From Pseudomonadota bacterium (GTDB lineage: Bacteria; Pseudomonadota; Gammaproteobacteria; Burkholderiales; Burkholderiaceae_C): a stretch of 64,000 bases of DNA. Both the position numbers and the translations under genes were made by a program. Positions 1 to 64,000 of this stretch are shown here, piece by piece (position 1 is the stretch's first letter; each line of letters begins with the position of its first letter). The notes below the pieces were generated by a model. That model was not told where the DNA came from, searched no databases, and worked only from the letters and a program-made list of their open reading frames with translations. The DNA lies in contig CAUJHV010000003.1 of the NCBI GenBank assembly GCA_963205115.1, positions 62,001 to 126,000 of the forward strand, read 5' to 3'.

Positions 1-1669
1 GCTCCAGGTGGTGCTCGACGATCAGCACCGTGGTGCCCAGCGCGGTGATCGACTGGATGAGGGCGCCCAGGCGGTCCAGCTCGTCCATCGACAGCCCGGC
101 GGCCGGCTCGTCCAGCAGCAGCAGCGCGGGCCGGCCCGCGAGGGCGCGCGCGATCTCCACAAGCCGCTGCTGACCGTGCGGCAGGTCGCCCGCGAGTTCG
201 CGCGCACGGCCGGCGAGGCCCACGAAGCGCAGCAGCGCCATCGCCTCGGCCGTGCTCTCGTCATGATCGCGGCGCGCGCGCGGCAGCGCCAGGGCCACCT
301 CGACCGCGTGTGCGCGTTCGCGCACGAAGCCGCCCAGCCGCACGTTGTCCAGCACGCTCATCTCGCCCAGCAGCTTGGGTGTCTGGAAGGTGCGGCCCAC
401 GCCCAGCTGCGCGATCCGGTGCGGCGCCAGCGCGCCGAGGTCGGTGTCGCCCAGGCGCACCTGGCCGGCGTCGGCGCGGATGAAGCCGCTCACCACGTTG
501 AGCGTGGTCGTCTTGCCTGACCCGTTGGGCCCGACCAGGGCATGCGTGCGGCCGGCCGCGGCGGTGAGCGCACAGCCTTCCAGGGCCTTGACGCCGCCGA
601 AGTGTTTGTCCAGGCCTTGCAGCACCAGCGGCAAAGCCGCGGCCACGCGCGTGTGCACGGCGGGCAATTCGCCATCGGCGGGCGGTGGTGGCAACGTGCG
701 CTGCCAGCGCCGCCACACCGGCATGCCCATCAGCCCTTGCGGCGCAAAGACCATCAGCACCAGCAGCACGACACCGTAGATCGCCAGCCGCCAGCTCTGC
801 AACGGGCCCAGCAGTTCGGGCAGCAGGAAGAACACCAGCGTGCCGACCACCGGCCCCCACAGCTTGCCCAGGCCACCGACGACGATGCACAGCAGGAAGA
901 AGATCGAAAAATCGGCGCTGAAGTCTTCCGGCGTGATCACCGTCTTCTGCACCGCGAAGAACGCGCCGCCCAGCCCGGCGATCGCGGCGCTGACCGCAAA
1001 CGCAAACAGCTTGATGCGCCACAGCGAGACACCCGAGGCGGTGGCCGCCAGCGGGTTGTCGCGCGCGGCCACCATGCCGCGTCCGAAGCGCGAGTGCACC
1101 AGGTTGCGCACCAGCCAGAAGGCCAGCACCACACAGATGGCCGCGGCGATGTACACCTCGCGCGGCGTCATCGGCCGGCCGAAGAGGGCCGGCGCCGGTA
1201 TGCCGACGATGCCGGAAAAGCCGCGCGTGAGGCCGCGCCACTCCACCAGCAGGTCCGTCACCACCTGCGCGAAGGTGAGCGTGACGAGCGCGAAGTACCA
1301 GGTCGACAGGCGCAGCGCCGGCAGCGCCATCACGAGACCGGCGCCGGTGGCCACCAACATGCCTGCCGGCGCGGCGAGCCAGAAGCTCCACTTCGCGTCG
1401 ACCATCAGCAGCGCCGTCGTGTAGGCGCCCAGGCCGACCAGCGCGCCGTGGCCGATCGACACCTGGCCGGCGTAGCCGGTGAGGAAGTTCAGGCCGATGG
1501 CGACCAGCATCATCACCAGCGCCTGCGTGGCCAGGAACAGCACGAAGTCGCCCCGGAAGGCCAGCGGCAGCGCCAAGAGTGCCAGGGCCGCGATCGCCAT
1601 CGCGGCGCGCGGCAGGCGCCGTGGCGGGGCGGCCGACGCGGCCAGCGTCTGCGAGGTGGGCACGTTCAT
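1..1669 (-). CDS. Fused LivM-LivG-type ABC importer subunit (permease + ATPase), C-terminus off window
   Basis: This frame stays open from an ATG at 1669 to the left edge, giving 556 codons. The N-terminal half is a hydrophobic LivM-type permease (FLTGYAGQVSIGHGA near residue 65, then repeated membrane segments). About 30 residues of linker follow, then an ABC ATPase domain with Walker A GPNGSGKTT (about residues 380-388), a LivG-type signature LPHGQQRLVEIARAL and Walker B LLLLDEPAAG. In most HAAT importers LivM and LivG are separate, so this is a fusion. It lies 32 bp downstream of the LivH-type gene, and the SBP gene is upstream on the same strand. A LivF-type partner would be expected just beyond position 1. 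The substrate is not determined; the CoA-ligase operon across the divergent promoter suggests an organic acid. Confidence 0.9.
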   Translation of the reverse strand, partial: MNVPTSQTLAASAAPPRRLPRAAMAIAALALLALPLAFRGDFVLFLATQALVMMLVAIGLNFLTGYAGQVSIGHGALVGLGAYTTALLMVDAKWSFWLAAPAGMLVATGAGLVMALPALRLSTWYFALVTLTFAQVVTDLLVEWRGLTRGFSGIVGIPAPALFGRPMTPREVYIAAAICVVLAFWLVRNLVHSRFGRGMVAARDNPLAATASGVSLWRIKLFAFAVSAAIAGLGGAFFAVQKTVITPEDFSADFSIFFLLCIVVGGLGKLWGPVVGTLVFFLLPELLGPLQSWRLAIYGVVLLVLMVFAPQGLMGMPVWRRWQRTLPPPPADGELPAVHTRVAAALPLVLQGLDKHFGGVKALEGCALTAAAGRTHALVGPNGSGKTTTLNVVSGFIRADAGQVRLGDTDLGALAPHRIAQLGVGRTFQTPKLLGEMSVLDNVRLGGFVRERAHAVEVALALPRARRDHDESTAEAMALLRFVGLAGRARELAGDLPHGQQRLVEIARALAGRPALLLLDEPAAGLSMDELDRLGALIQSITALGTTVLIVEHHLE

Positions 1670-1701
1670 GAGGCGGGCATGGGCGAAAGACTCTCAGCCT
1701 C

Positions 1702-2580
1702 TCAGACGCTGCGCGCTTCGAGCGAACTCACCAGCCCGCCCGGTCGCGCGAGCAGCACCGCCAGCACCAGCAGCAGGATCACCGTGTTGTGATAACCCGG
1801 CGACAGCCACAGCGCGCTCGCCGCTTCGGCGATGCCGATCATGCAGCCCGCCACCAGTGCGCCGCGGTTGCTGCCCAGCCCGCCGATGGCCGCTGCCGCG
1901 AAGCCCTTGAGCAGCAGCATGCCGCCCAGCGTGGTCGACGCCGACAGCACAGGCGCGGCGAGATAACCGGTGAGTGCCGCGAAGGCGCCGCCGAACGCAA
2001 ACGACCAGCGGCTGATGGCCTGCGGGTCGATGCCACGCAGCAGCGCGGCGTCGCGGTCCTCGGCCACCGCCATCGCCGCCTTGCCCCACAGGCTGCGGTA
2101 GAGGCGGTCGACACCGAAGACCAGCAGCAGCGTCAGCAGGATCAGCGCGATCTGGTAGCTCGAGACGCTGACGCCGTCGATCGGCAGCATGTCGGTCGAC
2201 AGCGGGGCGGGCGCCGGCACCACGATGGGCTCGGGGCCCTGGACCTTGCCCACGAGGTTGACGATGATCATCGCCACGGCCAGCGTCGTGATGATCCAGG
2301 CCGTGCCGCCGGCGTTGCGCCGCAGCACCGGCGCGACGGCGATGCGCTCTTCCAGCAGCGCAAGCAGCGAGACCGCGGCCATCGCCACCGGCAGCGCCGC
2401 CCACCACGGCCACTTGGCGTGCGACAGCAGCAGCGCACTGCCCATCGCGCCCAACATCACCAGGTCGCCCTGCGCGAAGTTGAAGACCTTGGTCGGCCGG
2501 TACAGGATGTTGAAGCCCACCGCCACCAGGCCGTACAGGCTGCCGGCCGTGAGTCCGCTGACGACGAGGTCGAGCAGCAC
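1702..2580 (-). CDS. LivH-type ABC importer permease
   Basis: The 292-residue protein is a branched-chain-type (HAAT) inner-membrane permease. Its N-terminus has the family pattern GSLYGLVAVGFNILYRPTKV followed by NFAQGDLVMLGA, and hydrophobic segments run through the whole length. The C-terminal GGLGSNRGALVAG matches the conserved loop that contacts the ATPase. It lies 12 bp downstream of the SBP gene and 32 bp upstream of the fused LivM-LivG gene, so the three should form one importer operon. Length is normal for the family. Substrate specificity cannot be read from the permease. Confidence 0.92.
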   Translation of the reverse strand: MLLDLVVSGLTAGSLYGLVAVGFNILYRPTKVFNFAQGDLVMLGAMGSALLLSHAKWPWWAALPVAMAAVSLLALLEERIAVAPVLRRNAGGTAWIITTLAVAMIIVNLVGKVQGPEPIVVPAPAPLSTDMLPIDGVSVSSYQIALILLTLLLVFGVDRLYRSLWGKAAMAVAEDRDAALLRGIDPQAISRWSFAFGGAFAALTGYLAAPVLSASTTLGGMLLLKGFAAAAIGGLGSNRGALVAGCMIGIAEAASALWLSPGYHNTVILLLVLAVLLARPGGLVSSLEARSV

Positions 2581-2592
2581 GGGCGGCGGCCG

Positions 2593-3801
2593 TCAGGCCC
2601 GTTCGCGGAACACGCCCATCGAGCGCGGGTCGCGGCCCGAGGCGAGTGTGGCCATCACCATCTGGTCGCCCGTGAGTGCGCAGTGGTTGTCGGGCGTGAA
2701 GCTGATGCGGCCGATCATGGCGTCATAGCCCTTCACGGCGTCGAAGGCGGCCTTCACGCGCTCGGTGTCGAACTTCTTCTCTGCCTCGACCACCTTCTTC
2801 AGCAGGTGCAGGAAGTCGTAGAAGGGGCTGATGGCCGCGTTGATCTCCCAGGTCTTGGCCTCGGGGAAGGTGATCACCTTCTTCGCGTGCGCCACCTGGC
2901 GTGCGCCGACCGGCTCGGTGGCGCTGTAGGTCATGGTCTTCAGCAGCGTGCCCGAGGCGAACTTGAGCACCTCGGGTGCGGCGTTGTCGAGCACGGTGTT
3001 CGAGAACATCGAGTTGCCGCCCAGCAGCGCCGGGAAATACTTCATCGCCTGCAGGCCGGCGGCGGTGAGCAGCACGCCCTGCGCCGGCGAGTTCCACAGC
3101 ACCAGCGCGTCGGCACCGGCGCTGCGGATCTTCGTCAGGTAGACCTTCAGGTCGGTGGCCGTGACCGGGTAGGTCTCCACCGCCACCGGCTCCAGGCCGA
3201 ACTTCTTCAGCGCCCGCGTGGTGGCGGCGCCGCCGGCTTCGCCCAGCGCGGTGTTCTCCTGCAGGATGCCGACCTTCTTGAGCTTGAGGTTCTCGACGAT
3301 GTGGCGGGCGATTGCCTCACCCTGATGGCCGGTGTTGTAGGTGAACTGGTAGTGATAAGGGTACTTGCGGCCGTCGGCGAGTTCTTCGGTCCAGCCGCCG
3401 CCGGCGTGGATGACCTTGGCCGGCGTGGTGGTGGCCACCGCGGACAGCGTGTGCGAGCTGCCCACCGGGCCGAAGACGGCCTGCACGCCGCTGTCCAGCA
3501 GCTTGCGCATCACGGCGGGTTCCTTGGCGGGCGAGCTTTCGTCGTCGGCCTCGATGACCTCGAGCTTGCGCCCGAGGATGCCGCCCGCGGCGTTGATCTC
3601 GTCGGTGGCGATCTTCACGCCGACGTACAGCGGCGCGAACGAGGAGGCGACCAGGCCCGTGAGCGCGCGCGCCGAGCCGATCTTGAACGTGTCGCCGCTC
3701 TGGCCGAAGGCGAGGCCGGAGCTGCCGAGCAGCAGGCTACCGCCGGTGGCGGCGAGCGCCTCGCGACGGTTGACGACAGGGGTGCGGGACTTGCGGGTCA
3801 T
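2593..3801 (-). CDS. Periplasmic substrate-binding protein of HAAT importer (LivK-like)
   Basis: The 402-residue protein begins at 3801 with GGAGA about 6 nt upstream. The frame extends further back, but that extension has no RBS and runs into the divergent promoter. The leader contains NRREALAATGG and ends near LAFGQSG, which looks like a twin-arginine-style export signal. The mature part starts FKIGSARALTG and contains AADEINAAGGILGRKLEV-type features (here ATDEINAAGG), typical of type-I periplasmic binding proteins of amino-acid, aromatic or carboxylate importers. It is first in the leftward importer operon. It faces an AliA-like CoA ligase across a promoter region with two copies of the window-wide operator motif, so the solute is probably an acid activated by that ligase (inference). 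Confidence 0.9.
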   Translation of the reverse strand: MTRKSRTPVVNRREALAATGGSLLLGSSGLAFGQSGDTFKIGSARALTGLVASSFAPLYVGVKIATDEINAAGGILGRKLEVIEADDESSPAKEPAVMRKLLDSGVQAVFGPVGSSHTLSAVATTTPAKVIHAGGGWTEELADGRKYPYHYQFTYNTGHQGEAIARHIVENLKLKKVGILQENTALGEAGGAATTRALKKFGLEPVAVETYPVTATDLKVYLTKIRSAGADALVLWNSPAQGVLLTAAGLQAMKYFPALLGGNSMFSNTVLDNAAPEVLKFASGTLLKTMTYSATEPVGARQVAHAKKVITFPEAKTWEINAAISPFYDFLHLLKKVVEAEKKFDTERVKAAFDAVKGYDAMIGRISFTPDNHCALTGDQMVMATLASGRDPRSMGVFRERA

Positions 3802-3857
3802 GGGCTTCTCCGGTGTCCTCGTCTTCGTCGCCGAGGTGACAGTGATCGTATATAAAG

Positions 3858-3869
3858 TGCACCAGCGTA
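3858..3869 (-). promoter_or_regulatory. Operator-like 12-mer (TACGCTGGTGCA on minus strand)
   Basis: On the minus strand this reads TACGCTGGTGCA, 10 of 12 matches to the consensus TACGCTAGYGTA found in other promoters of the window. Just downstream on the minus strand is TTTATATACGAT, a plausible -10 region for the SBP gene starting at 3801. The site would thus overlap or abut the core promoter, as expected for a repressor. The binding protein is unknown. Confidence 0.5.
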
Positions 3870-3958
3870 CGAATAATGGAAAACACGGGGCGTCGCTGCG
3901 GTGAAAGCGGGCGGTTTTGGGTTGACCCCGGCGCCCGCCGGGCTGCACAATCGTTTCG

Positions 3959-3970
3959 TAAGGTAGTGAA
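3959..3970 (+). promoter_or_regulatory. Operator-like 12-mer (TAAGGTAGTGAA) with inverted TTCG/CGAA flanks
   Basis: The sequence has 9 of 12 matches to the shared consensus and is flanked by TTCG (3955-3958) and CGAA (3971-3974), which extends its dyad symmetry. It lies 58 bp before the ligase start at 4028 and downstream of a TTGACC hexamer at 3922. With the site at 3858-3869 it gives this divergent promoter two operator copies, one per direction. Confidence 0.42.
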
Positions 3971-4027
3971 CGAACTGTGCCCGGCGCGCCCCGCGCGACG
4001 AGGCGCGCGATTCCAGGAGACGATCTG

Positions 4028-5659
4028 ATGGGCACGACCGCTTTCGACCCCGCGGCCCACGCTGCGCGCATGCGCGCCGAGGGCTGGTGGAACGACCGCA
4101 CCACCGACGCGCTGATCGCCGAGGCCGCGCAGCGCTGGCCGCAGCGTGATGCGGTGGTCGCCTACCGCGCCGACCGGCCGGGAGCCGACCCCGTCAAACG
4201 CCTGAGCTTCGGCGAACTCGAGGGGCTCGTCGGCCGTGGCGCCGCGGCCTTGCGCGGCCTGGGTGTCGGTGCCGGTGACGTGGTCTCGGTGCAGTTGCCG
4301 AACTGGTGGGAATTTGTCGTCGTGGCGCTCGCGGCGCGGCGGCTGGGCGCCATCGTCAACCCGTTGATGCCGATCTTCCGCGAGCACGAGCTCAGCTACA
4401 TGCTGGCCTTCTGCGAGGCCAAGGTGCTGGTCGTGCCCCAGCAGTTCCGCGGCTTCGACCACGAGCAGATGGCCACCGCGCTGCAGGCGCGCTGCCCGAC
4501 GCTGCAGCATGTGCTGGTCGTGGGCGGCAGCGGCGACAACGAATTCGAGCGTGTGCTCTTCGGTGGCAGCGCGAGCGTGGCGCCTTCGCCGGCACAGCGC
4601 GCCGACACGCTGGGCGTGCTGATGTTCACCAGCGGCACCACGGGCGAGCCCAAGGGCGTGATGCACAGCGACAACACGTTGGTGGCCTGTGTGCGCGGGC
4701 TGGCCGGCCGCTTCGGACTGACCGATACCGACGTGCTGCTGGCCTGCTCGCCGCTGGGCCACATGACCGGCTACACGGCCGTGATGCTGCAGGGCCTGTG
4801 CCTGGGCTGCACCGTGGTTCTGCAGGATGTGTGGGAGGGTGCGCGCGGCGTCGCGATCATGTCCGCCGAGGGCGTCACGCACACGGCGACGGCGACGCCT
4901 TTCCTCGTCGACATCTGCGAGGCCGTGGCTGCTGGCGGCCCGAAGCCGGCCTTGCGCACCTTCCTGTGCGGCGGCGCGCCGATCCCGCCGGTGGTCGTGC
5001 AGCGCGCGTCGAAGGAACTCGGCCTGGACGTCTCCAGCCTGTGGGGCATGACCGAATCGCTGGGCAGCACGCTGACCGAGCCGGCGCGCGCGCACGAGAA
5101 GTCCTCGTCCACCGACGGCCGGCCATTGGACGGTACGCAGGTGAAGGTGGTCGGCTTCGACGGAAAGCCCTTGCCCACGGGCGAGACCGGACGCCTGATG
5201 GTGCGCGGCGCCCAGATGTTCATGGGCTACTTCAAGAAGCCGGAGATTCCGACCTTCGACGCCGACGGCTGGTTCGACACCGGCGACCTGGCTTACCTGG
5301 ACGCGGAGGGCTACATCCGCATCAACGGCCGCACGAAGGATGTGCTGATCCGCGGTGGCGAGAACGTGCCCGTGGCCGAGATCGAAAACGTGCTGCTGAA
5401 GCACCCGGCGATCAGCGGCACGGCGGTGGTCGGCATGCCCGATGCCCGGCTGGGTGAACGCGGCTGCGCCTTCGTCACCCTGCGGCCCGGACAGGCCTTC
5501 GATCTGGCCGCCCTGCAGGACTGGATGGCCGAGTGCAAGGTGGCCAAGCAGTACTGGCCCGAGCGTGTGGAAGTGGTGGGCGAACTGCCGCGCACGCCCA
5601 GCGGCAAGATCCAGAAGTTTGTGCTGCGTGAGAAGGCCAAGGCCTTCGCCCAGGCATGA
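4028..5659 (+). CDS. Acyl-CoA synthetase, cyclohexanecarboxylate-CoA ligase (AliA)-like
   Basis: The 543-residue AMP-forming ligase of the ANL superfamily activates a carboxylic acid to an acyl-CoA via an acyl-adenylate. The AMP P-loop MFTSGTTGEPKG lies near residues 199-210, the hinge GRTKDVLIRGGENV near 431, and the C-terminal catalytic lysine in PSGKIQK near 524. The stretches QLPNWWEF, NPLMPIFRE and FRGFDHEQMA resemble, from memory, cyclohexanecarboxylate-CoA ligases. I chose ATG 4028 because AGGAGA lies 8 nt upstream; an in-frame GTG at 3977 lacks an RBS. It leads a four-gene operon with two SDRs and an exporter/importer. The alicyclic substrate is a family-based inference. Confidence 0.85.
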   Translation: MGTTAFDPAAHAARMRAEGWWNDRTTDALIAEAAQRWPQRDAVVAYRADRPGADPVKRLSFGELEGLVGRGAAALRGLGVGAGDVVSVQLPNWWEFVVVALAARRLGAIVNPLMPIFREHELSYMLAFCEAKVLVVPQQFRGFDHEQMATALQARCPTLQHVLVVGGSGDNEFERVLFGGSASVAPSPAQRADTLGVLMFTSGTTGEPKGVMHSDNTLVACVRGLAGRFGLTDTDVLLACSPLGHMTGYTAVMLQGLCLGCTVVLQDVWEGARGVAIMSAEGVTHTATATPFLVDICEAVAAGGPKPALRTFLCGGAPIPPVVVQRASKELGLDVSSLWGMTESLGSTLTEPARAHEKSSSTDGRPLDGTQVKVVGFDGKPLPTGETGRLMVRGAQMFMGYFKKPEIPTFDADGWFDTGDLAYLDAEGYIRINGRTKDVLIRGGENVPVAEIENVLLKHPAISGTAVVGMPDARLGERGCAFVTLRPGQAFDLAALQDWMAECKVAKQYWPERVEVVGELPRTPSGKIQKFVLREKAKAFAQA

Positions 5660-6426
5660 CGGTACCTGCCCGCCGGCTCGAGGGCGTCGTCTGCGTGGTG
5701 ACCGGGGCCGCACGCGGCATCGGTGTGGCGATCGCCGAGCGGCTGGCGGCCGAGGGTGGACGGGTGGCCGCATGGGACGTGAGCGAACGGCGTCTGGACC
5801 CCACGGTCGCCGAGCTTCGCGCGCGCGGGCTCGATGTGCAGGGTTTCGTCTGCGACGTCGGCTCGCGCCAGGCCGTGACCGATGCGATGGCGCAGGTCGA
5901 GCAAGGCTTCGGCGCGCCGGTCGGCGTACTGGTCAACAACGCCGTATGGGCGCGTTTCGGCGCGCTGGCGGAGATCGACGACGAGGTGGTCGATCGCACG
6001 CTGGCCGTCGGCCTGAAGGCGCTGATGTGGACCACGCAGGCGGCGGCACCGCAGATGCGCCGGCGCGGCGGCGGCAGCATCGTCAATCTCAGTTCGGTCT
6101 CGGCGCTGCACCCGCAGGCCTCGTCCATCGTCTATGCCGCGATGAAGGGCGGCGTGCTCGGCCTCACGAAGGCGGCTGCGGTGGAACTCAGCCCGGACCG
6201 CATCCGCGTCAACGCCGTCATCCCCGGCATGGTGGGCACGCCGGCGTCCAAGGCGCAGTTCGACGCCGTCACGCTGGCCCAGCGTGAGGCAGCGATGCCG
6301 TTGGGCCGCTTCGGCGACCCGGCCGACATCGCCGGCGCCGTGGCCTTCCTCGCCAGTGAGGACGGCGCCTACGTGCAAGGCGCCGAACTCATCGTCGACG
6401 GCGGCTGGACGGTCGGTACGCGATGA
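5656..6426 (+). CDS. SDR-family NAD(P)-dependent oxidoreductase
   Basis: The 256-residue protein is a classical short-chain dehydrogenase. It has the cofactor motif TGAARGIG at residues 16-23, NNA near residue 95, a catalytic Ser in NLSSVSA and YAAMK at about 160-164, so the catalytic tetrad is intact. The C-terminal GAELIVDGGWTVG is typical. It overlaps the ligase stop by 4 bp (ATGA), implying coupled translation. In the alicyclic-acid pathway of Rhodopseudomonas an SDR (BadH type) oxidises a ring 2-hydroxyacyl-CoA, and this gene or its neighbour could do so here (inference). Confidence 0.9.
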   Translation: MTVPARRLEGVVCVVTGAARGIGVAIAERLAAEGGRVAAWDVSERRLDPTVAELRARGLDVQGFVCDVGSRQAVTDAMAQVEQGFGAPVGVLVNNAVWARFGALAEIDDEVVDRTLAVGLKALMWTTQAAAPQMRRRGGGSIVNLSSVSALHPQASSIVYAAMKGGVLGLTKAAAVELSPDRIRVNAVIPGMVGTPASKAQFDAVTLAQREAAMPLGRFGDPADIAGAVAFLASEDGAYVQGAELIVDGGWTVGTR

Positions 6427-6451
6427 ACGCACAGCCACAAAGGACACACGC

Positions 6452-7240
6452 TTGAACCGCATGCAGGGCAAACGCTGCGTCGTCACCGGCGGCGGCAGCG
6501 GCATCGGCCGCGCCAGCGCGCAACGATTCGCGGCCGAGGGCGGCCAAGTCTTGGTGGTCGGCCGCAGCGCAGGCAACATCGACGAGACAGTGGCGCTGAT
6601 CCGCGCCGCCGGCGGCATAGCCGAGGCCATGGTGGCCGACGCCACCGCCGAGGCCGACGTGAAGGCGGTGGTCGATCGCTGCGTCGCGGCTTTCGGCGGC
6701 ATCGACGTCTTCCTCGCCAATGCCGGTTCGCCGGGCACGAACGCGTCGATCTTCGAGCAGACGGTCGACGAATGGAACGAGGTCTGGCGCGACAACGCGC
6801 TCAGCAGCATGCTGGCCGTCAAGCACGCCGGCCAGCCGATGGTGGCGCAGAAAGGCGGATCGATCATCCTCGTGTCGTCGGCGGCCTCGCTGCGCGCCAA
6901 TGCCGGGGCCATCTCCTACAGTGCCAGCAAGGCGGCGGTGAACAGCCTGGCCCAGACGGCGGCCAACGCCTTTGCCGGCACCGGCGTGCGCGTCAACGCG
7001 ATCCTGCCGGGGCTGGTGGAAACGAAGATGACGCGCAAGGTCTTCGAGTACGCACGTGAACGCGGCAAGGAAGGCCGCATCGGCCATATGGTGCCGCTGC
7101 AGCGCGCCGGTCGACCGGAAGAGATTGCCGCGATGGCCACTTTCCTGGCCAGCGACGATGGCTCCTTCGTCACCGGCCAGTTGTACGCGGTGGACGGCGG
7201 CGTCAGCAGCACCCACCCGCACGGGAAGATCCCCGTGTGA
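6452..7240 (+). CDS. SDR-family NAD(P)-dependent oxidoreductase (TTG start)
   Basis: The 262-residue classical SDR has TGGGSGIG at residues 12-19, NAG near 90, Ser in LVSSAAS and YSASK at about 156-160. It ends with GQLYAVDGGVSS. I chose the TTG at 6452 because AAGGA lies about 8 nt upstream; the in-frame ATG at 6461 would leave the RBS 17 nt away. It is third in the operon after the ligase and the first SDR, and overlaps the next gene. It differs clearly in sequence from the upstream SDR, so the two probably act on different hydroxyacyl-CoA or alcohol intermediates. Confidence 0.88.
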   Translation: MNRMQGKRCVVTGGGSGIGRASAQRFAAEGGQVLVVGRSAGNIDETVALIRAAGGIAEAMVADATAEADVKAVVDRCVAAFGGIDVFLANAGSPGTNASIFEQTVDEWNEVWRDNALSSMLAVKHAGQPMVAQKGGSIILVSSAASLRANAGAISYSASKAAVNSLAQTAANAFAGTGVRVNAILPGLVETKMTRKVFEYARERGKEGRIGHMVPLQRAGRPEEIAAMATFLASDDGSFVTGQLYAVDGGVSSTHPHGKIPV

Positions 7241-8151
7241 GCGACGGCCGCGCCGTGCAGCGCCGCGCGCTCGGCGCCAGCCTCTTCCTGGTGCTGCTGT
7301 GGGGCGCGTCGTTCACGATCCAAAAGGCCGCGTATGCGGCGATCGGGCCCGGCGGCTTCCTGTTCGGCCGCTCGGCGGTGATGTCGCTGTGTGCCATCCT
7401 GCTGCTGCTGTGGCGCCGCAGCCCTTTGTGGCCGCGCCTGGCGGCCGGCGAGTGGCCGGTGCTGCTGCGCTGCACGCTGACCGGCCCGGTGCTGCACATC
7501 CTGCTCATCACCTACGGCATCCACTGGTCCACGCCGTTCTCCGGTGCCTTGATCATGGCCTGCGGGCCGGTCTTCACCCTGCTGATGCTGCGCCTGCTGC
7601 GCGGCACGCGGCTGCAGCGCCACCAGGTCGTCGGCGTGGCGGCGGCTTTCTGCGGCGTGCTGCTCTTCATGAGCCAGAAGCTGCTGGCCGCCGACCTGCG
7701 TGCCAGCGGCGGCGACTTGATGATGCTGGGCGCGACCATCGTCTTCTCGCTCTACACGATCGGGGTCACTCCACTGGTCGAGCGCCACGGCGGTGCCGAG
7801 GTGATGGGCTGGGCCACGCTGCTGGCCGCCCCGTTCATCCTCGTGCTGACCACCCCCGCCATGCTGCAGGCGCCGTATGGCGCACTCGAACCGGCGATCT
7901 GGACGGCGTTCTTATGGACCGTGATCGTCTCGGGTTTCGTCGGCTGGATCCTGTGGGCCTGGGTCAATGCCGTGCGCGGTGTGGCGCGCACGGCGCCGCT
8001 GCTGTACCTGGTGCCGCCGGTGGCCGGCGTGATCGCCTGGCTCACGGTCGGCGAGGCCTACACCGGCGTCAAGCTGCTCGGCGCCGCGCTTGCGCTGGCC
8101 GGCGTGGCGTGGACGCAGTTCGCGCCGGCGCCCTCTGCGCAGCCCGCCTGA
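7237..8151 (+). CDS. EamA/DMT-superfamily membrane transporter
   Basis: The 304-residue protein is made almost wholly of hydrophobic helices (about ten) with short charged loops and shows the two-repeat layout of the drug/metabolite transporter superfamily. The N-terminal LFLVLLWGASFTIQKAAYAA and second-repeat WILWAWVNAVRGVARTAPLL are typical. Translation starts at GTG 7237, whose GTGA overlaps the preceding stop. As the last gene of a CoA-ligase/SDR operon it may export a pathway intermediate or import a related solute; direction and substrate cannot be inferred. Confidence 0.85.
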   Translation: MSDGRAVQRRALGASLFLVLLWGASFTIQKAAYAAIGPGGFLFGRSAVMSLCAILLLLWRRSPLWPRLAAGEWPVLLRCTLTGPVLHILLITYGIHWSTPFSGALIMACGPVFTLLMLRLLRGTRLQRHQVVGVAAAFCGVLLFMSQKLLAADLRASGGDLMMLGATIVFSLYTIGVTPLVERHGGAEVMGWATLLAAPFILVLTTPAMLQAPYGALEPAIWTAFLWTVIVSGFVGWILWAWVNAVRGVARTAPLLYLVPPVAGVIAWLTVGEAYTGVKLLGAALALAGVAWTQFAPAPSAQPA

Positions 8152-8166
8152 ACCGGACATCTCCCA

Positions 8167-8195
8167 TTGACACCGATCGTACGCACGTGTACGGT
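8167..8195 (+). promoter_or_regulatory. Promoter with operator TACGCACGTGTA between -35 and -10
   Basis: A consensus -35 TTGACA (8167-8172) is followed after 17 bp by TACGGT (8190-8195) as a possible -10. The near-palindrome TACGCACGTGTA (8180-8191; 10 of 12 to the shared consensus, extended by matching outer C/G pairs) lies in the spacer and touches the -10, a standard position for repression. The site precedes the ACAD operon starting at 8258. Confidence 0.6.
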
Positions 8196-8257
8196 CAGTG
8201 AGCCATACCAATCGACCACCCGGGCGACCGGATCGCCCCGCCACAGGAGACTGCCCG

Positions 8258-9520
8258 ATGGACTTCCATCTGCCCGCCGAGATCACCGCCAAGCTGGCCG
8301 AACTCGACGCCTTCATCGACGCCGAGATCAAGCCGCTGGAGCGCGAGAACATCCAGTTCTTCGACCACCGCCGCGAAAACGCCCGCACCGACTGGGAAAA
8401 CGACGGCCGTCCGCGTGCCGAGTGGCGCGCGCTGATCAGCGAGATGGAGCGCCGCGCCGACAAGGCCGGTCACCTGCGCCTGGGTCTGCCCAAGAGCTGC
8501 GGTGGCCAGGCGGCATCGAACCTGATGATCGCCGCGATCCGCGAGCACCTGGCCGCCAAGGGCCTGGGCCTGCACAACGACCTGCAGGACGAGAGCTCCA
8601 TCGTCGGCAACTTCCCGATCATCCCGGTGCTCGACGCCTATGGCACGCCGGATCAGAAGCGCTACATCGAGGGCATGATCACCGGCAAGATGCACCTGAG
8701 CTTCGCGCTCACAGAGCCGGGTCACGGCAGCGACGCCACCTGGCTGGAAACCATTGGCACGCGCGCGACCGACGGCTCCGGCGACTGGATCCTCAACGGC
8801 ATGAAGCGCTGGAACAGCCAGGTCGCACGCGCACACGGCAACCTGGTCTTCGCGCGCACCTCGGGCAAGCCCGGCGATGCGAAGGGCATCACCGCCTTCA
8901 TCGTGCCGACCAACGCCGCCGGCCACACCGTGCTCTACAACCACTGGACATTCAACATGCCCAGCGACCATGCGGAGACGGAGCTGAAGGACGTGCGTGT
9001 GCCCGACAGCGCCATCCTGCACCAGGAAGGTGAAGGCCTGATGGTGGCGCAGCGCTTCGTGCACGAGAACCGCATCCGCCAGGCCGCGGCCAGCGCCGGC
9101 GCGGCGCGCTACTGCATCACCGAGGCCGCGAAATACGCGCGTTCGCGCATCGCCTTCGGCGAGCCGCTGTCGAAGAAGCAGGCGATCCAGTTCCCGCTGG
9201 TCGAGCTCTACGCCGAGTGCGAGATGGTGCGCAACTACATCTTCCGCACCGCCTGGCAGATGGACCACCAGGACCCGCTGGAGATCAGCGACATGGTCTC
9301 GATCTGCAACTTCCGCGCGAACCGCCTGTGCTGCGAGGCCGCCGACCGTGCGATGCAGACGCACGGCGGCATCGGCTACAGCCGCGCCATGCCTTTCGAG
9401 CACATCTATCGCCACCACCGCCGCTACCGCATCACCGAGGGATCGGAGGAGGTGCAGATGCGCCGCGTCGCGCAGTACCTGTTCGGCTTCGGCGGCAAGA
9501 AGGCGAACGCGAGCGCATGA
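8258..9520 (+). CDS. Acyl-CoA dehydrogenase family protein
   Basis: The 420-residue flavoprotein should introduce a 2,3-double bond in an acyl-CoA and pass electrons to ETF. ALTEPGHGSDATW is the FAD/substrate-loop region, ARSRIAFGEPLSKKQ the helix-G/H region, and QTHGGIGYSRAMPFEHIYR the C-terminal signature. The usual YEGT catalytic-base position reads TEGSEE, so a Glu is present. ATG 8258 is preceded by AGGAGA at 8245-8250. It leads the operon ACAD, APH-type kinase, nitroreductase, 3-hydroxyacyl-CoA dehydrogenase and AMACR. An ACAD next to an APH-fold kinase recalls human ACAD10/ACAD11, where both domains are in one chain. Confidence 0.88.
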   Translation: MDFHLPAEITAKLAELDAFIDAEIKPLERENIQFFDHRRENARTDWENDGRPRAEWRALISEMERRADKAGHLRLGLPKSCGGQAASNLMIAAIREHLAAKGLGLHNDLQDESSIVGNFPIIPVLDAYGTPDQKRYIEGMITGKMHLSFALTEPGHGSDATWLETIGTRATDGSGDWILNGMKRWNSQVARAHGNLVFARTSGKPGDAKGITAFIVPTNAAGHTVLYNHWTFNMPSDHAETELKDVRVPDSAILHQEGEGLMVAQRFVHENRIRQAAASAGAARYCITEAAKYARSRIAFGEPLSKKQAIQFPLVELYAECEMVRNYIFRTAWQMDHQDPLEISDMVSICNFRANRLCCEAADRAMQTHGGIGYSRAMPFEHIYRHHRRYRITEGSEEVQMRRVAQYLFGFGGKKANASA

Positions 9521-9620
9521 GCGGCACGTCGGCGTTGCGGGTCGTGCGCCGGGCCGCTCCCCAGCCGGTCCGAATCGTCACCGGGAATCGCTTGCGGTGC
9601 CCGGCGTGTGAGGCGTCCAC

Positions 9621-10655
9621 ATGACGCGGGACATCGACTTCGCTGTCCCTGTGCTGGACACCTACCTGCGCGACACGCTTGCGCTGGGTGCGGCGCCGCT
9701 CGAGGTGCGCCGCACCGAAGGCGGCATGTCCAACCCGACCTATTTCCTGGAGAAGGGCGACTGGCAGGCCGTGCTGCGCAAGCAACCGGGCGGCGTGGTC
9801 ATGCCGTCGGCGCATGCGATCGACCGCGAGTGGCGCGTGTTGACCGCGCTGCGTGGCACCGACGTGCCGGTGCCTGCGCCGCTGCACTATTGCGCCGACC
9901 GCGCGGTGCTCGGCACGCCGTTCTACCTGATGGAGAAACTCGACGGCCGCGTGTTTCATGCGTTCGCCACACCCGGTCTCCCGCGTGCCGAGCGCACGGC
10001 GTTGTACGAATCGATGGTGGCGACGATGGCCGCCATCCACCGGCTCGACATCGCCGCGCTGGGGCTGGCCGACTACGGCCGCCCCGGCAACTACTTCGCG
10101 CGCCAGTTGAAGCGCTGGTCGCAGCAGTGGACGGCGTTCCGTCACGGCGACGACGACAACCCGGCACTCGACCAGGTCGTCGCCTGGCTCGCCGAACGTG
10201 TGCCCGTCAGCGAACTGCAGACGCTGTGCCACGGCGACTTCCGCATCGGCAACGTGATGTTCCACGCCACCGAGCCGCGTGTCATCGGCGTGCTCGATTG
10301 GGAGCTCTCGACGCTGGGCCACCCGCTGGTCGACGTGGCCTTCAACAGCCAGGCCTGGCGCATGGCGCCCGACGAGAACGGCGGCCTGCTGGGTCTGCCG
10401 CTGGCCGAACTGGGCATACCCACCGAAGACGACTACCTCGAGCGCTATTACGCGCTGGCGGGGTCCACCGAACGCATGACCACTTTCCACCAGGTGTTTG
10501 CGATGTTTCGCGGTGCCGTCGGCAGCGCCGGTGTCGCCGTGCGCGGCGAGCAGGGCAATGGTTTCCTGCCGGACGCGGCGCGCATCGGCCGCCAGCTGGC
10601 TCGGGCCTACGCGCAGCGCGGCCTGGCACTGATCGACGCCAGGGGCGAGCGATGA
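9621..10655 (+). CDS. APH-fold phosphotransferase (ACAD10/11-kinase-like)
   Basis: The 344-residue protein has the aminoglycoside-phosphotransferase/choline-kinase fold. EGGMSNPTYFL near the N-terminus is the nucleotide loop, CHGDFRIGN near 203-211 the Brenner catalytic loop, and DWELSTLGHP near 227 the metal-binding motif; all catalytic residues appear intact. Such kinases beside ACAD genes resemble the kinase domain of ACAD10/11 and LvaA of Pseudomonas putida, which phosphorylates 4-hydroxyacyl-CoA before phosphate elimination. A resistance function is unlikely in this setting. It lies 100 bp after the ACAD and overlaps the nitroreductase start by 4 bp (ATGA). The hydroxyacyl-CoA kinase role is inference. 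Confidence 0.85.
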   Translation: MTRDIDFAVPVLDTYLRDTLALGAAPLEVRRTEGGMSNPTYFLEKGDWQAVLRKQPGGVVMPSAHAIDREWRVLTALRGTDVPVPAPLHYCADRAVLGTPFYLMEKLDGRVFHAFATPGLPRAERTALYESMVATMAAIHRLDIAALGLADYGRPGNYFARQLKRWSQQWTAFRHGDDDNPALDQVVAWLAERVPVSELQTLCHGDFRIGNVMFHATEPRVIGVLDWELSTLGHPLVDVAFNSQAWRMAPDENGGLLGLPLAELGIPTEDDYLERYYALAGSTERMTTFHQVFAMFRGAVGSAGVAVRGEQGNGFLPDAARIGRQLARAYAQRGLALIDARGER

Positions 10656-11314
10656 CGCTGGACGACGCCATCCTGCAGCGCCGCTCGGTGCGTGGCTTCC
10701 TGGCGCAGGAGGTGCCCGACGCGACGATCCGCGAGGTGCTGGAACTGGCGCAGTGGGCGCCGTCCAACTGCAACGTGCAGCCCTGGCTGCCGCATGTGGT
10801 GTCGGGCGCCGCACTGGCCACGCTGCGCGATGCGCTCGTCACGGCGGCCCTGGCGCAGCAGCCCTTCGACCCCGATTGGCCGGCCGACGGCAAATACCAC
10901 GGCCCTTACCGCGAGCGACAGCACGATGCCGCCGCGCGCCTGTACGGCGCGATGGGCGTCGAGCGGCGGGACCTCGCAGGCCGCCACGCCGCCTACCTGC
11001 GCAACCACCAATTCTTCGACGCGCCGCACGCCGTGTTCATCTTCATGCAGGCGCCGTTCGACACCCGCGAGGCCACCGACATCGGCATGTACGCGCAGAC
11101 GCTGATGCTGGCGATGACCTCGCGTGGCATCGGCTCCTGCGCACAGGGCGCGCTGGGCCTGTACACCGGCACGGTGCGGCGCCACCTTGGCCTGCCGGAC
11201 GACCACCGGCTGCTGTTCGGCATCTCCTTCGGCTACGAGGACCCTGCGGTGCGGGCCAACGCCGCGCGCACCGTGCGCGCGCCAATCGCCGAAGCCGTGC
11301 GCTTCCACCGCTGA
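10652..11314 (+). CDS. Nitroreductase-family flavoprotein
   Basis: The 220-residue protein has nitroreductase landmarks: the N-terminal RRSVRGF FMN-binding segment, LAQWAPSNCNVQPW near residues 30-45, and LAMTSRGIGSCAQGALGLY in the second half. Members are FMN enzymes using NAD(P)H to reduce nitro groups, quinones, enones or flavins. Inside a beta-oxidation operon an enone or flavin reductase role seems likelier than nitro reduction. It starts in an ATGA overlap with the kinase and is followed after 2 bp by the dehydrogenase gene. Confidence 0.85.
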   Translation: MTLDDAILQRRSVRGFLAQEVPDATIREVLELAQWAPSNCNVQPWLPHVVSGAALATLRDALVTAALAQQPFDPDWPADGKYHGPYRERQHDAAARLYGAMGVERRDLAGRHAAYLRNHQFFDAPHAVFIFMQAPFDTREATDIGMYAQTLMLAMTSRGIGSCAQGALGLYTGTVRRHLGLPDDHRLLFGISFGYEDPAVRANAARTVRAPIAEAVRFHR

Positions 11315-11316
11315 GC

Positions 11317-12549
11317 ATGAAGACCGTGGCCGTCGTCGGTCCGGGCCTGATGGGCCTGGGCATCACCCAGGTGGCTGCCGTAGCGGGACTGCAGGTGCTG
11401 CTGGTGGGGCGCGATGGCGCGGCTGCTGCCGCCGGACGCGCGCGTCTGGCCAAGCAGTTGCAGCGCCAGGTCGAACGGCGACGGCTCGATGCCGCGGCTG
11501 CCGACGCGCTGCTGGCGCGCGTGGTGGCGGTGGCCGACGACAGCGAACTTGCGCGCTGCGAGCTCGCCATCGAATCGGTGTCCGAAGACCGCGTCACCAA
11601 GCTCGACGTGCTGCGTCGACTGCAGGCGGCGCTGCCGGAAGCTGCGCTGATGGCCACCAACACCTCGGGCCTGCCGGTGAGCGGCCTGGCCGGCGCGCTG
11701 GTGCAACCGGCGCGCTTTCTGGGTCTGCACTTCTTTTCGCCGGTGGAGCGGATGAAGCTCGTCGAGGTGGTGCGCGGCGAGCACACCGCGCCAGCGACGC
11801 TGGCCGCAGGCCTGGCCTTCGTCGAAAGGCTCGGCCAGGTGCCCATCGTCGTGCGCGACGGGCCAGGCTTCTTCACCTCACGCGTCTTTGCGGCCTACCT
11901 CGACGAGGCGCTCGCACTGGTGGCCGAAGGCGTGGACCCGGCGTGGGTCGACGCCGCCGTCACGGCGCAGGGCCGCGCCATCGGACCGCTGGCGGTGCTC
12001 GACGACATCTCGCTGGCCCTGAACCTGCAGCAGATCCGCCAGGCGCAGGCCGACGGCCTGCCGCCCGATCGCTGCCGGCCGCTGGCCGAGCCGGTGCTCG
12101 CCGCGATGCTGCAGCACGGCCGCGGTGGCCGTCGCCAGGGCGGTGGCTTCTACGACACCACGGCCGACGGCACGCGCAGCCCCTGGCCGGGGCTGGCAAC
12201 GCTGTTCCCGCCGGCAACCGTCCAACCCACCGCTGCGCAGATCGGACTGCGCCTGCGCTGCGCGGAAGCCATGGACGCGCTGCGCTGCCTGGAGCAGGGC
12301 GTGATCGACAGCGCGGATGCGGCCGACACCGGCTCGCTGCTCGGCCTGGGCTTCCCGCCGGCCACCGGCGGCGTGCTGCACTGGGCCGAAGACTTCGGCT
12401 TGCTGCGTTTTGTGGACACCTGCGACGCACTCGCCGGCGCGCACGGCGCGCGCTTCCTGCCCTCGCCCTGGCTGCGCGAGCGCGCCGCGCTCGGCAGCGG
12501 CCTCGCCCACTGGCGCCAACCCGCCACCCAAAGGAACACTTCCCCATGA
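11317..12549 (+). CDS. 3-hydroxyacyl-CoA dehydrogenase
   Basis: The 410-residue protein oxidises L-3-hydroxyacyl-CoA to 3-ketoacyl-CoA with NAD. The Rossmann motif GPGLMGLG is at residues 8-15, NTSGLPVSGLA near 110 is the catalytic Ser/Asn region, and GLHFFSPVERMKLVEVV near 137 has the catalytic His. PGFFTSRVFAAYLDEAL opens the helical dimerisation domain, and a second, degenerate copy of that domain ends in GFPPATGGVLHWAEDFG. This FadB-like C-terminal architecture here stands alone, without the hydratase domain. The gene lies in the ACAD/kinase/AMACR operon and overlaps the AMACR gene by 4 bp. Confidence 0.9.
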   Translation: MKTVAVVGPGLMGLGITQVAAVAGLQVLLVGRDGAAAAAGRARLAKQLQRQVERRRLDAAAADALLARVVAVADDSELARCELAIESVSEDRVTKLDVLRRLQAALPEAALMATNTSGLPVSGLAGALVQPARFLGLHFFSPVERMKLVEVVRGEHTAPATLAAGLAFVERLGQVPIVVRDGPGFFTSRVFAAYLDEALALVAEGVDPAWVDAAVTAQGRAIGPLAVLDDISLALNLQQIRQAQADGLPPDRCRPLAEPVLAAMLQHGRGGRRQGGGFYDTTADGTRSPWPGLATLFPPATVQPTAAQIGLRLRCAEAMDALRCLEQGVIDSADAADTGSLLGLGFPPATGGVLHWAEDFGLLRFVDTCDALAGAHGARFLPSPWLRERAALGSGLAHWRQPATQRNTSP

Positions 12550-13649
12550 CCGGACCCCTGCAGGGCTTTCGCATCGTCGAGCTGGCCGCCATCGGCCCCG
12601 TGCCGTTCTGCGGCGCCTGGCTCGCCGACCTGGGCGCCGACGTCGTGCGCGTCGACCGCCTGCCCGTGCCGGGCCGCGAGCCCGATCAGCCCCCGCGCTT
12701 CGACTTCTACAACCGCAACAAGCGCTCGGTCGCCTTCGACCTCAAGCAGCCCGCCGGCGTGCAGGCGGTGCTGCGGATGGTGGCCGAGGCCGACGTGCTG
12801 CTGGAGGGCTTCCGCCCCGGCGTCACCGAGCGCCTGGGGCTGGGCCCCGACACCTGCCTGGCGGCGAACCCGCGCCTGGTTTACGGCCGCATGACCGGCT
12901 GGGGCCAAGACGGTCCGCTCGCGGCAGAGGCCGGCCACGACATCAACTATCTGGCGCTCACCGGCGCGCTGGCCAGCCTGGGTGCGCCCGGCCTGCCGCC
13001 GCCGCCGCCGCTGAACCTGGTCGCCGACCTCGGCGGCGGTGCGATGGTGCTGGCCATCGGCGTGCTGGCCGCGGCGATGGAGGCACGCAGCTCGGGCCGC
13101 GGCCAGGTGGTCGATGCGGCCATGGTCGACGGCGTGGCGGTGCTGATGTCGGCCTTCCAGGCCTTCCGCCAGCAGGGCACCTGGACGGCTCAACGCGGCG
13201 AGAACATCGTCGACGGCGGCGCGCCGTTCTACGGCACCTACGAGACCGCCGACGGCCGCTACATCGCGGTGGGTGCCATCGAACCGCAGTTCTATGCCGC
13301 GTTGCTGGCGGTGATGGCGCTCGACCCGGCCACGCTGCCGGCGCAGAACGACCGCGCGGCCTGGCCGGCGATGCGCGAGCGCTTCGCAGCCGTCTTCCGC
13401 ACCCGCACGCGCGACGCCTGGGTGGCCGCGGCGGCCGGCCGCGACGCCTGCCTGTCGCCGGTGCTCACCATCGACGAAGCACCGCAGCACCCGCAGATGG
13501 CCGCACGGCGCAATTTCACGAGCTTCGACGGCGTGCTGCACCCGAGCCCGGCGCCGAAGCTGTCACGCACACCAGGCTCCCTGCGTCGCGGCGCGCCGGC
13601 GCCCGGCGAACACCAGGCCGAGGTCTGGCGCGACTGGGGCCTGGATTGA
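12546..13649 (+). CDS. Alpha-methylacyl-CoA racemase-like CoA-transferase family III protein
   Basis: The 367-residue protein belongs to the CaiB/AMACR family and is closest in pattern to racemases. AGHDINYLALTGALASLG near residues 130-147 carries the racemase His/Asp pair, and LNLVADLGGGAM near 156-167 the second Asp region. Racemases epimerise (2R)/(2S)-2-methylacyl-CoA so that stereospecific ACADs can act, as in bile-acid, steroid and isoprenoid side-chain oxidation. This is the best sequence hint that the operon handles alpha-methyl-branched acyl-CoAs. It is the last gene of its operon and overlaps the dehydrogenase stop. Confidence 0.87.
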   Translation: MTGPLQGFRIVELAAIGPVPFCGAWLADLGADVVRVDRLPVPGREPDQPPRFDFYNRNKRSVAFDLKQPAGVQAVLRMVAEADVLLEGFRPGVTERLGLGPDTCLAANPRLVYGRMTGWGQDGPLAAEAGHDINYLALTGALASLGAPGLPPPPPLNLVADLGGGAMVLAIGVLAAAMEARSSGRGQVVDAAMVDGVAVLMSAFQAFRQQGTWTAQRGENIVDGGAPFYGTYETADGRYIAVGAIEPQFYAALLAVMALDPATLPAQNDRAAWPAMRERFAAVFRTRTRDAWVAAAAGRDACLSPVLTIDEAPQHPQMAARRNFTSFDGVLHPSPAPKLSRTPGSLRRGAPAPGEHQAEVWRDWGLD

Positions 13650-13746
13650 ATGAGCCTGTGACGCACGCCGCCACACCCGCTCGGGCGCGCCGGAATGCGT
13701 CACAGGCGCTGAGCGTGGCCATCGCTGAAAATACCTAAGCGAACCG

Positions 13747-13758
13747 TACGCTAGCGTA
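13747..13758 (+). promoter_or_regulatory. Perfect palindromic operator TACGCTAGCGTA
   Basis: This 12-mer is its own reverse complement and, with outer ACC/GGT pairs, extends to a 20-bp imperfect dyad (13743-13762). It is the best copy of the shared motif. A CTGAAA hexamer at 13725 with a 16-bp spacer would place a -10 at the operator. It lies 62 bp before the ACAD start at 13809, in a 144-159 bp gap after the AMACR gene. Confidence 0.6.
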
Positions 13759-13808
13759 AGGTATCATCGTTTCCAGGGCGCAGCGCCGCCCGCATGGAGC
13801 ATGCGACG

Positions 13809-14975
13809 ATGGTACTCACCGAAGATCAAAGAGCCCTGCAGGAGACCGCGCGACGGTTTGCGCGCGAGCGTCTGCTGCCGGACTACCAGAAGCGCGAGAA
13901 GGACGGCGGCCACCTGGACCGCGGCCTCATCGCCGAGATGGGCCGCCTGGGCCTGCTGGGCGTGGACCTGCCGGAGGAATTCGGCGGCCTCGGCGTCGAT
14001 GCCGTCACCACCGGCCTCATCACCGAAGAGCTGGCCTACGGCGACTTCAACGTCAGTGCGGTGCCTGTGGGCATCTCCTTGAACGCCGCCATCCTGCTCC
14101 GGCACGCGCAGCCCGAGGTGGTGCGCGAGTGGGTGCCGAAGATGACACGCGGCGATGCTGTGGTCGCGATCTGCCTGACCGAGCCGCGCGGCGGCTCGGA
14201 TGCGAGCAACCTCACGCTGAAGGCCCGCCGGGTCACCGATGCCTCGGGCGACCACTACGTCATCAACGGCGAAAAGACCTCGATCACCTTTGCCGATCGC
14301 GCCGACGCCTACCTGATCTTCGCCCGCACCGGCCGGCCGGAAGAGGGCGCCAAGGGCGTCAGCGCGTTTTTCATTCCGTTCGAGGGCACCAAGGGCATCT
14401 CGCGCACGAAGTTCGACGATGTCGGCAGCGCCATCATCGGCCGCGGCTCGGTCTTCTTCGATGACGTGCGTGTGCCCGTGAGCCACCGGCTGGGCGACGA
14501 AGGCAAGGGCTTCACGCAGGTCATGCAGGGCTTCGACTACAGCCGCGCGCTGATCGGCCTGCAATGCGTGGGCGCGGCGCAAGCCAGCCTGGACGAGGCC
14601 TGGGCCTACGCGAAGGAGCGCGAAGCCTTCGGCAAGCCGATCGGCCAGTTCCAGGGCGTGAGTTTTCCGCTGGCCGAGGGTGAGTCGCAGATCGAGGCCG
14701 TACGCCAGCTCTGCTACCACGCGCTGGCACTTCGCGATGCCGGGCTGCCGCACACGAAGGAGGCCGCCATGTGCAAGTGGATGGGCCCGCGCAACGCCTT
14801 CGACATCATCCACCAGTGCCTGCTCACCTTCGGGCACTACGGCTGGAGCAAGGACCTGCCGCACCAGCAGCGCATGCGCGACGTGATGGGCCTGGAAATC
14901 GGTGACGGCACGGCGCAGATCATGAAACTCATCATTGCGCGCGAACGCATCGGGCGCGTGGCCGTTCAGTACTGA
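13809..14975 (+). CDS. Acyl-CoA dehydrogenase, cyclohexanecarboxyl-CoA dehydrogenase (AliB)-like
   Basis: The 388-residue ACAD has ICLTEPRGGSDASNL and the usual C-terminal FGHYGWSKDLPHQQRMRD. Where most ACADs have the catalytic YEGT, it has LEIGDGTAQIMKLI, as I recall for dehydrogenases acting on alicyclic CoA esters. The catalytic base may therefore be the Asp here or a residue elsewhere. I chose ATG 13809 because GGAG (13796-13799) precedes it by 9 nt; an in-frame ATG at 13794 has no RBS. It heads the operon ACAD, PECR-like SDR, histidine phosphatase, APH kinase and small protein. Confidence 0.86.
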   Translation: MVLTEDQRALQETARRFARERLLPDYQKREKDGGHLDRGLIAEMGRLGLLGVDLPEEFGGLGVDAVTTGLITEELAYGDFNVSAVPVGISLNAAILLRHAQPEVVREWVPKMTRGDAVVAICLTEPRGGSDASNLTLKARRVTDASGDHYVINGEKTSITFADRADAYLIFARTGRPEEGAKGVSAFFIPFEGTKGISRTKFDDVGSAIIGRGSVFFDDVRVPVSHRLGDEGKGFTQVMQGFDYSRALIGLQCVGAAQASLDEAWAYAKEREAFGKPIGQFQGVSFPLAEGESQIEAVRQLCYHALALRDAGLPHTKEAAMCKWMGPRNAFDIIHQCLLTFGHYGWSKDLPHQQRMRDVMGLEIGDGTAQIMKLIIARERIGRVAVQY

Positions 14976-14991
14976 CGCCAGGAGGGCGGTG

Positions 14992-15864
14992 ATGTCGTAC
15001 CAGTCGATCTACCGTGCCGGCCTCTTCGCCGGTCAGACCATCATCGTCACCGGCGGCGGCAGCGGCATCGGCCGCTGCACCGCGCATGAACTGGCGTCGC
15101 TGGGGGCGCATGTCGCGCTCGTCGGCCGCAAGCTCGAAAAGCTCGAGGCGGTGCACGCCGAGATCACGCAAGACGGCGGCAGCGCCAGTTGCCACGTGGC
15201 CGACATCCGGGAAGAGGCCATGGTGATCCAGGTCATCGACGAGGTGCTGCGCGCGCGCGGCCGCATCGATGGTCTGGTCAACAACGCCGGCGGCCAGTAC
15301 CGCACGGCGATGAAGACGATCTCGACCAAGGGCTTCGAAGCGGTGGTGCGCAGCAACCTCACCGGCGGCTTCATCTTCATGCGGGAAACCTACAACCGCT
15401 GGATGGAAGCGCACGGCGGCGCCATCGTGAACATCATTGCGGACATCTGGGGCGGCTGGCCCGATTACGCGCACTCCGGCGCCGCGCGCGGCGGCATGCT
15501 CACGCTCAGCGAGACGGCGGCCTGCGAGTGGGCGACCTCGGGCGTGCGCGTGAACTGCGTGGCGCCCAGCGGCATCGCCAGCAGTGGCTTCGACACCTAC
15601 ACGCCCGAAGCCAAGGCCAAGATCCTCGAGTTCCCGCCGCACGTGCCGCTGCAGCGCTACGGCACCGAGGCCGAGATCTCCTCGGCCATCGTCTACCTGC
15701 TGTCGCCGGCGGCGTCGTACATCACGGGCTCGTGCGTGCGCGTGGATGGCGGCACGCCCAACTTCCGGCCCACCTACTGGAAGCTGCAGCCGGTGCGCAA
15801 CAACGTGCCGTACGAAGGCTTCCACCGCGCGGTGCTGCCCGAGTTGCTGACCAAGGGTCTCTGA
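14992..15864 (+). CDS. PECR-like SDR (trans-2-enoyl-CoA reductase family)
   Basis: The 290-residue SDR has TGGGSGIG at residues 20-27 and NNAGGQY near 100. In place of the YxxxK catalytic pair it has HSGAARGG (His near 161). The same HSGAAR block occurs in peroxisomal trans-2-enoyl-CoA reductase (PECR), followed by a similar TACEW/GVRVNCVAPSG stretch. The predicted reaction is NADPH reduction of a trans-2-enoyl-CoA, possibly a branched one. A strong RBS AGGAGG (14980-14985) precedes ATG 14992. A paralogue lies at 53230 in the terpene-type operon. Relatives in terpene clusters are often annotated only as SDR or citronellol dehydrogenase. Confidence 0.83.
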   Translation: MSYQSIYRAGLFAGQTIIVTGGGSGIGRCTAHELASLGAHVALVGRKLEKLEAVHAEITQDGGSASCHVADIREEAMVIQVIDEVLRARGRIDGLVNNAGGQYRTAMKTISTKGFEAVVRSNLTGGFIFMRETYNRWMEAHGGAIVNIIADIWGGWPDYAHSGAARGGMLTLSETAACEWATSGVRVNCVAPSGIASSGFDTYTPEAKAKILEFPPHVPLQRYGTEAEISSAIVYLLSPAASYITGSCVRVDGGTPNFRPTYWKLQPVRNNVPYEGFHRAVLPELLTKGL

Positions 15865-15869
15865 TACCG

Positions 15870-16463
15870 ATGAAGCTGACCCTGGTGCGCCACGGCCGTC
15901 CCGACGAGGACGACGCCACGCGACCACACGACCCTCCGCTGCGTGCCGACGGCCAGCGCCAGGCGCAGGCGGTGGCGGCGCTGCTGGCCCGCGAAGGCGT
16001 CACACGCATCGTCGCCAGCCCGCTGCTGCGGGCCCACCAGACGGCCCTGCCGCTGGCCGCGCGCCTGGGCCTGCCGGTCGACACCGTCGACGGCTGGGCC
16101 GAAGCCGACCGCCACCTCACGCGTTACCGCAGCACCGAGACGCTGCGCGCGCTGGGTGACACCGAGTGGAACCGCTTCCTCGCCGACCCCGTGCGCTACC
16201 TCGGTGGCGACCCGGCGGCCTTCCGTTCGGCGGTGCTCGGCGCGCTGGCGGACTCGATCGCTTCCGAGCGCGACGCGCACGTGGCGGTTTTCACCCACGG
16301 CCTTCCGATCAACGTGGTCTTGTCGCAGGTGCTCGGCCTGCCCCGCATCATCCACTTCCAGCCGGGCTACGGCTCGGTGACCCGGTTGCGCGCGCGCGAC
16401 GCGACGAACATCGGCGTCATCAGCGTCAACGAGAGCGGCCACCACCAGTTTCCCCTGACATGA
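15870..16463 (+). CDS. Histidine phosphatase (phosphoglycerate-mutase-like) family protein
   Basis: The 197-residue protein starts MKLTLVRHGRP, so the phosphate-accepting His is residue 8. VASPLLRAHQTA near 45 and VFTHGLPIN with a second His near 143 complete the phosphatase active site. Branch-2 enzymes of this size dephosphorylate small metabolites or phosphoproteins. It lies between a PECR-like SDR and an APH-type kinase in one operon (6 bp after the SDR, 4-bp overlap with the kinase). Both adding and removing phosphate thus seem to belong to the pathway. Confidence 0.87.
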   Translation: MKLTLVRHGRPDEDDATRPHDPPLRADGQRQAQAVAALLAREGVTRIVASPLLRAHQTALPLAARLGLPVDTVDGWAEADRHLTRYRSTETLRALGDTEWNRFLADPVRYLGGDPAAFRSAVLGALADSIASERDAHVAVFTHGLPINVVLSQVLGLPRIIHFQPGYGSVTRLRARDATNIGVISVNESGHHQFPLT

Positions 16464-17491
16464 GCACCATCGGCGACGACACCACCCTGGCCGCCCGCGT
16501 GGCCGACTACCTGAGCCAGCAGGTCGGCCACGCCGTGACCGTGGGCACCGTGCGGCGCTTTCCGGTCGGCTTCTCCTGGCTGACCTTTGCGGTCCCGGTC
16601 TCGGGCCTGAAAGGACCGGGCGACACGCAGGAGCTGATCCTGCGCCTGGGCCCGGACTACGGCCTCTTTGCGCCCTACAGCGCCGGCCCGCAGGTGATGG
16701 CGATGCAGTCGCTGGAAGGCAGTGCCGTGCCGCTGCCGCGCGCCTTCTGGAGCAGCGACGACCCGTCCATCCTGGGTGCGCCGTTCATGTTCTGCGAAAA
16801 GGTCCGGGGCGACGCCGTCGTGCCCTGGGTGTCGGCCACCGAGCCGCCGCTGGACGAGGCCTACCGCCGGTCGCTCGGCACCGACTTCATCGACGCGCTG
16901 GCGGCGCTGCACCGCGTGCCCTGGCAGGACAAGCCGATCGCCGCACTCGCCGATGGCATCACCGTTCAGAACGCGGCGCAGCAGAACGTCGAACTCTACG
17001 AGCGCCTGATCCAACGCTGGGCGATGCGGCCCTACCCGCTGGCCGAGTGGGGCATCCGCTGGCTCCAGCAGCACCAACCGGTCGCGCCGCGCGTGACCAT
17101 CGTGCACGGCGACTACCGCACCGGCAACTTCCTGGAGCAGGGCGGGCACATCACCGCCATCCTCGACTGGGAACTGGTGCACCTGGGTGACCCGCACGAG
17201 GACCTCGCCTGGGTCAGCATGCCGATGTACCGCGGTGGCAGCCCCTACCTGTGCCGCCTGTGCGAACCCGAGTGGTTCTACAAGCGCTATGCCGAGAAAT
17301 CGGGCATCGCCGTCTCGATGGCCTCGGTGCGCTACTACCAGGTGTTTTCGCTGCTGAAGCTGGCCGCTACCCACATGGCGGCGGCACGCTGCTTCGAGGA
17401 AGGCCGTTTCAACGACATGCGCATGCCCGCGATGGGCAGCCAGATCGCCACCTGCCTGCGGCAGATGGACAAGCTCATCGAGTCCGCCTAG
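16460..17491 (+). CDS. APH-fold phosphotransferase (LvaA-like kinase)
   Basis: The 343-residue protein has the APH/choline-kinase fold. RRFPVGFSWLTFAV near residue 34 is the nucleotide loop, VHGDYRTGN near 215-223 the catalytic loop and LDWELVHLGDPHEDLAW near 238 the metal-binding Asp. It overlaps the phosphatase by 4 bp and is followed after 11 bp by a small helical protein. A kinase plus small partner gene next to an ACAD and an SDR matches the lva operon of P. putida (LvaA, LvaB, LvaC, LvaD), where LvaAB phosphorylates 4-hydroxyvaleryl-CoA. It is distinct in sequence from the kinase at 9621. Confidence 0.85.
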   Translation: MSTIGDDTTLAARVADYLSQQVGHAVTVGTVRRFPVGFSWLTFAVPVSGLKGPGDTQELILRLGPDYGLFAPYSAGPQVMAMQSLEGSAVPLPRAFWSSDDPSILGAPFMFCEKVRGDAVVPWVSATEPPLDEAYRRSLGTDFIDALAALHRVPWQDKPIAALADGITVQNAAQQNVELYERLIQRWAMRPYPLAEWGIRWLQQHQPVAPRVTIVHGDYRTGNFLEQGGHITAILDWELVHLGDPHEDLAWVSMPMYRGGSPYLCRLCEPEWFYKRYAEKSGIAVSMASVRYYQVFSLLKLAATHMAAARCFEEGRFNDMRMPAMGSQIATCLRQMDKLIESA

Positions 17492-17502
17492 ACCCCCGCG
17501 CC

Positions 17503-17949
17503 ATGAACAACTCCTTCACCCGATTGATCGACGGCATGTGCGCGACGCTGCGCGCCGAGGTGCTGACGCGCCTGGACGACGAATTTGCGCGCGGCCAGGT
17601 CTTCGGCGTCATCAACCTGCTGAACACCTTCAAAGTGCGGGCCGACTGGTCGGCCGACTTCCTGGTGCAGCAGCTGGCCGCCCAGCAGGAGGCCTTCGAG
17701 GCGCTCGCGGCGCTGCCGGGGGCGCCTGCGGTGCCGCACGCGCCGCTGCCGCCGGTGACGCCGATCGCCGAGCTGCTGGCACGCCGCGACGAGGGCAACC
17801 GCACGATGGTCGAGCTGCTGCACGCCGACGCGCTGCCGGCCGGTGCCGAAGCCGTGCTGCGCCGGGCCATGCGTGCCGAGGTCGACCTCGAACTGAAGCA
17901 TTCACCGCGCCCCTTGTTCGCCGAGATGTCCAGCGGCCGGGAGGGCTGA
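17503..17949 (+). CDS. Small protein linked to APH-type kinase (LvaB-like position)
   Basis: The 148-residue soluble protein is predicted mostly alpha-helical, with no signal peptide or membrane segment. It starts MNNSFTRLIDGMCATLRAEVL, has an Ala/Pro-rich middle (PGAPAVPHAPLPPVTP) and ends in charged helices. I cannot assign a family by sequence. Its place directly after an APH-fold kinase, last in an ACAD/SDR operon, matches LvaB, a small protein needed for kinase activity in levulinate catabolism. A kinase-partner role is therefore a position-based guess. Confidence 0.7.
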   Translation: MNNSFTRLIDGMCATLRAEVLTRLDDEFARGQVFGVINLLNTFKVRADWSADFLVQQLAAQQEAFEALAALPGAPAVPHAPLPPVTPIAELLARRDEGNRTMVELLHADALPAGAEAVLRRAMRAEVDLELKHSPRPLFAEMSSGREG

Positions 17950-18041
17950 ATCCCGCCCGTCGGGTGTGCCCGGCCGTCACAGATGTCGTGAAGGCGGCGC
18001 ACTCAGGGTCGCCATGGGGGCAGACCCCGTTGACAGCCCCG

Positions 18042-18082
18042 TTGCACACGTTAGTCTTCCACCTATAAAGTACGCTAGTGAA
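18042..18082 (+). promoter_or_regulatory. Promoter (TTGCAC-16-TATAAA) with operator TACGCTAGTGAA at the start site
   Basis: TTGCAC (18042-18047), a 16-bp spacer and TATAAA (18064-18069) form a good sigma-70-type promoter. The shared operator TACGCTAGTGAA (18071-18082) begins one base after the -10, so it covers the expected start site. That position suits a repressor. It precedes the SBP gene at 18123 and should drive the importer/Rieske operon. Confidence 0.62.
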
Positions 18083-18122
18083 ATACCTGGCGCCCCAACC
18101 GACCCCCACCCGGAGACCATCC

Positions 18123-19325
18123 ATGTCGAAGTTCACCCGCCGCGGCGTCGTCGCCGCCACCGCGCTGGCGCTCGCCGCACCCCTCGCCTTCGCCCAGGGC
18201 ACCGGTCCCATCAAGGTCGGCGTGATGACCATCGATGCCGGTCCCTTCGCGGCCTACGCCAATCTGGTCGAGCAGGGCGCCAAGACGGCCGCTGCCATCC
18301 TGAACGCCGAAGGCGGCGCGGGTGGCCGCAAGTTCGAGATCGTCGTCCAGGCCCACAGCGGCACGCCGGCCGCCGCGGTCGCGGCCGCCACGCGCCTGGT
18401 GCAGCAAAGCGGCGTGAGCCTGCTGCTGGGCCAGACGCTCAGCTCGCACTCGCTCGCGCTGGTGCCCAAGCTGGCCGACCTGAACGTCATCTTCATCGAC
18501 CACTATGCCCAGAGCATGGAGCTGATGGGCAAGGGCTGCACGCCGAACTACTTCCGCGTCAACACGCCGGACGGCGTCATCACAAAGGTCATGGAGGACT
18601 ACGTCAAGAGCACGGGTGCCAAGACCTGGAACCTGATCTCGCCCGATTACGCCTCGGGCCACAGCTTCAGCAAGTCCTTCCAGGGCCTCGTGGGCTCGAT
18701 GGGCGGCAGCGTGCAGCAGAACCTGTTCGCGCCCATCGGCACCTCGGACTTCGGCACCCACATCTCGCAGCTGGCCAAGCCGGCCGACGCGATCATGGTC
18801 ACGCTGTTCATGAGCGACGGCCAGTCCTTCGCCAAGCAGGCCAAGCAGTTCGGCCTGTTCGACAAGTACAAGGTGGTGCTGGGCAACGGTTTCGCCACCG
18901 ACTTCCAACTTGACGCCCACGGCGACAACGTGCTGGGTGTGGTCAACAACCTCAGCTGGACGGCCGACCTGCCGGGCGAGCGCAACGCGAAGTACGTCAA
19001 GGAGTTCGTGCTGAACACCAAGCGCTTCCCGTTCTACACCGACGCCGACATCATGGCCGCGATGGAGGTGTACCGCGCAGGCGTCGTGAAGGCCGGATCG
19101 ACCGAGACCGCGAAGGTGCGCAAGGCGCTCGAAGGCCTGAAGGTCGACATGATCTTCGGCAAGGGCATCGAGATGCGCGCCGCCGACCACCACCTGATCC
19201 GTCAGGCCGGCATGGCCCAGGTCGTCAAGAGCCCGGGCGGCAAGAACGTCTTCCTGATGAAGGCGGTGAAGTCCGGACCGGAGATCTACCCGGCGCCGAA
19301 CCCCGAGTGCAAGGCCCAGTCCTGA
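18123..19325 (+). CDS. Periplasmic substrate-binding protein of HAAT importer (LivK-like)
   Basis: The 400-residue protein begins MSKFTRRGVVAATALALAA and ends its signal near AFAQG, so it is exported. The mature chain has IKVGVMTIDAGPFAAYANLVEQGAKTA-type features, including the INAEGG-like turn (ILNAEGGAGG), of type-I periplasmic binding proteins. I chose ATG 18123 because GGAGA (18112-18116) precedes it; an upstream ATG-containing extension starts inside the operator. It is first in the complete importer SBP-LivH-LivM-LivG-LivF and shares its general pattern with the orphan SBP at 28610, so the two may bind related solutes. Confidence 0.9.
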   Translation: MSKFTRRGVVAATALALAAPLAFAQGTGPIKVGVMTIDAGPFAAYANLVEQGAKTAAAILNAEGGAGGRKFEIVVQAHSGTPAAAVAAATRLVQQSGVSLLLGQTLSSHSLALVPKLADLNVIFIDHYAQSMELMGKGCTPNYFRVNTPDGVITKVMEDYVKSTGAKTWNLISPDYASGHSFSKSFQGLVGSMGGSVQQNLFAPIGTSDFGTHISQLAKPADAIMVTLFMSDGQSFAKQAKQFGLFDKYKVVLGNGFATDFQLDAHGDNVLGVVNNLSWTADLPGERNAKYVKEFVLNTKRFPFYTDADIMAAMEVYRAGVVKAGSTETAKVRKALEGLKVDMIFGKGIEMRAADHHLIRQAGMAQVVKSPGGKNVFLMKAVKSGPEIYPAPNPECKAQS

Positions 19326-19347
19326 TCCACCGAAGGGGTTCTTCAGC

Positions 19348-20220
19348 GTGGACTTCGCGCAACTCTTCAGCGTCGCACAGCTGGCCAACGCACTCGCGCT
19401 GGCCAGCCTGCTGACGATCCTGGCCAGCGGCCTGGCCCTGATCTTCGGCCTGCGCGACGTGATGAACTTCGGTCACGGCGCGCTGTACATGGTGGGGGCC
19501 TATCTGGGCTACAGCGTGGGCCATCAGCTCAGCTTCTGGGCCGCGCTGGTCATCGTGCCGCTGATCCTGGCGGCTGTGGGCGTGGCCTTCGAGCTGGCCG
19601 TGCTGCGGCCGCTGCAGAAGCGCTCGCACATGGACGTGGCCCTGGTCACCTTCGGCCTGGCGCTGATCATCGGCCCGCTCGTGCACAAGATCTGGGGCAC
19701 GGCGCCGCTGTCGGTGGAGCCGCCGGCGGTGCTGGCCGGATCGGTGAGTGTGCTGGGCACCATGTACCCGGTGTACCGGCTCTTCCTCATCGCCATCGGC
19801 TTCGGCACCTGCCTGGCGCTGGCCGGCTGGCTGAAATTCACACGCGTGGGCATGCACACGCGGGCGGTGAGCCAGCAGCCGCACGTGGCGCGCATGATGG
19901 GTGTCAACACCGACCGGCTGAGCCTGCTCGTGGTCTGCATGGGCACCGGCTTCGCCGGGCTGGCCGGCGTGCTGGCCGGGCCCTACCTCTCGGTCGACCC
20001 CGGCATGGGCGCGACCATCCTCATCAGCTGCCTGATCGTCGTGGTGATCGGTGGGCTGGGCAGCATCGGCGGCGCCATTGCGGCGGCGTTCGTCTATGGC
20101 TTCATCCAGGTCATCGGCACGGTGCTGTTCCCGTCGCTGGCGGTGCTGGCGCCGTACCTGCTGCTGTTCTTCGTGCTGCTGTGGCGACCGCAAGGCTTCG
20201 GCCGCGGACGGGTGTCGTGA
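19348..20220 (+). CDS. LivH-type ABC importer permease
   Basis: The 290-residue inner-membrane permease starts at GTG 19348 with AAGGGG about 9 nt upstream. It shows LASGLALIFGLRDVMNFGHGALYMVGAYLG-type residues in its first third (the family reads GLNxVFGxMxxxNFAHG) and GGLGSIGGAIAAAF near the C-terminus. It lies 22 bp after the SBP gene and overlaps the LivM gene by one base (TGATG), so subunit translation is coupled. Length is normal. Confidence 0.92.
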   Translation: MDFAQLFSVAQLANALALASLLTILASGLALIFGLRDVMNFGHGALYMVGAYLGYSVGHQLSFWAALVIVPLILAAVGVAFELAVLRPLQKRSHMDVALVTFGLALIIGPLVHKIWGTAPLSVEPPAVLAGSVSVLGTMYPVYRLFLIAIGFGTCLALAGWLKFTRVGMHTRAVSQQPHVARMMGVNTDRLSLLVVCMGTGFAGLAGVLAGPYLSVDPGMGATILISCLIVVVIGGLGSIGGAIAAAFVYGFIQVIGTVLFPSLAVLAPYLLLFFVLLWRPQGFGRGRVS

Positions 20221-21242
20221 TGAGTGCCGTGCAAGGATCCCTCGCATCGACCGCGCCCGCTGGCGCCGTTCGCGCACCCCGTATGCGGCCGGTGCTGCTG
20301 GTCGCGCTGGTGGTGGCGGTGGCCGGCATCTTCCTGCCGGCGGTGTTCACCAACACCTACTACCTGGGCATGCTGATCAACGGCATGGTGCTCGGCGTGG
20401 CCGCGGTGGGCATCGGCTTCCTGATGTACCAGTGCGGGCTCGTGATGTTCGGCGTGGCCGCGTTCATCGGCCTGCCGGCCTACCTGGTGGGCATCGGCTC
20501 GGCACAGCTCGGCCTCGGGATCGGTGCCGCGGTGCTGTTCGCGCTGGTGGGCAGCTCGCTGTTCGCGGCGCTGGTGGGCCTGCTCGTCGTCCGTGCACGG
20601 CCGCTGCCGTTCGCGATGCTGACACTGGCGCTGGCGCAGATGTTGAAGCAGGTGGCGATGCTGCAGTCGATGCGCCCGCTGACCGGCGGTGACGACGGCC
20701 TCACGATGAGCTTCCACGGCAGCTTTCTCGGCCTCACGCAGGCCGAGCTGGGCAAGGCGGCGAGCTTCTGGCCGCTGGCCTGGCTGTCGCTGTGCGGCGT
20801 GCTGCTGCTGGTGTGGCTGGTGTCGAACGCGCGCTTCGGCCAGGTGCTGCGTGCCACCCAGGCCAACGAGGAGCGCATGCGGTTTTCCGGATTCAACACC
20901 TACTGGCCCCGTGTCGCCGCGTTCACACTGGCGTCCTTCCTGGTGTCGGTGGCCGGGGTGCTGACCGCGCTGAACAGCGCCTTCGCATCGCCCGAACTGC
21001 TGGACTTCGCCACTGGGGGCCACGCGCTGGTGGCCATGCTCGTCGGCGGTGCAGCCAATGTGCTGGGCCCGCTGCTGGGTGCGCTGCTCTACACCTGGGG
21101 CCAGAGCGCCTTCGGCGCCACAGGCTACCTGGAGCTGCTCACCGGCGTGGCGGTCGTCTTCATGATCTGCGCCTTCCCGAAGGGCGCGATGGGCTTCGTG
21201 CTGCAGCTGCTGGGCCTGTTGCGCGGCCGCGGAAGGAAATAG
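20220..21242 (+). CDS. LivM-type ABC importer permease
   Basis: The 340-residue protein has a short basic N-terminus and then about ten hydrophobic segments. YQCGLVMFGVAAFIGLPAYL replaces the commoner GxxSLGHAAFxxIGAY motif, and GGAANVLGPLLGALLYTWGQ is the conserved C-terminal loop. ATG 20220 shares a base with the LivH stop; the frame could open earlier, but only inside LivH. It is followed directly (0 bp) by the LivG-type ATPase gene. Confidence 0.9.
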   Translation: MSAVQGSLASTAPAGAVRAPRMRPVLLVALVVAVAGIFLPAVFTNTYYLGMLINGMVLGVAAVGIGFLMYQCGLVMFGVAAFIGLPAYLVGIGSAQLGLGIGAAVLFALVGSSLFAALVGLLVVRARPLPFAMLTLALAQMLKQVAMLQSMRPLTGGDDGLTMSFHGSFLGLTQAELGKAASFWPLAWLSLCGVLLLVWLVSNARFGQVLRATQANEERMRFSGFNTYWPRVAAFTLASFLVSVAGVLTALNSAFASPELLDFATGGHALVAMLVGGAANVLGPLLGALLYTWGQSAFGATGYLELLTGVAVVFMICAFPKGAMGFVLQLLGLLRGRGRK

Positions 21243-21944
21243 ATGCTGCGTGTCGAGAACCTGACGGTCGCCTACGGCAGCGTGCAGGCGCTGAGCGACG
21301 TCACGCTGGAGGTGTCGTCCCGTGGCGTGCTGCACGGCATCATCGGCCCCAACGGTGCCGGCAAGTCCACGCTGATGGACGCCATCACCGGCCGCCGCAA
21401 GCCCACCAAGGGCCGTGTGCTGGTCGACGGCGAGGACATCACTGCGCGGCCAGTCGAATGGCGGCGCCGCCACAAGGGCATGTCGCGCTCCTTCCAGCGC
21501 ACCAGCATCTTTCCCGGCCTCACGGTGCGCGAGCAGCTGGAGCTGGTGGCTTCGCAACTCGGCGAACCGGGGCTCGACGAGATCGTCGATGCCTTCGAGC
21601 TGCGCCCCTCGCTGGACCTCCCGGCCGACAGCATCGCCTACGGCGACCAGCGCCGCGTCGACATCGCGCTGGCCATGATCGGCAAGCCGTCGCTGATGCT
21701 GCTGGACGAACCCGCGGCAGGCTTGTCGACCACCGAGACCATCTCGCTGTTCGAGCACCTGGTCGCGCTGGTGCGCCACCGCGGCGTGACCGCGCTGGTC
21801 GTCGAGCACGACGTGGATGCGGTGTTCCGCTTCTGCGACGAGGTCTCGGCGCTGGACCTCGGCCGCCTGCTCGTCACCGGTACGCCGGCGGCGGTGCGGG
21901 CAGACCCACATGTCATCACCGCCTACCTGGGAACGGCCGCATGA
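21243..21944 (+). CDS. LivG-type ABC importer ATPase
   Basis: The 233-residue ATPase has Walker A GPNGAGKST near residues 36-44, the HAAT-typical ARTFQ-like segment MSRSFQRTSIFPGLTV, a LivG-type signature IAYGDQRRVDIALA instead of LSGGQ, and Walker B LMLLDEPAAGLS with the switch His in VVEHD. This is the usual LivG variation, not a defect. It overlaps the LivF gene by 4 bp and energises the importer encoded upstream. Confidence 0.92.
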   Translation: MLRVENLTVAYGSVQALSDVTLEVSSRGVLHGIIGPNGAGKSTLMDAITGRRKPTKGRVLVDGEDITARPVEWRRRHKGMSRSFQRTSIFPGLTVREQLELVASQLGEPGLDEIVDAFELRPSLDLPADSIAYGDQRRVDIALAMIGKPSLMLLDEPAAGLSTTETISLFEHLVALVRHRGVTALVVEHDVDAVFRFCDEVSALDLGRLLVTGTPAAVRADPHVITAYLGTAA

Positions 21945-22636
21945 GCTTCCTCCAGATCCGCGGCCTGACGGCCGGCTATGGCAAGTCTGTCGTGCTGCGC
22001 GGCGTGGACATCGAAGTCGACGAGGGCGAATCGCTGGCCGTCGTCGGCAAGAACGGCGCCGGCAAATCGACGCTGCTCAATTCCTTCTTCGGCGGCACCA
22101 CCATCCGCAGCGGCAGCATCGTGCTGGGCGGCGTGGCCATCGAGAAGCTGCCCGCCTACATCGCGCCCAAGCACGGCGCGACGATCTCGCCGCAAGGCCG
22201 GCTGATCCTGCCGCATCTGACGGTGCAGGAGAACCTGCTGCTCGGCGCCGCGTCCGCGCGCAAGGGGCAGTGGACGCTGGACCGCATCTTCGAGCTGTTC
22301 CCCATCCTGCAGGAGCGCCGCCACAAGATGGGCACGGCGCTCAGCGGCGGCCAGCAGCAGATGCTGGCGGTGGGTCGCGCGCTGATGGGCAACCCGCGCG
22401 TGCTGCTGCTGGACGAGCCTTCCGAAGGCCTGTCGCCGCTGCTGGTCGACAGCCTGGCCGGCGTCTTCAACAAGATCCGCGAAGCCGGCACCGGGGTGCT
22501 CATCGTCGAGCAGCACCTGAGCCTGGTGCGGCGCGTGTCGCAGCGCTTCGTCGTGATGTCCAAGGGCGAGATCATCGACCGCGGGCTCACCGACGACATC
22601 GACACGCCCAAGCACCAGGCCGCGCTGGCCTTCTGA
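21941..22636 (+). CDS. LivF-type ABC importer ATPase
   Basis: The 231-residue ATPase has Walker A GKNGAGKST near residues 35-43, the LivF segment SPQGRLILPHLTVQENL, a canonical signature LSGGQQQMLAVGRAL, and Walker B VLLLDEPSEGLSP followed by VEQH. It completes the five-gene importer. A GC-rich hairpin with a T-rich tail follows its stop, before the Rieske gene. Confidence 0.92.
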   Translation: MSFLQIRGLTAGYGKSVVLRGVDIEVDEGESLAVVGKNGAGKSTLLNSFFGGTTIRSGSIVLGGVAIEKLPAYIAPKHGATISPQGRLILPHLTVQENLLLGAASARKGQWTLDRIFELFPILQERRHKMGTALSGGQQQMLAVGRALMGNPRVLLLDEPSEGLSPLLVDSLAGVFNKIREAGTGVLIVEQHLSLVRRVSQRFVVMSKGEIIDRGLTDDIDTPKHQAALAF

Positions 22637-22640
22637 ACGC

Positions 22641-22668
22641 GGGCGCCCCCGGGCGCCCATCTTTCGCT
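22641..22668 (+). terminator. Putative rho-independent terminator/attenuator
   Basis: GGGCGCCC (22641-22648) and GGGCGCCC (22651-22658) can pair fully and are followed by ATCTTTCGCTTT, a T-rich tail. It lies 4 bp after the LivF stop and 49 bp before the Rieske start, so it may reduce transcription from the importer genes into the oxygenase genes. Confidence 0.5.
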
Positions 22669-22716
22669 TTAGCCACCCTTGCCGCGGCACGCGTCGCCGT
22701 GCCGCAGGAGACCCCG

Positions 22717-24027
22717 ATGAACGCCAAGGCCTCGCAGCAGAAGGACAATGACGACCTCACACGCGTCGGGCCCGACACCGTGATGGGCGCGCTGATGCGC
22801 CGCTACTGGCTGCCGGCGATGCAGTCGAGCGAGCTCGAGGCCGGCGGCGCGCCGGTGCGTCTGCTGCTGCTGGGTGAGAAGCTGGTCGCCTGGCGCAGCC
22901 CGCAAGGCAGCGTGGGCGTGATGGACCACCGCTGCCCGCACCGCAACGCCTCGCTGTTCTTCGGCCGCAACGAGGAAGACGGGCTGCGCTGCATCTACCA
23001 CGGCTGGCAGTTCAACGTCGAAGGCCGCTGCGTCGAGGTGCCCAACATCCCCACGGGCGACGACTTCAAGACGCGCGTGAAGACGACGGCCTACCAGGCC
23101 TACGAGCGCCACGGCATCGTCTGGGTCTACATGGGCGACCCGGCGATGGCGCCGCCCGTGCCGAAGATCGAGGTGATGGATGCCGAGGAAGGCGACCTCG
23201 AGATCGAGTTCGCGCTGCGCGAGTGCAACTGGATGCAGGCGCTGGAAGGCGACATCGACACCTCGCACCTGGGCTTCCTGCACGTGGGCAACATCGAGCC
23301 CGACGACCTGCTGCCTGACGACCCGATGCGCTACGTGGTGGCCAACCGCGCGCCCCGGCTCGAAGTGGCCGAGGCACCCTGGGGCACCACCTACTGCGCC
23401 ACCAAGCGCACGCCCAGCGGTGGCCGCTACCTGCGTTACGCCAACTTCATGTTCCCCTGCTGGACGCAGGCGCCGCAGGGCCAGTTCGAGAACAACCTGT
23501 TTTCGCGCGCCTGGGTGCCGATGGACGACACGCACACGATGTCGATCACGCTGCTGTGGAAGAAGCGCGGCAACCTGTTCCGCACGATGGCCAATGGCGA
23601 GCCGCTGCCCGGCGTGGCGCCCCTGGCGCTGCTGCCCAACACCAGCGACTGGCTGGGCCGCTTCCGCTGCGTGCAGAACCCGCGCAACGACTACCTGATC
23701 GACCGCGAGGCCCAGCGCAGCAACCGCATCTTCAGCGGCATCGAGAACATCGGCATGCAGGACCAGGCGGTCACGGAGTCGATGGGCCCGATCACCGACC
23801 GCACGCGCGAGCAGCTCGCACCCAGCGACCTGATGATTGCGCGCACGCGGCGCCGGTTGCTGCAGGCCGCACGCGCGCTGGCGGCAGACGGCACGCAGCC
23901 GCCGGGCGTGGACGACCCCTTCGTCTACCGTATGGCACGCAGCGGCGACATGATGGTTGAAGGCGAGGCCAGCTGGCAGGAGACCTACGAAACCAAGATC
24001 CGCGAAGCGGTGCGGCTGGGCGAATGA
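22717..24027 (+). CDS. Rieske non-heme iron oxygenase, phthalate 4,5-dioxygenase-type alpha subunit
   Basis: The 436-residue protein is the oxygenase component of a ring-hydroxylating or demethylating system. The Rieske centre ligands are C73/H75 (CPHRN) and C92/H95 (CIYHGWQF). The mononuclear iron site is D181, H184 and H189 in the segment DIDTSHLGFLH, with the Asp bridge in place. Length and pattern fit the single-subunit phthalate-type (group I) family. No reductase or ferredoxin gene is in the window, so electrons must come from a partner encoded elsewhere. AGGAG (22706-22710) precedes ATG 22717. It overlaps the next SDR by 4 bp and follows the importer genes. Confidence 0.9.
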   Translation: MNAKASQQKDNDDLTRVGPDTVMGALMRRYWLPAMQSSELEAGGAPVRLLLLGEKLVAWRSPQGSVGVMDHRCPHRNASLFFGRNEEDGLRCIYHGWQFNVEGRCVEVPNIPTGDDFKTRVKTTAYQAYERHGIVWVYMGDPAMAPPVPKIEVMDAEEGDLEIEFALRECNWMQALEGDIDTSHLGFLHVGNIEPDDLLPDDPMRYVVANRAPRLEVAEAPWGTTYCATKRTPSGGRYLRYANFMFPCWTQAPQGQFENNLFSRAWVPMDDTHTMSITLLWKKRGNLFRTMANGEPLPGVAPLALLPNTSDWLGRFRCVQNPRNDYLIDREAQRSNRIFSGIENIGMQDQAVTESMGPITDRTREQLAPSDLMIARTRRRLLQAARALAADGTQPPGVDDPFVYRMARSGDMMVEGEASWQETYETKIREAVRLGE

Positions 24028-24818
24028 CGGCCGGCGTATTCGACGGCCGCGTCGTCGCCATCACCGGTGCGGCACGCGGCATCGGCGAGGCACTCGGCCG
24101 TGCCTTCCTGGATCGTGGTGCGGCTATCGTCGCGCTGGACCGCCGCTGGGACGAGGGCGACGCCTGGGCGCGCACGCTGCGCGACGCCGGCGCCCTGATG
24201 CTCGGCGCCGACATCACGAACGACGCCGAACTCGATGCCGCGCACGATGCCACGCTGGCGCGCTTCGGCCGCATCGACGTGCTCGTCAACAATGCCGCGA
24301 TGCGCCAGCGCGATCTCTACCCGGTGGCCGGTGCCTGCGCCGTACTCGACACCGAAGACGCGCACTGGGAACGCATGTTTGCCGTCAACGTGGTCGGCAC
24401 GCTGAAGGTGACGCGGCGCTTCATCCGGCCGATGCTGGCGCAGCGCGCCGGCAGCGTCATCATGGTCAGCGCCAACGGCAGCCTCACGCACGCGGCCGGA
24501 ATGGGCGTGGCCACCGGCAACCACCCGGGGCTGCTGAACCAGCCCTACGACGCCACGAAAGCCGCGCTCACCAGTCTGAGCTTCTATCTCGCCGAAGAGG
24601 TGAAGGCCGCAAACGTGGCCGTGAACGTGATCTTCCCGGGCCCCACGCGCACGACCGGCAGCGACGAGCTGGTGCCCGGCCGCGAGGCGCTGGGCCTGAA
24701 GATGGCGCTGCTGCCGCCGGCGCACGTGGTGCCGCTGTGCCTGCAGCTGGCGCAGGCCGATTCGGCCAGCAGTGGCCGGGCCTACGACGTCGTGCCCTGG
24801 AATGCGGTCCACGCCTGA
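24024..24818 (+). CDS. SDR-family oxidoreductase
   Basis: The 264-residue SDR has TGAARGIG near residues 14-21, NNAAM near 90, a Ser in MVSANGS and YDATK near 175, so it should be active. It overlaps the Rieske gene by ATGA, implying that it oxidises the Rieske product (for example a diol or alcohol) or acts just after it. The insertion after the Ser region (THAAGMGVATGNHPGLLNQP) is longer than usual and probably shapes the substrate pocket. It is the last gene of the operon and faces a convergent gene 54 bp away. Confidence 0.88.
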   Translation: MTAGVFDGRVVAITGAARGIGEALGRAFLDRGAAIVALDRRWDEGDAWARTLRDAGALMLGADITNDAELDAAHDATLARFGRIDVLVNNAAMRQRDLYPVAGACAVLDTEDAHWERMFAVNVVGTLKVTRRFIRPMLAQRAGSVIMVSANGSLTHAAGMGVATGNHPGLLNQPYDATKAALTSLSFYLAEEVKAANVAVNVIFPGPTRTTGSDELVPGREALGLKMALLPPAHVVPLCLQLAQADSASSGRAYDVVPWNAVHA

Positions 24819-24822
24819 GCCC

Positions 24823-24857
24823 GCGGCCGCCGTCAACCCGCTCGGCCGGACGGCCGC
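24823..24857. terminator. Possible bidirectional terminator hairpin between convergent genes
   Basis: GCGGCCG (24823-24829) and CGGCCGC (24851-24857) are complementary 7-bp arms with a 21-nt loop, in the 54-bp gap between two converging genes. There is no T-tract, so this is a weak call. Confidence 0.25.
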
Positions 24858-24872
24858 AGCCGCCTCGCCGCG

Positions 24873-25982
24873 TCAGATGGGCGGGTGGGCCTGCACCGAG
24901 GCGTACTTCGCATAGCCGCTGCCGACACCGTATTCGATGATGCCGTAGCCGATTTCATCGCCGTCGCGCACCTCGATCACCTGGTCGGCCAGCGTGCGCA
25001 CGGTCTTGCGCACCGCGGGATCGGTGAGGTCCCAGGTCTCGTGGGCCGTGAACAGCTTGCCCTTGTCGTCACCGTGGAACCAGCCGTTCAGGCCGCCGTA
25101 GAGGCCACCCTTCAGGAAGTAGCGCGTGGGCAGCACGCGCACCTGCACCGGCCGCTGCTCGCCGCTGGCGAAGGTCAGGTTGAAAGTAGCGGCGGCCATG
25201 CTCTGGCCGTGCGGGTCGTCGTGCCAGGACACGTCGTGCTGCACGGTGACGAGCTGGTCGCGGCCTGAAGCCCGCTGGCCCGCGGGCCGCACCCGCTCGC
25301 CGCTGATGTAGATCAGGTCGCCCGGCGCGCGCTCCTTGAAGAAGATCACCAGGCCGTGGTCCTTGAACTGCGCCGTGGTCCAGCAGTAGAAGAAGGGCGG
25401 GTAGAAGGTCAGCGGCGGGTGGCTCTCGTCGGTGCGCATTTCCGCGCGCACGCCCCAGCTGTGGTCGCGCTGGCCGAGGAAGCCGGCCAGGTCGATGCGC
25501 CGGCCGTCGTACTCGAGCCATCCGGTGTAGCGGCCCATCTGCTGCGCGCGGTACATGTGCTCGGTGATGCGGCCCTCGCGCCGGCGCAGGTGGCCGGCTT
25601 CTTCGTGCGGGTTCATCGTGGCGTGGAACTCGATCTCGAAGCGCAGCCCGGAGTCGTTTTCGCCCAGCACCAGGCGGTGGTGCTTGAGGCCTTCGATCAC
25701 CGTGATGGACAAGGGGCCGACCGCGGTCTTCAGCGGGTCGGGCCGCAGGCGGCGCGAGGCGCGGAAGTTCCACTGCCGCCCCGGCACCGCCACGCCGGCG
25801 AAGACGTCCATCACATTGCGGTTCGGGTGGTAGCCCAGGCCGATGTCGAAGATCAGCTCGCCGCCCGGCACCGGGTGGCCGGTGTACCACAGGCGTTCCA
25901 TCCAGGCCGGGTCGCTGTTGTCGATCTGGTCGAAGGGGGTCGGCAGCTGGTGGCCGATCAGGTCGTCCTGCGGGCTGAGCAT
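24873..25982 (-). CDS. CrtC/AttH-like (lipocalin-fold hydratase-type) protein of unknown function
   Basis: The 369-residue protein has no signal peptide or membrane helix. It has FDIGLGYHPNRNVMDVFAG in the N-terminal half and the block GQRDHSWGVR near the middle, the kind of DxSWG motif seen in carotenoid 1,2-hydratase (CrtC)/AttH-like beta-barrel proteins. A hydratase or lipid-binding role on an isoprenoid-like substrate is possible but not shown. It starts at ATG 25982; further upstream codons would enter the divergent operator. It is monocistronic and divergent from the ECH operon with operator F between them, so it is probably co-regulated with the regulon. Confidence 0.8.
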   Translation of the reverse strand: MLSPQDDLIGHQLPTPFDQIDNSDPAWMERLWYTGHPVPGGELIFDIGLGYHPNRNVMDVFAGVAVPGRQWNFRASRRLRPDPLKTAVGPLSITVIEGLKHHRLVLGENDSGLRFEIEFHATMNPHEEAGHLRRREGRITEHMYRAQQMGRYTGWLEYDGRRIDLAGFLGQRDHSWGVRAEMRTDESHPPLTFYPPFFYCWTTAQFKDHGLVIFFKERAPGDLIYISGERVRPAGQRASGRDQLVTVQHDVSWHDDPHGQSMAAATFNLTFASGEQRPVQVRVLPTRYFLKGGLYGGLNGWFHGDDKGKLFTAHETWDLTDPAVRKTVRTLADQVIEVRDGDEIGYGIIEYGVGSGYAKYASVQAHPPI

Positions 25983-25999
25983 CGTGGTGCGGTCTCGGG

Positions 26000-26033
26000 T
26001 TGACGCTGAGGTCGTAACTAGTACGGTAGTGTA
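26000..26033 (+). promoter_or_regulatory. Promoter with operator TACGGTAGTGTA between divergent genes
   Basis: TTGACG (26000-26005), a 16-bp spacer and TACGGT (26022-26027) form a weak promoter for the ECH operon. The operator TACGGTAGTGTA (26022-26033; 11 of 12 to the shared consensus, with outer G/C pair) overlaps this -10. It lies in the 88-bp gap between the CrtC-like gene (start 25982) and the ECH gene (start 26071) and can control both. Confidence 0.58.
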
Positions 26034-26070
26034 CAGTCGGCACGAAAGACTTCCATCGGAGACTTCCCGC

Positions 26071-26859
26071 ATGAGCACCGATTCGATCCGTGTCGAGCGC
26101 GACGGCGCACTGGCCATCGTGAGCCTCGCGCAGGCCGCGCGCGGCAACCCGTTCGACGGCAGCTTCACGAAGGCATTCAAGGACGTCGCGGCCGATCTCT
26201 GGAACGCCACCGACCTGCGCGCAGTGCTGCTGCGCGCCGAAGGCCCCAACTTCAGCGTCGGCGGCGACCTGAAGAGCTTCTACCCGGTGCGCCACGAACT
26301 GGGCCCGCTGGTGCGCCAGTGGACGGCCGACCTGCACATGGGCCTGCAGCGCTTCTGGGGCCTGCCGGTGCCGGTGGTCTGCGCGGTGCAGGGCTTCGCG
26401 ATGGGCGGCGGCGTCGCGCTGCTGGCGGGCGCCGACGTGGTGCTGGCCGCCGAGGGCGCGAAATTCGGCTCGGCCTTTGCGCAGCTGGGTTTCAGCTGCG
26501 ACTCCGGATCCAGCGCCACGCTGACGGCGCGCATGGGCGCGGCACGCGCGCGCCGCTTCGTGATGCTGGCCGAGATGCTCGGCGCATCCGAGGCGCTGGC
26601 TGCCGGCCTGGCTGACCGCGTCGTGCCCGACGCGCAGCTGCAGGACGACGCACTCGTGCTCGCCCGCCAGATGGCCGCTGGCCCGACGCTGGCCTACGGC
26701 GAGATCAAGCGCCTCTTCATGAAGGCCGGCGCGGCGCAGCTGCAGGCGCAGCTGGAAGACGAAGCGCTGACGCTGGCGCGCGTCTCCGCGGGCCACGACG
26801 CGCAAGAGGGCATCGCGGCGCTGGTCGAAAAGCGCAAGCCGGTGTTCCAGGGCCGCTGA
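26071..26859 (+). CDS. Enoyl-CoA hydratase/isomerase-family protein lacking both hydratase glutamates
   Basis: The 262-residue crotonase-fold protein has the oxyanion-hole segments FSVGGDLKSF near 65 and GFAMGGGVALLAGADVV near 110. The two catalytic Glu of hydratases are absent: the first reads GGGVAL and the second FGSAFAQLG. An Asp in CDSGSSATL, where isomerases have PDSGG, is present, so it may be a Delta3-Delta2-enoyl-CoA isomerase or another crotonase-type enzyme. CGGAGA (26058-26063) precedes ATG 26071. It leads the operon with a second ECH and a thioesterase. Confidence 0.83.
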   Translation: MSTDSIRVERDGALAIVSLAQAARGNPFDGSFTKAFKDVAADLWNATDLRAVLLRAEGPNFSVGGDLKSFYPVRHELGPLVRQWTADLHMGLQRFWGLPVPVVCAVQGFAMGGGVALLAGADVVLAAEGAKFGSAFAQLGFSCDSGSSATLTARMGAARARRFVMLAEMLGASEALAAGLADRVVPDAQLQDDALVLARQMAAGPTLAYGEIKRLFMKAGAAQLQAQLEDEALTLARVSAGHDAQEGIAALVEKRKPVFQGR

Positions 26860-26868
26860 TCCGCCGCC

Positions 26869-27630
26869 ATGGAACCGTACGACCACCTGCTCGTCGAGTG
26901 CCATGTCGACGGCTTCGCCACCATCGTCTTCAACCGCCCGGCGAAGCTGAATACGCTGTCGATCGGACTGCGCCGCGAGCTGGGCCGCGCGGTCGAGGCC
27001 CTGGAGGCCGACCCCGCGATTCATGTGCTGATCCTCACGGGCAGCGGCCGCGCCTTCACCGCCGGCCTCGATCTCGATGAATGGGGCGCGGCTCCGGCCG
27101 CCGGTGCCTGGGAATACAACGCGGTGGCCGCGATCGAAGGCTTCAGCGGCCCGGTCATCGGCGCGATCAACGGGCTCGCCATCACCGGTGGCGTGGAGCT
27201 TGCGCTGGCCTGCGACCTGCTCATCGCCGCCAGCGACGCACGCTTTGCCGATACGCATGTCAAGGTGGGCTTGTTGCCGGGCTGGGGCGGCTCGGTGTGG
27301 ATGCAGCAGCGCATCGGCCCGCACCGCGCCAAGGAACTCGCGCTCACCGGCCGCTTCTTCAACGCACAGGAGGCGCTGGCCTGGGGCTTCGTCAACCGCG
27401 TCGTGGCGCCGGAGCATTTGCGTGCGGAGGCCGAAGCGCTCGCGCGTCAGATGCTGGCCCACCCGCCCGAAGGCCTGGTGGCTTACAAGCGGCTGCTGAA
27501 CGACGAGGCCGGCCTGCCGCTGGCGGCGGCGTTCCAGCTCGAAAGCGAACGTGCGCGCGCCGCCAACATCGTCGTCACGCGTGAAGAGATCGACGCCCGG
27601 CTGGCCCGGCTGCGTCGCCAACGACCATGA
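26869..27630 (+). CDS. Enoyl-CoA hydratase/isomerase-family protein
   Basis: The 253-residue crotonase-fold protein has TAGLDLDEWG near 65 and GLAITGGVELALACDLL near 105. The first hydratase Glu is kept (GGVEL), but the second is His (DTHVKVGLLPGWGG). Hydratases usually need both, so the activity may be a modified hydration, a retro-Claisen step or isomerisation. The same His replacement occurs in the ECH at 33764. It lies 9 bp after the first ECH and overlaps the thioesterase by 4 bp. Confidence 0.85.
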   Translation: MEPYDHLLVECHVDGFATIVFNRPAKLNTLSIGLRRELGRAVEALEADPAIHVLILTGSGRAFTAGLDLDEWGAAPAAGAWEYNAVAAIEGFSGPVIGAINGLAITGGVELALACDLLIAASDARFADTHVKVGLLPGWGGSVWMQQRIGPHRAKELALTGRFFNAQEALAWGFVNRVVAPEHLRAEAEALARQMLAHPPEGLVAYKRLLNDEAGLPLAAAFQLESERARAANIVVTREEIDARLARLRRQRP

Positions 27631-28520
27631 CCCCGCATCCCATCCCCGCCTGGGACGGCCGCGACCTGCGCGACCTGCTCGCGCTGGACGAAATCGCGCC
27701 TTCCACGTTCCGCACACGCTGCGGCGACGCCAATGCACACGGCCGCGCCTACGGCGGCCAGATCCTCGCGCAGGCATTGATCGCCGCGGCACGCACCGTG
27801 CCGGCAGGCCGTCCCTGCACGGCGATGCAGTTCATGTTCCTGCAGGGCACCCTGTGGGACGAGGCACTGGACCTGCACGTCACGGCGCTTCAGGACGGCA
27901 AGCGCTTCTCCACGCGCCATGTGCGTGGCGTGCAGGCCGGCGGCCGCCTCGTGCTGGATGCGCAGATCAGCTTCGCGGTGTCCATCGATGCGCCGGGCCA
28001 CGGCGCGCCACCTCGCGTGGTGCTCGAAGACCCGGCCTCGCTGCCCACGGTCGACCAGCTGCCGGCCGACTGGTCGGCCGCGGTCGAGCGATCGGTCGGC
28101 TACCCGTTTGCGGTGAAAGAGAGCATCGACTTCCGCTTCGCCGGACCCCCGCCGCAGCTGCGGCTGGAATTGCCCGAGCCACGTCTGCGTTTCTGGCTGC
28201 GGTCGAAAGTGCCGCTGGTCGACGACCCGCACCTGCACGCCGCCGCCTTCGCCTACCTGTCGGACTGGTGGCTCAACTTCCCGGGCGTCGGCGGCCATCA
28301 GGACGAGGCGCAGGCCAGCGGCGGCTTGTATGTGGCGAGTCTGAACCATGCGATCTGGTTTCACCGCCCGCTGCGCGCCGACGAGTGGCTGCACGTCGAC
28401 AGCACCAGCCCGGCGGCCGCGTCAGGGCGCGGCCTGTCGATCGCACGCGTGCATAACCGCCAAGGTCAGCTGCTGGCCAGTGCCTCGCAGGAGTGCCTGA
28501 TGGCACCGCGCGAGCGCTGA
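27627..28520 (+). CDS. tesB: Acyl-CoA thioesterase II (TesB family)
   Basis: The 297-residue protein is a double-hotdog thioesterase with an N-terminal AYGGQILAQALIAA segment and FMFLQGT near residue 70. The C-terminal hotdog has LNHAIWFHRPLRADEWLHVDSTSPAAASGRGL, which matches TesB. It releases free acid and CoA and may prevent CoA sequestration by dead-end intermediates. It is last in the ECH operon (ATGA overlap) and converges on the orphan SBP gene across a hairpin. Confidence 0.88.
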   Translation: MTPHPIPAWDGRDLRDLLALDEIAPSTFRTRCGDANAHGRAYGGQILAQALIAAARTVPAGRPCTAMQFMFLQGTLWDEALDLHVTALQDGKRFSTRHVRGVQAGGRLVLDAQISFAVSIDAPGHGAPPRVVLEDPASLPTVDQLPADWSAAVERSVGYPFAVKESIDFRFAGPPPQLRLELPEPRLRFWLRSKVPLVDDPHLHAAAFAYLSDWWLNFPGVGGHQDEAQASGGLYVASLNHAIWFHRPLRADEWLHVDSTSPAAASGRGLSIARVHNRQGQLLASASQECLMAPRER

Positions 28521-28589
28521 TGCTGCGCGCACGACGCCGGAAGGCATGGCGCGGCTGCCGCCAGCGAGAGCGCGTTCTCACGCAGGCCC

Positions 28590-28609
28590 GCTGACGCACC
28601 CGCGTCAGC
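28590..28609. terminator. Hairpin terminator between convergent operons
   Basis: GCTGACGC (28590-28597) and GCGTCAGC (28602-28609) form a perfect 8-bp stem with an ACCC loop in the 89-bp gap between the thioesterase stop and the SBP stop. No T-tract follows on either strand, so termination strength is uncertain. Confidence 0.42.
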
Positions 28610-29794
28610 TCACATCTTGCATTCGGGGCTGGGCGGCATCGTCGTGCGCGCAGCCGGCTCCACGCTGCGCAGCGCCATCTCGCCCTTGCCGGGCGCTGCC
28701 TTCACGGCCTGCACCACCACCATCGGCCGCACCAGCTGATGGTCGGCGGCACGCATCTCGATGTCGCCGACGATGGTGTTGGCGAGTTTGAGGCCCTTGA
28801 GCGCGCCGCGCACGGCCGCCACGTCGGTGGACTTCGCTTTCGTGATGGCCTCGTGCACCAGCATGAAGGCGAGGTAGGCGTCGGCCGCCAGGTAGCTGGG
28901 CTTGCGGTTGAAGCGCGCCTCGAAGGCTTTCACGAACTCGGCGTTTGCCGTGCCGGGCAGGGTGGCGAAATAGCTCTGCGCCGACCACACGCCGACCGTG
29001 CTGTCGCCCTGGCCGGTGATCAGGATCTCGTTGACCATCGACGCGCTCAGCACGAGCTTGTACTTCTCGAAGAGCCCGAACTGCGCCTGCTGCTTGGCCA
29101 GACCCACGCCGGTAGCGCCGGGCATGTACATCACCAGCGCATCGGCGGGCTTGCCCAGCAGCTGAGCGATGTTGCTGCCGTGGTCCGTGGTGGACAGCGG
29201 CGTGTAGAGCTCCTTGCCGATGCTCCCGCCGAAGGCGGGCAGCGCAGCGGTCAGGTATTTGCTGGCATTTCGTGCGGCGGCCATGTCGGCCATCAACATG
29301 TCGATGGTCTTGATGCCGTTGCGTTGCGCCAGCTCGCGCCAGACCTGCACCTGGCTCCCATCGCTGATGCCGATGCGGAAATAGTTCGGGTTGCAGTTCT
29401 TGCCGGTGAGGTCGTCCGACGCTGCAGTCGCGTCGAGGAACAGCGCATTGAGTTCGCCCAGCTTCGCACTCACCGCCAGCGAATTGCCCGAAGGACTCAG
29501 GCTGGTGAAGAACGAGACGCCCTGCTGCTGAACCAGCTTGTTGGCCGCGGCGATGGCTCCTGCCGGCGGGCCGTCGTGGTTCTGGATCACGAGCTCGTAC
29601 TTGCGGCCCAGCGCGCCGCCCTTGGCGTTCAGCGTCTCCACGGCCATCGTCGTGCCTTCGTTGATGGCGCTGGAGAACGGTACCAGCGGGCCGGCCTCGA
29701 TATTCAGCACGCCCAGCTTGATGGTCTGCTGCGCAAAGGCGGCGCCGTGCAGCGCCAGGGCGGCGGCCATTGCTGCGCGAAGGGTGGTCTTCAT
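28610..29794 (-). CDS. Orphan periplasmic substrate-binding protein of HAAT type (LivK-like)
   Basis: The 394-residue protein has a Sec-type leader (MKTTLRAAMAAALALHGAAFAQQ) and then IKLGVLNIEAGPLVPFS and ETLNAKGGALGRKYEL, as in type-I binding proteins. GAGGAGA precedes the start. No permease or ATPase gene adjoins it; it lies 22 bp after a CoA-ligase gene in a two-gene operon. It resembles the SBP at 18123 in layout, including a C-terminal PSPEC/NPEC-like Cys motif, so it may feed the importer encoded at 19348-22636. That sharing is inference. Confidence 0.88.
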   Translation of the reverse strand: MKTTLRAAMAAALALHGAAFAQQTIKLGVLNIEAGPLVPFSSAINEGTTMAVETLNAKGGALGRKYELVIQNHDGPPAGAIAAANKLVQQQGVSFFTSLSPSGNSLAVSAKLGELNALFLDATAASDDLTGKNCNPNYFRIGISDGSQVQVWRELAQRNGIKTIDMLMADMAAARNASKYLTAALPAFGGSIGKELYTPLSTTDHGSNIAQLLGKPADALVMYMPGATGVGLAKQQAQFGLFEKYKLVLSASMVNEILITGQGDSTVGVWSAQSYFATLPGTANAEFVKAFEARFNRKPSYLAADAYLAFMLVHEAITKAKSTDVAAVRGALKGLKLANTIVGDIEMRAADHQLVRPMVVVQAVKAAPGKGEMALRSVEPAARTTMPPSPECKM

Positions 29795-29816
29795 CGTCGT
29801 CTCCTCGGGTGGTTCT

Positions 29817-31376
29817 TCAGGCGATCTTGCGTGTGTGGCCGGCCCAGTGCGGGTCGCGCAGCACGTTCTTGCGCACTTTGCCCACGGGTGTCACTGGCAG
29901 CGGCTCGGCGCGGAATTCATAGCTGCGCGGCACCTTGTAGCCGCCGATGTGGGCACGGCAGTGGGCGTCGAGCTCGGCTTCGGTGACGCTCATGCCGTCG
30001 CGCGGCACGATGACGGCGTGCACGCTCTCGCCCCATTGCGCGCTGGGCACGCCGATGACGGCGGCCTCGCGCACGGCAGGGTGCAGGAACAGCACACGCT
30101 CGACCTCGATGGAGTAGACGTTTTCGCCACCGGTGACGATCATGTCCTTGATGCGGTCGGCCACGTAGAGGAAGCCGTCCTCGTCCATCGTGCCGGCGTC
30201 GCCGGTGTGCATCCAGCCGTCTTTCAGCACCGCGGCTGTCGCCTCGGGGTTGTTGAAGTAGCCGTTCATCAGCATGTCGCTGCGCACGACGATCTCGCCC
30301 AGCGTGTCCGGCGGCGCGGTGCTGCCGTCGGGCAAGACGATCTTCACCTCGTTGCCGAAGGCGGGCTGTCCGGCCGAGCGCAGGCGCCGGGCCTTCGGAC
30401 CGCTGGTGAGGTGGTCGCGCCAGCGCAGGATGGTCGCGAAGCCGCCGGTCTCGGTCATGCCGAAGACCTGGAAGAAGCGCCAGGTGGGCAACTTCTGCAT
30501 CGCCTGCGTGATCAGCGCCTCGGGCATCGGGCTGCCGCCGTAGACGCAGGTGCGCAGGCTGCTCAGGTCGTACTTGTCGAAGTCCGGGTGGTTCAGCAGC
30601 AGGTTGATCATCGTCGGCACGAGCACCGCGTTGGTCACCCGGTGCTCCTGGATCGTCTGCATCACCAGCACGGGGTCGAACTTGGGCAGCGGCAGGTGCG
30701 TGCCACCGGCCATCGTGATGTAGAGCAGCGCACTCGCGCCGGCAAAGTGGAAATAGCCGGCCACGTACGCAAAGCTCAGGTCTTCCACGTCGGGCAGCCA
30801 GGCCAGGTAGCCCATCGTCGCGACGTACAGGCCGCGGTGGCTCATCATCACGCCCTTGGGGTGGGCCGTGGTGCCGCCGGTATAAAAGATGACCCACAGG
30901 TCTTCGCCACGGCGGCCGGCGTCGGGCAAGGGGGTGGTCTGCGCCACCAGGGTCTCGTAATCGAGCATGCCCTCGGGGCAGGGGCCTTCGCCCATCCAGA
31001 CCAGCGTCTTCACCCACGCCAGCCGGGCCTTCAGCTCGAGCGCCTGATCGATGAAGCTGTCGTCGACGAACAGCACCGAGGCCTTCGAGTCGGTCAGCGC
31101 GTACACGTTCTCGGCCACCGACCAGCGGACGTTCAAGGGCGCGAAGGCCCCGCCGGCCCAGGGCACCGCGAAGAAGAGCTCGACGTAGCGATCGGAGTTC
31201 ATCGCCAGCGCGGCGACGAAGTTGCCGCCTTCGATGCCCAGGGCGCGCAAGGCGCCCGCCAGGCGTGGCACGCGCTGGCCCACCTCCTGCCAGGTGCGGC
31301 GCCGGCCGTTGCAGAGGGTGGCGGTGCGCTGGGGTTGGCAGGCGACAGCCTGGGTGAGAAAGCGGGTGCCTTGCAT
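29817..31376 (-). CDS. AMP-forming acyl-CoA synthetase
   Basis: The 519-residue ANL-superfamily ligase has the P-loop FYTGGTTAHPKGVMMSH near residue 170, FGMTETGG near 305, the hinge GDAGTMDEDGFLYVADR near 400 and VGKVRKN near the C-terminus with the catalytic Lys. It resembles medium/long-chain or aromatic acid-CoA ligases; specificity cannot be read. It starts at ATG 31376, divergent from the ACAD operon with two operator copies between. It probably activates the solute bound by the SBP encoded 22 bp downstream. Confidence 0.87.
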   Translation of the reverse strand: MQGTRFLTQAVACQPQRTATLCNGRRRTWQEVGQRVPRLAGALRALGIEGGNFVAALAMNSDRYVELFFAVPWAGGAFAPLNVRWSVAENVYALTDSKASVLFVDDSFIDQALELKARLAWVKTLVWMGEGPCPEGMLDYETLVAQTTPLPDAGRRGEDLWVIFYTGGTTAHPKGVMMSHRGLYVATMGYLAWLPDVEDLSFAYVAGYFHFAGASALLYITMAGGTHLPLPKFDPVLVMQTIQEHRVTNAVLVPTMINLLLNHPDFDKYDLSSLRTCVYGGSPMPEALITQAMQKLPTWRFFQVFGMTETGGFATILRWRDHLTSGPKARRLRSAGQPAFGNEVKIVLPDGSTAPPDTLGEIVVRSDMLMNGYFNNPEATAAVLKDGWMHTGDAGTMDEDGFLYVADRIKDMIVTGGENVYSIEVERVLFLHPAVREAAVIGVPSAQWGESVHAVIVPRDGMSVTEAELDAHCRAHIGGYKVPRSYEFRAEPLPVTPVGKVRKNVLRDPHWAGHTRKIA

Positions 31377-31405
31377 GGCGCGGGTCTCCGTGAGCGGGCA
31401 AGTCT

Positions 31406-31432
31406 TACACTAGCGCATGGTCAGCTGGTGCA
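31406..31432. promoter_or_regulatory. Tandem operator copies (TACACTAGCGCA and TCAGCTGGTGCA) in divergent promoter
   Basis: TACACTAGCGCA (31406-31417) matches the consensus at 10 of 12 positions. A second, weaker copy TCAGCTGGTGCA (31421-31432; 8 of 12) follows with a centre-to-centre distance of 15 bp. They lie in the 201-bp gap between the ligase gene (start 31376) and the ACAD gene (start 31578). Confidence 0.45.
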
Positions 31433-31484
31433 CATAGTGGTGCTTACCCGATCACCGATGGATCGACCGGGGGCGTTGCCGGTG

Positions 31485-31503
31485 CGGCACAGATGCTGTG
31501 CCG
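31485..31503. other. Hairpin in the leader of the ACAD operon
   Basis: CGGCACAG (31485-31492) and CTGTGCCG (31496-31503) form a perfect 8-bp stem with an ATG loop, 75 bp before the ACAD start. It could be a regulator site or an mRNA leader hairpin. The same GGCACAG/CTGTGCC stem, with inverted polarity, occurs at 39291-39311. Confidence 0.35.
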
Positions 31504-31577
31504 GCCGCCGCCTTTTCCGCGGCGATCGACGGCCTTAGCCTTGCGTCCAGGCACACCAGGCAGAGGAACCGGCACGC

Positions 31578-32744
31578 ATGAACTTCACCGAAGAACAGAT
31601 CGCCTTCCGCGACAGCATCCGCCGCATGGTGGCCAGGCACGTGGCGCCGATCGCTGCCGAGGTCGACGAGACCGATCGCTTTCCCACCGAACTCGTCAAG
31701 CTGTACGGCGAGATGGGACTGATGCAGCTGTGGATTCCGGAGAAGTACGGCGGCCCCGAAGGCAACCTGACGATGATGTGCATCGCCCGCGAGGAGATCT
31801 CGCGCGTGTCGCCGGCCTGCGGTTCGATCGCCGGCCTGAACACGATGTTCGTGATGCCGCTGCTGCACTTCGGCACCGAAGAACAGCGCCAACGCTTCCT
31901 GCCGAAGGTGGCCGCCGGCGGCGTGGTCACCGCCATCGCCATCAGCGAGCCGCAGGCCGGCAGCGACATCGGTGCCATGCAGACGCGCGCCGTGCGTGAC
32001 GGCGACAGCTACGTCATCAACGGCCGCAAGCAGTGGTGCAGCTACGGTGTCGAGGCGGACTACATCGTGGTCATGGCGCGCACCGACGGCGAGGGCGGCG
32101 ACAACCCGCGCCACGCCCGCACGGGCGCGGAGGGCATCAGCGCCTTCGTCGTCGAGCCGAAGAAGATGAAAGGCATCAGCTTCGGCCGCCACGAGCGCAA
32201 GATGGGCTGGCGCGGTGCGCCGAACACGCCGATCTTCTTCGACAACCTGCGCGTGCCGGCCGAGAACCTGATCGGCGAGGAAGGCAAGGGCTTCAAGGCG
32301 AGCATGCGCGCGCTGGACCTGAACCGCCCGACCATCGGCGCCCAGTGCGTGGGCCTGGCACAGGGCGCGCTGGACGCCTGCGTGGCCTACGCCAAGGAGC
32401 GCAAGCAGTTCAAGCGCGCGATCGCGGAATTCCAGGGCGTGCAGTTCATGCTGGCCGACATGGCGATCAACATCGAGGCCGGCCGTGCGCTGGTCTACGA
32501 ATGCGCGCGTGCCGGCGACAACGGCGAATGGGAGCGGCTGAACCTGCTGGCCAGCATGGCCAAGTGCTTCGGCAGCGACATGGCCATGAAGGTCACCACC
32601 GATGCGGTGCAGGTCTTCGGCGGTTACGGTTATACGAAGGACTACCCGGTGGAGCGCTGGATGCGCGACGCCAAGCTGGCGCAGATCTTCGAAGGCACGA
32701 ACCAGATCCAGCGCGTCGTCATCGCCAAGCAGCTGCTCGCCTGA
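31578..32744 (+). CDS. Acyl-CoA dehydrogenase (short/branched-chain type)
   Basis: The 388-residue ACAD is canonical: [16 protein letters not shown] near residue 125, [28 protein letters not shown] near 270 and [34 protein letters not shown] at the C-terminus. The Glu in FEGT is the catalytic base. AGAGGAA precedes ATG 31578. It heads an operon with a Bug-type SBP, an ECH and an epoxide hydrolase, and would form the 2-enoyl-CoA for that ECH. Confidence 0.92.
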
Positions 32745-32775
32745 GACAGCAGCGGAACCTTATCTTGGAGACCCC

Positions 32776-33747
32776 ATGAAGCGAAGAAGCATCACTGTAC
32801 TGGCAGCCTGCATGTGCCTGCCCGCACTCAGCTGGGCGCAGGCCGCGACCTTCCCGAGCCGGCCGGTGCAGATGCTGATCCCGTACCCGTCCGGCGGGAC
32901 CACGGACGTGATGGCGCGCGCGCTGCAGGAACCGCTGCAGAAGGCGCTGGGCCAGCCGATCGTCGTCGAGAACAAGTCCGGTGCGGCGGGCGTGCTGGCG
33001 GCGCGCGAAGTGGCGCGTGGCAAGCCCGACGGCCACGTGCTGCTGTTCGTCAACAGCGGCATCGTCACGGTGACGCACCACGTGCAGAAGGACGCCGGCT
33101 TCGACGGCGTGAAGGACTTCGCCCCGGTGGCGCTGGTCACGTCGGCACCGCTGTTTGTCGTCGTGCCGGGCACGCTGCCGGTGTCGGACCTGAGAGGGTT
33201 TATCGAGTACGCCAAGAAGCAGCCTGGCCCGCTGGCGTATGCCACCGCCGGCGTGGGCAGCTTCGGCCACCTGTCGAGCGAGACCTTCGCGAAAGCGGCC
33301 GGGCTGAGCATGACGCACATCCCCTACCGCGGCCAGGCACCGACGACCAACGCGGTGCTGACCGGCGAGGTGCAACTGCTCATCACCAGCATGAGCAGCG
33401 CGATGCGCGGCTTCATCGACAGCGGCAAGCTCAAGCTGCTGGCCGTGACCGCCAAGCAGCCCAGCTCGCAGACGCCCGGCGTGCCCACGGTGGCCAGTGT
33501 GCTGCCCGGCTATGCCGCCGAGACCTGGTTCGGCTTCGTCACCACGGCCGGCACGCCGCCCGACATCGTGAACAAGCTCAACACCACGATCAACAGCTTG
33601 CTGACGCAGAAGGACCTGCAGGACAAGATGACCGCGCTGGGCCAGCAGGTGCAGACCATGACCCCCGCGCAGCTGGGGGCCCTGATCGCCGAGGACTCGG
33701 CGCGCTGGGGCCAGGTCGTGCGCGAGCAGAACATCACCGCCCAATAA
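32776..33747 (+). CDS. Bug/TctC-family (TTT) periplasmic substrate-binding protein
   Basis: The 323-residue protein has a Sec leader ending near LSWAQA, then FPSRPVQMLIPYPSGGTTDVMAR, the hallmark start of the tripartite tricarboxylate transporter binding proteins (Bug family), which are greatly expanded in Burkholderiales. GKPDGHVLLFVNSG and THIPYRGQAPTTNAVLTGEVQLL are also typical. No TctA/TctB membrane genes are nearby, as is common for Bug proteins. GGAG precedes ATG 32776. Being between an ACAD and an ECH gene, it probably binds a carboxylate linked to the pathway. Confidence 0.92.
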   Translation: MKRRSITVLAACMCLPALSWAQAATFPSRPVQMLIPYPSGGTTDVMARALQEPLQKALGQPIVVENKSGAAGVLAAREVARGKPDGHVLLFVNSGIVTVTHHVQKDAGFDGVKDFAPVALVTSAPLFVVVPGTLPVSDLRGFIEYAKKQPGPLAYATAGVGSFGHLSSETFAKAAGLSMTHIPYRGQAPTTNAVLTGEVQLLITSMSSAMRGFIDSGKLKLLAVTAKQPSSQTPGVPTVASVLPGYAAETWFGFVTTAGTPPDIVNKLNTTINSLLTQKDLQDKMTALGQQVQTMTPAQLGALIAEDSARWGQVVREQNITAQ

Positions 33748-33763
33748 CCACCGGAGACTCCCG

Positions 33764-34573
33764 ATGAACCGTTACGAGCGCTACCAGGACCTGAAGATCG
33801 AGGTGGCCAACAAGGTTGCCACCGTCACGCTGAACCGCCCGCAGGCGCGCAACGCCATCAACCAGCGCCTGATCCGCGAACTCCGCTCGATCTGGGACGA
33901 CCTGGGCGACGACCCTGCCGTCAACGTGGTGCTGCTGACCGGCGCCGGCGAGTGGTTCAGCGTCGGCGGCGATGTGAAGGCGATGAGCGATCGCCCCGGC
34001 GGTGACGTGCTGGAAGAAGGCGAGGTGCACGACCCGATGATCAGCCGCCGCCTCGTGACGCGCCAACTCGAACTGGACAAGCCCATCGTCTGCGCCATCA
34101 ACGGCGACTGCGTGGGCCTGGCCGCCACGCACGCGCTGCTGTCGGACATCACCGTGATGAGCGAGGACGCACGCATCGGCGACAGCCACGTCAACAAGGT
34201 CGGCCTGGTTGCGGGCGACGGTGGCACCGTGATCTGGCCGCTGCTGGTGGGCATCAACAAGGCCAAGGAGTTCCTGATGCGCGGCACGCTGCTGAAGGGC
34301 CGCGAGGCCGAGCGCATCGGCCTGGTGAACCACTGCGTGCCCAAGGGCGAGGTGCTCGAGAAGGCCCGCGCCATCGCGCAGGAACTGGCCGACGGCCCGA
34401 CCTGGGCCATTCGATGGACCAAGCTGTCGATCAACCAGATCATCAAGGACCGCGTGAACCATCTGCTGGAAGCCTCGATGGCGCTCGAGCAGGTGACCTT
34501 CGAGCTGGCCGACCACAAGGAGGCGACCGCGGCGTTCAAGGAAAAGCGCAAGCCGAAATTCGGCCAGCACTGA
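33764..34573 (+). CDS. Enoyl-CoA hydratase/isomerase-family protein with altered active site
   Basis: The 269-residue crotonase-fold protein has FSVGGDVKAMSD near residue 65 and DCVGLAATHALLSDITVMSE near 110. The first catalytic Glu is missing (GLAATH) and the second is His (GDSHVNKVGLVAGDGGT), with an Asp in AGDGG. It is therefore unlikely to be a standard hydratase; isomerase, hydrolase or C-C cleavage chemistry are alternatives. CGGAGA precedes ATG 33764. It lies 3 bp before the epoxide hydrolase gene. Confidence 0.84.
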   Translation: MNRYERYQDLKIEVANKVATVTLNRPQARNAINQRLIRELRSIWDDLGDDPAVNVVLLTGAGEWFSVGGDVKAMSDRPGGDVLEEGEVHDPMISRRLVTRQLELDKPIVCAINGDCVGLAATHALLSDITVMSEDARIGDSHVNKVGLVAGDGGTVIWPLLVGINKAKEFLMRGTLLKGREAERIGLVNHCVPKGEVLEKARAIAQELADGPTWAIRWTKLSINQIIKDRVNHLLEASMALEQVTFELADHKEATAAFKEKRKPKFGQH

Positions 34574-34576
34574 GCC

Positions 34577-35716
34577 ATGACCCCGTTTCGCGTCGCCGTT
34601 GCGCAGGCGGTGCTGGACAGGATCCAGCGGCGTCTGGCGGATGCGAACTGGGCGACGGCGCCGGACGACGACGCCGACTGGACCTACGGCACCGACCGCC
34701 GCTGGCTGGAAGGCTTCGTCGACCATTGGCGGCACCGCTACGACTGGCGCGCCGCCGAGGTGGCGCTGAATGCCTGGCCGCAGTTCACGGCGCCGGTCGA
34801 CGGCATCGACATCCACTTCTACCGCGTGCGTGGCTCGGCCCCCACGCCGCGGCCGCTGCTGCTGACACACGGCTGGCCGGGCTCGGTGGTCGAGTTTCTC
34901 GGCTGCATCGAAAGGCTGGCGCACCCGGAGCGCTTTGGTGGCGACGCGCGCGACGGCTTCGACCTCGTGATCCCGTCGCTGCCGGGCTACGGCTTTTCAG
35001 GCAAGCCGGCGCGGCCGATCGGCCCGCGGCGCATCGCCGCGATGTGGCGCACGCTGATGGTCGAACGCCTGGGCTACCGGCGCTTCGTGGCGCAGGGCGG
35101 CGACTGGGGCGGCGCCGTGACCACCTGGCTCGGTGCCGAGCATGCCGATGCCGTCGCCGCCATCCACCTGAACATGCTGGCCACAAGGGGTCTGCCGGAT
35201 GCCGCCGACGACCGGTCACCCGAGACAGCCGCCTACCTCTCGCGCGTGAAGCGCCTGAGGGCACGCGAGATGGGCTACTTCTTCGAGCAGAGCACGAAGC
35301 CGCAGACCATTGGCCTGGCGCTCGCCGATTCGCCGCTGGGCTTCGCGGCCTGGGTGTGCGAGAAGTTCCGCACCTGGGGCGATACGCAGGGCGACATCAA
35401 CCGGCGCTTCAGCCACGACACGCTGATCACGAATCTGATGACCTACCTTGCCACGGACTCGGTGGCGTCGGCGATCTGGCTCTACCGCGGGCGCGCCGAC
35501 GAGCGTGCGGCGCCGCCGCGCGTCGAGGTGCCGACCGCCGTGGCGCTGTTCCCGGCCGAGCCGATCCCGTACCTGCCGCGCGCGGTGGCCGAGCGCCAGT
35601 ACGGCATCACACGCTGGACCGTGATGCCGGCTGGCGGCCACTTCGCTGCCCTCGAGGAGCCGCAAGCCTTCAGCGATGACGTGCGCGCCGCCTTCGCGGG
35701 CATCGACTTCGCCTGA
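34577..35716 (+). CDS. Epoxide hydrolase (EHN-type, juvenile-hormone/microsomal family)
   Basis: The 379-residue protein has an N-terminal epoxide-hydrolase (EHN) domain and an alpha/beta-hydrolase core. LTHGWPGSVVEF near residue 97 holds the HGWPG oxyanion motif, QGGDWGG near 175 the nucleophile Asp, and AGGHFAALEEP near 355 the catalytic His. It hydrolyses epoxides to diols without cofactor. In this family terpene and arene-derived epoxides are common substrates. Last in the operon after an altered ECH; convergent with the tandem ACAD. Confidence 0.88.
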   Translation: MTPFRVAVAQAVLDRIQRRLADANWATAPDDDADWTYGTDRRWLEGFVDHWRHRYDWRAAEVALNAWPQFTAPVDGIDIHFYRVRGSAPTPRPLLLTHGWPGSVVEFLGCIERLAHPERFGGDARDGFDLVIPSLPGYGFSGKPARPIGPRRIAAMWRTLMVERLGYRRFVAQGGDWGGAVTTWLGAEHADAVAAIHLNMLATRGLPDAADDRSPETAAYLSRVKRLRAREMGYFFEQSTKPQTIGLALADSPLGFAAWVCEKFRTWGDTQGDINRRFSHDTLITNLMTYLATDSVASAIWLYRGRADERAAPPRVEVPTAVALFPAEPIPYLPRAVAERQYGITRWTVMPAGGHFAALEEPQAFSDDVRAAFAGIDFA

Positions 35717-35773
35717 TCCCGTCGCTGCGCGCTGGCGTCGGCCGTCACGCACGACTGGACGCCGCGGTCCTTC

Positions 35774-38017
35774 TCAACGGGGCAGTCCGAGCCCGCGCTG
35801 GGCGATCAGGCTGCGCTGGATCTCGTTCGTGCCGATGCTGATGACCCACATCAGCGAGTGGCGCAGCTGCTGCTCGAATCGACCGTTGGCCAGTGCGCCC
35901 GGCGCGTGCTGCGACAGTGCGGCACGCGTGCCCAGCAGCTCCAGCGCAGCCTCGCCGTAGCGCTCCATCAACTCGCCGCTGAAAACCTTGCTGATCGCAC
36001 CCATCTCCGGCGGCGTCGTGCCGCTGGTGGCCAGTTCGGCACAGTGGATCATCAGCCGGCGGCCGACCTCGATCTCCGCAGCCAGCTGGCCGATACGGTC
36101 GCGCACCAGCGCGTCTTCGCGCAGCGCCGGGTGTTCGCGCAGTTCGCGGCACAGGCAATCGAAGCCGTGGGCCACTTTCAGCACGATGCCGCCGCCGATG
36201 GTGCCGCGTTCGTTGGCCAGCGCGTCGGTCAGCACCTTCCAGCCGCCGTCGACTGGGCCGACGATGTTTTCGCGCGGGATGCGCACGTCGTCGTAGAAGA
36301 TGTTGGCGAAGCCGCCGTCGTACATCGTCGTCGCCGGTTTCACCGTGATGCCGGGGGTGTCCATCGGCACGATGAACATGCTGATGCCGGCGTGCTGGGG
36401 CTTGGCCTCGCGGTTCGTGCGCGCGGCCAGGAACATGTACTGGCCCCAGTAGGTGGTGGTCCAGATCTTCTGGCCGTTGATGACCCACTGGTCGCCGTCG
36501 AGCACCGCGCTCGTGCGCATCGAGGCCAGATCGGAGCCGGCGTCGGGCTCGCTGTAGCCCATGCCGTGCATCACCTCGCCGCGCAGGATCTCGGGCAGGT
36601 AGCGCGCCTGCTGTTCGGGTGTGCCGAACATCATCAGCGCATTGGCCTGCACCGAGGCGCCGAAGCGCGGCGCCTCCGCCCGTTCCATCACTTCAACAAA
36701 GCCGATCTGCTCCAGCGGCGTGCGTGCCTGGCCGCCGAAGGCCTTGGGCCAGGCCAGGCCGAGCCAGCCGGTGCGGCCCATGTCGCGTGCAAAGCTGGGG
36801 TCGAACTCGCGGTCGTGGAAGGGCTTCGCGTCGAAAGCCCGCTTGCGCTCGCCGGACCAGTTCGTCGCCAGCCAGGCTCGCACCTCGTCGCGGAAGGCAT
36901 TGCCGGCAGGACCGAGGTCGTACTCGGGCACGCGCGCACCGGCGCGGTCCAGCAGCGCGGCACCGAGCTCGGCGCGCGCCAGCCGGGCGCCGCCCAGGCG
37001 CAGGGTGTCCAGGTGGGCGCGTCGGAAGTGGCGCGGCGCCTCGTGTTCTTCCGCATAGCCGATGGCGCCGAAGGCGTGCTGCGTCTCCAGCGCGGCCTGG
37101 CGCAGCGCCGGGCCGCCGAAGGCGATGGCGGCGTGGGCAAAGTAGGGCCAATCTTCGCGGCCGAAGTCGCGGCTCTCGGCCGCATGTTCGAGCGTGAGGC
37201 GCACGCCTTCCAGCGCGATCAGGTTGTTCGCCAGCTTGTGCTGCACGGCCTGGAAACGGCCGATCGGCTGGCCGAACTGGCGCCGCTCCTTCGCGTAATC
37301 CACCGCCATCTCGAAGGCGCGGCGCGCGGCGCCGTGGGCGCGCGCCAGCAGCAGCACGGCGGCGACCAGGCGCAGGTCCTGCAGCCGCGCTTCGTCCAGC
37401 GCGATGCTGTCAGCCGGCACATCGGCCAGCGTGAGCTCGAAGCCACCGTCGGCGCCGAGCGCACGGGCCGCGGTCACGGTGACACCCGGATGCGCGAGGT
37501 CGACGCATGCAAAGCCATCGGGTGTGGCCAGCAGCAGATCGGTGGCGACGTCGGCGGCCTCGACAAAGCGCAGCGTGCCTTCGAGCCCGCTCTCCTGCCA
37601 GGCCAGCGTGGCGGCCTGCGGGTCGGGGTCGAGCTCGCCGAACGAAAACGCGAGCCGCGCATGGCCGCCCTGCACGCGATCGAGCAGGCGCGCCGCGACG
37701 GCGTCGGCAGCGGCCAAAGGCGCAATCGCCAGGTTGGCGAGCGCAGCGCCGTAGAGCACGCTGGGCGCGCCGGCTCGGCCCAGCTCTTCCATCAACACGA
37801 CGAGTTCGCGCAGGCCGCCTTCCTCGGGTGTGGCGCCGAGCGCGGCCATGCCCTGTGCGGCGAGACCGTCACACAGCGCGACGACGGCCGCAAGGTCGCG
37901 CGCGCGTTCCACTGCGCCGGCCGGCGGCCACTGGGTCTCGAGGAAGCCGCGCACGGAATCGCGCAGCATCGTGCGCTCTTCGGAGCCGGGCAGGGTCTGC
38001 GGGTCGACAGGTTTCAT
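35774..38017 (-). CDS. Tandem acyl-CoA dehydrogenase (two ACAD domains fused)
   Basis: The 747-residue protein contains two ACAD-like domains. Domain 1 (about residues 15-365) is degenerate at the FAD/substrate loop but keeps VDYAKERRQFGQPIGRFQAVQHKLA near 240 and QTHAFGAIGYAEEHEA-type residues near 320. Domain 2 (about 380-747) has GYSEPDAGSDLASM near 490 and ends WVISIGTNEIQRSLIAQRGLG. Heteromeric ACADs of steroid degradation (alpha2beta2, half-sites on each chain) are the closest known logic; here both halves are in one polypeptide, about twice the normal length. It overlaps the CaiB-type gene by 4 bp and is second in that operon. Confidence 0.88.
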   Translation of the reverse strand: MKPVDPQTLPGSEERTMLRDSVRGFLETQWPPAGAVERARDLAAVVALCDGLAAQGMAALGATPEEGGLRELVVLMEELGRAGAPSVLYGAALANLAIAPLAAADAVAARLLDRVQGGHARLAFSFGELDPDPQAATLAWQESGLEGTLRFVEAADVATDLLLATPDGFACVDLAHPGVTVTAARALGADGGFELTLADVPADSIALDEARLQDLRLVAAVLLLARAHGAARRAFEMAVDYAKERRQFGQPIGRFQAVQHKLANNLIALEGVRLTLEHAAESRDFGREDWPYFAHAAIAFGGPALRQAALETQHAFGAIGYAEEHEAPRHFRRAHLDTLRLGGARLARAELGAALLDRAGARVPEYDLGPAGNAFRDEVRAWLATNWSGERKRAFDAKPFHDREFDPSFARDMGRTGWLGLAWPKAFGGQARTPLEQIGFVEVMERAEAPRFGASVQANALMMFGTPEQQARYLPEILRGEVMHGMGYSEPDAGSDLASMRTSAVLDGDQWVINGQKIWTTTYWGQYMFLAARTNREAKPQHAGISMFIVPMDTPGITVKPATTMYDGGFANIFYDDVRIPRENIVGPVDGGWKVLTDALANERGTIGGGIVLKVAHGFDCLCRELREHPALREDALVRDRIGQLAAEIEVGRRLMIHCAELATSGTTPPEMGAISKVFSGELMERYGEAALELLGTRAALSQHAPGALANGRFEQQLRHSLMWVISIGTNEIQRSLIAQRGLGLPR

Positions 38018-39210
38018 GACGGGGCTTTTCCGAACACGCCCTGCGCTCGCAGCTCGGCCAGCGAGCCGACACCCAGGGCCAGTTTCTCGCGCAGCACCTC
38101 GTCGGTGTGTTCACCCAGCCCGGCAAGGCGGCCGCGTGCCGCGGTCGGCGTGGCCGACAGCTGGTACGGCGCATTGGCGACGAGAAAGCGGCCGTCTCCT
38201 TCGCCGAGTTCGGTCATCGTGCCGCGTGCGGCGATCTGCGGGTCGGCCATCGCCTCGCCCACCGTGCGGTAGCGCGAGCAGGGCACGCCGGCGCGCATCA
38301 GCACCGCCTCGCACTCGGCACCGCTGCGCTGCGAAGTCCAGCCTTCGATCAGCTCCAGCAGCGCGGGCCAGTTGGCTTCCTTCGTGGCCACGGTCGCGAA
38401 ACGCGGGTCGGCCTTGCAGTCGGGGCGGCCAATCACGTCGAACAGCACTTCCAGGTTCTTCTGCGTCACTGCCGCCACCATCACGTAGCCGTCGTTGGCC
38501 TTCACCGGTTCGTACACCTGGCGCGGCCGCTCGGGCGGGAACTGCGCGGCCTGCATCTCGTAGATCAGCATGCCCAGCACCGAGTCCATCAGCGAGACGT
38601 CGATGGCCTGGCCACGGCCGCTGCGCTCGCGCTCGAAGAGCGCCAGCTGGATCGCGCCGAAGGCGTGCGAGGCGCCCAGCACGTCGGCGATGAAGATGCC
38701 GTTGTTGGCCGGCCGCGTGGCGCCGCGCTGGTATTCGTTGTACGCGACCTCGTAGCCGCTGGCGGCGTGGATCACCGGCGCGTAGGCGGGGGTCTGGGCG
38801 CGCGGACCGGTCTGGCCGAAACCGGAGATCGATGCGTAGACCAGGCGGGGGTTGTCCTTCGACAGCGTCTCGTAGTCCAGGCCCAGGCGCTTCATCACAC
38901 CGGGGCGGAAGTTCTCGGCGACGACGTCGGCCTTGAGCGCCAGTTCGCGCGCCAGCCGCCGTCCTTCGGCGGTCTGCAGATCGAGCACGATGCTGCGCTT
39001 GCCGCAGTTCATCGATGCGTAGTAGGTGCTGATGCCACCACGCTGCGGCGGGCGCTGGCGCACCACATCGCCCTCGGGCGGCTCGACCTTGATCACGTCG
39101 GCGCCGGCGTCCGCCATCATGCGCGTGGCCATCGGTCCGGACATCACGATCGTGAAGTCGAGGACGGTGATGCCGGCCAGCGCGTCGGCGCGGGGCGTGG
39201 TGTCGGTCAT
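38014..39210 (-). CDS. CaiB/BaiF family CoA-transferase (class III)
   Basis: The 398-residue protein has LDFTIVMSGPMATRMMADAGADVIKVEPPEGD at the N-terminus, VVAENFRPGVMKRLGL near 95 and IDVSLMDSVLGML near 205, with the catalytic Asp of class III CoA-transferases. It lacks the AGHDINY block of the AMACR-like gene at 12546, so CoA transfer between acids is likelier than racemisation. It would activate a substrate using another CoA thioester for the tandem ACAD that follows. Start at ATG 39210; no copy of the shared operator is upstream. Confidence 0.87.
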   Translation of the reverse strand: MTDTTPRADALAGITVLDFTIVMSGPMATRMMADAGADVIKVEPPEGDVVRQRPPQRGGISTYYASMNCGKRSIVLDLQTAEGRRLARELALKADVVAENFRPGVMKRLGLDYETLSKDNPRLVYASISGFGQTGPRAQTPAYAPVIHAASGYEVAYNEYQRGATRPANNGIFIADVLGASHAFGAIQLALFERERSGRGQAIDVSLMDSVLGMLIYEMQAAQFPPERPRQVYEPVKANDGYVMVAAVTQKNLEVLFDVIGRPDCKADPRFATVATKEANWPALLELIEGWTSQRSGAECEAVLMRAGVPCSRYRTVGEAMADPQIAARGTMTELGEGDGRFLVANAPYQLSATPTAARGRLAGLGEHTDEVLREKLALGVGSLAELRAQGVFGKAPS

Positions 39211-39290
39211 GGGCAGGCGCTGTGCAGGTTCACGGAACCTGAAGCTTCGGCGAGCACGTGCCCGGCTTCAACGCAGGCGACGGAACAGCA

Positions 39291-39311
39291 GCTGTGCCTG
39301 CGCGGCACAGC
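39291..39311 (-). terminator. Hairpin after the LysR gene
   Basis: GCTGTGCC (39291-39298) and GGCACAGC (39304-39311) form a perfect 8-bp stem with a TGCGC loop, 13 nt past the LysR stop on the minus strand. No T-tract follows, so it is a moderate terminator call. Confidence 0.4.
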
Positions 39312-39323
39312 ACACGCGCGAGA

Positions 39324-40220
39324 TCAGCCCGTGGCCAGCCGCTCGGTCACGTGCTCGAGAAATGCACGCACACGCACGCTGAGGTGGCGGCGGCTCGGGT
39401 AGACGGCGTAGATCGGCTCGGGGTCGGCCTCGTACGCATCGAGCACGGTGACCAGGCTGCCGGGGCGCGCGTCGTGCTGCACGCGCTGCTCGATCAGGCG
39501 TGCCAGGCCCAGTCCGGTCTGCGCCAGCGAAACCAGCACGTCGCCGTCGCTCGCCGCCACCGGGCCGGTGGGCGTGAAGCTGCGCACGCTGCCAGCGTCC
39601 TTCATGGGCCACTGGCTGCGGTACGAACCGGGCAGGAAGTTCAGGCAGCGGTGGTTCGCCAGATCGTCGGGCACGAGCGGTGTGCCGAAGCGCTGCAGGT
39701 AGGCAGGCGCGGCGTAGATGCGCCAGCGGGCCGTGCTGATGCGCTTGGCCACCAGTGTGGAATCCGGGATCGCGCCGCTCTGGAACGACAGGTCGATCTG
39801 CTGATCGAAAAGGTCCGGCGCCGTGGCCGCCAGCACCAGTTCCAGCTTGAGCTTGGGGTACTTTTCGCAGAAGGACGGCAGCAGCGGCGTGAGCCAGTAG
39901 CGCGCGAAGGCCGGCGTGCTGCCCACGCGCAGCAGGCCGCTGGCTTCGCCCAGGCTGGGGCTCAGCGAGGCCTCTGCCTCTTCCAGTGCCTGCATGACCT
40001 TCTGTGCCGCCGAGAGGAAGCGTTCGCCTTCCTGCGTGAGCTTCAGCACGCGTGAGGTGCGGTGGAACAGCCGCACGCCCAGCCGGTTCTCCAGCCGCTG
40101 GACGACCTTGCTGATCGTCGACGGGTCGAGGTCCAGGCTGCGCGCGGCGGCCGAGAAGCTGGCTTCTTCCGAGACGCGCAGGAAAAACGCGAGCTCGCGG
40201 ATGTTGTCGTAGACGGTCAT
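39324..40220 (-). CDS. LysR-family transcriptional regulator
   Basis: The 298-residue protein has an N-terminal winged HTH (FSAAARSLDLDPSTISKVVQRLENRLGVRLFHR) and a periplasmic-binding-like effector domain. Its start is ATG 40220 (MTVYDNIREL); a longer frame runs into the upstream ALDH region and is not credible. It lies 44 bp after the aldehyde dehydrogenase gene and is co-directional, so it is likely co-transcribed with, and a regulator of, the GMC/ALDH genes. Its target site was not identified. Confidence 0.9.
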   Translation of the reverse strand: MTVYDNIRELAFFLRVSEEASFSAAARSLDLDPSTISKVVQRLENRLGVRLFHRTSRVLKLTQEGERFLSAAQKVMQALEEAEASLSPSLGEASGLLRVGSTPAFARYWLTPLLPSFCEKYPKLKLELVLAATAPDLFDQQIDLSFQSGAIPDSTLVAKRISTARWRIYAAPAYLQRFGTPLVPDDLANHRCLNFLPGSYRSQWPMKDAGSVRSFTPTGPVAASDGDVLVSLAQTGLGLARLIEQRVQHDARPGSLVTVLDAYEADPEPIYAVYPSRRHLSVRVRAFLEHVTERLATG

Positions 40221-40264
40221 GGTGGCAGCGGCGCAGTCTAGCGCCGACCCAAGGCTGCCCTCAA

Positions 40265-41749
40265 TCAGTCCAGCTTCAGGATCACGGCCTTGGTCTGCAG
40301 GTACTCCTGCACGTGCTCGACGCCCGATTCGCGACCGAAGCCGCTCATCTTGTAGCCGCCGAACGGGATCGCCGGGTCCATGACCTGGTAGCAGTTGGCC
40401 CACACCGTGCCGCTGCGCAGGCCGCGTGCCACCCGGTGCACGGTGCTGACATTCTTCGACCACACACCGGCGCCCAGGCCGTAGGGGTTGTCGTTGGCAC
40501 GGCGCACGGCGTCGTCTGCGTCGTCGAAAGGCAAGGCCGACAGCACGGGGCCGAAGATCTCCTCGCGTGCGATGCGCATGTCGTCGTTCACACCGGCGAA
40601 CACGGTCGGCGCGACGAAGAAGCCCTTGGCCAGTGCGCCCTGCGTCAGCCGCTCGCCGCCGGCCAGCGCTTTCGCGCCCTGCGCGTGCCCCAGCGCGAGG
40701 TAGCCGGTGACACGCTCCAGCTGTTCGGCGGAGACCACCGGGCCCAGTTGCGTCTCGGGGTCCAGCGGGTCGCCCACGCGCAGCGTCTTCGCGAAAGCCG
40801 CGACCTTCTCGACAAATTCGTCGTAGACCGGGCGCTGCACATACAGCCGCGTGCCGGCGCTGCAGATCTGGCCGGAGTTCTGGAACACCGCCATCGCCGC
40901 GCCGGGCACGGCGGCGTCCAGGTCGGCGTCGGTAAAGACGATGTTGGCCGACTTGCCGCCGAGCTCCATCGACATGCGCTTGAGATTGCCGGCGGCGGCG
41001 CGCACGATCTTCTGGCCCACCTCGGTGCTGCCGGTGAAGGCGATCTTGTCGACGCCCGGGTGTGCGGCAAGCGCAGCACCCGCTTCGCCGAAGCCGGTGA
41101 CCACATTGAACACACCCGGCGGCACGCCGGCTTCGAGCGCCAGCTCGGCCAGCCGCAGCGGCGACAGCGGTGCCTGCTCGGCCGGCTTCAGCACCAGCGT
41201 GCAGCCGGTGGCGAGCACCGGGCAGAGCTTCCAGATCGCCAGCCCGATGGGGCCGTTCCAGGGGTTGATGGCGCCGACGACACCTACCGCTTCTTTCAAG
41301 GTGTAGCTGAAGATGTCACCCGGTGCCGAGTTCGGGATCGTGTCGCCCTGCACGCTGGTGGCCAGGCCGGCGTAGTAGCGCAGCAGCCCGATGGCGCGGC
41401 GGCGGCCCAGCATCGTGCGCGACAGCGGGCCGCCCATGTCCAGCGTGTCGATGAGCGCCAGCTCGTCGTAATGCTTCTCCACCAGATCGGCCAGCTTCAG
41501 CATCACCTGCTGGCGGTCGAAGGGCTTGAAGCGGCTCCACGGGCCGCTCTCGAACGCGCGGCGCGCGGCGGCAGCGGCCAGGTCGACATCGACACTGCCG
41601 CCTTCGGCCACCTGCGCCAGGCGCTCGCCGGTGGCGGGATTGATGCTGTCGAAGAGCTTGCCGCTCTGCGCGGCGACTGTCTTGCCGTCGATGAAGAGCA
41701 GCTTGGGTTGGCCGTTAAGGAAAGCGGGCAGGGCGGGGGTGGCGGACAT
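40265..41749 (-). CDS. NAD(P)-dependent aldehyde dehydrogenase
   Basis: The 494-residue ALDH-superfamily enzyme oxidises an aldehyde to its acid. INPWNGPIGLAIWK near residue 150 and FTGSTEVGQKI near 230 bind the nucleotide, MELGGKSAN near 258 has the general-base Glu, and NSGQICSAGTRL near 288 the catalytic Cys. I chose ATG 41749 (4 bp past the GMC stop); an upstream in-frame ATG at 41782 lies inside the GMC gene. It should oxidise the aldehyde made by the GMC dehydrogenase encoded upstream. Confidence 0.92.
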   Translation of the reverse strand: MSATPALPAFLNGQPKLLFIDGKTVAAQSGKLFDSINPATGERLAQVAEGGSVDVDLAAAAARRAFESGPWSRFKPFDRQQVMLKLADLVEKHYDELALIDTLDMGGPLSRTMLGRRRAIGLLRYYAGLATSVQGDTIPNSAPGDIFSYTLKEAVGVVGAINPWNGPIGLAIWKLCPVLATGCTLVLKPAEQAPLSPLRLAELALEAGVPPGVFNVVTGFGEAGAALAAHPGVDKIAFTGSTEVGQKIVRAAAGNLKRMSMELGGKSANIVFTDADLDAAVPGAAMAVFQNSGQICSAGTRLYVQRPVYDEFVEKVAAFAKTLRVGDPLDPETQLGPVVSAEQLERVTGYLALGHAQGAKALAGGERLTQGALAKGFFVAPTVFAGVNDDMRIAREEIFGPVLSALPFDDADDAVRRANDNPYGLGAGVWSKNVSTVHRVARGLRSGTVWANCYQVMDPAIPFGGYKMSGFGRESGVEHVQEYLQTKAVILKLD

Positions 41750-41753
41750 GGTG

Positions 41754-43454
41754 TCAGGTCGCAAAAGCCGCGGCCGGCGCATGGGCGCGGCTCGGGCCGG
41801 GTTGGAGGATGAACGCGGCCGCGCGTTCGCCGATCATCATCGACGGCGCTGCGGTGTTGCCGCCGATGATGTCCGGCATGACCGACGCATCCGCCACGCG
41901 CAGGCCCTCGAGGCCGTGCACGCGCAGCTGCGAATCGACCACCGCCATCGGGTCGCTGGCCGGGCCCATCTTGCAGGTGCCGACCGGGTGGTAGGTGGTG
42001 GCGCAGGTGGCGCGGATGTAGGTCTTCAGCGCGGCGTCGTTTGCCTTCGCCAGGCCCGGCAGCAACTCCCCGCCGGCATAGCGCGCCAGTGCCGGCATCG
42101 TGGCCAGGCGCCGCGCCTCCTTCAGGCCGGCCAGCAGCACGTCGACGTCCCGCGGGTCTTCCAGGAAGTTCGGCCGCATCACCGGCTTGGCCGCCGGGTC
42201 GGCCGAGGCCAACTCGAGCGTGCCGCGCGTGGCCGGCCGCAACACCGCCACGTGGCACATCAAGCCGTGGCGGCGCGGCAGGGTGCGCGCGCTCTCCTTC
42301 ATGCCCACCATGAAGGTGAACTGCAGATCGGGGCGGTCCAGCCCGGGGTGGCTGCGCATGAAGCCGCCGGCCTCGGCCGCGTTGCTGGCCAGCATGCCGC
42401 GGCGGCCGAAGGCGTACTGCAGCGGCGCCAGCACGTTGCGCGGCAGCGCGCGCCAGGTCAGCGCGTAACTCTGGGCGCCCGGGTTGTCGACCGCGAGCGA
42501 CACGGTCGGGTGGTCCTGCAGGTTGGCGCCGACGCCACGCAGGTCCTGCGCGAGGGCGATGCCGTGGCGCTGCAGCATCTCGGCCGGGCCGATGCCCGAG
42601 AGCATCAGCAGCTGCGGCGTGTTGACGGTGCCGGCCGAGACGATGATCTCGGAGCCCGCCGTCAGGTCGCGACGCGTGCCGCCCTGGCGCACCGTCAGGC
42701 CTACCGCGCGGCGCCCGTGCAGGCGGATGCGCTCCACCAGCGTGTCGGCAAACACCGTGAGGTTCGGCCGCGCCAGCGCCGGGTGCAGGAAGGCGCGCGA
42801 ACTCGACAGGCGCACGCCGTTGCGCTGGTTGAGCTCGAAGAGGCCGAAGCCATCCTGCTGCGCACCGTTGAAATCGTCGTTGCGGACGTGGCCGGCCTCG
42901 GCCGCCGCATTGACGAAGGCCAACGCGAGTTCGTGCGGGTCCTTCAGGCGCTGCACGTCGAGCTCGCCGCCGCGGCCGTGGAAGGCGTTGGCGCCGGCGG
43001 CGCGGTTCTCATGTTGCTTGTAGACGGGCAACACATCGGCATAGGCCCAGCCGTCGTTACCGGCGGCGGCCCAGGCGTCGTAGTCTTTCGCGTGACCGCG
43101 CATGTAGACCGTGCCGTTGACGGACGTGCTGCCACCGAACAGGCGCCCGCGCGCGCAGGGAATGCTGCGGCCGTTGACACCTGGCCCGCCGCTGAACTGG
43201 TGCATCCAGTTGTAGCGCTCGTGCGGCAGCAGGAAGATGTTGCCGATCGGCAGCGTGGTCTTCACATTGACCGGGAACTGCGTATCGGCCGGGCCGGCCT
43301 CGACCAGCGCGACGCGCACCGCGGGGTCGGCCGAGAGCCGGTTGGCGATGACGCAGCCGGCAGCGCCGGCGCCGACCACGATGAAGTCGAACGAGTCTGA
43401 CGACGCGGTGGCGGACGTGATGGGAGTCTCCTCTGGCGTGGTGCGTGGCAGCAT
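41754..43454 (-). CDS. GMC-family alcohol dehydrogenase (AlkJ-like)
   Basis: The FAD-dependent glucose-methanol-choline oxidoreductase has FDFIVVGAGAAGCVIANRLS near the N-terminus, GGSTSVNGTVYMRGH near 95, YHPVGTCKMGP with the catalytic His near 500 and GGNTAAPSMMIGERAA at the end. It matches the pattern of AlkJ, a membrane-linked alcohol dehydrogenase. The coordinates use the first standard start, ATG 43454 (566 aa), but that codon has no RBS. AGGAGA with a 5-nt spacer instead points to an ATC codon at 43421 (555 aa), exactly before the conserved N-terminus. It heads the operon GMC-ALDH-LysR, which converts an alcohol to an acid. Confidence 0.87.
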   Translation of the reverse strand: MLPRTTPEETPITSATASSDSFDFIVVGAGAAGCVIANRLSADPAVRVALVEAGPADTQFPVNVKTTLPIGNIFLLPHERYNWMHQFSGGPGVNGRSIPCARGRLFGGSTSVNGTVYMRGHAKDYDAWAAAGNDGWAYADVLPVYKQHENRAAGANAFHGRGGELDVQRLKDPHELALAFVNAAAEAGHVRNDDFNGAQQDGFGLFELNQRNGVRLSSSRAFLHPALARPNLTVFADTLVERIRLHGRRAVGLTVRQGGTRRDLTAGSEIIVSAGTVNTPQLLMLSGIGPAEMLQRHGIALAQDLRGVGANLQDHPTVSLAVDNPGAQSYALTWRALPRNVLAPLQYAFGRRGMLASNAAEAGGFMRSHPGLDRPDLQFTFMVGMKESARTLPRRHGLMCHVAVLRPATRGTLELASADPAAKPVMRPNFLEDPRDVDVLLAGLKEARRLATMPALARYAGGELLPGLAKANDAALKTYIRATCATTYHPVGTCKMGPASDPMAVVDSQLRVHGLEGLRVADASVMPDIIGGNTAAPSMMIGERAAAFILQPGPSRAHAPAAAFAT

Positions 43455-44317
43455 GCGCCGCGTGCGGCGTGACCGCAATGGCCCAGCGGGCAGACGATCT
43501 GTGACCGGGTGGCACAGGCGCCGGGGCACGCCTGTGGTCACGCCGGGCTATTCGGCTGGGTCGCCAACTGCGTGTCTGCCTCAGCGTCCGAAGACGGAAC
43601 CGGCTACGGCAATGCCGGCGAAGCTGTGTGCTGCGGCGCGTCGGGGCCGTCAAGCAAGTACGAGGAACACCCTTGGTACCTCGCTGACGACCAGCGACGT
43701 CGCCTGCGGCAACGCCGCGTAATGGTCATAAGTAACATTGACGATCAATCGAACATATGACAATGTTACTTATGACAACTAAGTGAGGCTTTCAGCCAGC
43801 ACGTCGCGCTTGCTTCGTACCAGCATGATTGGGAATTCAGGTTCGCGCGCGCAGACTGTGGTTCCCTCGGTCGCCGCAAGCTTGGAAAAGTCGACGGCAG
43901 ACAGGCTATTCAGCACGAAGACTGACTTCACTCGCGGCAGACAAATTTCAGGGCCGCCCAGTTGCGCTGACAAAAATTTTGCTCACGATGCCGCTCCCCG
44001 GGCCAGGCCTGTGGAGCAGGCCTCAGAGAAAGCCGCGACGGATCGCTCTCCGGACGCACTTTTCGACGCGACATAACGAATACATGGGGTCGATGATGGC
44101 GTGCGCAAATACCTGAAGCGGATTGCCGATGGCGCGAAATGTTCCTTTGGCATGAAAGGTTTCAGCGTTGCCGCGCGCGCCTCGGGGTACTGCGGCGCGT
44201 CACCCGCTGCGTTGAAAGTGAACCAACAGCGGGCGCGCTTCTGCGCACAGGCCGCGGGTTGATTCGCTGACGCCAACCTGCCAGTACTCGGCCGGTCTCA
44301 ATGCCGTCGGAGCTGTA
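43455..44317. other. 863-bp gene-poor, lower-GC stretch between two leftward operons
   Basis: No convincing gene is visible. The stretch contains a hairpin CACAGGCG/CGCCTGTG (43513-43536), a perfect 16-bp inverted repeat (43725-43776) and visibly more A/T than the flanking genes from about 43700. Small frames on both strands (for example 43779-43973 minus, 64 codons, TTG start, containing SVFVLNSLSAVDFSKLA) could be remnants of a lost gene, but I cannot identify a family. The first 300 bp should hold the promoter of the GMC operon. Confidence 0.6.
43725..43776. repeat. Perfect 16-bp inverted repeat with 20-bp spacer
   Basis: GTCATAAGTAACATTG (43725-43740) is repeated exactly in inverse orientation as CAATGTTACTTATGAC (43761-43776) around an A/T-rich 20-bp spacer. 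It may be a regulator binding site for the GMC operon, or a relic of a mobile element. On the minus strand TTGTCATA occurs twice, 15 bp apart, as an internal direct repeat. Confidence 0.65.
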
Positions 44318-45520
44318 CTACTTCCCGAGCAATTCGTCGCTGATGATGATCTTGCGCACTTCGGTCGTGCCTGCGCCAATCTCCAGAAGCTTGATCGCGC
44401 GGTACAGCCGGTTGACTTCGGATTCCCAGATGTAGCCGATGCCGCCATGGATCTGCACGGCTTCGTTCAGCACCTTGTTCATCGTCTCGGCGGCGTACAT
44501 CACCGACGCTGCGGTGATCATGTGGATGTCACCACGCCCGCCGCCGCCGATTTCCAGGTCATTGGCTGCGCGCAACGCCTGGTAGGTCATGACACGCATC
44601 GATTCGGTCCAGACGTACATGTCGGCCAGCTTGGCACGCACCATCTGAAAATTGGCGATGGGCTGACCGAACTGTTGCCGCGTGCGAGCGTAGTCGATGC
44701 ATAGCTGAAGCGCGCGTTCGCAGATGCCCAGGCAGATCGGCGAGATCATGGCTCGCTCCAGGTCCAGGCCGCTCATCACGACTTGAACCCCGCGGTCTTC
44801 TTCGCCCACACGGTTGGCGATCGGCACGCGGCAGTCGTCGAACACCAGCTCGGCCGTCTGGCTGCCACGAAAGCCCATCTTGGTTAGCTTCTGCGCCACC
44901 TTGAAGCCTGGGAAGCCCTTTTCCACGATGAAGGCCGAGATGCCCTTGGCGCCCTTGTCCTTGTTGGTCTTGGCATAGACCAGCAGTACGTCAGCCACCG
45001 GGCCGTTGGTGATGTAGAGCTTGGTGCCGTTCAGGCGATAGTGATCGCCATCCAGTGTGGCCGTGGTGCGCATCGAGCCCAGCGCGTCGGAGCCCGCCCC
45101 GGGCTCGGTCAAGCCCAGCGCGCCGATGGCACGGCCGCCGATCAGTCCGGGCAGGTAGCGTCGACGCTGGTCGTCGTTGGCGTTGCGGTAAATGTTGTAC
45201 AGGCAGAGGTTCTCGTGCGCCACCCAGCTGAGCGCCAGCGCATGGTTCCAGCGCGAGAAGGCCTGCAAGACCAGGCCGCTGGCAAACAAGTCCAGGCCCG
45301 CGCCCCCATGTGCTTCGGGCACCGGTATGCCGAAGTAGCCGGTGGCGCCGATCCGATTGAAAGCCTCGGTTGGCCACCACTCGTCGCGGTCCATGCGCTC
45401 TGCCAGCGGGTACAGCTCTTGCCGTGCAAAGTGGTCGGCCTGGTCCAGGATCTGCTGTTCGTCGTTCGACAGGCCCGAAAAGCGCTGGCTGGCTGATGCG
45501 AGGGACAAGGTGGAAGTCAT
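44318..45520 (-). CDS. Acyl-CoA dehydrogenase, isovaleryl-/citronellyl-CoA dehydrogenase type
   Basis: The 400-residue ACAD has ALGLTEPGAGSDALGSM near residue 140, and ends HGGIGYIWESEVNRLYRAIKLLEIGAGTTEVRK. The YEGT Glu is replaced (IGAGT) while a Glu is present in SGLDLERAMIS, as in isovaleryl-CoA dehydrogenase, whose base is on helix G. AtuD (citronellyl-CoA dehydrogenase) is of this type, so it may supply the dehydrogenase of the adjacent terpene-type operon. It lies 30 bp after the ECH in a two-gene operon that diverges from that operon. Confidence 0.88.
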   Translation of the reverse strand: MTSTLSLASASQRFSGLSNDEQQILDQADHFARQELYPLAERMDRDEWWPTEAFNRIGATGYFGIPVPEAHGGAGLDLFASGLVLQAFSRWNHALALSWVAHENLCLYNIYRNANDDQRRRYLPGLIGGRAIGALGLTEPGAGSDALGSMRTTATLDGDHYRLNGTKLYITNGPVADVLLVYAKTNKDKGAKGISAFIVEKGFPGFKVAQKLTKMGFRGSQTAELVFDDCRVPIANRVGEEDRGVQVVMSGLDLERAMISPICLGICERALQLCIDYARTRQQFGQPIANFQMVRAKLADMYVWTESMRVMTYQALRAANDLEIGGGGRGDIHMITAASVMYAAETMNKVLNEAVQIHGGIGYIWESEVNRLYRAIKLLEIGAGTTEVRKIIISDELLGK

Positions 45521-45550
45521 GTGGTGTGCGAATCGTGGTGATGGAAGGGT

Positions 45551-46348
45551 TCAGTTCGTCTTGCCGCGCGCGGCAAAGGCCGCGACGCGGGCCGCAAAAT
45601 CGGTGGTGGCGGCACAGCGCAGGAAGGCGGCCTTCTCCAGTGCCAGCTGTCTCGCCAGGCTATCGACATCGGGTGCGCGCACCAGGCCTTTCAGTTCCCG
45701 CAGGGCCTGTGGCGCAAGCCTGGCCCAGGCGTGCGCCAGCTGCCTTGCTTCGGATTGCAGGAGCCCGTCGTCGACGACGGCGTGCACCAGTTGCAAGTCC
45801 AGCGCGGCCTGCGCCGTCATCGGGCCCTGCAGCGTCAGCAGGGCCAGCGCGCGTGACGCACCCAGGCGCCGCTGCAACTGCCAGCTCAGGCCGCCATCGG
45901 TGGAGGTTCCCAACTGCGGGTAGGCGACGACAAATCGTGCTGATCGTGCAGCCAGCACCAGGTCGGCCGCCATCGCCAGCGAAAAGCCACCGCCGGCCGC
46001 GGCACCTTGCACCGCCGCCAGCACCGGCACCGGCAGCCGGGCCAGCGCCAGCACGGCGTCGTGGAAGGGGCTGATCACCTGTTCGATGAAAGCCGGCAGC
46101 TTGCGCGCATGCGCGTGCATGGCCTTGACGTCGCCGCCAACACAGAACGACCGCCCTGTCCCTTGCAGCAGCACGGCGCGCACTGTCGTGTCATTGGCCA
46201 CGGCCAACACTGCCGCGCGCAGTGCTTGCGCCATGCCCAGGTCGATGGCGTTGAATGACGACGGGCGGTCCAACGTGATGACCGCGACGCTGTCGTCCAC
46301 CTGCAGCGTCAGCGATGGCGCATCAGCCGCGCTTTGACTGTCACTCAA
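45551..46348 (-). CDS. Enoyl-CoA isomerase-like crotonase-family protein (TTG start)
   Basis: The 265-residue protein has FCVGGDVKAMHAHA near 65 and GAAAGGGFSLAMAADLV near 110. Both hydratase Glu are absent (GGGFSL; AYPQLGTSTDGG), and the Asp of STDGG matches PaaG/ECI-type Delta3-Delta2-enoyl-CoA isomerases. I chose TTG 46348 because GGAG lies 6 nt upstream; no ATG fits, and an upstream frame extension runs to 46480 without RBS. It leads the two-gene operon with the IVD-type ACAD and would shift double bonds for beta-oxidation of unsaturated (terpene-like) acyl-CoAs. Confidence 0.8.
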   Translation of the reverse strand: MSDSQSAADAPSLTLQVDDSVAVITLDRPSSFNAIDLGMAQALRAAVLAVANDTTVRAVLLQGTGRSFCVGGDVKAMHAHARKLPAFIEQVISPFHDAVLALARLPVPVLAAVQGAAAGGGFSLAMAADLVLAARSARFVVAYPQLGTSTDGGLSWQLQRRLGASRALALLTLQGPMTAQAALDLQLVHAVVDDGLLQSEARQLAHAWARLAPQALRELKGLVRAPDVDSLARQLALEKAAFLRCAATTDFAARVAAFAARGKTN

Positions 46349-46526
46349 TTTTCGCTCCGAATGAAGGGCGATCAGACACCCGAATGACCAAGGGTGGAAG
46401 GCCCGCAGCGTCGGTACTTTCCCTAGTAAACGAGCAATTTCACAAGCGTTGATCCTGCAGATCTCCCTATGTAGAACCATCGTTCATGGGTAGCGTCAGT
46501 GTTTTTGAGTGTGGGTCATTTTCCAA

Positions 46527-46555
46527 TTGACATTGCGGCGTGATCGCCCGACCAT
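46527..46555 (+). promoter_or_regulatory. Possible promoter of the terpene-type operon
   Basis: TTGACA (46527-46532) is a consensus -35; after 17 bp GACCAT (46550-46555) is a weak -10 (3 of 6). It lies 55 bp before the LivF-type start in the 261-bp gap between divergent operons. No good copy of the region-1 operator is in this gap; CTTTCCCTAGTAAACG near 46420 is only a weak resemblance. Confidence 0.3.
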
Positions 46556-46609
46556 GCGACCCCGCACCCGTTCCACGCCCCATCGTCACACCATGCTCCG
46601 AGGCGCCGC

Positions 46610-47397
46610 ATGTTGAAGATCACCAACCTGCAGGTCTATTACGACCATGCGGTGGAGGCCGTGCGCGACGTGTCTCTGGACGTTGGCGCCGGCCGCATCG
46701 TGGCGCTGCTGGGCAGCAACGGCGCGGGCAAATCCACGGTGCTCAAGGCCATCTGTGGCGTGCTGTACCCCGAAGAAGGCGAGATCACCGGCGGCAGCAT
46801 CCGCTACGAGGATCAGGCGCTGGAACACTGCGCGCCGCACGAGATCGTGCGGCGTGGCCTGGTGCAGGTACCCGAAGGGCGCCGCCTGTTCGCCACGCTG
46901 ACGGTGGAAGAGAACCTGCGGATGGGCGGCTATGTACGTCCGGCGGCCGAGACCACCGACGCCATGGCCCGTGTCTTCGCACTCTTCCCAGCCATCGAAT
47001 CCCACCGCCACCGTACTGCCGGCTACCTGTCGGGCGGGCAGCAGCAGATGGTGGCCATCGGCCGCGCGCTGATGGGTGAGCCGCGGCTGCTGCTGCTGGA
47101 CGAACCGTCACTGGGCTTGGCGCCGCTGATCATCGATGAGATCTTCAACACCATCCGCCGCCTGCGCGACGAGCGCGGCCTGACCGTGCTGCTGGTGGAG
47201 CAGAACGCCAAGCTGGCGCTGTCGCTGGCCGACTACGGCTACATCATGGAAAGCGGTCGCATCGTGTTGGACGGCACGCCCGAGCGGCTGCTGGCCAACG
47301 ACGACGTGCAGGAGTTCTACCTGGGTGTGCACGCCAGCGGCGAACACCGCAGCATGCGCGACGTCAAGCACTACAAGCGCCGCAAGCGCTGGCTGTC

Positions 47398-47401
<4 letters not shown>
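46610..47401 (+). CDS. LivF-type ABC importer ATPase
   Basis: The 263-residue ATPase has Walker A GSNGAGKST at residues 35-43, the LivF segment VPEGRRLFATLTVEENL, signature LSGGQQQMVAIGRAL near 140 and Walker B LLLLDEPSLGLAP. The basic C-terminal tail (HYKRRKRWLS) is longer than in typical LivF. Its GAGG RBS is weak. It is first in a long operon, so importer production is tied to the catabolic enzymes downstream. It overlaps the LivG gene by GTGA. Confidence 0.9.
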
Positions 47402-48182
<781 letters not shown>

Positions 48183-48186
<4 letters not shown>

Positions 48187-50087
48187 CAACAGCCGACCAT
48201 CATCTGCACGCCGACCACGAGCTGCCACCCGGCGTGGCAGAGGGCCGCGCCACCATGCCGGCCATCCTGCTGCACCGCGCCCGCCGCACGCCTGACCGTG
48301 TGGCGCTGCGCGAAAAAGTTCGCGGCATCTGGCAGGCCACCAACTGGTGCGGCTACGCCGAGCGCGTGCGCGACTTTGCGCTGTACCTGCAGGCGCGCGG
48401 CTTCGGACCCGGCGACAAGCTGGTGATCGCATCCGACGGCACGCCCGAGTGGTTCTTCGCCGATCTGGCGGCACAGTCGTTGGGCGGCGTGACGGTGGGC
48501 ATCTACCCCACCAACCCCTGGCCTGAGCTGCAGTACATCGTGCGCCATTGCCGCGCGAAGGTGGCCGTGTGCGGCGACCAGGAACAGACCGACAAGGTTC
48601 TGGACGCGATGCGCGAGGGCGAAGGCCTACCGGCGCTGCAGCACGTGCTGACCGTCGACACCAAGGGCATGCGCCGCTACAGCAACGCGCTGCTGTCGTC
48701 GTTTGCCGACGCACTGGCCGAAGGCGCCCGTCTGGCCGCCGACCCCGCGCGCGTAGCGGCCTGGGAGGCTGGCATCCAGGCTCTGAAGCCTGATCAGGAC
48801 GCGTTGATCGTCTACACCTCGGGTACCACGGGCATGCCCAAGGGCGCGCGCATCTCGCACCGCGGCATTGTTTCCGACGCCGCCGCCTTGGGCGCGGCGC
48901 AGGGCCTGGGCGGCCGGCCGCTGACGGTGCTGTGCTATCTGCCGCTGTGCCACGTGGCGGAGCGGCTGATGTCGCCCGTCATGCAGCTGGTCTATGGGTC
49001 GGTGGTCAACTTTGCCGAATCGATCGACGCGGTGACGCAGAACCTGCGCGAGATCGGCCCCAGCTTCTTCTTCGGCGTGCCGCGCATCTGGGAAAAGCTG
49101 CAGTACCAGGTGCTGATCCGTTCGCGCGACGCGCGGCCGCTGGCGCGCCGCGCTTTCGAACGTGCGTTGGCGCTGGCCACACCCATTGCCGAACGCACCA
49201 TCGCCAACGGTGGCAAGCCCACCAGCCTGCGCGACGCCGCCCTGGCTTGGCTGCTGCGTGTAGCCGTGTTCAGCAACCTGCTGGCGAACGTGGGGCTGGA
49301 CCGCGTTCGCGTGGCCATGACCGGCGGCGCGTCGATCTCGCCTTCGGTGATCCTGTTCTTCCGCGCCATGGGCGTGCCCATCTACCAGATCTACGGCATG
49401 ACCGAGACCAGCGGCGCCACGCATGCGCAGACACCCGAACGCTCGCGACTGGGCTGGTGCGGGCCGCTGCTGCAGGGCCTGGCGGAGCAGCGGCTCACCG
49501 ACGACGGAGAACTGCAGGTCCGCGGCGTGATCGTCTTTAACGGCTACCTGTACGACGAGGCCGCCACCCAGGCCGCCTTCGACGACGGCTGGCTGCGCAC
49601 CGGCGACGTGGTGGAACTGGACCCCCACACCGGCGAAGTGCAGATCGTCGACCGCAAGAAGGCCATCCTGATCACCAGCGGCGGCAAGAACATCACGCCC
49701 TCGCTGATCGAGAACGCGCTGAAGGAGAGCCTGTACATCAGCGAGGCGGTGCTGCTCGGCGACGGGCGGCACTTCGTGTCGGCGCTGATCCAGATCGACC
49801 TTGACACCGTGGGGAAGTGGGCCCAGGAGCGCGGCCTGGCCTACACCACCTACGAGACGCTGGCCCAGCTGCCACAGGTGCAGCAGCTGATCGAAGCCGA
49901 CGTCAAGCGTGTCAACGAGCGCTTCTCGCGAGTGGAGAACATCCGCAAGTTCGTGGTGCTGCGCAAGCAGCTGGACCACGACGACGGCGAGCTCACCGCC
50001 ACGATGAAGGTGCGCCGCGGAGTCATCGAGAAGAAGTTCGCCGCCGAGATTGCGCAGATCTACGGCCGCCCGAAGGAGGCCGCCTGA
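48183..50087 (+). CDS. Long-chain-type AMP-forming acyl-CoA synthetase embedded in the importer operon
   Basis: The 634-residue ligase belongs to the long-chain (FadD15-like) ANL group. IVYTSGTTGMPKGARISH near residue 208 is the P-loop, FFFGVPRIWEKLQYQV near 295 is typical of that group, YGMTETSG near 405 and DRKKAILITSGGKNI near 500 follow. Here it lies between LivG and LivH, with a 4-bp overlap before and a 1-bp overlap after. This gene order is known for importers of aromatic and terpenoid acids in Betaproteobacteria and suggests vectorial uptake and CoA activation. Confidence 0.9.
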
Positions 50088-50959
50088 TGAACTACCTGCT
50101 CAACCTCGTCACATCGGGCCTGGTCATCGGTGCCTTGTACGGCCTGGTTGCGATGGGCTTCGCCATCGTCTACCGCGCCACCGGAATGGTGAACTTCGCG
50201 CAGGGCGAGTTGATGATGCTCATCGCCTACACCGCCTACAGCCTGACCACGGTGCCAGGGCTGCCGTTCTGGTTGCTGCTGCCGTGCGTTCTGGTCATTT
50301 CGGTGCTGCTGGGACTGGCGATCGAACGCCTTTTCATCCGCCCGATGCTGGGCGAACCGATGTTCTCGCGCGTCATGGTCACCATCGGACTGGCCGTGGT
50401 CATCCGTTCCAGCGTGCTGCTGGTCTGGGGCGTGGAGCCCACGGCGTTTCCGCGGCCGCTGGGCAGCGAGCCGCTGCGCCTGGGTCCGCTGGCCTTGTAC
50501 CCGGGGCAGATCTTCGCGCTGGTGTCGCTGGCGTTGCTGTGCGGCCTGATGTCGCTGTTCTTTTCGCGCTCACGAATCGGCATCGCCATGCGCGCCACGT
50601 CGGACAACGAGACCACCGCACTGCTGATGGGCATCGACGTCAAGCGCATCAGCGGCATCGCCTGGTCCTTGTCGGCGGTGTTCGCCGCCTTTGCCGGCTT
50701 GTCGTTCTGCCTGATGTTCAGCCTGGAGCCGGAGATATCCCAGATGGGCCTGCGCGGCTTTCCGGCCACCATTCTGGGCGGTCTGGACTCGGTGGTCGGC
50801 GGCGCCTTCGGCGGCCTGGTCATCGGCGTGGCCGAGAACCTGGCAGGCGGCTACCTCGGCCGCGGGCTGAAGGAGATTGCCGGCTTCGTGCTGATCGTGG
50901 TGGTGCTGATGGTCAAGCCCTATGGCTTGTTCGGCCAGCGCGAGATCGAAAGAGTCTGA
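50087..50959 (+). CDS. LivH-type ABC importer permease
   Basis: The 290-residue membrane permease has ALYGLVAMGFAIVYRATGMVNFAQGE-type residues at positions 16-41 (LivH hallmark) and GGLDSVVGGAFGGLVIG near the C-terminus. AAGGAGG (50072-50078) precedes ATG 50087. It overlaps the ligase stop and the LivM start by one base each. Length is normal. Confidence 0.92.
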   Translation: MNYLLNLVTSGLVIGALYGLVAMGFAIVYRATGMVNFAQGELMMLIAYTAYSLTTVPGLPFWLLLPCVLVISVLLGLAIERLFIRPMLGEPMFSRVMVTIGLAVVIRSSVLLVWGVEPTAFPRPLGSEPLRLGPLALYPGQIFALVSLALLCGLMSLFFSRSRIGIAMRATSDNETTALLMGIDVKRISGIAWSLSAVFAAFAGLSFCLMFSLEPEISQMGLRGFPATILGGLDSVVGGAFGGLVIGVAENLAGGYLGRGLKEIAGFVLIVVVLMVKPYGLFGQREIERV

Positions 50960-52005
50960 TGCGAAGCCGAACCTACCGCACGAACTACGCGCAGCTGGTC
51001 GCGCTCACCGACCACCGCGCGCCCTGGTTGTGGGCCGGCGCCGCGCTGGCACTTCTGGCGCTGGCGCCTTTGGTGGCAGGCTCGTTCGGCCTGAACCTGC
51101 TGACCAGCATCTTCGTGCTGTCGATCGGCGTGCTGGGGCTGAACCTGCTGACGGGCGTGGCAGGGCAGATCTCGCTGGGCCATGCCGGCTTCCTGCTCAT
51201 CGGTGCCTACGCGCAGGCCATCCTGACCACCGACTACAAGCTGCCGGGCTTGCTGGCCATGCTGCTGGCCGGCGTGGTGGCGGCGCTGGCCAGCCTGGTG
51301 GTGGGCGTGCCGTCGCTGCGACTCAAGGGCCTGTATCTGGCCATCACGACGCTGGCCTTCACCTTCATCGTGCGTCATGTGGTGCTGTTTGCCGAAGGAC
51401 TGACCCGCGGTTCCAACGGGATGCCGGTGGAAGCGCTCTCGGTGGCCGGCTTCTCGTTCAAGGGCGACCAGCGCTTCTACTACGCTGCTTTGGTGATGTT
51501 CGTGCTCTTCGTGCTGATCACGCTGAACCTGATGCGCACGCGCATCGGCCGTGCCTGGCTGGCGGTGCGTGACCACGACATCGCCGCACGCGCGATGGGC
51601 ATCGACCTGATGCGCTACAAGCTGCTGGCCTTCATGGTCAGTGCCTTCTACACGGGCGTGGCTGGCGCGTTGGTGGCAGCGCAGACGCGCTTCATCAACG
51701 TGGACACCTTCAGCGTGCTGATCAGCATCGAGGCGCTGGCGATGGTCATCGTGGGCGGCATGGGCCGCGTGCACGGCGCCATCCTGGGCACGGCGCTGAT
51801 CGTGCTGCTGCCCGAAAGCCTGAACCTGGCCTTTGCCGCTGCCGGCGATGGCATGAAGACGCTGATGGCCGACCGCATCTACGAGGTCAAGGGCCTGATG
51901 TACGGCGTGGTGATCCTGCTCTTCCTGCGGCTGGAACCGGAGGGGCTGGCGGGCATCTGGCGAAAGAGCAAGCGTTTCTGGGTGCAGTGGCCGTTGTCGC
52001 AGTGA
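50959..52005 (+). CDS. LivM-type ABC importer permease
   Basis: The 348-residue permease has LLTGVAGQISLGHAGFLLIGAY near residues 64-85 (LivM hallmark) and IVGGMGRVHGAILGTALI near 270. Hydrophobic segments alternate with short loops over the full length. It overlaps LivH by one base and is followed after 47 bp by the SBP gene, completing the importer. Confidence 0.92.
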   Translation: MRSRTYRTNYAQLVALTDHRAPWLWAGAALALLALAPLVAGSFGLNLLTSIFVLSIGVLGLNLLTGVAGQISLGHAGFLLIGAYAQAILTTDYKLPGLLAMLLAGVVAALASLVVGVPSLRLKGLYLAITTLAFTFIVRHVVLFAEGLTRGSNGMPVEALSVAGFSFKGDQRFYYAALVMFVLFVLITLNLMRTRIGRAWLAVRDHDIAARAMGIDLMRYKLLAFMVSAFYTGVAGALVAAQTRFINVDTFSVLISIEALAMVIVGGMGRVHGAILGTALIVLLPESLNLAFAAAGDGMKTLMADRIYEVKGLMYGVVILLFLRLEPEGLAGIWRKSKRFWVQWPLSQ

Positions 52006-52052
52006 CAGCGGACTGGGGTGCGCACGTTGCAATCACGATCAAGGAGACAAGC

Positions 52053-53228
52053 ATGAACATGACCTTCACTGCGGCGGCTGCCGCCGCCCTGCTGACTTTC
52101 GGTGCCGCACAGGCCCAGGACGTCGGCGTCACCGCCACCGAGATCCTGCTCGGCGAGGTGCAACCCATGTCGGGACCGGCCTCGCTCATTGGCAAGGCGG
52201 GCGCCGCCGGTTCCAAGCTGGCGATTGCCGAGATCAACGCCGCCGGCGGCATCAACGGGCGCAAGCTGCGCGCCATCTATGAAGACGACGGGTACGTGCC
52301 GTCGCGGTCGGTGTCGTCGGTGAAGAAGCTGATCGACAGCGACAAGGTGTTTGCCCTGACTGGCACCACCGGCAGTTCGCACATGGTGGCCATGCTGCCC
52401 AGCATCGAGGAAGCCAAGATCCCCACCATCGTGCACATGGCGCCCAACCCGGCCATCGTCAGCCCGCGCCGGCCCACGGTGTTCATGATCGGCCCCGACT
52501 ACGACCTGGCCGGCTACGTGCCGATACGCCACATGGTGGAGAAGATGGGCATGAAGGGTGGCAAGTTCGGCATCCTTTACCAGGACGACGACTTCGGCAA
52601 GGCCTTGCTGGCGGGCTACCAGAAGGCGATGAAGGAATTTGGCCTGGCCAGCGTGGCAGAGATCCCGTTCAAGCGCGGCGCCAAGGACTTTTCGGCCGAG
52701 GTGCTGACGTTGAAGGACAAGGGCGTGACGGGTGTCTACCTCGGTACGCTGACCACGGAGTCGGCCGCGGTGATGTCGGAGTTCCGCCGCCTGGACATGA
52801 AGGTGACCATCGGCACGCTGTGGGCTGGGCAGTTGCCTGCTGCGGTGAAGCTGGCCGCGCCCGCGGGTTATCAGTACCTGATCCCCGACTACTACGCGTC
52901 GAACTACGACACCGCAGGCCAACAGCTGATGGAACTGGCCAAGAAGCACCTTAACGCCGACGACTACGCCAACTTCAACCGCTATACCGTCAGCGGCTAC
53001 GTAGGCACCAAGGTGCTGGCCGAAGGCATCAAGCGCTGCGGCGCAACTGTCACCCGCGCGTGTGTGGTCGACCAGCTCAACAAGCTGCAGAACTACACCA
53101 CCGGTGGCCTGACGGGCCCGATCTCCTTCAACAATCCCAAGGCGCAGGCGGTGCTGCCGATCAAGCTGTTCCAAACCGACCCCGCCACCGCCAGTGTCAA
53201 GTCGGTGACGGACTTCATCGCCTACTGA
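52053..53228 (+). CDS. Periplasmic substrate-binding protein of HAAT importer (LivK-like)
   Basis: The 391-residue protein has a Sec leader (MNMTFTAAAAAALLTFGAAQAQ) and a type-I binding-protein core, with ILLGEVQPMSGPASLIGKA and IAEINAAGGINGRKLRAI. ATG 52053 is preceded by AAGGAGA (52041-52047); the frame extends upstream without RBS. It is the third LivK-like protein with a nearby importer in the window, and clearly different from the one at 18123. Its place before PECR, hydratase, AtuA and carboxylase genes suggests a terpenoid or branched acid ligand. Confidence 0.9.
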   Translation: MNMTFTAAAAAALLTFGAAQAQDVGVTATEILLGEVQPMSGPASLIGKAGAAGSKLAIAEINAAGGINGRKLRAIYEDDGYVPSRSVSSVKKLIDSDKVFALTGTTGSSHMVAMLPSIEEAKIPTIVHMAPNPAIVSPRRPTVFMIGPDYDLAGYVPIRHMVEKMGMKGGKFGILYQDDDFGKALLAGYQKAMKEFGLASVAEIPFKRGAKDFSAEVLTLKDKGVTGVYLGTLTTESAAVMSEFRRLDMKVTIGTLWAGQLPAAVKLAAPAGYQYLIPDYYASNYDTAGQQLMELAKKHLNADDYANFNRYTVSGYVGTKVLAEGIKRCGATVTRACVVDQLNKLQNYTTGGLTGPISFNNPKAQAVLPIKLFQTDPATASVKSVTDFIAY

Positions 53229-53229
53229 G

Positions 53230-54132
53230 ATGCCGACCAACCGCGAACGCTACCGCTCGGCCTTCAGGCCGGGGCTGTTCGACGGTCGCACCGTGGTGGT
53301 CACGGGCGGTGGCAGCGGCATGGGCCGCTGCACGGCGCACGAACTGGCCAGCCTGGGCGCGCGACTGGCCCTGGTGGGGCGCAAGCTCGACAAGCTGCAG
53401 GCGGTGGCCGACGAGATCACCAGCATCTACCCCGAGCGCACGGGCCAAATCAGCATTCACAGCTGCGACATCCGAGACGAATCGGCGGTCAAGGACACCG
53501 TGGCAGCCATCGTCGCCACACATGGCGGGCTTCACGGGCTCTTCAACTGCGCAGGCGGGCAGTATCCGGCGGCACTGCGCGACATCACGCTCAAGGGCTG
53601 GGACGCGGTGGTGCGCAACAACCTGCACGGGACCTTCCTGTTTTCGCGCGAGTGCTACGTGCAGTGGATGGAGGGCCACGGCGGCAGCATTGTCAATATG
53701 CTGGCCGACATCTGGGGTGGCCTGCCCGGCATGGGGCATTCCGGCGCCGCACGCGGCGGCGTGCTCACCTTTACCGAGACGGCGGCCTGTGAATGGGGCC
53801 ATGCCGGCGTACGCGTCAACGCTGTGGCGCCGGGCTGGGTGGCGTCAGCCGGGATCGACACCTACGACGAGGACTACCGCAACGTCCTGCGCGGCCTGCG
53901 CAGCAAAGTGCCCCTGCAGCGATTCGGTACCGAGGCTGAGCTGTCTTCGGCGGTGGTGTACCTGCTGTCCGACGCGGCCGGCTTCGTCAACGGCACCGTC
54001 ATCCGCGTGGACGGTGGCGTGCCCACCGCGCGTCATACCTGGACGCTGCAGCCGGCGCACAGGCAGTTTCCCTTCGACGGCTTTCCGCAATACCAGCCGC
54101 CAGTGACGTTCAACGACCCGCCTTCGACATGA
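53230..54132 (+). CDS. PECR-like SDR (trans-2-enoyl-CoA reductase family)
   Basis: The 300-residue SDR has TGGGSGMGRCTAHELASLGA near residue 22 and the same HSGAARGG block as the paralogue at 14992, where YxxxK would be. VRVNAVAPGWVASAGIDTYD follows. Like PECR, it probably reduces a branched enoyl-CoA with NADPH. SDRs (AtuB, AtuG) are part of known acyclic terpene utilization clusters. It starts 1 bp after the SBP stop and overlaps the hydratase by 4 bp. Confidence 0.84.
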   Translation: MPTNRERYRSAFRPGLFDGRTVVVTGGGSGMGRCTAHELASLGARLALVGRKLDKLQAVADEITSIYPERTGQISIHSCDIRDESAVKDTVAAIVATHGGLHGLFNCAGGQYPAALRDITLKGWDAVVRNNLHGTFLFSRECYVQWMEGHGGSIVNMLADIWGGLPGMGHSGAARGGVLTFTETAACEWGHAGVRVNAVAPGWVASAGIDTYDEDYRNVLRGLRSKVPLQRFGTEAELSSAVVYLLSDAAGFVNGTVIRVDGGVPTARHTWTLQPAHRQFPFDGFPQYQPPVTFNDPPST

Positions 54133-54926
54133 GCCAAGCTTCTGACTTCACACAGGTCCGCGTGGAGGCACGCGGCAGCGCCTGCTGGGTCACCATCGAC
54201 CGTGCCGCGCAGCACAACACCATGACCGATGTGGTGATGCAGGAGCTGACGGCCGCGCTGCAGGCGGCTGAAGCGATGACCGGCGTGCGCGCCATCGTCA
54301 TCACCGGCGCCGGCGACAAGACCTTCTGCGCCGGTGGCGCGCTCAAGCCCACCGCCGACGGGTCGCCTTTCGCGCTGGAGCCAGGGCGCTTCGACAACCC
54401 GGTGGCCGACCTCTTCCGCGCCATGGACCGCTGCAACCTGCCCATCGTGGCGCGGGTCAACGGCGGCGCCTTCGGTGGCGGCCTGGGCCTGGTCTGCGCC
54501 TGCGACTTTGCCGTGGCCGCCGACAGCGCGATGTTCGGCACCACCGAAGCCCGCGTGGGCGTGTTCCCGATGATGATCCTGCCGGTGCTGATGCGCGTCA
54601 TCCCGCGCCGCCGGCTGCTGGAGATGTGCTGCTACGCGCACCGCTTTGCGGCCGCGCAGGCGCAGCAGATGGACATCGTCAACGAGGTCGTGGCCGCCGA
54701 CCAACTGGATAGCGCGGTCGACGCGCTGGTTGAGCGACTGGCCGCCAATTCGCCGGTGGCGCTGCGCATCGGCCGCCGTGCCATCGGCGCCATGACCGAT
54801 CTGTCGCTGGCCGACGCGCTGAACCTGGCTCAGGCGGTGCTGCCGATCCTGGCGCAGAGCGAAGACACGCGCGAGGGCATGAAGGCCTTTGCAGAACGAC
54901 GTGCGCCGGTGTGGCCGGGACGATGA
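54129..54926 (+). CDS. Enoyl-CoA hydratase family protein, AtuE/LiuC-like
   Basis: The 265-residue crotonase-fold protein has FCAGGALKPT near 65, NGGAFGGGLGLVCACDFAVAA near 115 and FGTTEARVGVFPMMILPVL near 140. The first Glu is Gly (GGGLGL) and the second is kept (TTEARVG). This GGGxGL plus E pattern is what I recall for 3-methylglutaconyl-CoA (LiuC) and isohexenylglutaconyl-CoA (AtuE) hydratases. Next to a geranyl/methylcrotonyl-type carboxylase it should hydrate the carboxylated enoyl-CoA. It overlaps both neighbours by 4 bp. Confidence 0.84.
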   Translation: MSQASDFTQVRVEARGSACWVTIDRAAQHNTMTDVVMQELTAALQAAEAMTGVRAIVITGAGDKTFCAGGALKPTADGSPFALEPGRFDNPVADLFRAMDRCNLPIVARVNGGAFGGGLGLVCACDFAVAADSAMFGTTEARVGVFPMMILPVLMRVIPRRRLLEMCCYAHRFAAAQAQQMDIVNEVVAADQLDSAVDALVERLAANSPVALRIGRRAIGAMTDLSLADALNLAQAVLPILAQSEDTREGMKAFAERRAPVWPGR

Positions 54927-56728
54927 TGGCAACCGTGCCACGTAGGACCACTCCGCTGCGCATCGGCTGCGCCGCGGGCTTCTGGGGCGACACCGAGGCC
55001 GGTGCTGCGCAGCTGGTGCGCCACGGCGACATCGACGTGCTGGTGTTCGACTGCCTCGCGGAGATCACGATGGCGCTGCTGGCGCGCGCCCGCACCAAGG
55101 ATCCGTCCGCCGGCTACACGCCCGATTTCGTGCGCACCATCGCCGCGTTGGGACCCGAGATCCGCGACCGCGGCATCCAGGTGCTGTCCAACGCCGGCGG
55201 CATGAACCCGCGCGGCTGCGCTGCCGCTTTGCGCCAGGCCTTGGCCGCCCAGGGCGTGGAATTGAAGATTGCGGTCGTCGAAGGCGACGACCTGTCGGCA
55301 CAAGCGGATGCACTGCGCGAGGCCGGCACCACCGAGATGTTCAGCGGCGTGCCCATGCCGGCCAAGCTGCTCAGCATCAACGCCTACCTGGGCGCGCAGC
55401 CGCTGGCTGCGGCACTGGCGGCCGGTGCCGACATCGTCATCACCGGCCGCGTGGTCGACAGTGCCGTCACGCTGGCGCCGCTGGTGCATGCCTTCGGCTG
55501 GGCCTGGGACGACTGGGATCGTCTGGCGCTGGGCAGCCTGGCTGGCCACGTCATCGAATGCGGCACGCAGTGCACCGGCGGCCTGTTCACCGACTGGGAG
55601 AAGGTGCCTGGCTGGGACAACATGGGTTTTCCCATCGTCGAATGCGAACCCGACGGCCGCAGCTTCATCGTCACCAAGCCCCCGGCCACCGGTGGGCTCG
55701 TGACGCCGGCCACGGTGGCCGAGCAGGTGCTGTACGAAATCGGTGACCCGCGCGACTATCGGCTGCCTGACGTTCGATGTGACTTTTCGCAGGTGCAGCT
55801 GGTGGCCGATGGACCTGACCGCGTGCGCGTCAGCGGCGCGATCGGCCGGCCGGCGCCGGCCACGCTGAAGGTCTGCGCGACGTACGGTGACGGCTGGCGG
55901 CTGCTGGGCACGCTGATGATCGGTGGCGCCGAAGCCGCCCGCAAGGCGCAGCGTGTGGGCGATGCCATCCTCGCCCGGAGCACGCGGCTGCTGGGCGAGC
56001 GCGGCATCGCGCCCTTCAGCGAAACCAGCCTGGAGGTGCTGGGCGCCGAGGCCACCTACGGCCCGCACAGCCGCGCTGGTGCGGCACGTGAAGTCGTGCT
56101 GAAGATCGCGGCCCGCCATGCCGACAAGGCTGCGCTGGAGCTGCTGGCGCGCGAACTGGCACCTTCAGCCACGGCGATGGCGCAGGGCATTACCGGCTTT
56201 GCGGCCGGGCGGCCGTCACCTTCGCCGGTGGTGCGGCTGTTCTCGTGCCTGGTGGACCGTCGGCGCGTGCACGCACAACTCAGCGTCGACGAGGTGGCCG
56301 TGCCGTTCGACGACGCAACTTCAACATGGACCGACGTCGTGCTGCCTGCGTGGCCCGCTACCCCGGCCACTCCCATCGGCACCGCCCGCACCCGCGTGCC
56401 GCTCCTGCGCATCGCCCATGGCCGCAGCGGAGACAAGGGCGACACCGCCAACATCGGAATCGTGGCGCGCAGCGCCGGGGTCTATGCCTGGCTGCGGCAG
56501 GCACTGACGGCCGAGGTCGTGGCCGGCTACATGGCGCACGCGGCGCGCGGCCCTGTCACGCGCTACGAGCTGCCGGGCCTGCAGGCGCTGAACTTCACGC
56601 TGGAACAGGCACTGGGCGGTGGTGGCACTTCGTCGCTGCGCTACGACCCCCAAGGCAAGGCCTTCGCCCAGATGCTTCTGGACCTGGAACTGGACGTGCC
56701 TGACGATCTGCTGGCCACCCTCTCATGA
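54923..56728 (+). CDS. atuA: AtuA-family protein (acyclic terpene utilization, DUF1446 type)
   Basis: The 601-residue protein begins with IGCAAGFWGDTEAGAAQLVR, then ADIVITGRVVDSAVTLAPLVHAFGW and GHVIECGTQCTGGLFTDW, all characteristic of the AtuA/DUF1446 family. The C-terminal AHGRSGDKGDTANIGIVAR is also typical. Its biochemical role is unknown, though it is needed for growth on citronellol and geraniol in Pseudomonas. I chose ATG 54923, which overlaps the hydratase stop; a GTG at 54911 is in frame but has no RBS. It overlaps TetR by 4 bp. Confidence 0.88.
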   Translation: MMATVPRRTTPLRIGCAAGFWGDTEAGAAQLVRHGDIDVLVFDCLAEITMALLARARTKDPSAGYTPDFVRTIAALGPEIRDRGIQVLSNAGGMNPRGCAAALRQALAAQGVELKIAVVEGDDLSAQADALREAGTTEMFSGVPMPAKLLSINAYLGAQPLAAALAAGADIVITGRVVDSAVTLAPLVHAFGWAWDDWDRLALGSLAGHVIECGTQCTGGLFTDWEKVPGWDNMGFPIVECEPDGRSFIVTKPPATGGLVTPATVAEQVLYEIGDPRDYRLPDVRCDFSQVQLVADGPDRVRVSGAIGRPAPATLKVCATYGDGWRLLGTLMIGGAEAARKAQRVGDAILARSTRLLGERGIAPFSETSLEVLGAEATYGPHSRAGAAREVVLKIAARHADKAALELLARELAPSATAMAQGITGFAAGRPSPSPVVRLFSCLVDRRRVHAQLSVDEVAVPFDDATSTWTDVVLPAWPATPATPIGTARTRVPLLRIAHGRSGDKGDTANIGIVARSAGVYAWLRQALTAEVVAGYMAHAARGPVTRYELPGLQALNFTLEQALGGGGTSSLRYDPQGKAFAQMLLDLELDVPDDLLATLS

Positions 56729-57483
56729 ACGAACCCGCCTCCGTCACGCCCATCGCCGCTGGCAAGCAGACGCCGCGCCGGCTGCGCCGCGCCAGCGAGA
56801 TCCTGGCCGCCGCTCGTGAAGTGTTCCTGGATAAAGGCTTCGAACGTTCGTCGGTGGCCGAAATCGCAACCCGCGTGGGCGTCGTGGAGGGCTTGGTCTA
56901 CACCTACTTCCCGACCAAGCGAGACCTGCTCAACGAGGTGCTGCGCGGCATGTACCTGCCGCTGATCCAGGACATCGAAGCCGGCTTTTCGCGTATCCAC
57001 GGGTTGCGCAGCCGGCTGCGATTCCTGATCTGGCGGCATCTGCGGGTGTATGTCGAGGAGCCCGGCCTGTCGCGCATCGTCTTGCACGAAGTGCGCACAG
57101 GCCCCGAGTACTTCAAGTCGGTGCTGCATGACCTGCATGTGCAGTACACAGCCTTCTTGATGCGTACCGTGCGTGAAGCCGAGCACGACGGCGAACTGCC
57201 GCCCGGCACCGACGCCGAGATGGTTCGCAGCATGGTCTACGGCGGCATCGAGCACCGGATGTGGGCCACGCTGTTCGGCCGTGGATCGGTCGACATCGAA
57301 GCCACCGCCGACAGCTACACCGACTTGGTCCTGCGTGGCCTGCTGCCCGCTGCGTCGTTGTCCGCCGCAGAGGCGCTGGAGCGCCGCGTGGCACGTCTGG
57401 AAGCGCTGGCAACGGCGGGCCCGCCTGCCTTCGCGCCCCCCGCCAAAGCAACACCCAAGGCGGCTCGCCGCCGCAAGACATGA
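56725..57483 (+). CDS. TetR-family transcriptional regulator
   Basis: The 252-residue protein has an N-terminal TetR HTH (SSVAEIATRVGVVEGLVYTYFPTKRDLL) near residues 40-68 and a helical ligand domain. The C-terminal tail is Ala/Lys/Arg-rich (PPAKATPKAARRRKT). It is encoded inside the operon (ATGA overlaps on both sides), so it probably autoregulates the terpene genes with an acyl-CoA or acid as inducer, like AtuR/LiuR-type regulators. No palindrome matching the region-1 motif is in the operon promoter, so it is probably not the region-1 regulator. Confidence 0.88.
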   Translation: MNEPASVTPIAAGKQTPRRLRRASEILAAAREVFLDKGFERSSVAEIATRVGVVEGLVYTYFPTKRDLLNEVLRGMYLPLIQDIEAGFSRIHGLRSRLRFLIWRHLRVYVEEPGLSRIVLHEVRTGPEYFKSVLHDLHVQYTAFLMRTVREAEHDGELPPGTDAEMVRSMVYGGIEHRMWATLFGRGSVDIEATADSYTDLVLRGLLPAASLSAAEALERRVARLEALATAGPPAFAPPAKATPKAARRRKT

Positions 57484-58952
57484 CGCCGATCCGCAAGCTC
57501 TTCATTGCCAACCGCGCTGAAATCGCGCTGCGCATCGTGCGCACGGCGCGCCGGCTCGGCATTCGCACTGTGGTTCCCTGGCACGAATGTGACCGCCACG
57601 GACCCGCATTGCAGGAGGCCGACGAAACCGTGCAGGTCTTCGGCGACCCGCCCGTGTCGGCTTGGCTCGACGGTGCCGCCCTGATCCGCGCGGCTCGCGA
57701 ATCCGGCTGCGACGCGGTACATCCCGGTTACGGATTCCTGTCCGAAAACGCCGGCTTTGCGCGCGCCGTGGTGGATGCAGGCCTGGTGTTTGTCGGCCCC
57801 GATGCTGCGGCAATCGACCTCATGGGCGACAAGATCAGTGCGCGCAAGTTTGCGGTGGCGCAGGGTGTACCGGTCACACCTTCAGCCGACGAGGCCGATG
57901 ACCCGGCCACGTTCGCCGCACGCGCCCGGGCGGTGGGCTTCCCTCTGCTGATCAAGGGCGCCGCCGGCGGTGGCGGCAAGGGCATGCAGATCGTACGGGA
58001 CGAGGCTGCGCTTGCGGACGCCATCACCACAGCACGCAACGAGAGCCAGCGCTACTTTGGCGACGGACGCCTGTTTGCCGAACGTTTCATCGAGCGGCCA
58101 CGCCACATCGAGGTGCAGGTGTTCGGCGACCGCCACGGCAACGTCATCCACCTGGGCGAGCGCGAGTGTTCGATCCAGCGTCGCTTCCAGAAGCTGATCG
58201 AAGAAACGCCTGCCCCCGGCCTGGCCCCCGCACTGCGTGACCGCATCTGCAGCGCCGCAGTTCGGCTGGCGCAGGCGGCCGGCTATGTAAACGCCGGTAC
58301 CGTGGAATGCATCGTCTCACCCGATGGCGAATTCTTCTTCCTGGAGATGAATACGCGTCTGCAGGTCGAGCACCCGGTGACGGAGATGGTCACCGGCTTG
58401 GATCTGGTGGAACTGCAGTTGCGCGTGGCCGAAGGCCATCCGCTGCCGCTGGCCCAGGCCGACGTGCGCTGGCAGGGCCATGCCATCGAGTGCCGGCTGC
58501 TGGCCGAAGACGCGGATGCCGGCTTCGTGCCCGACACCGGCCGGGTGCGCTTGCTGCGGGTGCCGCATGGCCCCGGCGTCCGCTTCGACGGCGGCGTGGT
58601 CGAAGGGGCGCCGGTGACGGCGAACTTCGATTCGATGCTGGCCAAGCTGGTGACGCATGGCGCGACGCGCGAGCTTGCGATCTCGCGCGCACGCCAGGCG
58701 CTGGCCGACACGGTGATGCTGGGCGTCACGCTGAACGCCGACTTCTTGTCGCGCGTGCTGCAAAACCCGGCCTTCGCGCGCGGTGAGACCGATACCGGTT
58801 TCATCGACCGCCACCGCGACGCGTTGAAACCCGCCGAGCGGACCGATGCCGAAAGCCGCCTGCTGCTGGCGGTGGCCGCGTGCGTGCTGCGTGAACCCGC
58901 GGCGCGTGCGCTGCTCAAGCCGCATGCCGCCATGGGCGCTTGGCGCAACTGA
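57480..58952 (+). CDS. atuF: Biotin carboxylase half of a geranyl/methylcrotonyl-CoA carboxylase-type alpha subunit
   Basis: The 490-residue protein carboxylates biotin with ATP and bicarbonate. It has FIANRAEIALRI near residues 8-19, GAAGGGGKGMQIV near 160-172 (ATP-grasp), RECSIQRRFQKLIEE near 230 and EMNTRLQVEHPVTE near 289. Family alpha subunits are about 650 residues and carry a biotin carrier domain at the C-terminus; this frame stops at TGA 58950 right after the carboxylase domain. The next gene is in the same frame. Read together they form a normal-length alpha subunit. It overlaps TetR by 4 bp. Confidence 0.88.
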   Translation: MTPIRKLFIANRAEIALRIVRTARRLGIRTVVPWHECDRHGPALQEADETVQVFGDPPVSAWLDGAALIRAARESGCDAVHPGYGFLSENAGFARAVVDAGLVFVGPDAAAIDLMGDKISARKFAVAQGVPVTPSADEADDPATFAARARAVGFPLLIKGAAGGGGKGMQIVRDEAALADAITTARNESQRYFGDGRLFAERFIERPRHIEVQVFGDRHGNVIHLGERECSIQRRFQKLIEETPAPGLAPALRDRICSAAVRLAQAAGYVNAGTVECIVSPDGEFFFLEMNTRLQVEHPVTEMVTGLDLVELQLRVAEGHPLPLAQADVRWQGHAIECRLLAEDADAGFVPDTGRVRLLRVPHGPGVRFDGGVVEGAPVTANFDSMLAKLVTHGATRELAISRARQALADTVMLGVTLNADFLSRVLQNPAFARGETDTGFIDRHRDALKPAERTDAESRLLLAVAACVLREPAARALLKPHAAMGAWRN

Positions 58953-58964
58953 ACCCCTTCGAAG

Positions 58965-59462
58965 ATGAACCCCTACCACTTCAGTGACGCGCCACAGCGG
59001 CGCTACCGCGTGCACGGCCAACCCGGTACCGACCACGTGCAGGTCGACGGCAACACGGTGGACGTGCGCCCGGATGGTGACGGCCGCTTCCGCGCCACGC
59101 TCGATGGAGTTGCCGAGTGCGTGCATGCGGTTGCCGATGGCGACTCCGTGCACCTGCAATGGCGCGGCCGCGCCTGGCGCATCGACCGCATCGACGCCAC
59201 GCGCGCCATCGCGGCGGCGGCCGGCAGTGGCGCCGGGGTCTCGCACGCACCGATGCCTGGTGTGATCGTGTCGCTGCAGGTCGTGGCAGGACAGCGGGTC
59301 AATGAAGGCGATGCGCTGCTGGTGATCGAGAGCATGAAGTTGCAGATGACCATCGCCGCCGCCTGCAGGGGTACCGTAGGACCGCTGCCGCTGGCGGTGG
59401 GCCAGACCTTCCAGCGCGGCGCGGTGCTGGCCCAGGTCACGCCCGACGAGGTGAACGCATGA
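58965..59462 (+). CDS. atuF: BT and biotin carrier domains of the carboxylase alpha subunit (separate ORF)
   Basis: The 165-residue protein has a BT-type beta-barrel region (about 14-80), then APMPGVIVSLQVVAGQ near 95 and VIESMKLQM with the biotinyl Lys at residue 125. It starts at ATG 58965, in frame with the upstream carboxylase after one TGA and four codons (TPSK), and has no clear RBS, so independent initiation is doubtful. It may be a natural split, a nonsense mutation or a sequencing error; both proteins together resemble AtuF/LiuD alpha. It overlaps the carboxyltransferase by 4 bp. Confidence 0.84.
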   Translation: MNPYHFSDAPQRRYRVHGQPGTDHVQVDGNTVDVRPDGDGRFRATLDGVAECVHAVADGDSVHLQWRGRAWRIDRIDATRAIAAAAGSGAGVSHAPMPGVIVSLQVVAGQRVNEGDALLVIESMKLQMTIAAACRGTVGPLPLAVGQTFQRGAVLAQVTPDEVNA

Positions 59463-61066
59463 GTCGCATCGTTAGCCACCTCGACACCACGTCCGACGGC
59501 TATCGCCGCAACCACGCCGAGATGACGCGCCGGGTACAGGCGCTGCGCGAGCTGACACACAAGGTGCGCCATGAGCGCCCGGCCCGTGACGTGGAACGTC
59601 TGCACCGGCAGAAGAAGCTGACCGTGCGTGAGCGGCTGGACCTGCTGCTGGACCCCGGCACGCCGTTCCTGGAACTGTCCACGCTGGCGGCCAACCGCGC
59701 CTATGGCGGTGAGGTGCACGGCGCCGGCTGCGTGTCGGGCATCGGCATCGTGCAGGGGCGCGAGGTCATCATTCATGCCGACGACCCCAGTATCAAGGGC
59801 GGCGCCTGGTACCCACTGACGATCAAGAAGATCGTGCGCACGCTGGATATCGCCATCGAGAACCGGCTGCCGGTGATCCATCTTTGCGACAGCGCGGGCG
59901 GATTCCTGCCGCTGCAGTCCGAACTGTTTCCCGACCGCTATGCCGCCGGGCGCATCTTCCGCAACCAGTGCACCTTGTCCAAGCTGGGTGTGCCACAGAT
60001 CGCCGTGGTGCTGGGGCACTGCACGGCTGGCGGCGCCTACATCCCGGCGCTCTGTGATTACAGCGTCATCGTGCGCGGCAACGGCGGCGTGTTCCTGGGC
60101 GGGCCGCCGCTGGTGAAGGCCGCCACTGGCGAGGTGGTGACAGCCGAGGCGCTGGGCGGCGCCGACATGCACACCAGCGTATCAGGCACCTGCGACTACC
60201 CGGCCGACGACGAACCCCACGCTCTTGCCATTGCACGCGACATCCTGGCGCAGACCACGCCGATCGAGAAGACGCGCATCGACCGCGTCGAGCCAGAAGA
60301 CCCGTACTACGACCCGGCCGAGCTCTACGGCATCATCCCCAGCGATTGGAAGACCGGCTTCGACATGCGCGAGGTGATCGCTCGTCTGGTCGACGGCAGC
60401 CGCTTCCACGAATACCAGCCGCACTACGGCACCACGCTGGTGTGCGGCTTTGCGCGCATATGGGGCTGCAAGGTCGGCATCCTCGCCAACAACGGCGTGC
60501 TGTTCAACGACAGCTCGCTGAAGGCCGCGCACTTCATGCGCCTGTGCGACCGAGACCGCACGCCGCTGCTCTTCCTGCAGAACATCACCGGCTACATGGT
60601 GGGCCGTGAGTACGAGGAACGCGGCATCACCAAGGACGGCGCCAAGATGATCATGACGCAGGTCGGCTGCTCGGTGCCCAAGTTCACGGTCATCGTCGGT
60701 GGGTCCTTCGGGGCCGGCAACTACGGCATGTGCGGGCGTGCCTACGACGGGCGCTTCCTGTGGATGTGGCCGCAGTCGCAGATCGCGGTGATGGGCGCCG
60801 AACAGGCGGCCAACACGCTGGCTGAGGTCAAGATCCGCCAGCTCGAACGCAAGGGCCACCAGCTGACCGAAGCCGAGATCGCCGCCATCCGCGACCCGGT
60901 GTTGGAACGCTTTCGGGCCGAGAGCGACGCGTACCACTCCACATCGGAGCTGTGGGACGACGGCATCCTGGATCCGCTGGACACGCGCAACGCGCTCGGC
61001 ATGGCGATCGTGGCCTCGCTGAATGCGCCCTTCGGCGAGCAGGGCTACGGCGTGCTGCGGCTTTAG
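59459..61066 (+). CDS. atuC: Carboxyltransferase (beta) subunit of geranyl/methylcrotonyl-type acyl-CoA carboxylase
   Basis: The 535-residue protein transfers carboxyl from biotin to an enoyl-CoA. It has KLTVRERLDLLLDPGTPFLELS near residue 53, CTAGGAYIPALCDYSVIV near 190, GPPLVKAATGEVVTAEALGGADMH near 215, and GGSFGAGNYGMCGRAYD near 418, all of the MccB/AtuC group. Length matches (about 535-538). Whether the substrate is geranyl-CoA or methylcrotonyl-CoA depends on a few pocket residues that I cannot assign here; the AtuA and AtuE-like neighbours favour geranyl-CoA or a related terpene acyl-CoA. Confidence 0.9.
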   Translation: MSRIVSHLDTTSDGYRRNHAEMTRRVQALRELTHKVRHERPARDVERLHRQKKLTVRERLDLLLDPGTPFLELSTLAANRAYGGEVHGAGCVSGIGIVQGREVIIHADDPSIKGGAWYPLTIKKIVRTLDIAIENRLPVIHLCDSAGGFLPLQSELFPDRYAAGRIFRNQCTLSKLGVPQIAVVLGHCTAGGAYIPALCDYSVIVRGNGGVFLGGPPLVKAATGEVVTAEALGGADMHTSVSGTCDYPADDEPHALAIARDILAQTTPIEKTRIDRVEPEDPYYDPAELYGIIPSDWKTGFDMREVIARLVDGSRFHEYQPHYGTTLVCGFARIWGCKVGILANNGVLFNDSSLKAAHFMRLCDRDRTPLLFLQNITGYMVGREYEERGITKDGAKMIMTQVGCSVPKFTVIVGGSFGAGNYGMCGRAYDGRFLWMWPQSQIAVMGAEQAANTLAEVKIRQLERKGHQLTEAEIAAIRDPVLERFRAESDAYHSTSELWDDGILDPLDTRNALGMAIVASLNAPFGEQGYGVLRL

Positions 61067-61078
61067 GAGAGCGCCGTC

Positions 61079-62719
61079 ATGTTCATTCCGGACGAAGACG
61101 CGACGATTGGCAGTACCTTCGAAGCTTGCGCACAGCGCCACGGCGCACTGCCCTTCCTGGCCGTGCCGGCCAACCTTGCGCGCGCCTATCACCCCGGCGG
61201 ATTTGAGCTGAGTTATGCCGACGCGCTGGGACAGGTGCAGGCGTTGATGGCCCGATATGCCGCTGCCGGCTACGGCCTGGGCCACTGCGTAGCGCTGCTG
61301 CTGGAAAACCGACCCGAGCACCTGCTGCACAAGCTGGCGATGAACGCGCTGGGCGTGTGCATCGTGCCGCTGAACGCCGACCACCGCCCGCGCGAGATGG
61401 CCTTTGTGCTGGACCATGCCAAGGTCGACCTCGTGATCACCGTGCCGGCGCTGCAGCCGCTGCTTCAGGCCGCGCTGGACGCCGCCACGCACCGGCCCGC
61501 GGTGGGGCTGCTGGACGATGCACACCCCTTGCCGCGTGCTGCCGTGCCGGCTGCGTCGACCACACCCACGCCAGACACGCCGGCCAGCGTGCTGTACACG
61601 TCGGGCACCACCGGCCGGCCCAAGGGCTGCGTGCTGTCGCACCGCTACGAACTGGAAGCCGGGCACTGGTACGCCACCGCCGGTGGCCTGACCACGTTTC
61701 ATGACGGCAGCGACCGCATCTACAACCCGCTGCCGCTGTTCCACGTCAACGCGTCGATCTTCTCCTTCTACTGCGCCATGCTGCGCGGCAACTGCCAGGT
61801 GCAGACCGACCGCTTCAGCCCCGCGCGCTGGTGGTCCGAGGTGGCCGAGTCGCGCGCCACCGTCGTGCACTACCTGGGCGTGGTGGTGCCGATGCTGCTG
61901 GCCCAGCCGCCGGGGCCGCTGGACCGCGGTCACCGCGTGCGCTTTGCCATCGGCGCTGGCGTCGACCCGCAGCGCCACGCGGAATTCGAACAACGCTTCG
62001 GCTTCCCGCTGGTGGAGATCTGGGGCATGACCGAGATGGTGCGCGCCATCTTCGACAGCGAACCTCCGCGCCAGGTGGGCACGCGCGCCTTCGGACGTCC
62101 GCGTCAAGGGCTGGAGGTGCGCATCGTCGACGATGCCGACCACGACGTGCCCGCCGGGACGCCCGGCGAATTGCTGGTGCGCACCTCGGCCCGCGCACCG
62201 CGGCGCGACTTCTTCAGCGGCTACCTCGATGACCCTGCGGCCACCGAACAGGCCTGGCGAGGCGGTTGGTTCCACACCGGCGACATCGTCACCCGCGCGC
62301 CCGACGGCCTGTTGCGCTTCATCGACCGGCGCAAGAACATCATCCGCCGCTCGGGCGAGAACATCGCGGCCGCCGAGGTTGAAGCGGTGCTGCAGACACA
62401 CCCGCTGGTGGAACAGGCCGCTGTGCTGGCCGTGCCTGACGACATGCGCGAAGAAGAGGTGCTGGCCTGCGTGGTGCTTCGCCCGGAGGGCCGCCATGAC
62501 CTGGCCGCGGCGATACGGGCGCTGCTGGCACACTGCAACGCCGAGCTGTCGTACTACAAGGCCCCGGGGTGGATCTGGTTGACCGACAGCATCCCCACCA
62601 CATCGACGCAGAAGATCCAGAAGCACCAGATCTTCGAGCCCGGCGTCGACCCGCGCACACTGCCGGGCATGGTGGACCTGCGCGCACAGAAGCGGCGCGA
62701 CACACCCTCACGGGGTTGA
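61079..62719 (+). CDS. AMP-forming acyl-CoA synthetase
   Basis: The 546-residue ANL ligase has VLYTSGTTGRPKGCVLSH near residue 170, WGMTEMV near 318, DRRKNIIRRSGENIAAAE near 418 and the C-terminal TSTQKIQKH near 518 with the catalytic Lys. GGAGAG precedes ATG 61079, 12 bp after the carboxyltransferase. It is the fourth CoA ligase in the window and the second in this operon; perhaps one activates the imported acid and the other a downstream or alternative acid. Confidence 0.88.
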   Translation: MFIPDEDATIGSTFEACAQRHGALPFLAVPANLARAYHPGGFELSYADALGQVQALMARYAAAGYGLGHCVALLLENRPEHLLHKLAMNALGVCIVPLNADHRPREMAFVLDHAKVDLVITVPALQPLLQAALDAATHRPAVGLLDDAHPLPRAAVPAASTTPTPDTPASVLYTSGTTGRPKGCVLSHRYELEAGHWYATAGGLTTFHDGSDRIYNPLPLFHVNASIFSFYCAMLRGNCQVQTDRFSPARWWSEVAESRATVVHYLGVVVPMLLAQPPGPLDRGHRVRFAIGAGVDPQRHAEFEQRFGFPLVEIWGMTEMVRAIFDSEPPRQVGTRAFGRPRQGLEVRIVDDADHDVPAGTPGELLVRTSARAPRRDFFSGYLDDPAATEQAWRGGWFHTGDIVTRAPDGLLRFIDRRKNIIRRSGENIAAAEVEAVLQTHPLVEQAAVLAVPDDMREEEVLACVVLRPEGRHDLAAAIRALLAHCNAELSYYKAPGWIWLTDSIPTTSTQKIQKHQIFEPGVDPRTLPGMVDLRAQKRRDTPSRG

Positions 62720-62725
62720 AGCGCC

Positions 62726-63694
62726 ATGCCCTTGCCCGCCCTCTTCCGAGACGCCTTGCGCGTGCCGGTGATCGGCTCGCCGATGTTCCTGGTGTCGTTT
62801 CCGCCGCTGGTCACCGCCTTGTGCAAGGCCGGCGTGGTGGGCACCTTCCCGCATGTCAATGCCAGGCCATCTGCACAGTTGGATGCCTGGCTGTCTGACA
62901 TCGCCGCTGAGCTGGTCGCGCACCGCGCCGCACACCCGGGCGCGGTGGTGGCGCCTCACGGCGTGAACCTGGTCGTGCACAAGAGCAATCCGCGTTTCGA
63001 GCCTGATCTCGATATCGTGGTGCAGCACCGCGTGCCTTTCGTCATCACGTGCCTGGGCCACCCGGGCCGCGTGGTGGATGCCGTGCACAGCTACGGTGGC
63101 ACGGTGTTCTGTGACGTCACCAGCGCCGACCACGCGCGAAAGTCGATGGACGCCGGTGTCGACGGCCTGATCTGCGTGGGCGCCGGTGCCGGCGGGCATG
63201 CGTCTGCGCAGAGCAGCTTTTCGCTGGTGCGCGAGATCCGCCGTTTCTGGGAAGGTTGCCTGGTGCTGGGCGGCGCCATCAACGACGGCTGGCAGATCCG
63301 CGCGGCCGAGGTGCTGGGCGCCGACCTGGCCTATGTCGGCACGCGATTCCTGGCAACGCAGGAATCGAACGCGCAGGCCGACTACAAGCAGATGGTGGTG
63401 GACTCGACGGTGGCCGACCTGGTCTACACCGACCGCCTGTCGGGCGTGCATGCCAACTTCCTGCGCGCGTCGCTGCAACGGCATGGCATCGACGTGTCGC
63501 AGCTGCCGCCCAAGCGGCCCGACATGAGCTCGCTGGCCGACCACGGTGCGAAGCTGTGGAAGGACCTGTGGAGCGCCGGCCATGGCGTGGCCACTATCGA
63601 CGACGTGCCCACCGTGGCCACGCTGGTGGACCGCATGGTCGACGAGTACCGCCAGGCCTGCGCGCTGCCGCCCAGCCCGGCCGTCGCGCGATGA
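62726..63694 (+). CDS. Nitronate monooxygenase-family FMN protein
   Basis: The 322-residue TIM-barrel protein has SPMFLVSFPPLVTALCKAGVVG near the N-terminus, GVDGLICVGAGAGGHASAQ near 145-163 (with the GGH block that holds the catalytic His in this family) and GGAINDGWQIRAAEVLGADLAYVGTRF near 185. Members oxidise alkyl nitronates or act as FMN oxidoreductases or enone reductases; the physiological substrate here is not a nitronate on present evidence. It lies 6 bp after the ligase and overlaps the next gene by 4 bp. Confidence 0.85.
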   Translation: MPLPALFRDALRVPVIGSPMFLVSFPPLVTALCKAGVVGTFPHVNARPSAQLDAWLSDIAAELVAHRAAHPGAVVAPHGVNLVVHKSNPRFEPDLDIVVQHRVPFVITCLGHPGRVVDAVHSYGGTVFCDVTSADHARKSMDAGVDGLICVGAGAGGHASAQSSFSLVREIRRFWEGCLVLGGAINDGWQIRAAEVLGADLAYVGTRFLATQESNAQADYKQMVVDSTVADLVYTDRLSGVHANFLRASLQRHGIDVSQLPPKRPDMSSLADHGAKLWKDLWSAGHGVATIDDVPTVATLVDRMVDEYRQACALPPSPAVAR

Positions 63695-64000
63695 AGCCGA
63701 TCGTCTTCTGGTTCGACTTCGGCTCGCCCTACGGCTACCTGATGGCTGAGCGCATTGGCGATCTCGCCGCTGCCCATGGGCGCACCGTGCAGTGGCGACC
63801 CATCCTGCTGTTTGCGGTGCTGCGCCAGCTGGAACTGCCGGCACCCATGGCCCATGCGGCCAAGCGCGACTACCTGCTGCTGGACTTCGACCGCTCGGCG
63901 CGCCACTTGGGCGTGGCTTACCGCCATCCCAGCCGCTTTCCGGTTATCTCGCCGCTGCCGGCGCGGCTGTTCCAGGTACTGGCCCAGCGCGACGAATGGG
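63691..64000 (+). CDS. 2-hydroxychromene-2-carboxylate isomerase-like (GST kappa/DsbA-fold) protein, truncated by window edge
   Basis: The visible 103 codons start MKPIVFWFDFGSPYGYLMAERI, the thioredoxin-like start of HCCA isomerase/GST-kappa proteins, with the Ser-Pro-Tyr motif at residues 12-14. RPILLFAVLRQLELPAP near 37 and FDRSARHLGVAYRHP near 68 fit that family. Such enzymes are glutathione-dependent cis-trans isomerases. The start overlaps the upstream stop by 4 bp. The C-terminus lies past 64000. Confidence 0.84.
   Translation, partial: MKPIVFWFDFGSPYGYLMAERIGDLAAAHGRTVQWRPILLFAVLRQLELPAPMAHAAKRDYLLLDFDRSARHLGVAYRHPSRFPVISPLPARLFQVLAQRDEW

Follow-up and report, generated by a model that had tools for sequence, protein, structure and literature searches.

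A palindrome shared by the promoter regions of one gene island

The window, the whole stretch of 64,000 nucleotides that we analysed computationally, lies on a 136-kb contig (C3) of a Burkholderiaceae assembly; window base 1 is C3:62001. It carries operons for importers, CoA ligases and acyl-CoA dehydrogenases (ACAD), and the intergenic regions ahead of them contain a recurring motif (Table 1). The copy at 13747, TACGCTAGCGTA, is an exact palindrome, as the first-pass annotation had stated, and the single exact copy in the 6.08-Mb assembly. Ideally the motif is about 16-20 bp long and reads gTACRCTAGYGTAc with A/T-rich flanks. The sites are near-symmetric, and we treat them as putative operators.

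Eight copies over about 35 kb had initially been assigned to one regulon. Seven of these hold, all of them intergenic, with scores of 16.4-21.8 bits (13.3-20.6 when left out). The eighth, at 31421 (TCAGCTGGTGCA), scores 4.4 bits and was dropped. The extent was underestimated: the whole set comprises 11 sites in 10 intergenic regions, spans 57 kb and begins 26 kb before the window, with four sites upstream of it. Scores come from a symmetric 16-bp matrix built from the 11 sites, each of which was also scored when left out.

Table 1. Operator sites and candidate regulator gene. Positions are window positions unless marked C3; scores are matrix bits (left-out score in parentheses); G numbers denote related genomes.
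Feature	Position	Strand	Score	Remarks
Operator, divergent region between importer operon (2593-3801 and leftwards, -) and ligase-SDR operon (4028-8151, +)	3858..3869	-	17.0 (15.3)	kept in G026
Second operator in the same divergent region, ~60 bp before AMP-ligase gene 4028	3959..3970	+	16.4 (13.3)	kept in G026
Operator before ACAD/APH-kinase/nitroreductase-like/3HCDH/CoA-transferase genes (8258-13649)	8180..8191	+	17.0 (14.7)	match before orthologue: G016 17.0 bits, G026 13.0, G106 12.2; absent in G109, G004
Perfect palindrome operator before second ACAD/SDR/phosphatase/APH-kinase operon (13809-17949)	13747..13758	+	21.8 (20.6)	orthologue preceded by sites in 5/5 relatives
Operator before second importer operon (18123-22636)	18071..18082	+	21.4 (19.7)	before orthologue in G016, G026, G106, G109; fetched stretch of G004 without the gene
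Operator, divergent region between gene 24873-25982 (-) and enoyl-CoA hydratase-thioesterase operon (26071-28520, +)	26022..26033	+	19.9 (17.1)	kept in 5/5 relatives
Operator, divergent region between AMP-ligase/binding-protein operon (28610-31376, -) and ACAD-TctC-hydratase-epoxide-hydrolase operon (31578-35716, +)	31406..31417	-	18.6 (17.1)	ligase orthologue preceded by site in G016, G026, G109
Operator upstream of window	C3:36184			matrix and mismatch scan
Operator upstream of window	C3:43519			matrix and mismatch scan
Operator upstream of window	C3:52309			matrix and mismatch scan
Operator upstream of window	C3:54959			matrix and mismatch scan
MarR-family gene, 154 aa	C3:54443-54907	+		profile match; 7.1-7.6 kb before window

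The Rieske operon had been counted among the targets. The 80-bp gap before its gene 22717 has no match among the contig's 45 best, so read-through from the transporter operon beginning at 18123 would be its sole route of control. Transcription of that operon possibly reads on into the Rieske and SDR genes (22717-24818).

Near-exact copies are far more frequent in the window than expected by chance. The pattern TACGCTAGYGTA has five matches with at most one mismatch (0.07 expected) and 11 with at most two (1.80 expected); none of 100 shuffles reached either count. At three mismatches the count is not unusual: 43 matches against 34 expected, equalled in 15 of 100 shuffles. Across the 6.08-Mb genome, the places with at most one mismatch number five and all lie inside the 57-kb island, as do 10 of the 24 with at most two. 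The control, the same pattern read backwards, gives 77 and 59 genome matches versus 13 and 12 for the motif. Since the reversed pattern is the commoner one, the evidence lies in position and clustering and not in the genome total.

Intergenic DNA makes up 8.06% of contig C3, and the best 11 matrix matches on the contig are all intergenic. The best coding match, at window position 7049, reaches 15.2 bits. When left out, four of the 11 sites score less than this: 3959 and 8180 in the window, C3:36184 and C3:43519 upstream of it. Hence, the weaker sites lean on conservation too.

Conservation in related genomes

Counts as high inside genes as in promoters, or a lack of conservation before orthologous operons, had been named as grounds for giving up the regulon. 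Besides the contig itself, nine contig stretches from five related genomes (25.9 kb intergenic, 403 kb coding) bear on both. At 12 bits or more they contain 51 intergenic and 6 coding matches. All 51 intergenic matches lie within 300 bp before a gene, and 37 of them stand ahead of a gene whose orthologue here (60% or more) has a site; the site before g58, for example, is kept in three of the five relatives. At 14 bits or more, 47 matches are intergenic and 3 coding, while the means for 200 column-permuted matrices are 0.32 intergenic matches (maximum 7) and 2.29 coding matches (maximum 45). Some high-scoring matches do fall in predicted coding sequence (G016, 19.3 bits; G004, 16.7; G109, 15.0), besides the one in C3. 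The motif is thus nearly absent from coding DNA and kept before orthologous operons, which strongly supports the proposal of one regulon with one operator.

A MarR gene upstream of the window

As had been noted, none of the genes that lie between the sites in the window codes for the regulator; a TetR or similar gene outside the window, with the site in its own promoter, had been suggested. We find a candidate of another family, a MarR gene outside the window, whose own promoter has only a weak copy of the site (9.0 bits). Its product exceeds the curated cut-offs for the MarR winged-helix domain (PF12802, 62.2 bits, cut-off 27; PF01047, 53.2 bits, cut-off 24.6). The best NCBIfam match is the SlyA equivalog NF002926, and SlyA, itself a MarR protein, is also the closest solved structure by sequence (3q5f, 5.5e-19); yet the protein differs from SlyA in missing the equivalog cut-off (71.6 versus 120 bits). 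It also stays below the cut-off of the HpaR equivalog TIGR02337 (50.1 versus 121.2 bits). Variovorax sp. OK212 has an orthologue with 88% identity (L136).

The motif and this gene occur together. Of the 81 genomes of the genus that were compared, six have three or more places at no more than one mismatch, and the same six have a MarR orthologue with 83% identity or more; in the remaining 75 the best MarR identity is at most 39%. For G106 and G109 the co-occurrence was predicted before testing and then found. In G035, by contrast, there are two near-exact matches close to contig ends and one 15.7-bit intergenic site, yet no MarR match at 1e-12. Because of this co-occurrence, we infer that the MarR protein is the one that binds the motif.

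Co-occurrence is confounded, as every gene of the island would show it. Comparisons of paralogues and of g54 copies reduce the confounding and cover few loci. Two of three MarR paralogues located elsewhere have a site upstream of themselves (G016:C32, 69% identity, 18.6 bits; G106:C116, 74%, 14.2 bits); the third (G016:C7, 51%) lacks one of 12 bits within its 17-kb stretch. All six g54 copies that adjoin a MarR gene of at least 72% identity have a site of at least 17.7 bits in loci of 4.3-4.4 kb. Five g54 paralogues (48-50%) without such a MarR gene alongside reach 7.6 bits at best in loci of 3.2-4.4 kb. Three of these five are in MarR-free genomes and two (G109, G016) in genomes with the MarR gene elsewhere. 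In two loci of the alphaproteobacterium Zavarzinia (MarR identity 59%), the MarR gene is preceded by sites of 18.6 and 19.8 bits.

The association extends to named loci with a MarR homologue of at least 71% identity, where 33 of 34 have an intergenic site of at least 14 bits (82 intergenic, 5 coding matches). If the seven loci from genomes used before are set aside, the count is 26 of 27 (61 intergenic, 3 coding). Below 60% identity the share drops to 13 of 46 loci with an intergenic site of 14 bits (16 intergenic matches, 1 coding). The MarR genes' own upstream regions are not enriched: 14 bits is reached in 7 of 33 loci versus 19% of 519 other locus genes, which is about equal. Upstream of the main MarR gene of G106 (L158) the score is -5.2 bits. 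Overall, we take it as very probable that one MarR-type repressor binds at the palindrome, and on the comparative evidence we think it highly likely that this particular MarR binds the motif and represses.

Position on the promoters and mode of action

The 168 promoter regions examined are not independent of each other and contain 25 TTGAC pentamers before or after the site; most of the regions lack TTGAC. In 21 cases the pentamer lies about 11-45 bp before the site centre, with none farther upstream to about 67 bp, and in four it lies after the centre. Site 8180 sits within the spacer that follows TTGACA and reaches as far as TACGGT. A promoter test that scores the -10 box is partly circular, since the site itself contains TANNNT. 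The sites thus lie on or just after recognisable promoters, which fits repression.

In our model, a MarR dimer would occupy one operator across each promoter and so obstruct RNA polymerase; there are 11 such sites, distributed over 10 intergenic regions within 57 kb. This would shut off two ABC importers together with several CoA ligases, acyl-CoA dehydrogenases, pairs of a kinase and a dehydrogenase, and thiolase/hydratase genes. The block would be lifted by an intermediate of the pathway, the likeliest being an acyl-CoA thioester that one of the ligases produces. By analogy with known regulators, we give a CoA thioester a slightly better than even chance of being the inducer, which makes it the likeliest one.

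The same operator and MarR protein could also work by activation, or in both directions at some promoters. MarR proteins that activate are on record, according to the introduction of the CouR paper (PMC4737184), and four of the 25 pentamers follow the site centre. A few sites are also far from the downstream start (C3:93406 is 166 bp from g95, C3:65858 is 164 bp from g68). However, these far sites sit in divergent regions and may serve the opposite gene, and the 21 other pentamers put the site on or just after the promoter. We therefore regard activation as unlikely. Still less probable is that another regulator binds the motif, be it the TetR protein encoded at 56725, the LysR protein at 39324 or one elsewhere in a genome with 20 TetR_N matches. 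Co-occurrence cannot fully part the MarR gene from other genes of the island, but the isolated MarR paralogues with a site of their own argue against such a regulator. Within the five fetched islands, which are partial contigs, MarR has an orthologue in all five, LysR in one and TetR in none. The TetR gene was rejected as the regulator on this count and since the best score in its preceding 400 bp is 1.6 bits, in line with the earlier remark that it has no good copy of the site.

The motif might, finally, be no operator at all, and instead a repeat element, a structural repeat or a promoter-like coincidence. It is partly -10-box-like, its window count at three mismatches is no more than chance, and the reversed pattern is commoner in the genome. 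Near-exact copies, however, are far above chance in the window, intergenic, clustered in one island of the genome and kept before orthologous genes, and we consider such an origin very improbable. We favour repression by the MarR protein. The computation itself shows the motif, its clustering and conservation, its place on promoters and its occurrence together with this MarR gene; that this protein binds there, that it represses and does not activate, that a CoA thioester is the effector and that the island is catabolic are inferences from these.

Relation to known systems

A MarR repressor of CoA-dependent catabolism is a well-known kind of system. BadR of Rhodopseudomonas palustris and Aromatoleum sp. 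CIB represses a CoA-dependent carboxylate-degradation cluster; excerpts of PMC9795900 describe inverted-repeat operators in a divergent promoter region and a CoA thioester of the pathway as effector. The island resembles this system in its putative MarR-type repressor, its presumed CoA-dependent degradation cluster, its inverted-repeat sites and, by analogy, perhaps its effector. Going by the same excerpts, BadR has two operators in one intergenic region, whereas here 11 lie in ten, and its operator CAAN4TTG occurs in none of the 10 site-bearing intergenic regions (17 times on the whole contig).

CouR of Rhodococcus jostii RHA1 is a single MarR protein that acts on several promoters through one inverted repeat, and its binding is abolished by a CoA thioester of the pathway (excerpts of PMC4737184). 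The putative MarR repressor would act in the same manner, with a CoA-thioester effector suggested by the analogy. In contrast, the CouR operator, as given there, is cATTGA-N5-TCAATg, placed over predicted -35 boxes at four promoters. CouR is also remote in sequence from the MarR protein here (with the profile, 1.4e-9 for 6c28, which is named CouR, and 1.1e-7 for 5cyv).

Two of the target operons contain both an APH-type kinase and an acyl-CoA dehydrogenase, the pairing seen in LvaA/LvaC and ACAD10/ACAD11. Such a pair stands for 4-hydroxyacyl-CoA breakdown in the part of PMC12440821 consulted. This likeness concerns the target genes and not their regulation.

A text search of PMC, where subscription journals are poorly represented, gave no match for TACGCTAGCGTA or TACGCTAGTGTA. 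Among the matches listed for shorter or variant operator strings, no title was on MarR regulation of catabolism, and among those listed for the regulon no title concerned it.

Implications

We consider it likely that the MarR protein belongs to an undescribed subfamily that can be traced by its operator TACRCTAGYGTA. A 57-kb catabolic island of about 60 genes would then be under single control and mark an uncharacterised CoA-dependent degradation pathway, in which two kinase/acyl-CoA-dehydrogenase modules occur as well as an HMG-CoA-synthase-like/ChsH2 fusion. For an unstudied degradation island, about ten promoter regions would be tied to one gene and one DNA word, and so the regulator and the gene list of the pathway both become testable. 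Within the genus, the operator clusters are found in the genomes that have the MarR gene; hence the operator may be used to find genes of the pathway in other bacteria. If the subfamily reading is true, the operator could link genes of unknown role to the pathway throughout Burkholderiales and in some Alphaproteobacteria.

The sites and their place in the genome

The palindrome and its related copies, which the first-pass annotation had located in the window, are present there, and the observation as a whole now extends upstream of the window and into the genomes of relatives. Matches with at most one mismatch number five in the window against 0.07 expected, and those with at most two number 11 against 1.80; neither count was reached by any of 100 shuffles. 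Allowing three mismatches gives nothing unusual (43 against 34), and therefore weaker copies require other evidence. In the assembly searched (6,075,417 bases, 89.74% complete), TACGCTAGTGTA occurs with at most two mismatches at 24 distinct places (25 rows). The stretch C3:36184-93417 of contig C3, less than 1% of the genome, holds 10 of these places and all five in the genome with at most one mismatch. On this contig the window occupies C3:62001-126000.

A codon-usage script called 132 genes on C3 (intergenic share 8.06%). Seven sites within the window and four upstream went into a symmetric 16-bp matrix. These sites, all intergenic, are the top 11 matches on the contig, at 16.4–21.8 bits, or 13.3–20.6 bits with each left out; the best coding matches reach 15.2 and then 12.5 bits. 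Because the matrix was built from the same 11 sites, the independent test is other genomes.

Conservation in the genus

We ran this matrix on nine contig stretches of five relatives from the same genus (G004, G016, G026, G106 and G109). At the cut-off of 12 bits it finds 51 intergenic matches in 25.9 kb versus six coding matches in 403 kb, and a gene start follows every one of the 51 within 300 bp. At 14 bits, the real matrix gives 47 intergenic matches versus a mean of 0.32 for column-permuted matrices. Conservation in related genomes had been proposed as a check on the one-regulon reading: 37 of the 51 matches precede an orthologue (threshold 60% or more) of a site-bearing gene of the source genome, so that sites are kept before orthologous genes and the reading is supported. 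Among the called genes along C3, g77 and g89/g90 keep the site in all five relatives, g45, g54 and g82 in four, g58, g72 and g94 in three, g55 in two, and g67/g68 and g38/g39 in one each. Two of the remaining 14 matches are upstream of paralogues of g57, a MarR-family gene; several are upstream of orthologues of g52, g62/g69 or g56, which belong to the island but in the source genome have no site immediately upstream.

Across the genus, 20 of 81 genomes have at least one place with at most one mismatch; three or more such places occur in six, namely the source genome and the same five relatives. An initial MarR search over 60 of the 81 genomes found orthologues of 88–99% in G004, G016 and G026, besides the source genome. 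G106 and G109 were predicted beforehand to carry the gene, and both proved to have it (85% and 83%) once the search was extended to all 81; the other 75 genomes have no MarR match above 39%.

A candidate regulator

The Pfam scan covered the 61 called genes between g38 (C3:34945) and g98 (window 35716), both included. Of these, g57 alone is of a regulator type, although very short or odd genes would escape the gene caller. A LysR and a TetR gene in the window both lie outside the span of the sites. In the islands of the five relatives, whose contigs were fetched in part, g57 has an orthologue in all five, LysR in one and TetR in none; the TetR gene was dropped as a candidate, and the LysR gene is an unlikely one. 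The regulator is very probably g57, outside the window.

Coordinates of sites, genes and related features
Feature	Position	Description
Site	window 8180	within spacer after TTGACA, touching TACGGT
Site	window 18071	downstream of TATAAA
Site	window 26022	over a TACGGT at -10
Weak match	window 46419	11.2 bits, in gap preceding operon that starts at 46610
g57	C3:54443-54907	MarR, 154 aa
g54	C3:50821-52248 (-)	upstream of window; HMG-CoA-synthase-like half and ChsH2 zinc-ribbon/OB-fold in one 475-aa protein
LysR gene	window 39324	
TetR gene	window 56725	
Kinase module 1	window 8258-10655	acyl-CoA dehydrogenase and APH-type kinase
Kinase module 2	window 13809-17491	the same pair, with a histidine phosphatase
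148-aa protein	window 17503-17949 (+)	
747-aa protein	window 35774-38017 (-)	two tandem acyl-CoA-dehydrogenase units
CTAG-centred word, TAAGCTAGGCAACT or near	L054 and L057, 1458; L058, 1395	before 45–46% MarR homologues, other families

Paralogues of g57 elsewhere in the relatives have surroundings that differ from the island. A 69% paralogue (G016:C32) has an 18.6-bit site upstream of its own gene and a 74% paralogue (G106:C116) a 14.2-bit one; the stretch with a 51% paralogue (G016:C7), scanned with the matrix, has no match reaching 12 bits. Copies of g54 that adjoin a g57-type MarR gene have a site in six of six cases (at least 17.7 bits). In five g54 paralogues without such a neighbour the best match is at most 7.6 bits, and three of these are in genomes without the MarR. 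Two plasmids carry a "3-oxoacyl-ACP synthase III C-terminal domain protein" gene with an adjacent thiolase and a MarR gene nearby.

In its own promoter, g57 has at best a 9.0-bit copy. The best own-upstream match is of the form TGTAMRCWTCNTTAYW in 10 of 33 MarR loci, 31–62 bp before the gene, often with a low matrix score. With a threshold of 8 bits, MarR upstreams match in 19 of 33 cases versus 23% of 519 other upstreams from the same loci; with 14 bits there is no difference (seven of 33 versus 19%). Half-degenerate recurrent variants such as TGTACGCATCATTACA stand before MarR orthologues (e.g. 38 bp before the gene at loci L134, L145 and L159) and are perhaps weak autoregulatory sites. Judged from these upstream sequences, weak autoregulation of the MarR gene would be plausible.

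Wider range of the sites

A single wider scan of named genomes kept the best 80 of 232 relatives. Within these 80, 33 of the 34 loci with a MarR of at least 71% have an intergenic site of at least 14 bits (82 intergenic versus five coding matches); without seven loci of already-used genomes the figures are 26 of 27 (61 intergenic, three coding). Loci with a MarR below 60% have an intergenic site in 13 of 46 cases (16 intergenic, one coding). Two Zavarzinia loci (Alphaproteobacteria) have clear sites upstream of a 59% MarR.

Four plasmid records were inspected out of 363 with a match. That of Azoarcus sp. KH32C (MarR 50%) has an intergenic site of 17.8 bits. Sphingopyxis macrogoltabida 203N (56%) has a similar annotated gene set, and the equivalent divergent gap there contains a match of 11.7 bits. 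In Diaphorobacter HDW4B (59%) and Paraburkholderia PGU19 (58%) the best matches, 13.0 and 15.5 bits, are within annotated genes. For MarR homologues of 43–46%, another CTAG-centred word near TAAGCTAGGCAACT precedes the gene in three of six cases, possibly a diverged operator.

Mode of action and pathway

Sites overlap or adjoin promoters. In 168 regions pooled across species, which are mutually non-independent, there are 25 TTGAC pentamers: 21 lie about 11–45 bp before the site centre, four after it, and none further upstream, out to about 67 bp. This placement is the geometry of a repressor.

The target genes encode importers, CoA ligases, dehydrogenases, hydratases and thiolases, a set consistent with uptake and degradation of a carboxylic acid. 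Two operons pair an acyl-CoA dehydrogenase with an APH-type kinase, like LvaA/LvaC and ACAD10/11, described in passages of PMC12440821 as such a pairing for 4-hydroxy acids; both modules resemble 4-hydroxyacyl-CoA catabolism. The 148-aa protein has a homologue in all five relatives' islands (58–92% identity) and no Pfam match. In the 747-aa protein, Pfam matches the N- and C-terminal domains in two stretches each.

According to sections of a review (PMC5487221), the ligands that relieve repression are often intermediates from early in the pathway, and CoA thioesters are an inducer type shared by MarR proteins in the catabolism of lignin derivatives; CouR (PMC4737184) and BadR (PMC9795900) appear in parts of their sources as examples of CoA-thioester control. 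By analogy, the inducer of the g57 MarR may be a CoA thioester.
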